Below, in pieces: positions 1 through 64,000 of a stretch of DNA of 64,000 bases. The position numbers and the translations under genes are program-made. Numbering within the stretch: the stretch's first letter is position 1; the number at the start of each line of letters is the position of its first letter. The notes beneath the pieces are model-generated. The model was not told the DNA's origin. It saw only the letters and a program-made list of their open reading frames with translations, and ran no database searches. Source of the stretch: Antedon mediterranea (taxonomy: Eukaryota; Echinodermata; Crinoidea; Comatulida; Antedonidae). The DNA lies in assembly GCF_964355755.1 (NCBI RefSeq), contig NC_092670.1, forward strand, positions 4,179,001-4,243,000, read 5' to 3'.

Positions 1-294
1 TTCCTCAGGTACTCTACATTATTATAAAATATCAAATTTAACTTTAGATTGAAGAAATCTAACTAGCTGTCTAGGCTTAGTTTTGTAGGCCAAGCCTAGC
101 TAGGCTTAATTTTGTAGGCCTAGCTGGTAAACAGCGGTAAGGTATGGACATTGTACCCTAACTAAAGGCAAAGCGTGGCATTGTCTAGTTGCTACATTTC
201 TTTTTGACAGAATCTGGTCCGAAAGACCCAGTATTTTTGTTTTGCAATCAATCGAAAGTGGGTGCATCACAGAAAAAAAATATATATTACTCAC
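1..294. other. CAP intron, with TAGGCCTAG-rich repeat
   Basis: This is intron downstream of the last visible CAP exon. Positions 60-128 are rich in TAGGCC/AGCCTAG words and match, in inverted orientation, a stretch near 63.76-63.80 kb. Positions 245-275 carry a fragment of a dispersed repeat also seen near 3.1, 14.5 and 63.5 kb. Open frames here contain no recognisable protein. Confidence 0.6.
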
Positions 295-2924
295 TTTTCC
301 TTAAGAATCCTGTTGGTATAAAATTCTGCTGCATCGGCCATATCTTTTGCAAACTTTTCTGGGTTTTTCATCTACAAACAAATTAAATAATTTGTGATTA
401 TTTACTGTAAATTGTAACGATTTCAATAATGAATTTAATCACTGTTCGCATGTGTTAAACCTATTAAGGGTTTTGAGTTTGTATAGGTTACCTACACTCT
501 GCATAGATCTAAACTTGAAATGATTAGTGAAAGTTTCAAGGAAATGGGAAAAAATAAAAATAATAAATTTAAATATACACTTAAAACATTTTTAAAAACG
601 TAATTATTTAATACAGGTTTATTTATTTATTTGGATTTTGTATGTTGTTCCTTTGTATGTTGACATTCCATGAAAACTAGAAAGCCACTCCGAGAGTGCA
701 TACCTCCGCCTACTGTAAAATTCTCCTACATAAGAATTCTCCGGTAAAAATATATATATATATATTTGTGTGTGTCTTAATGCTGTTTGTGATTTACGCT
801 AATTTCACTACAAGCATGTGTATGCGAGTTTGGTGTAATGGTTATGTAACAAGCCTTTCAATTAACAATAGCTTCAGTTGACTAACAATAGAACAGCAAC
901 GCGAAAATCAAACGAGTGAATTTGAAAAGAAATAGGTTTTGTAAACTACTCGCATCAAAAAACGTGCACATTAAATCAAATTATGTTTTAAAATTACAAA
1001 TCACAATCAAAATGAAGTTTTTTGGACAAGTAGTTCTTGAGAAAATTCAATTTGATTTTACTTGTAGCAGGTCTGAAAAGTATACTAAAAAGTGGTCCAG
1101 AATTGGGACCTTGGTCCGAAATGGTCCCAGAATTTCATGGAATGGTCCTTGACCACATATCTATCTGTACATTTATTTTGGTAAAGACTTTGTAATTACT
1201 TTTTGAGTAATCCTGCTAACAAACAAAAAGACAAACAAACACACGCGATCGATTACATATACCTCCTTGGCGGAGGTAAATAAGCTTTTGAGCTTATAGA
1301 GTTATCTTATAGCTCTCATATTTATGTTACTTATATGTATGTATTGTTGTGCTCTGATGGAGAGAAAAATATAAAACAAAACACTTACAATAGTGACCCA
1401 TCCAAGAGCACCAATACCCTCTGCAACAGCAGACAAGAAGTTGAACTGTTTACTGCCTCGGTTTTTGTCTTTGAATTCAACGACTGCAGTCATAGCTTCA
1501 CTTGTTGGTTTAATCAGCTTCATCAGTACATCTTGCGAAGGTGGTTTGCACTCCGCAACAACTTTTATGAACTCCCGCTGTGCTTCAAAAGCTTTTTTCA
1601 CTAGCTCAGCCTACAAACAAATTTGTTTGAACTGTTATTATCAATCTATTTCTTTAACATTAAAAGACAATTTTAATAATTAGTAAATCAATTTATGAAG
1701 TATTTTTATTTTTTAGGAAAAAAATCATTAAAAACAAAATGAAGAGAGGCAAGTCTATTTTTTGTATCATGAAGCAACCCAACATAGTGCCTGGTAAAAT
1801 TTTGGTCTATTTTTGTCTCAATTAAAATTATTCATGGAATTTATAAATTTATTTGAAATAATTTTGTCTTATCTGTATTTAAATTATAAATTAACTTATT
1901 GAAACACTAAATGAATCCTTTTTTTTCCTATTTTTTCCTGTGATGGTGTATCAGGTAAAAGCTTAATGAATGAATATTAAAAAAACTATTGGTAATCACT
2001 AGGATTAATCATTTTAGAACGTTAAGGCAGAAAAACAAAATCTTTAGAAACATTTAAAAAGACATTATTTAAATTAATGCATATTAAAAATGTATACAAA
2101 CTGTGATACTTACATGGGTTTTTACATCAGCGCCTATTGCAGAACTACTTTGAATGTAATTATTAAAGTCACCAGCTAAGAACTGATCAAAAGCTTTCAG
2201 GAAAACATATGTATCTGTATAAAGTAATATTAAAGTTGTCAATGGAATGCACAATGTTTTCAACCATATCTTCATTATCTTATTTAGTTGTACTGTTTAA
2301 CTTTGGCTAACAAATTTAGGATTTATTATTAGAGGGGCAGCCTCATGGCCATTATTTTATAATCAAATTGGCACCCAGGGAAACATATCAAAAATGCTTG
2401 TTCATGAAAAAATATGACAAGTTTGTATATTTTTAAATTATTTAAGTTTCCATTTAAAATCTATTAGGAAATTGTATCTTTGTTCACTCAAAAATAGACT
2501 TTACAGCGCTTTTGTAAACAAACCGCTAACCTGGATCTCGTCATGTTTGGTACCTATCTGTTTGAAAATATATCAACTACCATAATTTGTACCCACCTAA
2601 AAGGGATTTTTTTTTAAATAGCCAATAGAAATAGGTTTTATTAAGGTGTTAGGTTGCTAAACTTTCTACCAAGAGTTTGTGAATACTGAACTGTGATTGT
2701 CTATAAACATAACATATGACACTCTCTGATTGGCTGACGCTTTAAAAAATTAACTTACTTCCTCCACCAACTCTAGCAACACCTTGCAGTTTGCCGATTG
2801 CAGCTTCGATCGTTTCAACAAATTCTGCAGACAGTTCACTTGGATCTACTCCTGCACATTTGGTCTCAAGATTGGAGCTACACTCTTTTAGGCATTGTGT
2901 CAGTTTGTTTATTTCTGCCGACAT
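295..2924 (-). CDS. CAP: Adenylyl cyclase-associated protein (CAP), N-terminal exons, partial
   Basis: CAP proteins bind actin and cofilin and help recycle cofilin-bound ADP-actin in the cytoplasm. Four coding exons read right to left: 2924-2759, 2214-2114, 1610-1389 and 371-295. All have GT-AG borders and matching phases (1, 0, 0, then 2 at the exit), giving about 188 residues of a protein usually near 470. The start is the ATG at 2924, opening MSAEINKLTQ, a coiled-coil-like N-terminus. Later exons give AFDQFLAGDFNNYI, FKDKNRGSKQFNFLSAV, GALGWV and MADAAEFYTNRILKE, which align with the oligomerisation region and helical folded domain of animal CAP1/CAP2. The proline-rich, WH2 and CARP domains lie beyond the left edge. 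An upstream 5' UTR exon is likely but not located. Family assignment is secure; a single invertebrate CAP rather than CAP1 versus CAP2 is inferred. Confidence 0.93.
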
Positions 2925-3297
2925 GATTAAAAGACTTTTTTTGTTGAAGACTTTGTTTGATGAAAATGCTGAATAAAATAAATAAATTGAAATTTTCAAT
3001 CAATTACTATCAATAGAGTGTTTCGTCCAGAAAACACAATTATCAACACAAATCAACGATGTAAACGATCAATAATCGGAGGTTCCCACACAGAACACAA
3101 GCATCTAAACATGTTCAAACGTGAATCACAGAAGAAAAACAAAAATATCAATCAGTATGCAACAATGCATGCTGGTATTTATAGTGGTCCGCTTACAATT
3201 ATATATTATAGGCTAGGCCTAGCCTAGAATTGAATTATATTTTTTACCGAAAACAATTTTTATACTCAACCAGTATAGGCCTAGCTAGCTAGGCCAG
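2925..3297. other. CAP upstream region
   Basis: This holds the 5' flank or 5' UTR of CAP, and possibly its promoter. Positions 3116-3206 contain a copy of a dispersed repeat (ATCACAGAAG, AAAAATATCAAT, TGGTATTTATAGTGG). No other gene is seen. Confidence 0.4.
3116..3206 (+). repeat. Dispersed repeat family member (copy 1)
   Basis: It shares ordered words with 14476-14575 and, inverted, with 63497-63600: ATCACAG, then AAAAATATCAAT or similar, then a GCATGC-like word, then TGGTATTTATAGTGG/GCGGG. A 5' fragment (TCGAAAGTGGGTGCATCACAG-like) sits at about 249-272. No coding capacity or tRNA-like boxes were seen. It looks like a short non-autonomous dispersed repeat of unknown class. Confidence 0.5.
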
Positions 3298-4293
3298 TCA
3301 GTCTAATTACCGAAAACAACCGAAAACAACCAAAACAACCGAAAACAACCATAAACAACCAAAAACAACCGAAAACAAAATAAAATAATCTAAATACCGA
3401 AAACAAATTTTGTATAATATTTTTTTTAATGTCGCCCTCTATTGATGGGTGTTTCTAAAGACCATAACAGAGAGAAAACCGCGCGCGGAAAAGGAAGACC
3501 CTACGAAATGGTAGTGTGCACAAAATACAACTAAAAATCGTACAATCAATCAATGATAACATAGCATTTACTTACAGAATCTATAAAAATATTTTAATTT
3601 TAGTTTTTCGATTTTTGATCCAGAAACGAACGCATTTACTCCTCACAATAATTGTGAATCACGTTAAATTATAGTATAAAAAGTAAATTGACTATGGTTA
3701 ATCATGACATACTCCATGATCATGATCAATTTAATTATAGATTTTCAAAGATAATAATACAAAAATGATATTTTTAAGAATATTGATAATATTAGGGACT
3801 ATAAAGTATACTTAAAACCAGCTCACGATAAAGGACTCATAATAAAATCTATTCAGTAAAATTACCGTAACGTTTTTATCCTTAATCAACTTAATTAACT
3901 TAAGTGACGAAAACCGGGGATGAAAACGCAAAGTTAGGTAAAATCATGCTTTGTTTTGAAAAGACTAAAAACGAAATGTGTTTTGTAAGTAAATGTAGTC
4001 TACGGTGTATTTCATTGAATTTGCACGATTTTGAGTTGTATTTTAATTGTGCACACTACCATTTCGTAGGGTCTTCCTAGGCTTTTGTGCGCGCGGTTTT
4101 CTCTCTGTATGGTCTTAGCTTTAGAAACACCCATCAATAGCAAACAAAAATATTATACAAATTTGTTTTCGGTATTTAGATTTTTTTATTTTGTTTTTGG
4201 TTTGTTTTCGGTTTATTTTCGGTTGTTTACAGTTGTTTGTGGTTTTTTCGGTTGTTTCCGGTTATTTTCGGTTGTTTTCGGTAATTAGACTGA
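3298..4293. mobile_element. Foldback/MITE-like palindromic element A
   Basis: The ends are inverted copies beginning TCAGTCTAATTACCG. Left (about 3298-3560) and right (about 4020-4293) arms are long imperfect inverted repeats. Each outer arm has repeats of CCGAAAACAA. Each inner arm has a shared segment including GAAACACCCATCAATAG, a GCGCGCGG word and CCCTACGAAATGGTAGTG with their inverse partners. The roughly 450-bp centre shows no coding frame. A target-site duplication was not evident. The structure is that of a non-autonomous foldback DNA element; the superfamily is unknown. Confidence 0.75.
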
Positions 4294-4341
4294 TCCAGCT
4301 AGGCCTAGCCTACTACTACTGTAGTGTAGAGATCGGTGTCA

Positions 4342-6482
4342 GATGAAATCGGTCGCGTTTGAAATCGGTCGCGATAAAATCAACTTCCGGTATTTTGTAT
4401 GGCGCGCCGCTAGAGCTGTACCTTTGATGATATCGGTCGCGTTTGAAATCGGTCGCGTTTGAAATCGGTCGCGCTATTTTGTATGGATTGAGCGGGATGC
4501 ATGCTAGAGCGGGATATACATTTTTCGTTTATATAGTTAATTGATATTTTTTAGGAACTAGATTATTTGTGGATATTTTTACTTGGTTAATAAATATTTA
4601 TTATCAATCATTAAATTAATTTTTTTGTATTTCACAGGTCTTGGAGAAGGACTGTGTCTTTTCAAAATGTCCATTTCTAAACACGTTTAAATATTATATT
4701 AGGCATAATGTTATATTAGGCATATAATAATTTACCTAGGACCACAATGGAAATTTAGGACCACAATGGAAATAAGTTTGCCGTCTCGGTACTTTTTTGT
4801 GTTTTTATCCTATTGATTTTATATCAGAATAAAGAAATAAAAATAAAATACCTCTATTTATATGTACTGTAATTAATATATTATATAGAGAAACGTCTGT
4901 CGTGTCTTTTATTATGCAAACAATTACGTAAAAGAGAACAATTTATTTAAAAACAATAATTTTTACAATATAGCCCGTAAAGCCAGCGTATCCATTTTTA
5001 TACTTATGCATATATGTGGCAGATTATATCATATCCATGTCGTTAACAACATACTATTCGATCACCTTATTTTTATTTCTATCCGTTATGTAGGATAATA
5101 TTAAGTGTATAATGATTATTGTTGAGGCAAATCATGTGTATATTTTTATTTCTAATGTTTAAAATAGTTTTTAGTAAAATGATCATTATATGCGGATGGT
5201 TAAAAGGCGAGTTACTGAAATAAACCCCCGAATAAGCCATATCGACTGAGATGCGCCTTCTATGATCGTGAAGCTGTTTCCTCTAACAATACGTTATTTT
5301 GCTGACGGGGTTTCCCCTTTTTAAAAAACACGCACTTGTTAGTATGTCAACTCATGGACAAAACACGACGATCGTTGTCCATGGCGAGATAAAGATGACG
5401 TCTATTACTAATAACCATACGTTTGAAACGTCTATAGGCCTCCTGCACGTGTTTTTGTGAAACGATTCAATGAGCTATAGATATATGCTCGACGCGATTA
5501 TAGAGATTATGTTCATGAATTCATTATTTAGCCTTTAAAATCGAAATACATTTAAAACATAGGTAACAAAATCAAGACACGTGGAAATCTAAGGAGGCAA
5601 GGATAAGCAAAAGCAATTAAAGTCGCTGTAGTTCACAGGCTGGCTATATATCCATAATAATTCCGAATAAATTACTGTTTCTATAATTTGACAGTATGAT
5701 TTATATATAATTTACGTAAATACGTCGGCGATACTATAGGCCTAGATTTTAATTTGAATATCTTTTATTTCTTCATTTATAATAATCATTTAATGTAAAT
5801 AATTAAGTAAGTGCAACTCAGTGTCTCGCATTCATACGCCGTTTAGTAAATCTAGGCCTAGGCCTAAATGTTTAAATATCAGTGCAGATTACCTCTTTGA
5901 GAATCGTGTTCACCTTTATCTATCATTGTACAGTACATCATAGTCCTACTGTAGGCCGGTAGATTGATTTACTGTATAACGGCATATTATCTATATATTT
6001 TATTAATATCCTAAAACCATACGTAATTGTTTGCATAATAAAAGACACGACAGACGTATATTCTCTATATAATATATTAATTACAGTACATATAAATAGA
6101 GGTAAATTATTATATGCCTAATATAACATTATGCCTAATATAATATTTAAACGTGTTTAGAAATGGCCATTTTGAAAAGACACAGTCCTTCTACGAGACC
6201 TGTGAAATACAAAAAAAAAATTAATTTAATGATTGATAATAAATATTACCAAGTAAAAAATATCCACATAAATAATCTAATTCCTAAAAAATATCAATTA
6301 AATCTATATAAACAAAAAATGTATATCCCGCTCTAGCATGCATCCCGCTCGATCCATTCAAAATAGCGCGACCGATTTCAAACGCGACCGATATCATCAA
6401 AAGTATAGCTCTAGCGGTGCGCCATACAAAATACCGGAAGTTGATTTTATCGCGACCGATTTCAGACGCGACCGATTTCATC
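4342..6482. mobile_element. Foldback element B with GAAATCGGTCGCG subrepeats
   Basis: The terminal inverted repeats start GATGAAATCGGTCGCG and end at 6482. The left arm (about 4342-4930) matches the inverted right arm (about 6020-6482). Shared words include AACTTCCGGTATTTTGTATGG, GAGCGGGATGCATGCTAG, AAGGACTGTGTCTTTTC and CGTCTGTCGTGTCTTTTAT. The left arm has an extra segment at about 4735-4850 (a GGACCACAATGG duplication) that is missing on the right. The outermost part has short tandem copies of GAAATCGGTCGCG. The centre (4930-6020) has no convincing coding frame. It lies 48 bp from element A. Confidence 0.75.
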
Positions 6483-8207
6483 GTAAACCTAGAGATCAGG
6501 CTAGGCCTAGCGAGATTATCTGATCCTATCTAGTATAGCCTAGGTCCTAGCCTAGTAGGCTAGCCTAGTACTAGTAGGTTAGGTCCTCTCCCTCCTGGGC
6601 TAGGGTCTACACTACTACTTTAAAGGCCTTCTTCTAGGCCTAGCCTCCCTGCCTAGTAAGTAGGCCTAGTTGAGTAGGGCATGGATGGCTTTAGTTACGC
6701 TAGGCTAGGCCTAGGCCTAGCCTAGGGGGAAGGCCTACTTACTTCCGTTTAATATGGATGCCAAATAAGCTTTATTGTACTTTTTACAGTATGATGGTAT
6801 TAAACACAAAAGAACAGTTTTGAAGAATGTATATCTTACCAGTTTGCTGAAAGGAAAAAAACTCTGCAAAAGGATGTCACAATCACACACACAGAGTACA
6901 CAACACACCCACCAAACTCTTGACAAACCTAAACCAGGAAGTGTACAGGAAGTATAACGCCTGTTGGGAAGGCCGGTTGTTCACGTACGTATTTACTCGA
7001 CACTCTAGGCCTAACATCTAGCAGGCCTTTTCACAGCATGCAGAGTGTACAACGCTACCACCCAACCGCTACCAACTAACTTATGATTGCCTTATTTGGT
7101 GTTATATCCAATGTAGAAAATATCACCATGTATGGAGCGCCGAAAGGCAATTGATTAGATTTTGTGCAGATCCCAATTAGTTTAATAATGCCCTCAACAT
7201 TCTTACATTTTACGCGTTTAATCTTATTATAACAATCGTAGTAAAATAATTATAGTGAAAATCTGATTTTTACACTTTAAAAAGAGTAGCCTATTTTCCT
7301 CCTGAATATGTTATTAACTTGAACTAAAAATCGGGTAAAAAAAATTATTTACCTGAAAAAAACTAAAATTTAAAGCGAAGTCAATTATAAACAGACATCG
7401 GGTTTTGGTTAAACTTAGCAGTTTATTTGGTCTTTTTAGTCGCGTGCAACACGACTCTACAGCTCTATATGTCGGCGGTTGGTCGGTCGGTCGGTTGGTC
7501 GGTCGGTCGGTTGGTCGGTAAACACTAACTTGAGCACGCGACTGCAGCCATATACTATATGGCCTTGTTATAAGTGAAACCATTTAACTTCATTAAAACC
7601 AAAATGGCCTATTCAATTATTGTTCAATAGGACAATTAATAGGCCTACCTTAATTGCAACAACTTCTATAGTTCACATGGCATTCCAATAACGATCGGGT
7701 CCTATATGGTTAATAATTTTTAATTTGGGTTTTTTTTTTTTGGTGGTGGTGGGGGTGTGGGCGGGTTCTAATGTTGTTGCGACTTCATATTCTCGCAGGA
7801 ACACGTAAACGTAACTTTAACGCTATTTCCCAACATGCCACGTGCTACAAGGGTCAGAATAAGGCTCAATAGGCTATAATATGCACCCTGTTTCCATTAT
7901 CAATGTTATTGTGGGAAGAAACTACCATTCGGTCTCCAATCAAATCAAATAGATCTATACATACTGCAGTCGTTATTTTCACTGATACACAATATTCACG
8001 ACATACCTAAAATACAATCCGACCACTACTGCAAATACTGAGTTAAGACATAAGCCTAGGCTTATGTTTACTTTTACTGCTTTATTACTTGTAATTTGAT
8101 TAGGTAACTGTAAAAATAGTTTTCCATCGCAAATTTTGATACAAAGGCATAACAATTGGTTCAAAGTGTAGCATGCAGTTTATAACTATACTAAAATCTA
8201 CGATTGT
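6483..8207. other. Intergenic DNA, TAGGCCTAG-rich, no gene seen
   Basis: Positions 6500-6740 are dense in GCCTAGGCC/CTAGTAGG words. A GGTCGGTC/GGTTGGTC microsatellite-like run lies at 7476-7519, and a T-then-GGTGG run near 7730-7755. Open frames across the GGTC run encode only a low-complexity PTDRPTNR-type repeat and are not accepted as genes. Confidence 0.5.
7476..7519. repeat. GGTCGGTC/GGTTGGTC simple repeat
   Basis: About eleven tetramers of GGTC or GGTT stand in tandem (GGTTGGTCGGTCGGTC pattern). Confidence 0.8.
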
Positions 8208-8213
8208 TTTATT
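8208..8213 (-). terminator. Possible polyadenylation signal of PKS gene 1
   Basis: AATAAA on the minus strand about 195 bases after the PKS1 stop codon. The position is plausible, but the surroundings are AT-rich, so chance matches are common. Confidence 0.35.
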
Positions 8214-8405
8214 GATTGTATTAAGAAAGCCTGTAGGCTACATATTGAGCATACGGATGACCTACTGACTAACGTTAATAAACGTTCAATTTACATTATA
8301 ATTATATACTATATAGACAATAAGGATAACAATAATTGAAAATACATTGTACCTAATTATTAGTAGTAATAGTAATAATAATAGATATAGTATGTAACTT
8401 AATGC

Positions 8406-11400
8406 TTAAGAAACAAATGCATCTGCAATTGTTGTTTGAAGTTCGCGGATAAACTTCTTTTTCTCTGACGTAATGTGCATGTGACCGCCTTGCACTATGA
8501 CCTTTTTAAAACGATGATTGGGATCAATTTCTTGAGACCAATCGTCCAATGAGCTAAGCGGAATAAAACGATCTAACTTGGCACCAAATACGGTCATACC
8601 ACATTGAAGTTTTGTCTTGTGAGTGTTTCTGTAATGCTGGCAAATTTTAAAGCCAACATAAAAGCAAGGAATAAGACGTTTCATTAACTCAGTGTTGTGC
8701 AAAACAGCATCATCAACAAACGAAAGCTTTTGTGATTGTTCGTTGCTTATTGGAATGTTATTTTTGATGTTCTGTTCAATTTGCTTTAATAAAAGTGGGC
8801 CCTTTGAAAGTTCTATTGTATTGGGATAGTCGAGTGTGGGTGCATACCAGGAACTGACGATCACGTGAGCAGGATGCAAACCCTTATGTTGTAGAAGATG
8901 GGCAACCTCAAAGGCAATGAGTCCACCAATACTATGTCCAAACAATACGAATCTACCGGGTAAAAGCCGTGGCACTAGGTTATCACTTAACTTGCGCACG
9001 ATGTCTTCAAGATTTTGAAGAGGTTTCTCAGTATGACGTCCTTCCCATCCGGGCAGTTTTGCCATGATCAACTGCACATTATATTTACTTAATTGTCCTT
9101 GCCACCATGCATATACAGATGGGCCTCCTCCATTAGGCGGAAAACAAATCAGCTGGATTTTAGGAGAAGTAACTGTTTCATCCATTAGATACCACAACTT
9201 CCAGGAGGTATCCTCTTCTTGTTCTTGTTCATTGTTTTCTTTGCCTTCAGGTCTATTTTTGGCTAATATCTTTTTATAGACGGATATTGTCAAGTCTTGA
9301 ATCGTCATGTTTTCATCTATCAATTCCATCGAAGGAAATGGAATGAAAAACATTCTCTGAATATCTCCGCTCAGCTCCGTCGCGATCAAAGAATCTACTC
9401 CAAGGGAAGATGCTGAAGAATTCGGTGAAATATCACCTGTTAGGCCAATGCGATTGGAGATGAAAGAACAGAGCTTCTGAAGGATGAACAGCTTAGTTTC
9501 TTCTGGATTTGTATTATGTAGATCACACCACAGTGAACTCATTGATCTTTCAGAAGAGAATCCCATTGTAATTGATCCTACTTCTTCATTGCTGTGTTCT
9601 TTCATAATACCTCTGTACTCTGTGATGAAATCATTAACTTGAATATTCCCACTTATACCGATTTCAGATACACAACTGCTAAGCATTACGTCAAGTCCAT
9701 GCATTACATCCTTGGCCGTCAAACTTTCCATTCCCTTTCTTTCCCAATATTCGATCAGACCTTCTCGTGCTGCAAAACCAGTGTCTCCAATCACTCCTGG
9801 ACAAATGACGGTTGCAGGTAAACCTTGACTTCTACGATAATGGCCAAGAGAAGAAAGATATGTATTGGCTGCACAATAACTTGCCTGACCAATGTTTCCT
9901 GCCATTTGAACCACAGAAGATACCATTACAAAGTATTTCAGTTGGACACTACTTGTAATTGATATCTGATGCAGAAGAAGAGCACCCCATGATTTTACAG
10001 CCATTACGTTCTTCCAACTCTCTGGTGTCATATTTGCAATCAGTCTATCGTCATACTGCGCAGCACAATGAAATATTCCTGTTAGCGGCTTCGACGAATC
10101 TTTCAAAATAGATTCAAATGCATGTTCAACGTCTGCTCTTTGTGTGATGTCTGTTTTGATGTGTGTTATTGTCGATCCATGACTTCTTAAACTTGCCAAC
10201 TTTTTCTCAGTTTCGGAATCTGGTGAAGACCTACTTAAGATGACAACATTTCCAGCTCCATTATCCACCAACCATTCTACAAGACAAATGCCAAATCCTG
10301 TCGTGCCTCCAGTAACAATATACGAATTGTTCATACTAAATTTAGTCTCATTCCCAGAAAAATCATAATTTACAGGAACGGATTCATTAATATCAACAGA
10401 AAAGATAACTTCATCAAAAGAAAAATTAGCATGGCTTTTCCATTCATTCAACGGGATAATTCGTGAACTGACTTGTTGTAAAAGGTGCATGGCTGATGGC
10501 TTCTCACAGATATTCATTAACTTTTTTAAGTGAGACCCCACTTGGTGAAATCCACCAAGCATTGGTAATTCGTAGCTGGTAAGTACAACTCTTACATTTA
10601 CTGGAAGACCGAGGTTTCCTGTAGATGAATCATCTTCTTTCGATTTTAGCATTTCAATTGTAGCAAATGGTGTCAATCTCTCTTTAATTCCTCCATCGCG
10701 CTGTAATAGTTCACTTATGTACGATTTACGTCCAATTACACAGCCAACACTATGTGTATTCAAAACAGTCATTGCATCTTCATCTTCAACAAATCTTAGC
10801 AAATTAGTATTATTAGTATTAGTATTATTATCTGCATATCCTTGAGGAAAGTGTTTAGTGATAACCACAGTACTATGACCTAGCTCTACTGCCATGTGTG
10901 CAACGGCTAAGCATTTCTTGTCGTCGAAAGAACTCAAGCAAACAACCGTCGTACCATTTGGTTTCATTTCACAAATCGTGATATATGGAATAAAATAGGA
11001 TGAGACAATATTAATTACTTGTGCAGGCGGAAGGTTGGTGTCAAGCTCAACTAGTTCATTAGCACTGCATTGCAACGTGGGTGTCATTTCACTTGAAGGA
11101 CAGACACCGATGACTACAGATGATTGTTTTAAATGTCCACAAAACAGCACAGCGGTTTGTACGTCTTTAGTCGAACTACGAGTTTCAGATTGAAGTAGTC
11201 GGAATGATTCAACATGTACAGTTGTCAATTCGGAACATGTGGTATCTTCTCCTTTCTTTTCACTGTATTTTGTCAATGACAATCTTCCTGATTGAAGGCT
11301 TTCAGGCACGTTAAACTTCCACACATCTGTAGACTTTGTGTGAGAAAAAGTATAACTATCAGAAATACATAGACGAAACGCATATGCGTTGAAATTAGTT

Positions 11401-14400
11401 GCTTTGGCTCGTAATGCAATAATTTGCTCATAGTTATCACTTCCCCAGATGTACTTCATCAACCAATCTGACGCGGTTGTATTGGTGACATCCGATGAAA
11501 TGTCTAAGATCGACAGGTCAAAATCCAAATGTTCTTGAATTACACATATTCCAAACCCGTAAGCAGATGCCTGATATGGATCAACTATGTCATCTTGTGT
11601 GACACTAAACCCATCTCTTGTAATGAGCCACACCTTTGTATTCACGTTTTTCAGGTTAGATATAACTTTGAAGTAACTGATGCACATCTCTGCAATGTCG
11701 GATTGCTGCTCCAAAAAAGTATCTCTGGAAATTGGACGTAGGCTCTCGCAGTTTCCGGGTTTAATTGTGATTATACAATTCAACGGCTGTTCATTACGTA
11801 ACTGATCTGTCTCTACATCTCCTCCGGTGTAAACTTGCGATTGAAATCCCACTGAATTCAATGTGTTCTGAATCTGTAAAGACAATTCCGAGTCATTCCC
11901 TGCTATCAATACAAAGCCATCTGTATCGAATGATTGCTTTTCCACATCTATAGGTACCCATTTCTTCGTCCACAGCTTCATTGTGTTAGATTCACGACCA
12001 TTAACAGATCCAAATCGAATTTTGGAACATTTACCAATGACTTCAAATGTGTCTGCATTCGCAACAGTCACGTCTGAATACATATCATCTCCATCGTCAC
12101 TTATTTTGAAATGAAGATAAACATTTTCTGGAAACGTACATTTTTTAAAGCAAAGCCTTTCAATTGATCTTGGTACACGACCTTGCGGCTTCATGGTGGG
12201 ATTTAGAATCTTACCTCGCAGTCGTTCAAGTCCTGCCATGCCTTGCAATATACCATCGAGGAATGCGGGATGGACGTAGAACCTGCTGGACTGTGCAGCT
12301 ACAGTTTCAGGAGCTCGGAGATATATAAGTGCTTCGGCAGCCGTTTTATTGTGATTTACCTTTTCAACGCACATAAAACTTTTACCAAGATTGAATCCTA
12401 CTTGATGTTTGAAGACATAAAATGCAGATTTGTCGAGTTCAAATAGGCATCTCTCTTTAATGTCAGTTACATGGAGGGACTGCTCAGTTAGTAGGTGTAA
12501 ATCCTGTCTTGGGTCGTTTTGGTAGCCGTTATTAATTAACGTCATTTCCGTATGCTTGGTCCAGTTATTTTCTGTTTTGTTGCTGAGTGAACAAAATCGG
12601 AAAGCTGCTGTATCACGAGCAGTCATTTCGGTTGTTGTTTCTATATCCGTGTTCTTATCAGAAACAAACATAAAACGGTCAAAGCGGACGTCTTTTATAA
12701 TTACGTGATAAGATTCAGAAAACAGGCTATGATGTGCCGCAAATGCTGTCTCTATAAATCCAGCAGCAGGAAAAACTACACTACCCTGAACAACGTGATC
12801 GGCAATCCATGGTTCCTCATTTGATCCAATACTTGCTTTCCAAACCTGAACCCCGTTTTTGGAAAAGTTTGCCGAGGTATCTGGTTTTCCTAAAAGAGGA
12901 TGAAAAGCATTTGGATACCGCATCACTTCGTTCCTTGATGGAGTTGCTGCTGAACACTCGATTCGTTGCCATGGGTACAAAGGTAGAGATTCTACTTCAC
13001 AGTTAAAATCTTGAAACTTTGGGGTCATATCAACTGGGTAACCACTTACAAACATTTCTGCTAACGAAATGTTAAAATTTAGAGAATCGTTGGTAGTAGT
13101 GCTTACATCACGTGGTCTTTTAAGGGAATGCGTAACAAAGTGGATAGTTGGCTCACTCGGCGTAGAAGCTATGATGTCCTTAATTGCTGGTGACAATGCA
13201 GGATGGGCGCCTATTTCAACAAAGCTATTATATCTGTCTTTAAGTATAGTATTTACTGCATCTTTAAACCTCACCTGTCGGCGAATATTACCCCACCAGT
13301 AATCAGGAGTATTAGCCTCTTGTAACGTTAGATAACGATTAGTAACAGTCGACAGCATTGGAATTAACGGCCTAGACAGCTTACCTAAAGACTTTTTCTT
13401 TGTAAGAAAACTCGTCTTCTTGAAAAATTCTTTCTTAAGAACTTCTTGTTGACGACTATGAAATGCATTGTTAACCTTGAGTATTTTTGTCTGTATACCA
13501 TCTTCCTTCAATCGGATTGAAAAATCATTTATTAACTCGGTTTTTCCTGACAGAACAATTTGTGTAGGGCTGTTAATAGCGGCTATGTCTAGATATGTGA
13601 TATCGGTAGTCGTTTTCAGCTTATTTTTAACTACCTCCACATCATGAAGAACTGCTACCATCGTTCCTGAACCACTTGTTTTTCTGAGAAGACGTCCTCG
13701 TTTATATATTATTTTAACTGCCGTTTCAATGGTGATAAGTCCGGCTGCGTATGCTGCTGCTACTTCGCCCACACTATGACCGATTATGGCACTCGGAGTT
13801 ACTCCATAATGCTTGTACAGTTCGACCAATCCGATCTGAACGCTACAAATACAGACTTGAGAAATTTCTGTCAAAGGAAATAATATTGCGTTTGAAAGAC
13901 ACCTAAAATATAGATTTAGTCACAAATGAAATAAGTTAACAAAGGCGTATTAGGAAGTGTACTTGCAATACCAAGTAGTATCCGGTACAAAATGGTACAG
14001 TATAATCCCTTCTTTGAGACGGCTCTTTTTAAGGGGACAGTTTCACGTCAAACGAGAGGTAATAATTATGTCTCTGTAAATAAAGTTGAAATGAATAAAT
14101 AAATGATTAATAAAGGTAATCTAACCTGTGTTGCTGTTTATTCTGTTTTGGTCTGTTTCCTCTGACAACATCTGAATAAGTGACCATCTTCCTCCACATT
14201 TCCAAAGATAACCGTCTATCAACTATGAATTAAACAGAAATGTATCGTAATAAATTTAGCTTAAAGACACACTTGCCTGAAATTTTTCCCGTTTGGTAAA
14301 AATAATGCATATCACTTTAAAAGCATTAAACCAGGTCGTTGCTGGTCTTAAATGTACGTTCAATGTTAAGTATGGTATAATGAGAAAAAAATGCACTATT

Positions 14401-17400
14401 TAAGTAGCTCGCTTCGTATGTTCTCTCGTAGTTAGGCATAGCTTTTTTTAGCTTTCTTTTATTTGTGTTCCCTTTACGATCGATCGAAAGTGGGTGCATC
14501 ACAGAAGCAATATGAAAATATTAATCCATTCTCGATGAATTCTGGTATTTATAGCGGGTCACTTAAATTATTAGAACCGGCTTATTTTTAAGGTAAAGTG
14601 TTTTAAAATATAGTTTAAATGTTTCTGTATTTGCAAAAAGTATCAAATCTCCGGCCAACCAACATGCAAACCGCCCTAACCATACGGATACTATTTCCAG
14701 ACCAAATATACTTTGTAGGCCGACAACAAAAACTAAAGACCCAAACTTGTTGTTGACATTCTTTGGATATACCTTTACTAATAGATTCGAACCCTATAGA
14801 ATAAGAATATTATTAATAATAATACCTGTATGACTTTAAAGAAGATAGGCTGTGTATTCATCAAGTCTCTTGCCATGCCCCACCACTGAGTACCCATTCC
14901 AGAGAAAACAAAAACAGTTCTGATGACAGAATTACCTTCTTGTACCTTGCCTTCAATTACAGTATCTACTCTGCTTCCTTGCACTTTCTGTTGCAGTATG
15001 CTGCGAAATTCATTTCTAGACTTAGCTAAAAAAACTGCTCTCTCTGCATGATTGTGGCTCCTTAAACTTGCAGTGTATAACACATTTTTAAAAGCACTAT
15101 CATTAAAATCAAATGACAGAAACTTTTTCCAGTCAACATATCTTTGTTCAAGAGCTTTGGGTGAATTAGCCGAAATCATTAACAGGTTATATGATTCCAA
15201 TGAATCAGTTTGCTTAGTGCATTGTTGGTCTGACGGTGCGGCCTCAAACACAACATGTGCGTTAGCACCACCGAAGCCAAATGAGCTGCACCCTGCAAGA
15301 AGATTTGATCCAGAAGGCCAAGGAATGCTTGTTGAAGGGACTCTTAAATTCAGATCTTCAAAATTAATATTAGGGTTACCGCGATTGAAATGCACAACAC
15401 CCGGAATTTCTCGATGATATAATGACAATGCTGTCTTGATAACACCTGCTATTCCAGCAGCACCCTCTGCGTGTCCTACATTTGATTTTATGGAACCGAT
15501 ATACAGAGGTGGCATATCATCTGACCGTTTTTTACTCATGACTTCACCAATAGCATTCGCTTCTGTTTTGTCGCCTACCTTTGTACCAGTTCCATGTGCT
15601 TCGATATAAGCAATATCACATGGGTCGACTTTTGCAGCTGTGCAAGCTCTATACACAAGATCAATCTGGGCATCAAAACTTGGGTTTGCAATACCTGGAG
15701 TTCGTCCATCATTTGTAAGACTTCCTCCTCGTATCACTGCATAAATTCGATCTCTATCTGCTATTGCTGTTTTGAGTGGTTTAAGGATTACTGATCCCAC
15801 ACCTTCACTTCGACTGTAACCATCAGCTGACTCGTCGAAACTTTTACATTGACCATCAGGAGACAGCATACCAGCTTGACAAAACCCAATAGTGACAGAG
15901 GGTGTAAGTATGATATTGACTCCTCCGGCAATCGCTGTGCTGCAGACACCGGTTCTGAGAGCATCACAGGCCAGTTGTACGGCATAGAGAGATGACGAAC
16001 ATGCTGTGTCGATGGAAAAACTTGGCCCTCTTAAATCAAACTCGTACGAAATACGATTTGAGATCATGCAAGAGTTGGTTCCTGAATTTGTGTATTGACT
16101 GATGTTGCTCAATGGTAAGCCAGTAAGAGCAAAATACTCATTAGCCGTTACTCCCATATACACACCAGTGTTAGAGCCACGAAATGTCGAAGCAGGAATA
16201 CCAGCATCTTCAATCGATTCCCAGACAACCTCAAGAAGAATTCGTATTTGTGGATCCATATGCTCAGCTTCAACTAAAAAAATATAAAAATTAATGACTA
16301 TCAATGAGATCTTCGTGTAGGTAATGTGGTAGAGGAATTTATTCTAGTTTTGGGGGGTAATGGGTATAAAAAATTTGATGAGAAGGGTTTAAAATACATT
16401 TTAACCGGACATTACCGGACGAGTTCACAAAATTACTTTGTAAATTCACGGTCATTTAAGTTGATATTTGATACGAAAATTAAATTCATAACAGAGCCCT
16501 AAAATAATGTATTTGCTTTCAAGTTTTAAATTTTCTTTGAGGTTCGATGTATCGGATGAGACGAATAAATAATTCATTATCCTTTTCCTCATTTAAAACT
16601 AGACTTATGACTTTTCTCCAAACTATGTAATCCTTTTCCAGACTTTAAATTGTAAAATATTAGATCTAAGTATATATATTTATTATTTTTGCTTAATTTA
16701 ACATATCAGTTATTTACTATAGGCCTATTCCAAATTTTCTTCAGATTGGTAATTCTCATTCTCAATTTATTTTATTTATAGGCTTTTGTGTTTTTTTATT
16801 TTACTGTTATTGTGTATTGTATCTGTTGTGTGTCCCAAATAATCAGCAATTGCTGGATGGATCACCCTCATTAAATATGGTTGAAATAAAATAAATAATG
16901 ACATAATCTAGCAGCATTACCCTTCCGAACACTAAATATAAATCAACCTGGCCACTAAGAATACTGAAACTTGTGTTATTAGTATGCCTAGTTTTGCGGT
17001 CTCATTAAAAAGGTCGTCCTATACAGCTACAGAGACCTCGAAAATAGAGACCACATCCCTGGCACCTAAAAAATAGAGACCACACCCCCGGCACCTCGAA
17101 AATAGAGCCACAGACCCGGGATCTGTTTTCGAGAAATCTAGAAAACAGAGACCGGAACAAAAGTGTATTAATATCACGTTATATAATAATGGGAGTCTCT
17201 GTTTTCGAGAAGAGAACATCGTTTTTCCATAACTATTTAGTCAGTTACTTTTGGGATTTGTTAATTAGTTAGAGATTTAGTGATTTTCTAATATAAATTT
17301 AAGTCATTGTTATTGTTGTGCCATGCGTGATACATTTTAGGAAAAGAGTACAATGGAAGTGCAGAATAGCTCAAAATAAGCAAATTTAAGGTCATAGCCA

Positions 17401-18981
17401 CTGGATTAAAATATCAAGCAAATGAATAACAAAGATATAGCTATAGTAGTCCGGGTTGAACAATTCAGGTTACACTAAGTATATAATAGAATAAATACAG
17501 CATGAGATTATATTGCCATAAGCTGCAACCAGATATTTTTAGGGGGTGGGGGAAAGATAGCTAGGACTATTAAATTAAGACTATTAAATGCTCAAAGCTC
17601 AAATTAAGTTAAATACAATTCATAAGAATGTACTTAACTCTGCTACGCCATACTTAAATGTAACTTTAAGAAAGTTTGTGATAGATTTTAGTAAGACTCA
17701 GTTGGTAACAAATGGTTGCTCAATATTTCAGGGATTTTAGCACCGTCATTGCAGTGATATAATTAGTGGTTGCTCTACGGTTTTATTTAGTCTCAACATT
17801 ATTTACAGGTCTCAAGAAGAGCTAGGCCCTACAGGCTATAATAGTGAGGGCGTGTTGCGCAGTGTGTTGGACGTTTGACTACTGATCGTGAGATCGAAGT
17901 TCGAATCCAACTCTCGCTGCATTGCTTGTATGTACTTATGTTTGCCTCTCTTAACCCAGGTGTATAAATGGGTACCCGGTTAGATCAAGACACATCTTTG
18001 CGCTAATTACTAGCTGTATTATGGGAGTATCTTTCCATACGTGGTTGATAAAAAAAATGGCCGGGGTAATGTTTTCATGAAATTAGGCGCCATATAAATC
18101 CAGGATATCACTTTATTACTAGGTACTTTGGTACCGTCTGTGTTTAGTACATACACATAATAACTATCTTAACTTTAATATTGCAGTTTGGAAATTTTGT
18201 TAATGTAAACTACGCCACTGCCATTAAACAATAAGCAAAGCAGAAATCTGACATCGAATTTCAAAAGCCAGTTTTCTCGAAACACAAGTGCCTTAGCTTT
18301 AGTTTTTAGGGACGTCCATCTTTATTTCATAACAACTACAGGTAAAATCAGTATTGATAAATTGATAAACAAAGATCTATACTATTTCTACTTTTTATAT
18401 AAAAATTACAAATTAAATTTCCACTTAAATTTGGAGAAAAAAAAACAAAGAATTAATAATGTTTAACATTAGTCTATTTATTATCAGATTATTAATTTAT
18501 TCATTAAATAAAAAGTGTACATTCAAACATAACATGAAATAGAATCGGTTCGAAGAACAGTATAATGAATAACAAACTATAGGTCTACACAAAACCATTA
18601 AAACAGAAAATAATTTGATATGTGGATACTAATCAGCAATTTATACAAGTACTGTAAATATATTCGAAATAATTACTTACCTGGCGACATTTTGAAGAAT
18701 TGTCGGTCAAACTTAAATGGATCTTGCTTCAGGTAACCACCACGTTTGGTGTACAATTTACCTTTCTTCTTATCACCAGGATAAAAGAAAGATGATTTGT
18801 CAAATCGCTCAGCCGGATGAGATGTTGTACAGTCTCTCATCTCCTTCAACATACTCCACATCTCTCGTGGACCTGCCACACCATCGCCGTACCTACACCC
18901 AATTCCTACAATAGCAATCTTATCATCATCGCTTAAAGAGTCACCGCTGACGCCGGAACGGTATATATTTTGTTGGCTCAT
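8406..18981 (-). CDS. Type I iterative polyketide synthase 1 (KS-AT-DH-KR-ACP-TE)
   Basis: This predicts a 2,435-residue single-chain synthase that would extend malonyl units on its ACP and release the chain with its own thioesterase. Exons: 18981-18681, 16273-14826, 14222-14126 and 13867-8406; phases 1, 0, 1 agree. KS spans about 22-430, with Cys192 in DTACSSS, His327 in EAHGTGT and His368 in SNVGH. AT has FSGMGTQWWGM near 560, nucleophile Ser647 in GHSVGE, and NAFHSR (malonyl-type HAFH-like). DH has H973 in HVVQGSVVFP (HxxxGxxxxP) and a later DGILQ (DxxxQ). The segment before KR looks like structural KR plus a degenerate ER lacking the glycine-rich NADPH loop. KR has TGGTTGFG near 1801 and Tyr1946 in YCAAN. 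ACP Ser2108 lies in LGVDSL. TE has Ser2261 in GHSIGG, Asp2381 and His2411. No methyltransferase was recognised. It belongs to the animal FAS-like PKS group; an animal FAS is less likely given the dead ER. Product unknown. Confidence 0.95.
13739..13850 (-). other. AT-domain segment nearly identical in both PKS genes
   Basis: These 112 bases, encoding the AT nucleophile region around GHSVGEVAAAYAAG, match 28327-28438 of PKS2 with one difference by eye. Just beyond the boundary at 13739 the two genes differ at many sites. Confidence 0.8.
14476..14575 (+). repeat. Dispersed repeat family member (copy 2), in PKS1 intron 2
   Basis: It contains GATCGATCGAAAGTGGGTG, ATCACAGAAG, a degenerate AAAATATTAAT and TGGTATTTATAGCGGG in the same order as the copies at 3116-3206 and 63497-63600 (inverted). 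Confidence 0.5.
15387..15753 (-). other. KS-domain segment nearly identical in both PKS genes
   Basis: These 367 bases of KS exon 2 match 29875-30241 of PKS2 with about ten differences and no indels by eye. The tract includes the EAHGTGT and SNVGH coding regions. The neighbouring KS sequence at 15754-16020 has many synonymous and some replacement differences. Confidence 0.8.
16274..18680 (-). other. PKS1 intron 1 (2.4 kb)
   Basis: The intron separates the KS N-terminus from the rest of KS. It holds a tRNA-derived SINE at about 17849-18110 and, at 17030-17215, several short copies of ACCTCGAAAATAGAGA-type sequence and their inverse (TCTCTGTTTTCGAGA). No coding sequence was seen. Confidence 0.6.
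17849..18110 (+). mobile_element. tRNA-derived SINE, copy 1
   Basis: The head resembles a tRNA gene: an A-box-like region before GTGTTGGACG and a B-box-like GTTCGAATCC at 17899-17908. It continues with ATTGCTTGTATG, ACCCAGGTGTATAAATG, GGGTAATG and GCGCCATATAAAT. The same ordered sequence occurs inverted at 55505-55807, showing that this is a dispersed element rather than a tRNA gene. It lies antisense within PKS1 intron 1. Confidence 0.8.
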
Positions 18982-18988
18982 GTTTATA

Positions 18989-19500
18989 GCTTAGTATTAT
19001 TATAAAAATACAAAATAATCAAATGTAGTTTTTACAAATACGTATCATTATTGGTTAGAACAGTAAATATAAAATAAAAAGCAGCAGAATGTATTTTTGT
19101 ACTTTGCTTATTCTATTCAATAATTCATATACAATATTTATATTATTAAAAACAAACATGAATACTACAGGGATACAAAAAATTAAAAGCAACATAATTA
19201 TAAGAACATCAAAATCAATACTATAAACATTACTTTATACTGGTTCCAATAATTATTTAAAATATGCAATAAAAACTGGCTAAAAATATAAAGCCTTTAC
19301 CTAGTGTTTCAGTTACAAACTTACCATGTCTGCGACATTGTCCTTCTGGGATAATTCTAGTAAATACCATACAAACTTAACGATAAGCTACTTTTATTCA
19401 GTTTGCAAGCTTAAAGTTTGAGATGATGTCATAGAAAACCATGACGTGACCAACTAGAGAATACAAGACACTGAATACGTCACAAATAAAATTCGAAAAG
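18989..19500 (-). promoter_or_regulatory. PKS1 candidate 5' non-coding exon and promoter
   Basis: A good donor (ATG|GTAAGTTTG) on the minus strand ends a candidate exon at 19325. A candidate acceptor at 18991-18990 would join it 8 bases before the PKS1 ATG. Upstream are TGACGTATTCA (19472-19482), a second CRE-like TCACGTCA (about 19440-19450) and a TATA-like GAATAAAAG (about 19391-19399). PKS2 has the same layout, with the 11-base TGACGTATTCA word at nearly the same distance from its donor. Exon and promoter are inferred from this parallel; no transcript was seen. Confidence 0.5.
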
Positions 19501-20022
19501 AAAATCAATAAAATGTCTAAGCTTACTCATGGTGTTAAAGGTACTATTGTTGTATGATCACTGTATTGAATATTAAAACACTTAGGGAATTTGGGAAATA
19601 AAAAAGAAAGAAACCAATCACTCACAATCATTAACAAATACCAGTACCACACCCGAACGAACGCGAACTAATTAAAATAATAAAAAATGACTAGCATTTT
19701 TTTTCTTCTGTTTTAAATTGATTTTACTGGCATTTCTTTGCACAAGCTAATTTGGATTTTTTTATGTACTTTTTCATATATTTTTCTTTCTTAACTATCA
19801 ATACTGTTCATTTGCTCAATTTCTTTGTCAAATTAATTTTAATGTTACATTTGTGGTTTTTTCCTTTTACTATAATTAATGGCATCGAGACTGAATATGA
19901 ATGTCTGTCGAAATTAAAGAACCCATATTTACCCGTTTAACCTTATATATAAATTCGTTAAATCTATTATTCTCAAAGATATTTATTGTAAACTTTCAAT
20001 TTGCTACACTAAAAAAAGGAGC
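19501..20022. other. Intergenic DNA between the PKS genes
   Basis: AT-rich, with no gene recognised. T-rich frames at 19752-19940 encode low-complexity hydrophobic sequence without family resemblance. Confidence 0.4.
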
Positions 20023-20241
20023 GTTGATGAGGCTCACATTGTTACATTATATTTACGGTACTCTTATTTAGACAGGCCTAACACATTTGTTAGAAGTTTC
20101 TTTGTTGACTTTTCTTCTGCATGTAACACTATTCAAACACATATTTTAATCGATAAGATGCTATTTGGGGTAAATCTAGCTATTGTTTATGGTCTTCATT
20201 TTTTAACCGATAGGTATCAACCACAAATTAAATTTCAAGGT
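20023..20241 (+). pseudogene. Fossil LINE reverse-transcriptase fragment
   Basis: A 73-codon uninterrupted stretch reads VDEAHIVTLYL, LDRPNTFVRSFFVDFSSACN, TIQTHILIDKM and FLTDRYQPQIKFQG. This is the RT core of CR1/Jockey-type LINEs, in which the usual motif is VDFSSAFNTI. Frameshifts and stops follow immediately, so it is dead. Further decayed LINE sequence may continue to about 20650 on the same strand. Confidence 0.85.
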
Positions 20242-20649
20242 GCTTTTGTTGTTTTTTGTTGTTAGTGGGCATGGCATTCCTTTCTATTGTCATAATTTAT
20301 TGTCACGTAAGTCGGTAGCCTAAATTCAATAACTGTCTTACCTGTTTAATCCACTCATCTTAGTATTGAAATTTTATTAATCGGCCTTGACAATCTTACA
20401 ATAACTTAAGAAATCTAATAGTGTTAAGTCACGTTCATTGGTAATTGTTTAGTTTCATCAAAAGAAAAGGTAGCCTAGATATTTCTTTGTCGGTAAATCC
20501 ACACATTCTCCCTAATACCCTTATTTCATCACAATTTAACGGGTTTAACAATAACATTTTATTACGGTCGCTGACGTACTTTCGTAGATTATACTTTCAC
20601 CTATTTTCCCTGTGTAAGATTTTAGGAATAGAATTTTATTTTTCTTTTT

Positions 20650-22686
20650 AAAAAATAATCAAACATATAATAGTATAAAATAGAAGATGGTCTCAACATT
20701 TAGTTCTGTGATAGAATTTATATTAATGCTAACACATTGGTCGCGTTAACTTCGAAACCGCGATAGTCGCGTCAAAATTACGGTTCAGATTGACGCTTGA
20801 CGCGTGTCGCCTGGCGCGTGGATTGCTCACTCTGCATCGACAATGCGTCGATAATGTATGTATTGCATCAACAAGTATGTTTTCGTTCACATTTAAAAAT
20901 AAATGTTGACGCCATTATTGAAACATAGATTTTCAAAGGGCCATGGGCCATGGGTTTATAAGAACTTGTAATGGCTGGCGGTCACTTAATTTAGTTGCGG
21001 CCGTTAGATAGTGGCACGATCGGGCTTTCTTAACCCGAAAATCAATGAATTATTGGTTAACGTACACGTACCTTTGGTTAACATCACAGTATAATACACA
21101 ATTTCTATGTTCAACGCCCGTAGTATTTTAGTATTGCCAATAACATTCAGGATGTTCAAGTACTGAAACCTGGTTCGAACCATCCAGAGGTAGGCCTACG
21201 TCTTCCCGTTAAGAAACGAAGCATACTGTATAAGGCCTACACCATGTTTTGTTGATTGAATTTACTTGGTGATTTTTTTGTTTACTTTAGACTGATTTTA
21301 CTATGGCTGTTTGTTTAGCTCTTGAAACTGATTTGTTTGCTATGGCTATTTTGTGAATGTTTAGCCTTATTTGCTTAAATACCTTGATGTGGTTATTTTG
21401 TTATACTGTTTTAGACTGTTTAAAAATTACTGTCTTTGCTATGGTAATTTTGTTTAATGTATGCCTTATTTATTTGCTTTATACTGCTTTAGAACAATAT
21501 TGGCTTTGATTGGTGTACGGATCGCATGAACACACTCCATAGATGCATCACCTGTGATTGACGTCACGCTACACAAAATGTGTGACGTAACGTAGTCACT
21601 ATTTAAACACAATGCCATTGTCACAGATATAAAGATGCGGATTGCTAATTGCTTTACAGCTGAGAAATAAAAAAAAAACTATTTAAATTTAAAACTGGTT
21701 TTAATCTTTACAATACAAGGAATACAATATGTACATACTTAGCAACATTACCAAACATTATCTGAAACCTTTTCACCAGTCAAGTTAAAAATGTAATAGA
21801 AAACGTGTATTCATGTGAGTCAATTAAAGTCAACGTCAGAATGCTAAAACTACAACTCTGCTAAAATGGATGTCATGAAAATGGTAAGCATATAATCTTA
21901 TATATAACATTAATTATTATATGTATATATAATTTAATCAATATTTTAAAAAATATCATTTCATACCATATATATTTAAAATATTATTTTTTTTAAATGT
22001 TCATTAAACAATATAGTGATTGATTGCATCTTATACTGAAATTACACGATTGTCAGAAATTAATAAAAAATGATTGTTTACGGTACCACATAAGAGAAAA
22101 AACAAACTTCACTAACATGGAATACCCTTCAATCCCGCGCACCCTCATACTTTAAATCAAACATGTCCAGAGTAATAATTTGCAGCGATAAGTATATATA
22201 TGATAGCCTGCATTGTTCTATAATAATAATTGTTTTACTTGGGGTGGGTTGAGGCGGGCAGTTTACACCTCACTCACATATTCATAAAATAGTGATCAAA
22301 CTTCAACTTACAGGTAAGTCTCGTTTAATCTTCCTATTTTATTTCATATACGTTCGCTGTAAACTGAGATGTTTAAAGCCAACTCTGGAAACATGTTTGA
22401 ACTGTAAACCAAATAATTGACGGAAATGTTAGTTTCAATAAAACAACTTTATTTACAATTCCGAATAACTAAAACTAACATTTGTTTGTCTTTCCACAAA
22501 ATTAAAAGCTATAAAAAGTTATGCCATGTTGATTTATACTATTATTTATTACTGTTACAATTACATTATAATTCCCAGAATACCAATAGAAATCATAATA
22601 ACTTCTAGATAATGATAATTCCTGTCTATTTTGTTTGGCACATTGTATATTTAAACATCAATAAAATCAGTGTTCATATTTCTTGT
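20650..22686. other. Intergenic DNA between the PKS genes, no gene seen
   Basis: It contains a CG-richer patch near 20740-20830 (GCGTTAAC, GACGCG words) and otherwise AT-rich sequence. No conserved protein, RNA gene or long repeat was recognised. Confidence 0.4.
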
Positions 22687-23008
22687 TTTATTTGAGCTAA
22701 ATAAAGTTAAGTCTAATCTAGAAAGTATTATGAGTCTATACCTCAACCGTTTCCCTCCAAATATAACTATAATTTATACAATATATTTTATAGTTATTTA
22801 ACTTAATTATTAAAGTTTAGTAAGAACAAAATATTAGTAAACGGACACCATAATCAGTACCTTATTCTAACATTTAAAAAAATATGATATTAATACAAAA
22901 GTGTGCTGTTAACTATAAACTGAATGGTAGTACTTAAAGTGTTACTTTTGTATTTTAATAGTTAGGCAACGTAAACCTGTTTGTACGTTGGAGGGAATTT
23001 GGAGAATT

Positions 23009-26000
23009 CTAAAAATCAAATGCGTCTTTTAACACACTCTGCATTTCATTGAAGAATTTCTTTTTAGCTGATGTAATATGCATATGACCTCCAGGAACGA
23101 TTATCTTTTTAAAAGGTTGATTAGATTCAATTTCAAGACACCATGCGTCCAAAGAGGAAATTGGAATAAACCTATCCGACTTTGCACCAATTATCGTCAT
23201 GCCACATTGAAGTTTTTCCTTGTGAGTATTACTGTACATTTGGCAAATCCTGAAGCCCACGTGGAAACATGGAATGAGGCGTCGCATCAATTCATTGTTG
23301 CCCAAGACATCATCATCAACAAACGAAAGCTTTAATGATTGCTTGTCCACCACTCGAATATTGTTCTTGATATCTTGTTCCATTTGTCGTAATAGTTTAG
23401 GAGCATTTTCAAGTTCTGTCGCGTTAGGATAGTTTAGTGTAGGCGCATACCAAGAGCTGATTACTAAATGAGCCGGGCGGATGTTTCTTTCCATCAACCG
23501 ATGGGCAACTTCGAAAGCAAGGAGTCCACCGAGACTGTGACCAAATAAAACAAATTTACCGGAAATGAGCCTAGGAGCAAGATTTTCTGTTAAATGACTT
23601 ATCATTTCTTCGATTGTCTGAAGTGGCTTCTCGTGTTGGCGCCCTTCCCATCCGGGAAGTTTTGCCATAATTACCTGAACGTTGTATTTATCGAAGTTGT
23701 TTTGCCACCAAGCGTATGTAGACGGACCACCTCCATTTGGTGGAAAACAAATGAGTTGGATATCAGGGGTAACTCTTTCATCTATAACATACCAGGCCTT
23801 CCATGATGTGTCATCTTCCTCTTCATCATTATTTCCATCGTCTACAATCTGTTTTTCTGCTAATACATTCTTGTATATTGAGGCAGATATAGCTAGTAAT
23901 GTAATATTAGCATTCATTAACTCCATTGGTGGTACAAATACATTAAATGTACTTTGGATAAACCCACTGAATTCAGTTGTCATAAGAGAATCTACACCAA
24001 TCGAGGATGGCGATACATCTGGTGAAATGTCACCAGTTATACCAAGACGTTCTGAGATAAAACCACACAGTTTATTTAGAACAAATGACTTGGCCACTTC
24101 CGGAGAATATTGAGTAATATCATTTTGTCCACTGTCTCCTACTTGCAGTTTTATATTTTCTATATCAAATTCTTTCAGTATAGAAAAACGCCCACTGGGA
24201 ATGGTAATGTGTTCTTTGGCAAATATTTTATTCTCTCTGATAAAATCTCTTTCTCTAAAATTTCCACTTAATCCCATTTCCTTAACTCCACTTCTTAGAA
24301 GTATGCCAAGACCATTTAGTAAGTGCATTGGAGGCAAACCTTCAACACCTCTTCTATCCCAGAAGTCTACGAGGCCCGCCCTTGCAGCATATCCATCGCT
24401 TTTGATTACTCCAGGACAAAAAACAGTTGCAGGTAGACACTTGCTTCTACGGAAAAATCCGAGAGAAGATAGAAAGGTATTGGCTGCACAGTAACTTGCC
24501 TGACCCGAATTTCCTATCAGTTGAACAATAGACGAGATCATAACAAAATATTTCAAATCAGTATTGAACTTTACGGACATCTGATGTAACAGAAGAGCAC
24601 CCCATGATTTAGCAGCCATTACTTTCTTCCATACTTCAGGTGTAATATCATTTAACAGTCTATCATCATACTGTGCAGCGCAATGGAAAATTCCAGAGAG
24701 CTGATAGGACATATCACTTGAAATCCGTTTGAAAGCCAGTTCTACATCGGAGCTGCTTGTGATATCAGTTTTAATATGAACAATTGCTGTCCCAGACTTG
24801 TTCAGATAATCCAACCGTTCTCTTTCTTCAGCATCTGGTTCTGACCGACTAAGGATATACACACAACCTGCTCCTTTGGCAGATAGCCATTCAACTAGAC
24901 ATAATCCAAATCCTTTAGTACCGCCAGTCACAAGGTATGATTCTTCGTTTTTGAACACAATTTCTCCTTTTAAAAAGTCATATGAAGTTGAGACAGGTGA
25001 ATTTCCAACAGCAACCGTAACGTTACTAAATGAAACATCATTCATGACTGCAATGTTTTCCAGTGGAATTACTTTTGGAATCACATCCTCTTTCAATTGA
25101 TTGATCATAGAGGAAGGTTTTTCAAATAATCCAACTAACTCATCAAGGACAGGTCTCATTTTCTGAAGTTCGAGTTTTGAAGAAAACGCGTAGGAAACCT
25201 TTTCAACAACTGCATGTTTGGGCAATCCACGTAGCTTAGAATTAGTATCAGTAGATGACTCGGTGTCAATAATAGAAATGATAGAAAAGGGCTTTAGTTT
25301 CTCTTTCATATTACACAACTGGAACAATTCTGTAACTACTGATTCACAGCCAACTACGATACCCACGCTCTGTGAGTTTAAGGAGTACATGACATCTTTA
25401 ATGTCTAAAACAGTTGCTCTATATTCATCATGTAGATGAACTCCGTTGTTTATTGATAGATCTTTAACAGCTACAATAACATTATGTTTCAGTTCTGCAG
25501 CAATATGTGCCATTGAAAGTCCAATCTTGTCCTTATTTGAAGACAGACAAACTATTGTTGTGCTTTCTTTACAGGATCTAAAGTTACGAATTACACCGAA
25601 TGGTATTATGTATCTTGATACGATATTGACTATCTCGTCTGCGTTGAGGCTGCTCGTCACTTCAACGACGTCATCTTGGTGACATCTTATTGTTGATCTT
25701 AGTTCCTCCTCTTCACAGAAGCCAATAAATGAAGTATTCTTATCAGATTGGCCACAGAAAAAAACAACACTTTTATCTTCGTCAGAAGTATTATTCTCCT
25801 TCGTTGTCATTAAATGGAAAGCCGCCACATGTATATCAACATTATCTGTACAGTTTATAACGTGATCGCGTATGTCTTTAGTAAGAAACACTTTCCCATT
25901 CTGCAAACTTTTCCCAATATCGAATTTCCAAATAGAAGATGCTACTTTTAAAGGGAACTCATCAGGTTTACTTATAGCAAGTCTAAGTGAAAACGCATCG

Positions 26001-29000
26001 TATGGCCGATCTAATTTTGACTTACGTAAAGCAACTATGTTGTCACATGGATCTGTCTTCCAAATATAGTCGGTCAACCATTTCGATGCAGCTTGATTAT
26101 CAAGATTTGAAGGTAGATCTACAATGAATACTTTCATAGTAGGATCTTCTTGCATGACACAAAGTGCAAATCCGTAAGCAGAGGATTGTGTTGGATCAAC
26201 TACATCGTCGTGGTTTGCAGGAAAAGCATCGCGTGTTACAAGCCACATGTTTGGTCTTTGTTCTTTCTTACGAGAATATTTATTATATTGGTCTAAGCAT
26301 GATGTTGCAATATGTGCTTGTTGGTTAAGTAAATCTGTCTTAGATATTGTTGTGAGGTCTTTGTCACCAGCTTTAAAAAGCAAAATAATATTCTTCTGTT
26401 CGTCTGTATCTGAATTGAAATCTGAACCTTTGGCGATTGTCATTGCCGATATTCCTTCTTGTTTAAGCAACTTACTTAGGTGTTTCGTAAGATCACTATC
26501 GTCTCCCATCAAGATATTCTGACTTTTCTCATTATAAGATGATTCACCAGGGTATACTTGTATCCATTGTTTTTCCCAGAGCCGCAGATTCTGTTGTTCG
26601 TTTGTGGCAGCAACTGAGCCAAAACTAATTTGTTCAAATTTACCAAGTACAGCATATGATTCTGCATCTGCTATAGAAATATTTATTTTAAGATCATGTG
26701 TATCACTATACGCATCCGATAGCTTATAGTGAAGAACCACATTAGTTGGAAATGTGACGTGGCTTAAGTTGACGTTTTTTACACCTCTTGGGGCACGCAC
26801 AATAGGTTTTTCTGTTGGATTTAATACCTTTCCTTGTAGGCCAACAAGACCACCGACGGCCTGTAATATCCCATCAATGATGGCTGGATGCGTGTTGAAA
26901 CGAGAAGACTGTGCGACAACCGTGTCGGGTGCGTGAATATATAGAAGTGCCTCATCAACCATTCGACTGTACTTTACCTTTTCGATGCACATGAAACTGT
27001 TACCAAGACTAAAGCCATGTTTTGTCATAATGTCATAAAAACCAGATTTATCCAATTCCCCAAGACACCTTCCTTTTATCTCAAAAATTGGAAGAAACGA
27101 TTGTTTCTCTTCTGAATTGTTTTTTGTTTGTTTTAGATGCATAGTTGAATGTGTCATCCATTTGTTTTCTTTTGTGTTGAAAGATCGTAATGCGAATGTT
27201 GCTTGTCCATTCAATTCCATCTCAGTCGTTGTTTCTAGTATTGTGTCAGCTTCAGAAACAAAAAGAAACCTGTCAAAGCGAAGATCCGACATCACTACTG
27301 GGCGAGAATCTGTAAACAACTCACGATGAGCAGCAATGGCTGTCTCTATAAAGCCAGCAGCTGGAAGTACGACACTTCCTTGGAGAATATGATCGGCAAT
27401 CCACGGTTCTTTGTGAGTTCCAATGTTTGATTTCCAAACTCGAAGTTTCTTGTTTTCGTGATAGTTTGCGGATGATTCTGACTCCCCTAATAGAGGATGA
27501 CAATGATGTGGATATCTCATATTTATATCAGCTGCTTCAGTTGCTGCCGAACATGTAATTCGTTGCCATGGATACAGAGGTAAAGACTCTACTTCGACCT
27601 TAAACCCTTGAAAATACGGTGACAAATCGACTTTGTAGCCACTTACGAATAATTGTGCTATTGACATATTAAAACTCAGAATATCGTTGGCAGAGTTACT
27701 AACATCACGGGGTCTTTTGAGAGAATGAGTAATGAACTGAATAGTTGGTTTGTTCGGTGTAGAAGCTATGGTATCTTTAATTGCCGGTGCCAATGCAGGA
27801 TGGGCACCTATTTCAAGAAAACTGTTGTATCCATCCTTGAGTACAGCATCCACTGCGTCTTTGAATCTCACTTTATGGCGAATATTATTCCACCAGTACT
27901 CGGAGCTATTTGCTTCTTGCAGCGTAAGATACCGGTTTGTGACGGTTGACATCATTGGGAAAAGAGGTCTGTGACAGTTAGACGACGATGACTTACGTTT
28001 CTTTAGAAAGCGTGTTTCTTTAAAGAATTCTTTTTTAAGAATTTCCTGTTGACGGCTGTGGAAGGCGTTATTTACCTTTAGTTCTCTTGCTTGTATACCA
28101 TCTTGTTTAAGTTTTGAAGTGAGCTTGTTGATAGATAGTGTTGTACCAGAAACCACTATCTGAGAAGGACTATTAAGAGCAGCTACGTCCAAATCCGTGG
28201 ATTTTAGTTGATCTTGTATATCATCAACATCATGAAGAATTGCTGCCATTGTTCCTGACCCACTAGTTTTTACAAGAAGATGACCTCTTGTAAAAATTAT
28301 TCTAACAGCAGTTGACATAGATATGAGTCCGGCTGCGTATGCTGCTGCTACTTCGCCCACACTATGACCGATTATGGCACTCGGAGTTACTCCATAATGC
28401 TTGTACAGTTCGACTAATCCGATCTGAACGCTACAAATGCAAGTTTGGGAAATTTCTGTGAAAATATAATATTTTTTATGTAATTAACAATAATAATAAT
28501 TATGTTATAAAACGGAATAAAAACATAAAATAATATAAATATTTGCTTTATTGCTTCTTTGTGTCTTTTCTATTGTGTATTACAATTAATCAGAGACTAA
28601 ATAAAAAGAATTATTATTTTTTATTATCAACGAACAGAATTAATGCAATGAAATAAAAAAGTTGTTTAACTTTTAAGGTTTGGAGTAATTCCGGGTCAAC
28701 TAGAGGTTCATATTCCCATCATTTTTTCACCATATTCATTCAACCCAAACCACCGGCCATTATATATGTATACTCCAAATAGACCAACAACATTAAAAAG
28801 AAAAAGTTGATTATGTGTAATCGTTAAAACAAGTAACTTACCCGTATTGTTGATTCTGTCTTTGTCATTTTCTTCTGACAGCATTTGTACAAGTGACCAT
28901 GTTGCACCGTATTTACCAAGTATTACGTCTATTTTCTACATTAGCAATAACAAATTTCTTATATTCAATATATTTATTTTGGGAATTTTAATCATTTTGA

Positions 29001-31507
29001 CTAAATATTTTAACAAATCATCAATTTTAAACGGACATCTATACTATCACTCGTGCTTTATCCTTAAAACCTACATGGACATCAACTAAACGTTTCTTAT
29101 ATAAAAAAATTAACTAACAAATAGAAATTAACAGCCTGAATGAATTGTACGGTAACCAGTAAAAGTGTAAATGTATTTATAAAAAACATACAATTTTTTA
29201 CGAGAGAAGATGTATGTTAAGGTTTTTAGTGACAGTCTCTTTACTAAGGTAGGAAGTTTTACATCAAAATGGAACCATATACTTACCTTTATAACACTGT
29301 TGAATATCAGCTGAGTGTTCATTAACTGCCTAGCCATGCCCCACCATTGAGTGCCCATACCAGAAAATACAAACACTATTCTGATGAATGTATTTCCCTC
29401 TGGTGCCTTTCCTTCAAACGTCATATTAGAGTTTGAATTTCCTTTCACTCTATCACGAAGAAGTTTTACCAACTCATTTCTAGATTTTGCCAGCAATGCC
29501 AACCTGTCTGAATGACGATGGGATCGTACATTTGCTGTATAAAGTGCATTTATGAATGCATCAGATCTCATTTCAAGGTCTTCCACAAGAAAATCCACCC
29601 AGTTGGAACATCTCTCATCAAGCGCTTCTTTCGAAGATGCCGATAATAATAACGTGTGGTATTCACCGTCATTACCATTCATGTTATCAATTCTGTTTGG
29701 TAAACTGTTAAATGGTTTTAATGGTGCGGCTTCAAAAACGACATGCGCGTTAGCCCCACCGAATCCAAACGAGCTGCAACCTGCGAGAAATTTTGAACCA
29801 GTCGGCCAGGGAATGCTTGTTGGTGGAACTTTCAGTTTCAGATCCTTGAAATTGATGTTTGGATTACCGCGTTTGAAATGCACAACACCCGGAATTTCTC
29901 GATGATATAATGACAATGCTGTCTTAATAACACCTGCTATTCCAGCAGCACCCTCTGCGTGTCCTACATTTGATTTTATGGAACCAATATACAGAGGTGG
30001 CATGTCATCTGAACGTTTTTTACTCATGGCTTCACCAATAGCATTCGCTTCTGTTTTGTCGCCTACCTTAGTACCAGTTCCATGTGCTTCGATATAAGCA
30101 ATATCACATGGGTCAACTTTTGCAGCTGTACAAGCTCTATACACAAGATCAATCTGGGCATCAAAACTTGGGTTTGCAATACCTGGAGTTCGTCCATCAT
30201 TTGTAAGAGCTCCTCCTCGTATCACTGCATAAATTCGATCTCCATCTTCTACGGCACGTTTGAGTGGCTTGAGTATCACCGAACCCACCCCTTCACTTCT
30301 ACTGTAACCATTAGCGGATTCATCAAAACTTCTGCATTGTCCATCGGGAGAGAGCATACCAGCTTGACAAAATCCAATTGTAACCAATGGTGTAAGTATG
30401 ATATTGACTCCACCGGCGATCGCTGTATCACAGACCCCTCCTTTCAGGGCATCACAAGCAACTTTCACGGCATAAAGAGAGGATGAGCACGCAGTATCGA
30501 TGGAAAAACTTGGCCCTCTTAAATCAAACTCGTACGAAATTCGATTTGAAATCATGCAAGAGTTGGTTCCTGAATTTGTATATTGACCAATGTTGCTTTG
30601 AGGAAATCCAGTAAGGTGGAGATACTCATTGGCTGTTACTCCCATATACACACCGGTGTTTGAGCCTCGGAGTGATGATGCCGAAATACCAGCATCTTCA
30701 ATCGATTCCCATACAACCTCAAGAAGAATTCGAATTTGAGGATCCATATGCTCGGCCTCTTCTACAAAAAGATAATTAATTCTTCTATAAACATTTGGGT
30801 GTGAAATATTGACATTTTAAATTAGTATATTTTTTTGGAATCTGGGTAGTTATTTTCTTCTGAAGGACGATAGTAAAAAAAAATGAAGAATACATGTTTC
30901 GTTGTATATATTCCGTATAGTGTTTCTTTAGAATGTATCTGTAGAAGATCATTTACTATGTATCACATTGAATTTAATTCAATAAATTAAACATTAGATC
31001 AGAATTTACAGTAAATCTTACATAACATTTAGAGCAATATATTTTCTTTAATAAATTTAAGTCGTAACATTATTACTATGCTACGCTTGATTATTTTTCA
31101 AAAAATGTTATTGTTTCAACTTTATAATACTTGTGTTACTGTACTTCTACGCAAGGAAATTAATTTATATAAATTATGATTAAAATGAATTTACCTGGAG
31201 ACATCTTAAAGAACTGTCGGTCAAACATCATAGGATTCTGTTCCAAGTATCCTCCTGCTTTGGTATAAAGTTTTCCCTTTTGCTTTTCACCAGGGAAAAA
31301 GTATGTGGATTTATCAAAACGTTGAGGAGGCGGTGGACCAGTACAATCCCGTTCCTCCATAAGCATTTCCCACATCTGGCGTGGGCCTGCAACTCCATCG
31401 CCGTACCTGCATCCAATTCCTACTATGGCTATCTTGTTTTCATCGTCAAGAGAATCGTCCACTGTTACTTGTGGTTTTATAGAACGGTAGAGGTTCCGTA
31501 TACTCAT
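23009..31507 (-). CDS. Type I iterative polyketide synthase 2 (KS-AT-DH-KR-ACP-TE)
   Basis: This predicts a 2,442-residue tandem paralogue of PKS1 with identical exon structure and phases: 31507-31195, 30761-29287, 28935-28842 and 28455-23009. The start MSIRNLYRS was chosen because it aligns with PKS1 MSQQNIYRS; no in-frame upstream ATG was found in the visible exon. KS: Cys196, His331, His372. AT: GHSVGE with Ser659 and NAFHSR. DH: His983 in HILQGSVVLP. The region before KR again has a decayed ER: it lacks the Gly-rich loop, reading IVCLSSNKDKIGLSMAHIAA. KR: TGGTKGFG and Tyr1949 in YCAAN. ACP: Ser2117 in IGVDSL. TE: Ser2268 in GHSLGG and His2418. All catalytic residues that I can locate in PKS1 are kept, so it should be active. 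The two copies probably make related products or serve different tissues. Confidence 0.95.
28327..28438 (-). other. AT-domain segment shared with PKS1
   Basis: Partner of 13739-13850: one difference in 112 bases by eye, with clear divergence just outside the boundary at 28327. Confidence 0.8.
29875..30241 (-). other. KS-domain segment shared with PKS1
   Basis: Partner of 15387-15753: about ten differences in 367 bases. A second shorter well-matched stretch lies around the RGPSFSID-coding region (30513-30595 versus 16023-16105). Confidence 0.8.
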
Positions 31508-32230
31508 GATTAACACTTACTGAAAAATATAAAATTATAATTAACGAATACGTTGTTGTTTGAAGGTTTGCATGGCGAAATAAAATATTGATATAAAGTT
31601 TGCGGTACACCACGTATATTAGTTCTGAAAAGAACTGTTGAGTTTCTCGACGTTTCGATCAATATGCTTTGATCGTCCTCCGGAATGAGAATACAAGAAG
31701 TCCAGAAGTCAAATCACAAATAAAATAATAGAATGTACAATGATTCAAGAAAAATATGAAATGGGGTCTTAAGAAACCAGGAGGTGTAATAGAGACCCTA
31801 GATTACTTTAACAAAATAATATAAAAATTGGTTAACAAAATAATAGTATTTAAAAAAAATAATGAGGGGAGAAGACCAAAACATAGACAAGCTAATTATT
31901 TACAAACAAAATAAAGGAACAGATAAAAAATATTAATTTATTAACGAACAAACAAAGATTTGTGTTTTACATAAATGTACAGTAGTAGTTTAATATATAA
32001 TATGCATTATTCAAATTTCGTATCGAGGCAGAAGAAAAAAAAGAAAACTTACCGGTGTGTGTATACATCTGACACTACAGTTCAACACTGATTTGCCTCA
32101 TTATAAAGAAGATACTAGGATGTTATACAACCTTCTGTTTACTTTCCACCAATCACAGAATGGCATGATAATTTCGAAAAAGTCACTGTCACTGTGAATA
32201 CGTCATGCAATGTGTTCTTAAGACTTATAA
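31508..32230 (-). promoter_or_regulatory. PKS2 candidate 5' non-coding exon, 5' UTR intron and promoter
   Basis: A candidate exon ends at 32053 with donor CCG|GTAAGTTTTC. A matching acceptor (TTTTTCAG) precedes 31519, giving a roughly 530-base intron within the 5' UTR. Upstream of the donor are TGACGTATTCA (32195-32205), an inverted CCAAT box (ATTGG near 32150) and TATA-like words (TGTATAAC near 32121-32130). The arrangement parallels PKS1. The 5' UTR intron carries a hairpin-rich dispersed repeat at about 31564-31700. Confidence 0.5.
31564..31700 (-). repeat. Hairpin-containing dispersed repeat (possibly Penelope-like)
   Basis: On the minus strand there is a 7-bp stem CGATCAA/TTGATCG followed by AAACGTCGAG, then the perfect hairpin AGTTC-TTTTCA-GAACT. 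The hairpin word and a nearby GGTTTGCATGGC (inverted) also occur at 46350-46395. Such GATCG-AAACGTCGAG words occur in Penelope-like or other non-LTR repeats of aquatic animals as I recall them. No coding part was seen. Confidence 0.4.
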
Positions 32231-34380
32231 ACATAGTCACACTTCAGCATTGTAAGTAGTTTAATCCTCAACTAACGTCAATAGAAATCAATAAGTGAAG
32301 TATGGTAATAAAATTTTATTTTGTAATTTGTTTGATATTTTAGCAATAAAACATGTTACTATTTTCTTACTTTTTCAACAATGAATAGAGCATGCATCTA
32401 ATTATGGCAATATAGTAATAAGATATAGTTAATTAATTAATCTATATCGAATTTTAAAAATTTATAATATCGGAGAAAATCCAATTTCCAGTAATCATGG
32501 GTTTTACAGCCGGACACGTTTTCAAAGAAAATTAGCAATTAACCTGATTGTTGGTAATCCTTCCTTGACTCGAGTAGTATATACAGTATAATCAATTATA
32601 CTGAAACCGGAATATCATTATTAAATCCGTATTAATAATGATTAACAAAAATAGAAATTTTCAGTTAATGAAAATGTTGTTAATGTCATCAAATTTATTT
32701 ATAGTGTTATGGAGTTTTTTAAGTCAAAAAGAGAGATTTGTAGTAACTAAATTTATGACAATTTATTAACATTTTTAAAACTGTTTCATAAAGTTTTGAA
32801 TTTCCTACAATAGTATAATTGATACATACTATAATAATAATAATAATATTTATTGATGAATATCTGCAGACTAACTAGAGAAACAATAGAAACTTATTCA
32901 ATGATTGGAATAATATAATACTTTGAATATAACTTATTCCATTCGTCTACATGTTGACAATGTGAGTGAGATGAGATAGTGATTTTAAAGATGTATTGTC
33001 TCTTGAAACACAACAAATGAAGGTCAAAATATTCTAAATTTAAATTGGCCATATCAAAGTAATATTAAAGTTAAAAATTCGAGCCAAAAACAACATGTTT
33101 ACGTAAACAACAGGTCAATTAATTTGATTACATTTCGTCTGGAAAATTGTCGCTAGCGAAAGTAAACAAAGATTTCAAACGACGAGTATGCATTTTGCAT
33201 GATGCTAATTAGGATTGTTTACAACTCGTCACGGTTGGGAAGGTGTTTTCACACAGATCGCGAGGAAGTTTTATGATTTTTATGATTATTCATACAGAGT
33301 AGCCAAACAAGCGCGTTGCATTATAAGATTATGTTTTGATCGAAACTTTGACTGGAAATCAAAGTTATTTTTTGAAAAAAAAAACGTCTGTATTTCAGTT
33401 AAATGATTTTTTTCGACTAATTTTTGATGAAAGTTTTTTTTTGTCTTGTGTGAGTTCATCTCACGTTTATTTAAATTCTCATTGGTGAATATATTATATA
33501 CATATAAGTACATTTGTGACAATTAAAAGTGTTTAAAGTAGTAAAATACAGGTATATTTACATAATAAGATGCTTGAATTCAGTATTAACCATATTTGTT
33601 TTCATTAAAATTTTAGATACGATGTTAATTAAAATGTAAAAATGAAAAATGGCGGTAAAATGCATGATTAAAATTTTCTTGTTAAACTATCTTATTTGTG
33701 ATCTTATTTGTGTTCGAGTAGAGAGGCTATAAACTCAGGGGAGGAAAATGTAGTATCCTCCCTTTTCACCAAGATAAAAAGGATGAAATGAAAAAAGAGG
33801 AATGCAAAAGTTTGAAAGTTAAATATTTAGAATGATAGCATGCAATGATATATTTAATGAAAACTGTAAGGTTAGAGTCCATACACTGTGCAAGTCCAAG
33901 ATGCGATTTTGGCTCTGTGCGTATGTGAGACGCTTCATACCCGATGTCACCTTGGTACAACTACTACTTACAATTTGTATTTACGATATAAAATATTGCA
34001 AATATAGAAAAATATATATATTGGACAAATACAAATACATGCAGATAACATTGACATGTATACAATATAAATATTGCAAATATAGAAAAAAATATATATA
34101 TTAAAAAATAAATACCAATAATTACAGATTTCATATAAGTTATTAAAATTGTCTAAAAATATAATCAAGGGTTAAATAAAAAAGGGCTACACATTTATAT
34201 TAAAACTTATACAGCATATGTCACACTAACATAAAATACAATTGTAAAACGTAGGGATAGAGATCTCCAGCACATATATATTTTAATTATTCAATAGGTC
34301 TGTCTTTACTATTTTTCCATTTCTGATCAGCAGTATAAAAGTTTTACGAATACTCATTATTTATGAGGTTTATAATTTCA
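32231..34380. other. Intergenic DNA, no gene seen
   Basis: Very AT-rich. Around 33985-34105 the word TATTGCAAATATAGAAAAA occurs twice in imperfect direct repeat. Small frames lack family resemblance. Confidence 0.4.
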
Positions 34381-34990
34381 TTTTTAAATAGCCCCCAAAT
34401 ATTTGCAGATTCTTTTTTTTCTGTCGTTTCTAGTTCTTTATATATTATGGAGGATTTATATATACAAAAAGTAAAACTGAAATTAATTCGTTTACAAGTT
34501 TGTTTGTTGTTCCCAAGATTACATTAACCCACTTTGGGAAGTCTTGCTGTACTGTAACCTCATTTGGAAGACACTGAACCAGCATATCTTTAAACTTTTT
34601 CCAGACTGATTGAATAGTTTTACATGCAATTAATAAGTGTTTTTCATTTTCTATATGATTCTTACACTTATTACATTTGTCTGTTGTAGATAATTTCCAT
34701 CTTTGTAGTCTTTTTTTACATATAAGGATTCGATGTAACAACTTAAAATTAAATTGAGCTACTTTTACCATGTGTTTCATTCTACATATACTTTTCTATT
34801 CCATATTTCATTCCAGTCAATAATTTCATCTCTAAATTCTATTTCCCATTTCATTTGAGGATTTGGAATAATACATATATCATTTATAAACTGCTTATAA
34901 TAGTAAGACGATCTTATCCTATTATGAAATATATTATGTTCTCTTGTATATCTATGCGTACATTTTCCAACCCTTTTTACTTGTTTTTAT
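34380..34990 (-). pseudogene. LINE ORF2 C-terminal remnant
   Basis: Minus-strand frames read FINDICIIPNPQMKWEIEF, then EIIDWNEIWNRK, and after a frameshift VAQFNFKLLHRI, then CNKCKNHIENEKHLLIAC. This matches the region after the RT domain of Tx1/L1-like LINEs, ending in the zf-RVT type Cys-x2-Cys/His/Cys finger. A stop and a frame change near 34780 show that it is dead. Only the 3' part is present. An AATG-type microsatellite follows at 35004-35030. Confidence 0.8.
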
Positions 34991-35003
34991 GTGATTTTGA
35001 TCA

Positions 35004-35030
35004 AATGAATGAATGAATGAATGAATGAAT
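35004..35030. repeat. (AATG)n microsatellite
   Basis: About six to seven perfect tandem copies of AATG/GAAT. Confidence 0.9.
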
Positions 35031-38000
35031 GTCGACTGGTGGACACAAAATTGTTACATGTTTACTTGCTAATTCTTAGCACAGATGTTTTTATTTCCCG
35101 AATTCTTGTATAAGATAATTGCTGTAAATAATCACAAATGCATTCTAATTCGTATGTAATGATATTGTATTCATGTATTATTATAATCAAATACTTATTA
35201 TAATCTGTCCATACAAAATGACACGTATTGTACTGGAATCATCATAAAGCAAAATACTAAACTTTTTAATTTAGTTTTTAAACTCAATTTAAAAATTCCA
35301 TACCGGAGCTTAAAGCAATTATGCATTATTATAAGTGAAATAGCCATAAATTCATTTTAGTTAAAAAGGAAATGGGAAGCCCCTTTTCTGATTTTTTAAA
35401 ATTATATATATTTATAGCTTTACCTCCGGTTACAGATTTTACAATTCAATTGAAGACACGATTTTGTTGAAGAATTTAATTTCAAAAGCCTAAGCTATGG
35501 TACTATTAAATCAACTACTTGAGCTTGGCCGTTGCTTGTAACAATTAACTGTGTACAATATGTACCAGTTTTTTATGTAACAGGACAGATCATAGCATAT
35601 ACAGGTAATAATAGAACTAATTAATTTTATAATAATCTTCAATGTAAGAAATAACGCCTTTTTAGTCAGATAATGCCTTTGTTTTAGGTGACAAACGAAG
35701 TAATAAAGCAATAAGTGGATTTCTCATTACCTTTAATTTTCATTATTTCTTAAATAATTGTTTTCTGTAGCGTTTTTCTACAATTGTATCAATTAGGCAT
35801 GGCCTACTTATTTTATAAATTATATTTGTCATAACAATTATTCGAATTCGTAAAAACATTTCACCTAAAATACTAAACGGCCAATAATGCACCCGCTTAT
35901 TATTGGTTATTCTTTTTTGCTGCTCAACTGTGAAATTCTAAATGTGTTACACAGTTTCGAGCAGACACAGAGGCCTATATGTATAGTTATTATATATGTT
36001 TGTCTTAAAATACAACCTGCTCATCATTCCAAAAAATACAGACATACGTCATTATTTTCATAGTATAACCAATGATTTGTATTTGTCTATTCTACCATCT
36101 TGAAAGATGATAAACACCTGATATTAAGTGGTTCTATAAATCTAAATAATACATGAGCAAAGGCGTAAAAACGTAGCACTACTATAAGATAAAACAATAC
36201 ACAACAGGTTTAAGCAAAACAAATGAAAGGATTTAGATGACAAAATCATTATTAAATTATTGAATTCATTGTTGATTTAATCTGAGTTCATGTTTAAATA
36301 ATTCAATGTAATGTACAACAACGGAGTTCATCAGAGAAAGAATAATATTAAGCGAGATAATTAAAACTACATTAAGTAAAGTTTGGTTAGATATTCTGGC
36401 GTGCTCATCAAGAAAAGTTTGAAATCAGGTTAAAATGTCAATTACCTATAGATCACCTGTTGGACCACAGTAATCGGGAGATGAAATGCAGAGAGGAGAA
36501 ATCGGTAGGAGGTAAGAGAAGAACTGAGAAATAATTATGAGAAGTAATTATGAGTAATGATGGAATAAAACACCTTCAATAAAAAACTTCTTGAACTAGA
36601 AATGCCGTCGTCCATGAAGGTTTAGTATTTCAAGTACTTTCTTGGATATGCTTTTCCTTGTTAATACACCTTATTATCCTAGTTGTGTGTTTTTAGGTCA
36701 ATGGGTTATACATTTTAAGAAAGCTAAGCATACTAGTGTTGTTACCAAGTGTCTTGAACAAATATGGGTCTACTTGAACTGAGTATCAAGTATAGGCCTA
36801 AGCGATTAAAAAATCATCAATTATCAACAACAATAATTACCCGAAAAAGGGATCACTACTTGGAAAAACAAACAAAGGGAAATTTCAACTCAAAACACTG
36901 AAAAGGCATATGTTGGAAAACAATGCAACTTCAAGGAAAAATCAATCATTAAGATTAATAAAAATTCTAATTAAATTTTACTAGTGTTTTGGCTCTAATA
37001 AAATGATGAGTAATGGTTATTTGGCATAACTAGAATATAGACAGTATAATAGTATTCAACACGTACAACACCCAGAGACGTCCTACAAAGTAAAATCTTA
37101 GAGTCAAAGCACTTCTGATGATCATACAATATTTCTTCAACAATACCAACAGTAAGGGTAAGTAAAGATTCGCCACCCGGCTTTCGGCCACCTTGCATCT
37201 TGCCAACTTTGGTATTTTGCAACCTGACCTGTTGCCACGGGCCTAGACCACAGAAAAAGGTGACCTAGACGAAAAATAACAATTGATAAGTTACAATAAT
37301 GATTTTCTAAATCTGGTGGTACAATATCTTTTATAAATTTATGATATATTATGTGTAAAATTGAAAAAAATTTGTCTTTTTTTTGTAGACTTTATCTTTT
37401 TATCGTCCTGTGTAAACGGGCCTTAACCTATCTGATGTTTATTTTTATTTACATTTCAAACAATTACTTAATAAATAGTAGAAACATTAATAAAGGTATA
37501 AAAGGATAAAAAAAAGTATCAATATTGAACACGAAATTGCGATTTTCAATGACAATTTCTTTCTCACGAAAAGTTTAAAATCATAGATATTTTACTTTCA
37601 AATCTAATTCTTTTATTTGTAAAACTCTTTCCCATTACTTTGTAATCAACTAGAAATATTGTGAACACGTCTTTCAGTGACGTCAGATAATAACCATCAC
37701 CTATATTATTCTTTTCTTTAACAACCTTCGGTTCTTTCAATTGTATTATTTGCGTGAAAATACTATGCAGATATTCAAGTAGGTGTGTTATTGTTATATT
37801 GTTATGTTTAAATCCGGATGACGTCACTCACAATAGTGAAGTATTCAGACTTGGCTATAATAATACGATTGGTCCACTAAACGACGACGACGAACGTACA
37901 TGCGTAGTGCATTCAGGTCAACATCATAAATTAAGTCTGATTATAGGTTTCTGTGAGTCTAATGCTGTAATACACGAGAAATTCAGTAGGCCTACGGTAA

Positions 38001-38595
38001 GTACATATTATTCATTTACACAACCATTTCTGTGGATAAAAAAAAAGAATAATGTTTAGTAGGCCTACAAACGTCTGGATTTACATCGTATATTAAACGA
38101 TTAAATGACGTTGTGTCGCGTTTAAATGTATGGAACTAATGGAATGGACCTAATTTATAGGTCCATTGTATATATTATATCGGTGCATAGTACGTATGCA
38201 CCTAAATGCCAAAAAAATAATCGATATTAGGCCCTATACTACCTCAACAATCGAACAATCAAAGCCATTTTCGTAGAAATACTCACGTGAAGTATTTCAT
38301 ATTGGTATCTATCAAATTTAATTAACTGCGGCACAGAAGAAAACAAAAAAACCCTATTTTAAAAATTCGAGTGGTCCTATCTATAATTGTGTACATGCTT
38401 CATGGTCGATAGTATAAACTTTACAGTAAGCCAGAAGTACGTTATCTCCCGTATTCAAGTACAGATATATATGCTACAGTAAGGCCTACCTTAGGAATAT
38501 AAGAATAGACCCAATAATAAAATGAACTACAATACAATGCACGTCATTTTTAATTTGATTTTTTATTTTCAATTTTATAGTATAAAATATTGTAT
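35031..38595. other. Intergenic DNA, no gene supported
   Basis: AT-rich. Frames at 36995-37222 (minus) and 37564-38059 (both strands) are open but lack recognisable domains or splice structure, so they are not called. Two TAGGCCTAC words lie near 37988 and 38060. Confidence 0.4.
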
Positions 38596-39108
38596 AAAGC
38601 TTGGTTCCCACTAGAACGTAACGCAAGGACGTAAACGCAACGCAAGCGTTTTAACCAATGACAAGCGAAGTTATAGACAGTTAGCAATCACAAGCGAATA
38701 AGCCATCGCTTGTGATTGGTCAATTCACTTGCGTTGCGTTACGTCCTTGTGTTCCGTCGCTAGTGGGAACCACGCTTAATGCAGTACAACCCAACATTAT
38801 TGTTCAACTTTCCATAATTATTTTTTTTATCTATAAACCATTGTTTACACAGAGAAAAGTGAAATAACCTCTTCCCTGGTAAACATGTCTATTTTATACT
38901 TTATACTACTTTACACTGTTTTTCTAAAGCGTGGTTCCCACTAGCGACGCAACACAAGGACGTAACGCAACGCAAGTGAATTGACCAATCACAAGCGATG
39001 GCTTATTTGCTTGTGATTTCTAACTGTCTGTAACTTCGCTTGTCATTGGTTAAAACGCTTGCGTTGCGTTTTTGTCCTTGCGTTACGTTCTAGTGGGAAC
39101 CAAGCTTT
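38596..39108. mobile_element. Foldback MITE-like element C
   Basis: Perfect outer ends: AAAGCTTGGTTCCCACTAG on the left and its inverse at the right end. Arms of about 180 bases (38596-38778 and 38927-39108) are inverted copies. Each also contains smaller internal palindromes, such as AATCACAAGCGA against TCGCTTGTGATTGG and ACGCAACGCAAG against CTTGCGTTGCG. The 150-base centre is AT-rich. It ends 287 bp upstream of the PTCHD start codon. No coding sequence, so non-autonomous. Confidence 0.8.
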
Positions 39109-39394
39109 AATAGTCAATCAGTACACCACATTTGTAAACAGTAAATGTCCGTAATGTTATTTATGGAATTAATATTGGTTGGCACTTTCTAAATTACGTA
39201 ATTTTGGTATAACTTGCTGGTTGCTAACCCGAACTGACAGAATCCTCCGGTACTGAAGGAGAGATGAATATACAATGGTTTTCCCAGCTTCATCTTATGG
39301 TTACTGATCAAAATATGACATATTATTTTATTTTCAACTAACTCCCAATAACGTTGCGTTTTTTTGTTTTTTTTAGATTGTTTATTTTGTCAAA

Positions 39395-42100
39395 ATGGTA
39401 CACTTTGATTGTATTGCGAAGCCACTATCTGTATTTTTTGGGCGCTACGGCAGGTTTGTAGCTCGTTATCCCATCGTGTTTCTAATTATTCCTGTGATAA
39501 TTACAATAATATTGGGTTGCGGTATGGTATACCTTGAAAAAACCACGGATGTAGAAGACCTGTTTACACCCAGAAATGGTCGAGGAAAAGATGAAAGAGA
39601 TATTGTTGAAGATGTATTTGTCACAAAAAATAACCTTACTATCAACCGATTGACAACTTTGGGTCGCTTCGGACGGATGTTAATCGTTGCGAAGGACGGT
39701 GGAGATGTACTTCGAGATGATGTTATGTTGGAAGTGTATAGAGTACTTGAAACTGTACACAATTTTACAATTGATCATGAAGATAAGATATTAACTTTTA
39801 ACGATATCTGCTTGCAGTGGTCAGGTGACTGCATTACGAACGATATTTCCTTGATTGCTCCAAAAGGCATAGAACGATCTATGGTCAATATTACATATCC
39901 GATATATAACGACTTATTTATTGGTTCTGCACTAGGAGGTGTGGAATTAGAAAGTGATGAAAAAACTGTTAGGACAGTCTATGTACTTCAACTAAACTTC
40001 TATCTTAGAGTTGATGATGAAATAGCTAACAAATGGGAAGACCGGTTTCTGGAAACCGTTGAATTGTTTACAAGTGATGAAATTGATGTTTACCGATACG
40101 CCTCTATGTCCATTGAACTTGAACTTGAGAATGCCAGTGACGAGGTATTTAGTTCGTTTACAATCGCGTTTACAATTATTATTAACTTTGCAATTTGGTC
40201 CAGCATTCGACTTGACAATGTTCAAAACAAACCATGGTTGGCTTTGATGGGAGTCGTGTCATCAGGATTTGGAGTTGTGTCAGCCTATGGGTTGCTGATG
40301 TACTGTGGAGTGCCATTTATAGATATTGCCGCCACGACACCTATTTTGATATTAAGTAAGTAAAATTACGAAATAGTCAATACTTTAAAATTATCATTAT
40401 TTTATATTGTTAATTATATGTGTTATATTTTACTTTATTTCATAGGCATTGGTGTGGATGATATGTTCATTATGATAGCATCCTGGAGGAAAACGAATAT
40501 TAGGGACACAGTTGAAGAGCGTATGGGGGAAGCAATGTCTGAAGCTGCTCTATCTATAACCATCACTACTGTTACAGACGCTCTTGCTTTTGGTGTTGGC
40601 GTCTTAGCTGTTTTTCCATCAGTACAAATTTTCTGTGCGTATACAGGACTGGCCGTTCTCTTTGACTATTTCTACCAAGTAACCTTCTTTGCAGCATGTA
40701 TGGCAATAAGCGGTAAACGAGAAAGAGCAAATCGACATTATGGTACGTGCCTAAGAGTTAGACCGAACGACGAATCACCAAGCAAGTTTTATGCAATATG
40801 TTGCTCGGGAGGTCCATCTCGAAAGAAAAGTGATAATTCCAGAGAGGAATCTCCTCATGCTGTTATGATTTTCTTCAGAGACTTCTTTGGTCCATTTATC
40901 ACTCATTCAGTCACTAAAGTCGTTGTAATCATCTCATATATAGCTTACATTGGGGTATCAATCTGGGGTATGACAGAGCTTCAACAAGGTCTCGACTTAC
41001 GAAACTTAGCTTGGGATGATTCGTATGTGGCACCATATTACGATTTGGAAGAAAGGTACTTCACAAGTTATGGGCCAAATGTGTTCATTGTATTTCCAGA
41101 AGAACTGAATACCTTAGAGTCTAGTAATAATGAAAACTTTCTGGTCACATTAGAAATATTTGAGAATTCAGAATATACATATGGAGACAACTTTACTGAC
41201 TGCTGGTTAACAGCATTCATGGGGTATCTTAATTCGCAAAACATATCTCAAGATAGCAACACCGATGTATTATTAGATGTCTTGAAGAACGAATTCATTG
41301 CTAATCCTTCATTCAAGCGTTTCTCTTTAGATGTTGTGTTTGGAGATGATGGAGATATCGTTGCATCAAGGTGCCTACTTATAACTCGAGATATAGATTC
41401 GTCGAATAGACAACGAGATATGATGACTGAAATGCGTGACAAGGCCGATGATTCAGATTATGACATCACAGTTTACCATCCAGCCTTTGTTATCTATGAC
41501 CAGTACACGGCAATTTTACCAAACACACTACAAAATCTTGGTATTGCTCTAGCTTCAATGTTGCTAGTATCTTTGATCTTCATCCCTCAGCCTATTTGTT
41601 CTGTGTGGGTAGTGTTGTGTATCCTATCTATAGAGGCAGGGGTTATTGGGTTTATGAGCCTCTGGGATGTCAACCTTGACTCAATATCCATGATCAATAT
41701 CATCCTATGCATTGGGTTCAGTGTCGACTTTTCAGCGCATATTGCTTACACATTTACAATTACAGAGGGTTTATCGAAGAACGCACGTGTTATAACTACA
41801 CTATTTACATTAGGCATGCCGATATTACAAGGGGCTCTATCCACTGTGGCTGGGATCTCAGTACTATCAACTACAAATGGATATATCTTTCGTACTTTCT
41901 TTAAAACTCTGTTCTTAGTGATAGTGTTGGGTTTGCTACACAGTATGTTTTTTCTTCCAGTTGTCTTAACATTACTTGGAGGTAATTCCAAAAATGACAA
42001 CAACGAAGTAGGCCTATCATCAGTTACTAAAAGCAAAGAAAAATCACTAGAACCCAATATTGTTGCTCATCAAAACCAGGCGTACGATGCACGTGAATGA
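39395..42100 (+). CDS. PTCHD3: Patched domain-containing membrane protein (PTCHD3-like)
   Basis: This predicts 871 residues in two exons, 39395-40355 and 40446-42100, joined at phase 1 with GT-AG borders. Members of the Patched/RND superfamily are proton- or sodium-driven transporters, mostly of sterols and lipids; vertebrate PTCHD3 is linked to sperm, but a role here is unknown. A first membrane segment (YPIVFLIIPVIITIILGCGM, about 24-43) is followed by a roughly 200-residue extracellular loop with NxS/T sites. A sterol-sensing five-helix block follows (about 250-400), ending in membrane helices near FFAACMAISGKRE. The GxxxDD motif gives Asp325 and Asp326 in SIGVDDMF. The second half repeats the layout, with the equivalent Asp748 in GFSVDFSAH. 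Length and two-half architecture are normal for the family. The start follows a T-rich stretch; a 5' UTR intron could end at the TTTTTTAG before 39377. Confidence 0.92.
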
Positions 42101-45066
42101 TATCAACACGGCAACAATTTATAAAATGTAACTTTGTAATGTATCTGGAACTATTTTTTAAACTCGAAACTTCCAAATTAAACACAATATCACAATTGCT
42201 ATGTAACGTCCGATGCCAATTTCCACTTGGTTAAAAATAGATTCCAGGGCTAAAAATCTGCAATTCAAGTTGAATACTTCAACCGTGTATGCTTCAACCG
42301 AGCCCATCTTTCCATCTGACATCCAATGAAATAAAGTAGGCCCACGCATCTGAATACATTAAAAAAAAAGTGTAGGCCTAACACAAACTGATCCAGATTA
42401 TCTGTGAATCGTAGGCCTATCCCGTGAGATGACACAATTGTTGGGATGGTATTTGTAACAATGAAAGGCCCATGTATCTTAGTGTATATGACATATTAAC
42501 ATTATTTTCAATATGTTTTTTTGTAAATTGTATATTATGACTAATCTCACTGTTCACTGTATATAAATAAATATATATTAATTTTATTAAATCGTCAGAG
42601 AATTTAAAAGCAAATGATATGCATGTAATGTAAATAAGGCTCACAAATGGGATAATTTGAAATAAACAATTAAATTTTTTTTTAAATTGAAATGTCTTTA
42701 AGTTTTTATTTTTATAGATAAAACTTCAAAAGTATATATTCTATAGACTTTTTGTTATTATTATCTTTATCTGTAATGATTATTATTTAATTTTTAATTT
42801 TTTTTATTATTAAAATTAGTTTCGCCCACAAAAGGAAAACAAATTGTAGGCGTTATATGAAATCACGAATTAGGCTATTATTAGAAATTATTTATTATTA
42901 CGTTTTATACTATAAGGCCTCTCGTTTTCTTATTAATAAAAAGAAGACTTGTTCAGAGTTGTTAATTAGTTAATTAGCCACTGATTAACACCACCCTTGT
43001 TTCAAAGATGTATTGTAAATTAATTAAAAAATTAATGTGTAACATAATTACCACGTCGTAAAAACATACAATACAAAAGTACAAACGGTTTTTAATTATG
43101 TCAGTGATAACATTTTGTTGGCACACTGTTTATTTTTCAAAATGCCTCTTTTTACATTGTACAAGTAAAAACGAATAACAAAGTTACATACTGATATAAG
43201 AAAGCGGCAATTTTCAAAACAAATCTTCTATTTTTTTAATTCCCGGTGAACGGCGTATTTTTCGCAGCACTACACAACGATTTAGGAAAAACATGAAAAG
43301 GAACAACAGCCAGATCATCAAAGATGTTTTAGCATAAAATGTGAGGGAATCGGGTTGCGGACATCGACAAAAGATAGGTAAGAAAAGAATAACTTCTCCC
43401 TATTTCGAAAAAAAAAATCTTAACACAACCACCATAGTAGGCCTACTTCTAGCAAAATGAGTTACTTAAGTAAGTCCAGTTTACTAGATTATTCTTTCAA
43501 ATACTACTGGATGAATGCAACTGAAACAGCTAGGTCCTAGTATCCTTTCCCAGATAAACTATAGAACGGTAAATTTGGCACAAAATGATCAATAGCAAAT
43601 TTGTTTGCATTGCACCTGGCATTTAAAGGTCTATAGAGACTATTCGTTTTACATTTATGATGAAGTTGTTGACTCCAGTAGGCCTACTGTACGTATTTTA
43701 ATTTACTATATCATTTGAGGCTCAGATTTCTTGATATTGTGTCAACAAACACCAACCCAACCAAGCCTGCCATCAACCAGGTGTACATAACCAGGAGTTC
43801 ATTTGTATGTAAACAAAAGCAGCCTTTAAAATTCAATTGTGTGGTTAATGGAGCGAAGCATGACATTGTTTACTATTACCTAGCAACAAGTTGCTCGTTA
43901 ACTCCGGTATAATCTACTTACTCCCCTAACATGAAAATATAATTTAAATATTTAAGTTAAAATATCACAAAGTAGGCTAAAAATGAAAATAAATATAATT
44001 TAAATTGTCCTTCTTATTAGCAGAATAATTTAGGTAAAACTATTCACAACTATTTTAACTTAAATGTGAAATTAAATTATACATCGGAGGGTGTACGTCT
44101 TTTAAATCAAATGGCTAATTTTGTCGAAGTACAAGACTTTTGAGCGAGTGGTAGCGGCTAACTTTTACTGTGGGACAACATGATTGTGAACTGGTAAAAC
44201 CCGTTGTTTTTGTATATTTTGAAATTCATTGAATATGCACAACCTCAGTCATAAGGTATTTTTCTTGTAAAATCCGTGTTTTTGTTTTATAATGATCCTT
44301 GTTGATTTATACTGGAGTAAGTGACTGAGTGACTGTTAACCCGACCGATATGATCGTCTTGTTGGCCTACTACAGGATAGCCTAATCATCATGAAGCCTC
44401 AATCAAGTGTTCAGCGGAGTCTGTTGACTTAACTATAGGGCCTAACTTTGTCTGATTGCTGGATCAGTCCATGTGAATACTATGGTTTTAATATAAATTC
44501 AAAGGCAAATAACTGAAAAAATGACAATACTGTGGGTATCAGTGGCTGGATCTCAATGGAGATACAAAAAAAAAATCGAAAAGCTATTTTTATCAAAACG
44601 ATAAAGTACTGTAAAACAGCCAGAAAAAAGTTAGCTGAGCTTTCGGGCAACACTAGCCCTTCATCAGTTGAAAGTGAAGGAATTTGGATACGTCATGGTT
44701 TTAATATATGTACATTTTATTTTTATATAAAATAAAAAGCTTGTTTTAGTTTAGAGTTAAATGTTATTTAATGACAATTTTTTTTTATTGCATTACAAAA
44801 TTACTTTTGGACTATAAGACGTGCTGAAAATTATTAAAATGCTGGTTTGTGGTCATACTAATCTTTGCCCTGTAGGACACGGTATCGCACGGTATGGTTG
44901 TACGATATAAAATGTAATTGTATAATTTTGTAATTGATAATATTCAAACTAACATTAATATTTTTGTTAATTTTTTTTTTTAAATATTGTACAATCTAGA
45001 TATAGTGTTGCATCCTAATCATAAAGTATGAATTTTGTGAAATCTGTTAATTGATGTCAAACAATA
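42101..45066. other. Intergenic DNA with a possible polyA site; no gene seen
   Basis: AATAAA at about 42661 may serve the PTCHD gene, but this is uncertain in such AT-rich DNA. Scattered TAGGCCTA words occur (for example 42374, 43439, 43680). A hammerhead-like motif lies at 44629-44672. No protein family was recognised. Confidence 0.4.
44629..44672 (-). ncRNA. Hammerhead-ribozyme-like core
   Basis: The minus strand reads CTGATGA, then a 4-bp stem GGGC/GCCC with loop TAGTGTT, then GAAA, then a short GC-TCA-GC hairpin and TA. This is the conserved core order of a type I hammerhead (CUGANGA-stem II-GAAA-stem III-UH). Stem I (flanks TTTCAA and ACTTTTTT) does not pair convincingly, so the copy may be decayed. 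Such cores are known in Penelope-like retroelements. Confidence 0.4.
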
Positions 45067-48000
45067 ATGTCACCTAAGCAAAAAGATCCAAGAACTTACA
45101 TTCAAGTGAAACCTCTTCCTACTGAATCAGACCAGGGTAAGCATGTGTTAGCCCGTTCGGACACGCACTATAATTGCGCCGTTCCAACAAGGGAAACCGT
45201 TTTTCAACAAAACTTTACAAGAAGAAAGAAGCAGAGAAATGAGCAAGGTTACAATTCTGTTAATTATGAAGCATATAAACTTCTCGGAGAGCCTCTATAC
45301 CTGGATGAGAAAAGGTTTATTCTGCATGCATTAGGACAATTGGATGAGGTAAAGCAATGTTGAATACGGTATATAATATAATTTAATAATTATATATTAT
45401 AATTTGAATACATATGGTTTCTTGTTAATTCTTAATACTAGAAAACAATACATAGTGTTATAAACATGTAAACATTATTCTTTTTAGTCTTTTTTTCAGT
45501 ACATTTTGATTGTCTAGTTTGTCAAACTAAATAAGAAACTTTTATAGTCTTTATTATAACAAACCATGACATTTTGGCATTTGATTGGTTAAAAATGTGT
45601 CACATCACAAGCCGTTCATTATTTGCACTAATAAACGATGAACATGACTATTGAACATTCAACTTTTTGTTAACATTTTTTATACTTTTCACCACATAAG
45701 ACTGTTGGGACATATATAGTTTGCACCTTCATTAACTGTTTTATTCCACGCTGTCTTTTTGAATAGTCTAGATTCACTGTCTTGACTATGATCTGGGTTC
45801 ATTAACAATTTAGATTAGACACAGTATAGTGGATTTGAAACACATAATGAACATTGTTCTGTATGCTGTGAATTCCATTCATTGAAAGATTGACTTCACT
45901 CTATGATAATGCATGGTTCTATAAAACACCATGTTTTACAGATGGTAAATTGTGCAGCAAATAAAAAAACAGTGTAATATACAATACAAGACTTAGACAG
46001 CCATAAGAAACCACAAAGCGTAAAATAAATACCGTAAATTAACCACACATTAAACAAGTAATCTCTAATTAAAATGCGTAATAAAAATTATCAATTATTT
46101 GTGAATTTAACATAGCAATCAAATGCTTCAACAAGCATCATTGTCATATTCATTATACAGTATTTTTTTTTAATTTATCGAGTGAGTTGTATTAGAAAGA
46201 AGATTTGATGTTGCTAGGTAGCTCAACCTTGGGGAATTCAATTTAAATAATTTATTTAAAAGCAAATAGAGTAGTTTGTTACTAGTAGTCAATATGTTAA
46301 TTGTATTGTAAACAGTTTATCTGATATGAAATTTGCACTGCACCATCTATATAGTTCTGAAAAGAACTGTTGAGTTGCCATGCAAACCTTTAAACTATAT
46401 GATTATTTGTTTAATATATTATATATTATTTATGTTTTAGAATAATATTGAAGACTCAGCTAGCAGTACTGATGAAGAAGAAGAGAAAAAGAAAGACAAA
46501 GAAAAGAAAGATTCAACACCTGGACATAAGGAGACCTTAGCTCCTAAAAAATTCGTCCTTACAAGACGGACAAATAAAAACCAGAAATCATTATCAAAAG
46601 AAGTTGCTTCTGGAAGGTTTGGAAAAAGTTACTAATTATTAATTTGTTGTCATGTGATTCATTTCAAATTATGTAGAATTCATGAGATACTATTATGATT
46701 ATCATTGTTCACTTATAATCACTGTATGTACAGAAACAGAAAAAAAAACATAGTCAACTTTTATTCTAAATATACTGTAATGTTGAACGTTAAGTTAATC
46801 GCGAAGGGTCTGGCAACAGAAGATCGTAATTAATACAGTACCTATATATTGTGTTGACATGGCATGAAACACTTCTGACTGCCTCCTTCAAACCTCATGT
46901 TTTTCTTTGTGCCTTGTTTATATTATTATGATGGATTATCCGCTCGCAAGATGTGAACGCGGTAATAATGTATTTTATTATGAAAGCGATTATGCAAATT
47001 TACATTAAATAAAAGTGACTGATACGAAGATACTGATTGCAAGTTGAGAGTTTAACAGTGAACGTGTTGATTATTAACACAGTAGTATTAAAAGAATAAC
47101 TTGCATTTTAAGCCAAGATGATGATGAAAAAGTTGTAAAGTTATGCAGATTGCAAATTTTATTATTATATTTTTATTATTTGTTGCGATATAAATGTTAT
47201 TACAGTTCAAGTGTAATTCTGATTTAAATTATGTTTATTTATTATAGGAAAATGGTACAATCAGCAAAACTTGGCCATGGTGTATTTAGTATAATTCGTC
47301 AGAAAGATGAAGCAAGGGTGAGTAAGCATGTACTCAATAGATTTTACACATTATACAATCTATTGAAAAAAGCTATCCCTATTCTAGATAGGTGAAAAGG
47401 GAATAAAACATAGGAAAGGAGGATAATACTTGTACGCATTATGAACTGTTTATTCTCTGGTATAATCCCACCCCTACAGTAGAACATGAAATAGGGTCAA
47501 CTTAGGAGTGTAGGACTATACCCGGGGAAACCATGGTTCAGGAAAAAAGTGATTGTTAAAGCTTGTAAAAACTCATCTGAACTGGCTGGAGAGAGGCCTA
47601 CATCCAGACCAAAAGTCAATACTGAGACTACACCCGAATGAGCTGTCTAGGAGTTACAGCTGTTGCTACAGTACATTGACTGGCACAACCAGCGATAATC
47701 ATCATACTCTCTGTGACATTTCTGAGTTGGTTTGAACTACTCTAGGTCCCAGTACATCACTAGCAGGGAGTGGTGTATGACTCTAAAGTATTGTCACCTG
47801 GCATAAACAGGCCACTGTGTGGTTGACCCCTTTCAGAAAAAAGCAGACCTCTGACAACCAAAAGAACTCTTTTTAGTATGGCCCCAGCTCAATTTTTGAA
47901 CAGATCTGACCTCATCTCGTTGTAGTACATTAAGAACTATTAAAACCTCTCGACATTACAGTGACTACTGTATAATGTAAGCTTTATTTGGAGTATAACT

Positions 48001-51000
48001 GTTGAAATGCTTATGGCTTATAAAATGAAGGATATAGAATCTAAAAGAACATTCAATAAAATAAAGATTGAAACAGATTAAAATGTGCAAGATTTTTGTT
48101 AAGTGGCTTGAGTTAGAATAAAAAATAATTGATATATAAAGACTACTTAAAGACTACTTTAAGTTCAATAATTCAACTCCATTTATAAACAGATCCTAGT
48201 TACTAAGCCAAGAGGCGTTCACAGAAAAAAAAATGTATAAAAATTCCCAAATGCAAAAATAAATCTTTAGTTTAAGCTGTTCAGATTATGATAAAGCCTG
48301 GTTTTCATTATTTAGTTTATTCTTTACTTCGGCTGAATTATATTTTTAGTAACATTCAGTTACAAGGTTTAAAAGTATTTGAAGTAATACTTAAAACTTA
48401 TCAGTATTATTTCGATTTAGAAGCATACTCCTTGACTTTGCCAATTAATCATCTACTGTATGCAATAACTACCGACGATGATGCAGTTTTTATATGGAAA
48501 TCAGGCTTAACAAGTTTGTGTAATATAATTATTAAATTTAGTAATATTTTATTAATCCAGAGGAATGCAAAAGAAATAGAAAGGCTGAAGAAAGAAGAGC
48601 AAAAAAGACGAGAATGGCAGCCAGCATCGCAGGATAGTTCTGAATATGAGACTGATGATGATCTTAATCATGACATTGAACTTAAGTAGGAATAATAATG
48701 TTGCTTGGTGCAATATTTGATACAATATTTCATAGCATACAGTAAATACAGAATAGACTATACCAAATAAATATTTTGTTCAATGCCTAATTAAAATCTG
48801 TCACAAATGTCTTCATTTTGTTTATTGATAGAGACATTTTTTGCTATGAATAATATACCAAACTCTCATTAAATGGTATACTTGTGACATGAAACCAAAA
48901 AGCGTAAATGTTTCTTCTATAAAGTTCTCTAAATATATTATCATCTCTTGTTTTTTAAAGTTCAATGTGCTAAAAAAGTGGAAAGTGGTTTATTTTGTTA
49001 TTGTCATACGTAATTTAAATATATCAGTAAATTTAGTTGAGACCAAAAAATACTTATGATCTTCTTTGTATTTTATATACTGTACAGTAATCACTCTAAC
49101 ACTCTAGATGTATTATGGATAATTGTTTTTATTTTTCTTACTATTATTATTTTTAAATATGTGGTTTTAATTTTCAGAAATTACTTTTTAAAAAGCGGAA
49201 GAAAAAGTGTAGTTTTTTCATCAGGGTAAGTTTGATATTTTTAATGTAGAACAAACATGTTTTGTATCCATTGTTAAATAAGTATTTATGTAGTTATGAT
49301 GTGTGTTAATTTTGTTTTGTTTCATACAAGCATTAAGCTTTCTGTCCTTCTGTTTCTGTGTCATATTTAGAAGTGCTATTCAAGATTTTTAGCTTTAGAT
49401 ATGTAAATGTCAGAGAATAGCAGTACTGTAACTATTGGCTGAATTGCGCCAGATGTGAACATTGGACCGTCAGTCCTTTCTGAAAATTATAGTAAAAGTT
49501 GGCCGAAGCTTGAACGTGGGCCAACTTTATGACTTGGTTTACAGTACCCTGTTTTACTTAGCTACTATATTATTTACCTAATAAATGGGTGTGTTTCAGT
49601 ACATCTCCTAGTTAGATTTGCCAGATTCTTATATATTTCTATTGTATTTATAGTATACAGATATATTTATATATTCATTATTTATTAAAAGTTCCGAACA
49701 AGGCAAGTTTGAAGAGAAGGAAAATACATCTGACAAGTCTTTAAATAGTGATATAGTCTGCAAGTCACCTAATACAGTCCATAAAAGAAGAAAGTGTAAG
49801 AAGAAAAAGTTATCTGAGCCTCCTCGTCCGTACACACCATACACTGCAAACATCAATTGTGGAATGCCACATACAGATTCTTCTGAAAGGCAAGTTGCTA
49901 CACATACAAATTGCAGCATCAAATCATCTCTTTTGTTGTATCATTATCATATCATTTGGTGAGCTTGTTCATCAATTGGTGAGCTTGTTCAGATTCGACT
50001 GCTCTGGCAGAGAATACAGATCTTAGGTTTCTAATGCAGATTTACAAAATGTGTAAAAACATTCTGAGAAATTCAAGTTTGAATAATTACAATTCAAAAG
50101 ATTTGCAAGGAAAAGATTTCTCACGGTAATAATGAATTCGCTTGGATAAAGTGTAGCCAAATAATTAACAAAATTATAAGTAAAGAGCTCTACGTACATT
50201 TTTAAATATTGAAACAAATTTTTTTTTAAATCACAAATTTTGTTGAATTAAAATTCATTTGACGAACCAGACATTTTTGGTTCAGCCTAAATGATGTCTA
50301 GTTTTTAGACAGTAAACTGCCGTGCCATGTAAAAATTCCATATTTTATTTTTAAAAATACTTTCAATAATTTCATAGGAGAGCAATTTTCCGTCAACTAT
50401 GTGCTCTGAACTGGCTACTAGAAGCAATGATGAGTGAGCCTCCAGGTGCAATGATGCCAATCTCCTTATGTTGGAACATCAAATATAAGTAAGTAATAGG
50501 ATTGTTATATTCAATAGTCATACGCAATTTAATGCATTGGTTTGAAATTTCACCCAGGTGAATTGACTATTTTTCCCCAGGTTAAAGCTGCATTCACATC
50601 TCACCCGGATTCGGTCTGGTGCCCTGAGAAAAATATCGTGGAAAATGGGTTCAATGGTAAATTTTTACGATTTGAATCTGTACCTGATTCGAACTCCGAA
50701 TTTGTAGCGATGGATCAAGAAGCCCTTTCTTTTTTAACTTGAGTATTCAAATTGTAACAAATTGTTACATTAATCAAGAAGAGAACACTCACAATTTAAT
50801 TTAATGTTTTAAATGATAATTTTACTAAAACGTTGATATTCATTTTTATTTCAGGGAACTTGAACAAAGTACATTTTGTAAAACAACTTTAAAAAAATTG
50901 AACAAAGATAAAGCCCACGAAACCATATGGATGCATTTTGTAACTAATCCTGTTGAACATATTGTAAGTGTAATCTGTAATACAACATACTAATGCAGTA

Positions 51001-54000
51001 ATATTGTATCCTAAAATTTATAGATTTTAAAGATGAAAAATTAAAAGATAATTAAGATTAATTAAATCAGACTTTGAATAAGATATTTTGTAGTTTGAAT
51101 AAAGTGAATCACTTCCGTAGAAAAAAAACGGAAACAAATAATATTTTTACATAAAATAACATGATAAATGGTTAAATTCAACCAAAAATTCATTGGCTGG
51201 CAGCCAATTTGACAATTTTTTGCTTTAAATTTTAATTTTCGATTCAATTTTCCAATTACAGTACTATTATGTGACATTAAAATTGCATATTCAACAACAA
51301 TGTGTTTAAATTTTTTTTCAGGGGGACAATACATCTTTAACATATTGTATTTTTTGCCACACCTGGCCTTTAATATTATATAGTAAATATATTGTATGCC
51401 TTTTTATTTAACTGGATCTTCAATTGGAATTTTATATTTAGTTTTCCAATATGGATATTACTACTCGATCAAAAGTAAGCAACCACGACATGTTTTGAAT
51501 ATCTTGTTTGAAGTGGTTTGAAATAATTTATTTGTTTTGTTTTCCTAAACTTAACTTATAAGCTCTATGTTTTCTTATGTTCTACACAATTCAATCTACA
51601 ATTGAAATTTTCTAAATAATGTGATCTCAATCAAAAAAACTATAATATTAATATCTTTGATGAGCCGGAATGGAGTTTTTTATGATTTAAAAAAATTGAT
51701 AATCATGAATTTCTTTTAGAATGTTCTGTCAATTTTAGATAAACACATTCTTTCCAATTCAGCTTTGTCACTAATGTTGTAAGCAATATGCTAGTATACA
51801 AATAATGAATGTTTATTATTCAACGATTGTTTAATAGTGCATATTATATTATTGCACGCCATGTGACCCACAATCGTCCAATCAAATGACAGGAATTTAT
51901 TTAAGTGTTATATATTTATCTTTATGTTAGCCTATGATAAGTTTTAAAGTAGTAAGTAATATCAACTCAAAACAAAGGAAGGCCTTATTACATTACATTA
52001 AAAATACACCTAATTGTTGTTTTATTTAGGGAACAAAAACAGCTGGTAGGTTAAGTACATTAACGGCTACAACGCGGTTTTATCGAAGTGCTAGACGAGT
52101 GTCTACAAATGGACCAATTCAAGTACCTAGTAAAGCTCTGTCTGTTGTTTCAAGTTCATCCCCAACATCAAACATGTTTGCAACAGCACAGCCAGAAGAA
52201 ACTACAAAAAAGGCTGTAGAAGATGAAAAGGGTATAGGCTTTTAATTACATTCTTACATACATGCACAATTTGGATTAAAATAAACTTGTGAATTGCTTT
52301 TCAATGGGGGTATCCCAACCATCTACCACTATCAGTGTTAAGCTCTGTCTACACTATCAAATTTGGGCACATCACACTTTTTTTTGGTCAAACTACACTA
52401 GATAGTGTAGACAAAGCTTAAACTAATGTTTTGGCCCTGTGGAAATGTATTACTGTGAACTGTTAATTTTGAAGGCAATCACTGCTCTGTGAAATAACTC
52501 TTAAAATAAACATGCTTTCACAAATTAAAGTTTTCCGACAGTAAAACCTATGTTAATTTGACATTTAAAAACATTTATAGAACTTGAGGTTTAAACTTTA
52601 TTTTTTTTATTCCCTATGCAGCTATAAATAGCTCACTGATAAATATTCAAGAAGACACCAAATATCACGATGAAAATGATCCAGAAGCTACTAGCCGAAT
52701 TGACAAACGGGAAAGGTGAAACTATTATTCATTATTTTGAAAGCGCCTTTCTAAAGATGATCAAAGTACTGTAATTAACAAAATCAACAACATAAAAAAT
52801 TTATAAATGTGCTACTTAGGAAACAAAAAAAAACACAAGAACTAGGAGCCTATGTATTGACCAATTATTTATTATTCATTATTTATAAAGTGCCAATCAC
52901 ACTTAATTGACATATTTCCCTTAAATATTAAGTATTTCACTTTAACTCAATAAAATTGTATTCAATCAGGAGATTTTTTTAAATGTGTGTGTTTCCCTAG
53001 CCTAAGTGTAGACTAGCAAATTTCCAAGGGGATGCTATCCCTAGTTTAGGAACATGCAATTTATAATAATTGGTAACCATTTAACAGTATTTTGTTTTTC
53101 TCTGTAGGTCAGCTTCAATGGTTAGTAATAAAAGTAATCATTGCAATCCGCAGAAATATGTCTTCAAAAAGCAATTATCTGTAAGTACAAATTTAGTTTT
53201 TAATGTATTGTACATGTAATAAGTTTAATTAATAATTAATATTTTTAATTTGATATAGAATTTATTTTTCAGCTGTCAGAAGCATGTATTCATGAAACTA
53301 ATAACAAAATTTAAGATACCTTAGTTTAAAACTAAATTATCTTTATTTCCAAATAACAGCATTTATTCAATATGTTTAAGAATTGTAGAAATGTCAGTTT
53401 TAACCAAAAGTTGTATTAGTAAGCCCGATCCTATCATCTTTACATTCTATCCCATCAAATTCAAAAGTACATCAACTTGCTCATTATATAGAACTAGTCA
53501 ATTTTGAGCAGCCTTACTATCTGATTTCGGAAAAATAAATTATCATCTATACTTTACCGATGTATCTACCAATGTTCTAAAATGAAAGAAATTCAATCAT
53601 TTTATTTCACAATGCATCATATTCAGATTGTCAGTAACAAATACAATGTTCTTTTTCGTCAATCGTGGAACTGTGATTTTTATGTCCTAATAGTAACACC
53701 AGAATGGTAAATTGGTCTTTGCAATAAAATTATTAAAATATATTGTAATTTTGTAGAGGCAGCAATTGGAGGAACAGGATAAGGTTCTGAAAAAGAAGAC
53801 ACCTAATGTGCAAGTTGAAAAATGGGTAAAGTCTACTAACTGGAAGCGAAGGTCAACAAGGTCAGTTAAACATGTTAATATAGTATACAAATAATGAATG
53901 TTTATGCATTGAAAAATTGACTGCTTTATTTTTAACCAGGCAAAGCTGAGTTGAAAATACAGCAGTAAATCATCGAATGAAATATTCTCTCCATTCAAAG

Positions 54001-55988
54001 AATACAAAACATTTATTAAATATTTTATTAAATATTTTTTTTCCCGAATTGAGTTTGGCTTCCCTATACTTCCCATCAAATACAATAAACATGCCTAGGC
54101 TAATTATTTATGCTCATATTAATTTTAAATAAAGTGTAGTCCTAGGCTATTTTTCCTTCAAAATAGGCAATATAATTTCAAAATAATGTTTTTTCTGAAT
54201 ATTTGTTATGGATGCGCGAGAAACAGCCAGGTATGCGTGATGCATAAAAAAATTGGCCCTCATGCGTGAGACTCGTGCATTATGCATGAGAGTTGGCAGG
54301 TGTAGATTTCTTTTTAGTTGTATTGTTGGTAAATTAATGTTTTTCTGTATTTAGTGCACCTGCCCAAGATTTTAAAATGGTGCTACCTAGCAAAAAATAT
54401 TCTTACCTTCCTGTTGACTTGAGGTTGAAGTTTGGAGATGTTGTGGAGGATAAAGATTTGATGCTCCATGATCAACTTGAGGCGATGGAAAAGTAAGTAA
54501 TGTATTACTTTGTTCATGAGCAGTGCCGAAACGGCTATGAGTGCTCAATGGCTAAACCCAGAGGCCCTGGAGCTTATGGGGCCCCTGGGCAGTTCCCAAA
54601 GAAAAAACAGGCATTAAATATGTCGAAAAAGGCTAAAAACACTTTCAAACATACATAAATTAAACTAAAAAGTTGTGTCCTGTAAATACAACTACCACTA
54701 AAAATGCTTTTGAGTGAGCCACACAATGCAAAATTAATAAATTGACTATTTTCAGAAAAAGGCTTTGGAGAAGTGAGGAAAAATTTAAAGCTATCAGTAC
54801 AAAGCTTCATATAAGTACACAACTTGATGAACTGAAAAAAGCAGGACAAGACCCTGAAGAAACTGCAGAGGAGAAGAAGAAAAAGAAAAAAGGAGAAAGT
54901 GAATGCAAATGGTTAGGTTACAAAATGATAACAAACCATAATTTCTATGTATATTTATGGAAGTAATTTTCCACTAATGAATGAATGTAGTTTAGGTCAG
55001 TAATTGATTGGAGTGGAGTAATGAAAACAATGTGGTGTTTGCAGGTTTTGCCCGGCAGAGGAATGGGTCCCTATATGCAACCTGAAAAGCAAAATAAAAA
55101 ACAAATTACAAAAACTGTATATAAATCAAATGAGAAGAAAAAGCTATGTATTAAAAAGTTTTAAATCATCTACTTTTTTTCTACAGGTTCCATACTTTGA
55201 AGGAAAACCTTTCTCAAGATATTATAACTGAAATGCAGTGCAGTGCAATTATTGACAAATTGGAAAGTATTGGTAATATTGAGAGTAGAAAGGTAACACC
55301 ACAGAAGTTCCTTAGTGTTCTATCAGGACTTAGGCACTGGGAAATGTGTTCACCAGATATAAGTGCAGCAATAGAGGTGAGCTTACAACTGCCATAAACG
55401 GCCACTTTACATTGCGTTTACGTCCTTCACCTGGGAACGACGCTACAACACTGAAAAGCACTGTGTATAAGCATGGAGATGTTAGCACCACAAATAATAA
55501 TAATAATACCTGTAGTTCATTCTTATATAGCGCACATATTCAAGCTCTCAATGCGCTGCACATTATTACCCTGGTCATTTTGGATCAAACACGTATGGAA
55601 ACATACTCCTACGTATGGAAACATAGCTAGTAATCAGCACAAAGTTGTGTCTTGATCTAACCCGTACTCATTTTATACACCTGGGTGGAGGCAGGCAAAT
55701 GTAAGTAAAGTCTCTTTCCTAAGGATACAAGCAATGCAGTGAGATTTGGATTCGAACCACGATCTCACAATCAGTAATCCAACGTCCAACACACTGCACC
55801 ACACGCATAATGTTTATTATGTTTTCTTATGTAGACGTCGCCATTTCCATTATTATATTAAAAATATTTATTTTCATTTTCAGTTTATCAGGGAGAATGT
55901 TGTCAATATGAGTATTGAAGATTTTGAGAATTGGTTTCAGTCTGAGATGCCGAATATATTGAGATCCCAGAGTGCTCCACCAATTTAA
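45067..55988 (+). CDS. CCDC60: Coiled-coil domain-containing protein 60 (CCDC60) homologue
   Basis: This predicts 737 residues from 17 exons: 45067-45348, 46441-46616, 47248-47317, 48561-48685, 49178-49225, 49692-49889, 50378-50488, 50855-50963, 51442-51474, 52030-52231, 52622-52715, 53108-53180, 53757-53860, 54355-54492, 54756-54911, 55187-55376 and 55884-55988. All phases agree. The function of CCDC60 is not established. Diagnostic matches to the vertebrate protein as I recall it are RPYTPYTANI, FRQLCALNWLLEAM, LKKLNKDKAHE, WEMCSPDISAAIE and FIRENVVNMSIEDFENW. Charged, coiled-coil-prone stretches occur at EEEEKKKDKEKK, AKEIERLKKEEQKRREW and QQLEEQDKVLKKK. Intron 6 uses a GC donor (AG|GCAAGT), and exon 9 is only 33 bases. 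Exons 2 and 11 have weaker donors (GTTTGG, GTGAAA). Intron 10 holds a MITE and intron 16 a SINE. Confidence 0.9.
46350..46400. repeat. Copy of the AGTTCTGAAAAGAACT hairpin repeat
   Basis: AGTTCTGAAAAGAACTGTTG followed by CCATGCAAACCTT in CCDC60 intron 1 repeats words found at 31564-31646 in the PKS2 5' UTR intron. Confidence 0.5.
52339..52420. mobile_element. Short MITE, TAAGCTCTGTCTACACT ends (copy 1)
   Basis: An 82-base palindromic unit in CCDC60 intron 10. The left end TAAGCTCTGTCTACACTATC pairs with the right end GATAGTGTAGACAAAGCTTA, with a TTTGGGCACATCACA centre. Related copies lie at 58912-59227 and about 59427-59516. Confidence 0.75.
55505..55807 (-). mobile_element. tRNA-derived SINE, copy 2
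   Basis: On the minus strand this reads GTGTGGTGCAGTGTGTTGGA, B-box GGTTCGAATCC (55748-55758), ATTGCTTGTATCC, CACCCAGGTGTATAAAATG, GGGTAATAATGTGC and GCTATATAAG. It matches copy 1 at 17849-18110 in order and orientation. It lies in CCDC60 intron 16 in antisense. Confidence 0.8.
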
Positions 55989-56577
55989 AGTTGCACGAAA
56001 TGTTTACGTACCTATTAAGGTCGAACTCTATAGAGGGTGAACTCCTAACAGGGAAGTGATTCTAACAGGAAGTTTACACGCGCAATACAGGCGTAGTAGT
56101 GCGCAACTGTGTAGGACGCATGACTAACGTATTGATTGTTCAGTCATGGTCTCACGGCCCTGTATTGTAGTTCGCTCTCTAGCCAGTTAATACCTCAGTG
56201 ACTATACCTCAAATACCATATGCATAAAATCTATAATTACATATATAGATACTTGAAGTGTACCTGCTGCCAACTGAAAAGCAGTCCATCAATACAAAAT
56301 GATTTAAAAATTATATTGACACATAATTTACTAGCAAAATAGTATAACGTATTCAGAAAGGAAGAAAATAATACATATATTTTCAATTTAAATGCTTTTG
56401 AAAATCAGGTTGGATTTGTTGAACTAAAAGAGAAATGAATCGAGAGCACTGATTACATTATGTTTTTTTATATATCCAAGATCAAATGGTATTGCACAAA
56501 TGTTTATTTTAATTTTATAAATATTACAAATATGTAGAGGTCTAAATTGTTACATTTAGAGGTTTTTTAATTGTGTA
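55989..56577. other. CCDC60 3' flank
   Basis: Likely 3' UTR and flank. A decayed SINE-like fragment may lie at 56085-56170 (GTGTAGGACGCATGACTAACG resembles the SINE head). No gene. Confidence 0.35.
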
Positions 56578-56835
56578 AGACCCCATGATTGGGTCCTGGG
56601 CCGCTGCAGGATCATCACAAAGACCCCATGATTGGGTCCTGGGCCGCTGCAGGATCATCACAAAGACCCCATGATTGGGTCCTGGGCCGCTGCAGGATCA
56701 TCACAAAGACCCCATGATTGGGTCCTGGGCCGCTGCAGGATCATCACAAAGACCCCATGATTGGGTCATGGGCCGCTGCAGGATCATCACAAAGACCCCA
56801 TGATTGGGTCATGGGCCGCTGAAGGATCATCACAA
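56578..56835. repeat. 43-bp minisatellite, 6 copies
   Basis: Tandem units start at 56578, 56621, 56664, 56707, 56750 and 56793. Each has AGACCCCATGATTGGGTCCT, then GGGCCGCTGCAGGATCATCA. The last two units carry TCATGG for TCCTGG, and the last has CTGAAGG for CTGCAGG. Units are far more GC-rich than the surroundings. CCCCATGATTGGG is a near-palindrome. Confidence 0.97.
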
Positions 56836-56940
56836 ATTATACGTTAAAATGAAATCCACAATCACTGCTTTATATTTTAAAATAAAGTTCATTTATAGAT
56901 TATTATTATTATTTACAGTAGGATAGTGCAGACCACAAAA

Positions 56941-57395
56941 TATAATGATCCTTGTGAGTGATAGTAGTACTAGTATATAATGATCCTGGTGAGTGATAGT
57001 AGTACTAGTATATAATGATCCTTGTGAGTGATAGTAGTACTAGTATATAATGATCCTGGTGAGTGATAGTAGTACTAGTATATAATGATCCTTGTGAGTG
57101 ATAGTAGTACTAGTATATAATGATCCTGGTGAGTGATAGTAGTACTAGTATATAATGATCCTTGTGAGTGATAGTAGTACTAGTATATAATGATCCTGGT
57201 GAGTGATAGTAGTACTAGTATATAATGATCCTGGTGAGTGATAGTAGTACTAGTATATAATGATCCTTGTGAGTGATAGTAGTACTAGTATATAATGATC
57301 CTTGTGAGTGATAGTAGTACTAGTATATAATGATCCTTGTGAGTGATAGTAGTACTAGTATATAATGATCCTGGTGAGTGATAGTAGTACTAGTG
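56941..57395. repeat. 35-bp minisatellite, 13 copies
   Basis: Unit: TATAATGATCCTTGTGAGTG, then ATAGTAGTACTAGTA, starting every 35 bases from 56941 to 57361. The only variable site alternates CTTGTG and CTGGTG. In order the copies read T,G,T,G,T,G,T,G,G,T,T,T,G, suggesting amplification as a 70-bp dimer and later shuffling. Confidence 0.97.
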
Positions 57396-58280
57396 TGTAA
57401 ATTGTATGTTTTATATCATGATACTACAAATTAAAACTATTCAGGGAGTTGTGTTCTCAAAGTAAAAATATTTTCTGTAAATATTCATCAAAGTGCGCCA
57501 AATTCAATTATCAAGTTTTATTGATAAGTGTGTGATTTGTAATACTACTATACTACTAAATGAACATTCCATCTGAAAATCTTTTAAATGAGCTGACTAT
57601 TTTTTATAAGTATAGTTGTAAATAAATGTTCTTAAAATAGTGATATATATTATTATGCAATATTATACAATATGCAATTATTTCAAGATTGATTTAAATC
57701 GTAATACAGTAGTATGTTATTTATAGTTTTTATTTTGTTTGTGCATCTAAATTTGAGTTTGATTTAATATCTCAAAAGAACAAATTAAGAGTGACAGAAA
57801 ACTAGTTGAATTCACTGACCGAGAGTATTTGACCGATAAGCCATTTTGTTTCTATGCTACAGTTTCACAAGGGAGGAGTGGTTTTAATTGTATTAAACTA
57901 CTGTGGAGTAGCTTTGCATCAGGGAGTTGTGTAACTGGTTAGATGTTTTGCCCTTCTCTGACATAATTTGTACTATATATTGAGAAGTGGTTGTCACTAT
58001 TAAAAGAGGTGTTTGAGGGAAAATAAAAAGTACTTTTTAATAATATAGTATTCGTTTTTATGTATTTTGCAGCATATTTATATTGTGAGATAAGCTATTA
58101 CTTCTAGCACGGGCCCCAGTTATTGTCAAATAACTGAATGTGTATGAATGAATGAATAAATGGGTGTAAACTGGATATTTTTTAATTTGAGAGTAAAAAT
58201 AATTGTGGGCCATACATCAAACAATTATACTGTACATACACAAGATGCGAATGTTCGCTACTGCATTACAGTTTATTAAA
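57396..58280. other. Intergenic DNA, no gene seen
   Basis: AT-rich with no recognisable coding or RNA feature. Confidence 0.4.
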
Positions 58281-58473
58281 ATCATCATCTAGACACATGG
58301 TTATCATCATCTAGACACATGGTTATCATCTAGACACATGGTTATCATCATCTAGACACATCATCATGGTTATCATCATCTAGACACATGGTTATCATCA
58401 TCTAGACACATCATCATGGTTATCATCATCTAGACACATCATCATGGTTATCATCATCTAGACACATGGTTAT
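58281..58473. repeat. Irregular ATCATCTAGACACATGGTT tandem array
   Basis: About eight units of the core CATCTAGACACATGGTTAT with spacers ATCATC or CATCATGG of differing length, so the period varies between about 19 and 31 bases. Confidence 0.9.
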
Positions 58474-58710
58474 TATAAACTGTAAAGAGTGTAGGGATAA
58501 CCGGCGAAATTGTCTGTCAACAAAGTGTTCTGTCGGCCACATGTCCTGTAGACCTAAATGTCTGTCGACGAAATGGCAATCCATGAACCCCCGCCTCAAA
58601 TGGGAGAATCCCATCACATTTCTATTCAAATCATCACTACATACATTAACACAAATGATTAGAAACAAAATGAAACATGAAAACACATACTGTATCACCA
58701 TCAGGGTATT

Positions 58711-58716
58711 TTTAAT
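58711..58716 (-). terminator. Possible RPS8 polyadenylation signal (ATTAAA)
   Basis: ATTAAA on the minus strand about 40 bases after the RPS8 stop. The short 3' UTR would suit a ribosomal protein mRNA. No better AATAAA was noticed nearby. Confidence 0.4.
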
Positions 58717-58756
58717 ATGAACATTTTTTTTTAGCAGATTACAGCTGATTAGTTAT

Positions 58757-62136
<3,380 letters not shown>

Positions 62137-62315
62137 GATTACTGGATTGCTATAACGAAAAGGCCGTGCATGCTGGGATCGGAAAACACAAACACACAAA
62201 CAGGTTTATGGAAAATTAGAGGGCGGCAAATTGCGAAAAATGTAAAAATGTCCGCCGCGCGCGACGATTAAAATCCGATCAAAACATTATCATTATTTAT
62301 TTATTCTTAGTTTAA
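62137..62315. promoter_or_regulatory. Divergent promoter between RPS8 and an unknown gene
   Basis: Only 179 bases separate the two start codons. On the minus strand a pyrimidine tract CCTTTTC (62163-62157) is a likely 5' TOP transcription start for RPS8, giving a roughly 26-base leader. A GC-rich CCGCCGCGCGCGACG word near 62251-62265 is the only CpG-dense part. No TATA box was seen. Confidence 0.65.
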
Positions 62316-63331
62316 ATGGCTCCAATTTTTATGACCAATGAAATAGAATCCAATGTTAAAAAACTAATACAATCACTTTCAGGTTTTCAGGTAAGATTTG
62401 TTATCTAGGCCTAGATCCTAGGCTAGGCCTACGAATCCAATTCGCTATCTAGCTAGGCCTAGAGAGTACTCCACCATCCCCTGACCTAGCTTCCCTAGCA
62501 GGCTAGCGGTTCTGCTTGGGACGGTTCGGCCCAGGCAGGGGAACGTGTAGACCCAGTGACTTTTCGGCCTATTTAAGAGGGACAGCAGTATGTAATAGTA
62601 AATAATAATAAAGTCCTAGGCCTCCCTCTAGTACAAATAAGTTTAAGATGAATTTCATTCTATTTTCACTAAACCTGAAACCACCAGTCGATCCGAAATT
62701 GAAAACAAACAACAAACAGCACAGCAGGCTATGTGGTATTGTATTGGATTTCTCACAGATTTTTATCCTGTAATGCGAGAAGATTTTTTTCCCGTAAACA
62801 AAATTAAAATCACACGATCTTTAAAAAAATAATATAAATAAAACCAAAACATAAATTTTTTTATTTTATTCAATTTATCCATCGTATTAAATCATTGATG
62901 AATGCTAGGCCATTAAGTAAAAAAGACAGTGCCCCAACTTTATACGTGAAGTAGAACAGTTTATAGACAACACAAGTTGATTTCCTCTCGCATGGCAAAA
63001 ATTCTCAAAATGTTTACAGAAACCTGAACGTGCATTAGATCGCATTATTAATTATCACCTTTAGATATCACTTTTTTGTTGGATAGAGCTAATTCCAAAT
63101 TGCAAGAATACAATCAGGTGTGTTATAAAGGCTATTGTTAATTATTAATTCAGTAAATAAGGTGTCTCCATAAGCCTACATATGATAAAGGAAAGTTTCA
63201 ACTCTGTTTGTTTTGATCTTTCAGGAAAAATCTGAAAATTTTCAAACCTGTCTTCAGTTTGTTTTATCAAATTTCCGATTTCATCGTTTCTTAGATGTTG
63301 ACAGTCACAAAGTTGAGCGGCAAATCAAAGG
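62316..63331 (+). CDS. Unidentified gene, first two coding exons (partial)
   Basis: Start ATG at 62316. Exon 1 (62316-62390) has 25 codons: MAPIFMTNEIESNV, then KKLIQSLSGFQ. Donor CAG|GTAAGA. Exon 2 (63225-63331) after TTTCAG reads EKSENFQTCLQFVLSNFRF, then HRFLDVDSHKVERQIKG, with donor GG|GTAATC and exit phase 2. It continues beyond the right edge. The sequence is helical and mixed-charge, and I do not recognise the family. Gene status rests on good splice sites, an open phase-consistent join and the head-to-head position with RPS8. Confidence 0.6.
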
Positions 63332-64000
63332 GTAATCTACTGTTATATTTGATACATTAAAGCCCCATTCCCTACGTTTTTTAGATCTAATTTAAGATCA
63401 CAAACTATATTTAATGTAAAAATAATACTATATGGTCCTATTGCGATAACTTTTTTCGTCTTTAAACGGTTAAAAATGTGAAAAATAAATCGATTTTAAT
63501 AATTATAGCGGCCCGCTATAAATCCCAAAATGCATTGCGCGCGGATTGATATTTTTGTTTTTCACCTGTAATTCGCCCACTTTTCGATCGATCGTGAAGC
63601 CAAAACAAATGGAAGACTCCTAACTTTTCAGCGAAAATACCGGGTGTTCCCCAATTTGTATCAACGGAGTCTGGCAAAAATAGAAAGACAATTAATGCAG
63701 CAACTATACAACGTCAGCCTAGGTATATAGCTAGCGTACGATGTTCGTACGTTACCGATGTTTACCAGCTAGGCCTACAAAACTAAGCCTAGCTAGGCTA
63801 GGCCTGAGACCGTCCACGAGAGGTCGATCGCCGCGAGCTACTTAGGTAGTGCATTGTTTCTCACTTTTTATCATAATTTACCATAAAACGTACATTTAAG
63901 ACAAGGAATGACATGGTTTAATGTTTTTAAAGTGATATATATGTATTATTTTCCAAAAAACGTCCAAAATTGCAGGGAAGGGGTCTTTAAGTATTTACAT
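63332..64000. other. Intron of the unknown gene, with repeats
   Basis: Positions 63497-63600 hold an inverted copy of the dispersed repeat (GCGGCCCGCTATAAATCCC, ATTGATATTTTTG, CACTTTTCGATCGATCG). Positions 63759-63811 hold a TAGGCCTA-rich stretch that matches window positions 60-128 inverted. No coding sequence was recognised. Confidence 0.5.
63497..63600 (-). repeat. Dispersed repeat family member (copy 3)
   Basis: On the minus strand this reads CGATCGATCGAAAAGTGGG, AAAACAAAAATATCAATCCG, ATGCATTTTGGGATTTATAG and CGGGCCGC, parallel to copies at 3116-3206 and 14476-14575. Confidence 0.5.

Follow-up and report, generated by a model that had tools for sequence, protein, structure and literature searches.

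Two thioesterase-ending type I PKS genes and their dispersed family in a crinoid-like genome

The pigment precursors of echinoderms are made by SpPks1 and CrPKS, and the SpPks1 family, in which acorn worms are also placed, is marked by a GM/LMD motif that reads GLMD in 17 of 18 crinoid genomes and GMMD in the remaining 77 listed specimens of echinoderms (PMC11414698). SpPks1 is entered in Table 2 of PMC4604110 with MT and ADH(ER) and without a thioesterase (TE), and according to the Introduction of the 2024 paper (PMC11414698) the PKSs of echinoderms have no thioesterase. The same Table 2 gives the order of S. purpuratus PKS2 as KS-AT-DH*-KR-ACP-TE; the paper is inconsistent on this point, its discussion ascribing to PKS-2 an ER which the table does not contain. 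In the sea urchin and the sea cucumber PKS2 has been listed as an effector or marker of skeletogenesis (PMC10131483, PMC10419132), and sea-urchin spicules are described as needing PKS2-type enzymes (PMC4604110). A further group of animal enzymes, the AFPKs, is defined by a KS more closely related to FAS than to the PKSs, with mo-clades 1-3 devoid of a TE (PMC10764717).

The present analysis concerns two neighbouring genes, A and B, in a window of 64,000 nucleotides, the whole stretch of DNA that was analysed. The interpretation favoured here, with reasonable though far from complete confidence, is that their products are type I PKSs, iterative and partially reducing, of a non-FAS-like animal class, most likely the echinoderm PKS2 class.

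Gene models and domain organisation

In the gene models, the stop codon of A and the start codon of B mark the exact ends of the interval 8406-31507 of the window. Both genes lie on the minus strand, and each forms one open frame after splicing, with GT-AG borders throughout and phases 1, 0 and 1. Gene A (CDS 18981-8406) encodes 2435 amino acids in four coding exons: exon 1 (18681-18981; gene model and KS N-terminal match) carries the start codon and the N-terminal part of the KS, exon 2 (14826-16273; gene model and Pfam) most of the KS, the linker and the first residues of the AT, exon 3 (14126-14222; gene model) a part of the AT, and exon 4 (8406-13867; gene model and Pfam) the rest of the AT, the DH, KR, ACP and TE and the stop codon. 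Exon 3 has a counterpart in four of the related copies described below (C1c, C1d, C5 and C11a). Gene B (CDS 31507-23009) encodes 2442 amino acids, also in four coding exons: 31195-31507 (gene model and KS N-terminal match), 29287-30761 (gene model and Pfam), 28842-28935 (gene model) and 23009-28455 (gene model and Pfam), the last of which contains the rest of the AT, the DH, KR, ACP, TE and stop.

The order KS-AT-DH-KR-ACP-TE was found in both proteins above the Pfam curated cut-offs, except that the AT is divided across exons and its first piece scores just below the cut-off. Neither protein has a Pfam match to an ER or a methyltransferase at E <= 0.001. All the searched motifs are intact in A and B, namely DTACSS, EAHGTGT and KSNVGH in the KS, GHSVG and NAFHS in the AT, HxxxGxxxxP and DGILQ in the DH, TGGxxGFG and YCAAN in the KR, GVDSL in the ACP, and GHS[I/L]GG and GGHM in the TE, so that KS, AT and further PKS domains with intact motifs occur in one polypeptide in each gene. 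An earlier note on this DNA, made from its letters alone, had described two minus-strand genes of equal exon number, phases and domain order with their catalytic residues kept, and the gene models, Pfam and the motifs confirm this description.

Outside the PKS genes the window contains five open reading frames of at least 120 amino acids; two match Patched / sterol-sensing-domain proteins and three gave no match. As regards a possible biosynthetic cluster, no tailoring enzyme was seen among these five, the scope being uninterrupted frames of this length rather than genes made of short exons.

The thioesterase and the predicted activity

The TE domains (PF00975) lie at 8439-9155 in gene A and 23069-23758 in gene B, both on the minus strand, and the three proposed triad residues are invariant in the five paralogs compared. 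In gene A the proposed residues are Ser2261, Asp2381 and His2411, on the basis of the alignment with RifR. The assignment of the fused C-terminal TE to the broad GrsT/OLAH family in the earlier note is supported. The best solved relatives in sequence searches were RedJ, BorB, SrfTEII and RifR, and a Foldseek search with a structure model of the domain (pLDDT 83.6, pTM 0.86) placed PKS/NRPS-pathway thioesterases at ranks 1-16 and the human FAS TE at rank 29. In its PF00975 fold, its proximity to RedJ and RifR, its GHSxG motif and its late His, as judged from sequence and model, the domain resembles the bacterial type II thioesterases rather than the TE of FAS. RedJ, BorB and RifR, the nearest of these in sequence and fold, are stand-alone proteins, unlike the fused TE of A and B, and are 21-25% identical to it in the Foldseek alignments.

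A malonyl-type AT would load the extender units, the KS would repeatedly elongate the ACP-bound chain, and the keto groups would be reduced by the KR and dehydrated by the DH. Since both an ER and a methyltransferase are missing, the chain should remain unbranched and be either unsaturated or hydroxylated, and the C-terminal TE would cleave it off as a free acid or a lactone. Small unsaturated chain molecules are probably assembled and set free by these enzymes.

The main competing explanation, which we consider unlikely but worth weighing, is that the fused TE serves for editing, as a type II domain which frees ACP that has stalled or been mis-loaded, the product being released by spontaneous lactonisation or by an external enzyme. 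It draws on the stand-alone nature of the nearest solved TEs, on the paralog C1d, which ends just after the ACP with its remaining domains and motifs intact, and on the SpPks1-type enzymes, which are described as functioning without a TE (PMC11414698). However, the TE of A and B is part of the same polypeptide as the other domains and shows purifying selection (pN 0.07-0.19 and pS 0.41-0.61 in the TE windows of A and C1c), and a cyanobacterial single-ORF PKS, Scytonema L019, carries a TE of PF00975 in the corresponding position. A family with both TE-bearing and TE-less intact paralogs constitutes a natural set in which the role of the TE, chain release as preferred here or editing, can be tested.

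Affinities of the ketosynthase and alternative origins

A KS profile of six family members was searched against the PDB; among the best 60 of 75 matches, 44 PKS chains scored above the six FAS entries (CurL 441 bits, Dictyostelium PKS16 404, Pks13 385-388, FAS 302-312), nine microbial PKSs scored lower than FAS, and EcPKS2 was last with 274 bits. Many of the PKS matches span more of the query than FAS does, and Pks13 still scores 385-388 over the FAS-equivalent part. EcPKS was absent from the best 60 of 148 matches in a single-sequence KS search, the lowest of these 60 scoring 241 bits, while the genome's own FAS scored 648 against mammalian FAS and 427-428 against EcPKS. In the KS tree, EcPKS being compared by scores only, all six members of the family cluster together (100/100), and a 98/90 branch leaves them with the bacterial PKSs. 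Human FAS is the partner of the genome's own FAS (100/100), and two further genes, C4a and C4b, form a pair apart from both the family and FAS. Scores and tree agree in placing the KS of A and B closer to microbial PKSs than to FAS. The FAS-like frame of the earlier note is not borne out by these rankings; its view of the genes as intact type I PKSs outside canonical FAS is supported by motifs, scores and tree, and a grouping of the KS inside canonical FAS, which it had named as evidence against itself, is not what the tree shows.

C4a and C4b lie on contig C4, away from the A/B locus, and carry SpPks1-type signs. C4a, the copy scanned, has the domains KS-AT-DH-MT-ER-KR, an ACP-like frame was seen by eye after C4b, and there is no TE match at either. 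Both read GLMD in the KS where A and B read TANE (matched by eye in a shared G...Y frame). GLMD being the crinoid form of the motif, the C4 genes suggest a crinoid genome, though they do not prove one, since acorn worms belong to the SpPks1 family as well; a search with a 20-residue peptide of the crinoid Antedon mediterranea (PMC9793003) gave no match, a negative that, having no positive control, carries no weight. Judged from these signs, the C4 pair fits the SpPks1/CrPKS type better than A and B do. A and B share with that type an animal iterative type I organisation with KS, AT, DH, KR and ACP, and are opposite to it in having no MT or ER match and a TE. The proposal that A and B are SpPks1/CrPKS-type pigment synthases with a gained TE that sets the cyclisation of an aromatic pigment precursor can appeal to their common animal PKS superfamily and to the established products of the type, but with TANE in place of GLMD, a separate KS lineage and the PKS1 signs on C4 it is highly improbable. 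Orthology with SpPks1 was rejected on these grounds, and the SpPks1 frame of the earlier note is not supported.

Recent bacterial transfer or contamination, to which the position of the KS among bacterial KSs in the tree might point, is more improbable still: introns occur in all six members with modelled junctions (A, B, C1c, C1d, C5 and C11a), copies sit on three large contigs, and the nearest bacterial KS is about 50% identical in one scan. Contamination was rejected on the same three counts; the bacterial sequences in the tree were picked by similarity to A, so that the tree speaks neither for nor against an old transfer. Least credible is an origin of A and B as FAS duplicates or animal FAS-like PKSs, for although an ACP-TE ending also occurs in FAS, the scores of FAS and EcPKS2 fall far below that of CurL, the KS is outside the FAS clade, the TE is present and not FAS-like, there is no ER match, and the introns are few and all N-terminal, whereas the KS alone spans several exons in the genome's own FAS; membership of both FAS and AFPKs was rejected.

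The dispersed family and its comparison with known systems

The family comprises eight loci: four copies are intact and bear a TE, one is intact but stops after the ACP, one is broken, and two are fragments. C11a carries an in-frame stop. Copies at a distance of 26 Mb and on contig C11 are closer relatives of gene A than its neighbour B is, and sequence comparison indicates that the A-B pair predates the dispersal of family members to C1:30.5 Mb and C11. A near-identical tract of about 370 nucleotides in the KS, at 15386-15754 in A (CDS nucleotides 821-1189; pS 0.07-0.11 in two windows) and 29874-30242 in B (placed via a constant 12-nucleotide CDS offset relative to A), both on the minus strand, is probably shared through gene conversion. 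NG86 dN/dS values of 0.22 (A-B), 0.21 (A-C1c) and 0.18 (B-C1c), approximate in view of the strong divergence at synonymous sites (dS 0.7-1.8), point to purifying selection; comparisons with C11a were left out, its in-frame stop having displaced the codon map. "Tandem pair" is literally true, but A and B are not mutual closest relatives and have further relatives elsewhere, and "lineage-specific duplicated locus" is too simple for a pair that is older than the family spread and between whose members DNA has probably been exchanged since.

The analysis shows the order of the domains and their intact motifs, the affinity of the KS, the class of the TE, purifying selection, the gene family and the KS tract shared by A and B. 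Their putative orthology with PKS2 (SpPks2, NP_001239013.1; HpPks-2), which was compared by published description, is based on domain order, on the exclusion of PKS1, FAS and AFPK, and on an uncertain taxonomic context. The likeness lies in the order printed for S. purpuratus (PMC4604110) and in the presence of a second kind of PKS alongside a PKS1-type gene within one genome. The differences are the eight-locus family, the ER ascribed to PKS-2 in the discussion of PMC4604110, for which A and B have no match, and the DH: the sea-urchin DH* misses an active-site residue, a mark which may not define the PKS2 family, whereas the DH His and Asp motifs are kept in A, B, C1c, C1d and C5. The tissue role may, by analogy with sea-urchin PKS2, be skeletal, and with the family expanded there is scope for several different products. 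Tentatively, and with more doubt than confidence, one may envisage that the PKS2 class, normally small, has expanded here into a dispersed TE-bearing family with one TE-less intact paralog, its KS partly homogenised by gene conversion between neighbours, and that the products are partially reduced polyketides, skeletal or defensive, and not the known aromatic pigments.

The order KS-AT-DH-KR-ACP-TE alone is no proof of PKS2, because the three PKSs of the coral Acropora digitifera have the same order, being entered in PMC4604110 as KS-AT-DH-KR-TE, one with ACP*; compared by table entry alone, they have an extra N-terminal part ('other'). Scytonema L019 (2392 amino acids) is likewise colinear with A and B, and differs in having an ER and in being one uninterrupted ORF where A and B bear introns. 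The earlier note had called this locus the most likely source of new biology in the window; for the fused TE such a claim is weakened by the TE-bearing entries for S. purpuratus PKS2 and the three coral PKSs in Table 2 of PMC4604110, and since the former is printed with the same TE-ending order, an echinoderm PKS with a TE is no novelty. The PKS2 entry and, provided that the genome is that of an echinoderm, the A/B locus suggest that TE absence is true of the PKS1 type only. A and B belong to an older family, which is akin to the skeleton-related sea-urchin PKS2 and not to SpPks1, the pigment enzyme, and they do not constitute a new kind of system.

Gene models and family across the genome

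The neighbouring type I polyketide synthase (PKS) genes A and B are two intact members of a dispersed family that is probably of the PKS2 type, PKS2 being the sea-urchin skeletogenic PKS. A (18981-8406) and B (31507-23009) lie on the minus strand and each have four coding exons in a single frame (2435 and 2442 residues, respectively), with GT-AG splice borders and intron phases 1, 0, 1. The span 8406-31507 in the earlier note matches the modelled ends exactly, and the exon number, phases, domain order and kept catalytic residues that it described for both genes were confirmed by the gene models, Pfam and a motif search. Ketoacyl synthase (KS), acyltransferase (AT), dehydratase (DH), ketoreductase (KR), carrier protein (ACP) and thioesterase (TE) domains are present in each, all the motifs sought were found, and neither gene has a Pfam match to ER or MT domains (E <= 0.001). 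A chance match is of no concern for A, because its KS alone gives E = 9e-63. A Patched/sterol-sensing-domain gene at 39377-42100 on the plus strand, opposite to the PKS genes, looks an ordinary neighbour.

A KS (PF00109) profile search of the genome listed 22 exon matches, a lower bound like the TE count below: 12 in six window-type genes, each with both KS pieces (A, B and the paralogs C1c at C1:30.46 Mb, C1d at C1:30.55 Mb, C5 at C5:29.77 Mb and C11a at C11:9.52 Mb, named after their contigs), four in FAS (C1:22.74 Mb), two in a pair on contig C4 with one long frame per gene, three in two fragments (C1:30.65 Mb and C11:9.62 Mb) and one isolated, short match with a stop inside (C8:2387865-2388020). 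The last, without a match in tblastn, may be an exon from a gene for a mitochondrial KS. The TE (PF00975) search gave at least six matches, five in the window-type family (A, B, C1c, C5, C11a) and one in FAS. Reading is open from end to end in A, B, C1c and C5, while exon 4 of C11a is interrupted by two in-frame stops and by a break in the frame. C1d, intact through the ACP with a stop 27 residues past the ACP match and no TE match in the genome search, is a natural loss or absence of the TE. Both fragments read DTASSSS instead of DTACSSS at the KS active site (Cys-to-Ser) and have lost EAHGTGT, yet retain frames 476 and 493 residues long; in one of them, for which the AT was read, a stop follows the AT, and the AT motif at C11:9.62 Mb reads GQSVG. 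They are taken as decayed copies or pseudoenzymes. A long TIVTVTTITFTIV-type repeat at C1:22740845-22743613 (L014 5345-8113), open and in frame with the following FAS exon, looks like an intronic simple repeat lacking stops by accident.

Age of the pair and sequence exchange

A tree of the region running from the AT active site to the terminus, with C5 as the outgroup, separates B from (A, (C1d, (C1c, C11a))) at 100/100, and A is more similar to C1c (69.7%) and C1d (65.8%) than to B (58.6%); thus, the tandem arrangement predates the copies found at 30.5 Mb and on C11. The lineage-specific duplicated locus suggested previously therefore stands as a tandem pair, but not as a simple one. A KS tract (CDS nucleotides 821-1189 of A; window 15386-15754 in A and 29874-30242 in B) is nearly identical between diverged flanks, with agreement between A and B at 73 of its 83 informative sites versus 30% over all 3183 sites, with a segment score of 43 (13 or less in 2000 permutations). 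The controls B-C1c and B-C1d gave no signal (310/1000 and 508/1000 shuffles as high); A-C1c and C1c-C1d exceeded all 1000 shuffles in the first 400 nt by smaller margins (25 vs 24 and 35 vs 24), and the A-C1d score was reached by one shuffle in 1000. Within two windows of the tract, A and B differ at synonymous sites by 0.07-0.11, where A and C1c differ by 0.44-0.54; the overall A-B value is 0.65. Gene conversion explains the tract most simply and is probable. The dN/dS values among A, B, C1c and C1d (0.18-0.29, with dS of 0.7-1.8) indicate that these genes are under constraint.

Thioesterase and proposed function

The TE of A matched 15 solved sequences at E <= 0.01, led by RedJ (71 bits), BorB (57), SrfTEII (55) and RifR (54), with OLAH eleventh (44 bits) and no FAS TE among them; the earlier label 'GrsT/OLAH-like' is thus right at the family level. 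Foldseek with an AlphaFold model of this TE (pLDDT 83.6, pTM 0.86) was led by BorB and RedJ, followed by RifR, ClbQ and YbtT, the human FAS TE ranking 29 and OLAH 40 among the best 50 matches listed. Ser2261, Asp2381 and His2411 of A, invariant in five paralogs, are the proposed triad by alignment with RifR.

With these domain parts in place and under constraint, the chain would be grown iteratively on the ACP. GHSVG and NAFHS motifs in an AT go with malonyl use, and the AT here, which carries them, is predicted to use malonyl. The KR and DH are probably active, and the product may be unsaturated or hydroxy because an ER is absent. The TE would release the chain as an acid or lactone; it may instead have an editing role, which is supported by its kinship with type II thioesterases and by the TE-less C1d.

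Relation to FAS, SpPks1 and PKS2

A profile of the six window-type KSs was searched against solved structures and the best 60 of 75 sequences were considered, among which 44 PKSs lie above FAS and nine below. The top row is a PKS at 646 bits, summed over two KS stretches; CurL (441), Dictyostelium PKS16 (404) and Pks13 (385-388) compare with 302-312 for mammalian FAS (rows 45-50) and 274 for EcPKS2, an animal FAS-like PKS (row 60). Many PKS matches span the whole query and the FAS matches the KS only, but Pks13, aligned over the same part, still outscores FAS by over 70 bits. The FAS of this genome acts as such (648 bits to a mammalian FAS, 427-428 to EcPKS). On these scores A and B are not FAS-like; FAS-like PKSs are described as known only from molluscs and arthropods (PMC10764717).

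The SpPks1 frame of the earlier note fits another locus better. Two PKS1-like genes, C4a and C4b, lie about 45 kb apart at C4:27.56 and 27.61 Mb each in a single very long frame without interruption (2296 and 2300 aa); C4a has the order KS-AT-DH-MT-ER-KR, C4b an ACP-like frame downstream (judged by eye), and neither a TE match in the genome search. Both carry GLMD, given as the crinoid form of a motif of SpPks1 homologs (PMC11414698), and the pair suggests a crinoid-like genome with a duplicated pigment enzyme. At the corresponding place A and B read TANE. In a KS tree of 43 rows, C4a and C4b pair at 100/100, as do the own and human FAS, and the KSs of A and B fall outside FAS. The six window-type KSs form one group (100/100) apart from both pairs, on the bacterial-PKS side (98/90), the bacterial rows being the best 30 of 80 ranked by similarity to A. 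Several branches of this tree are long, and the tree software warns that C4a and its partner join the long Dictyostelium branch. The label 'own genome' requires three changes on this tree. TANE, the TE, the lack of ER and MT and the separate KS group argue against an SpPks1-type assignment.

The locus was earlier rated the most likely source of new biology, but a fused TE is not new on an echinoderm PKS, since S. purpuratus PKS2 is already listed as KS-AT-DH*-KR-ACP-TE, beside PKS1 as KS-AT-DH-MT-ADH-KR*-ACP, three coral PKSs and a long nematode PKS-NRPS with a terminal TE, and three lancelet PKSs with a TE (PMC4604110); the discussion there assigns an ER to PKS-2, unlike its own listing. Among the titles listed in searches of open-licence literature, none concerned crinoid PKSs that carry a TE. 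The interest of the family is moderate, and lies in its expansion, the intact TE-less C1d and the disagreement with a recent paper, which says in general terms that echinoderm PKSs lack a TE (PMC11414698). In sea urchins PKS2 is counted as a skeletogenic effector gene (PMC10131483), and in a sea cucumber single-cell data show it as a marker of skeletogenic cells (PMC10419132); knockdown of HpPks-2 gives spicule defects (PMC4604110). Genes A and B resemble mollusc PKS genes, reported to have few introns concentrated N-terminally (PMC10764717), in their few, N-terminal introns, and share with S. purpuratus PKS2 the listed order KS-AT-DH-KR-ACP-TE.
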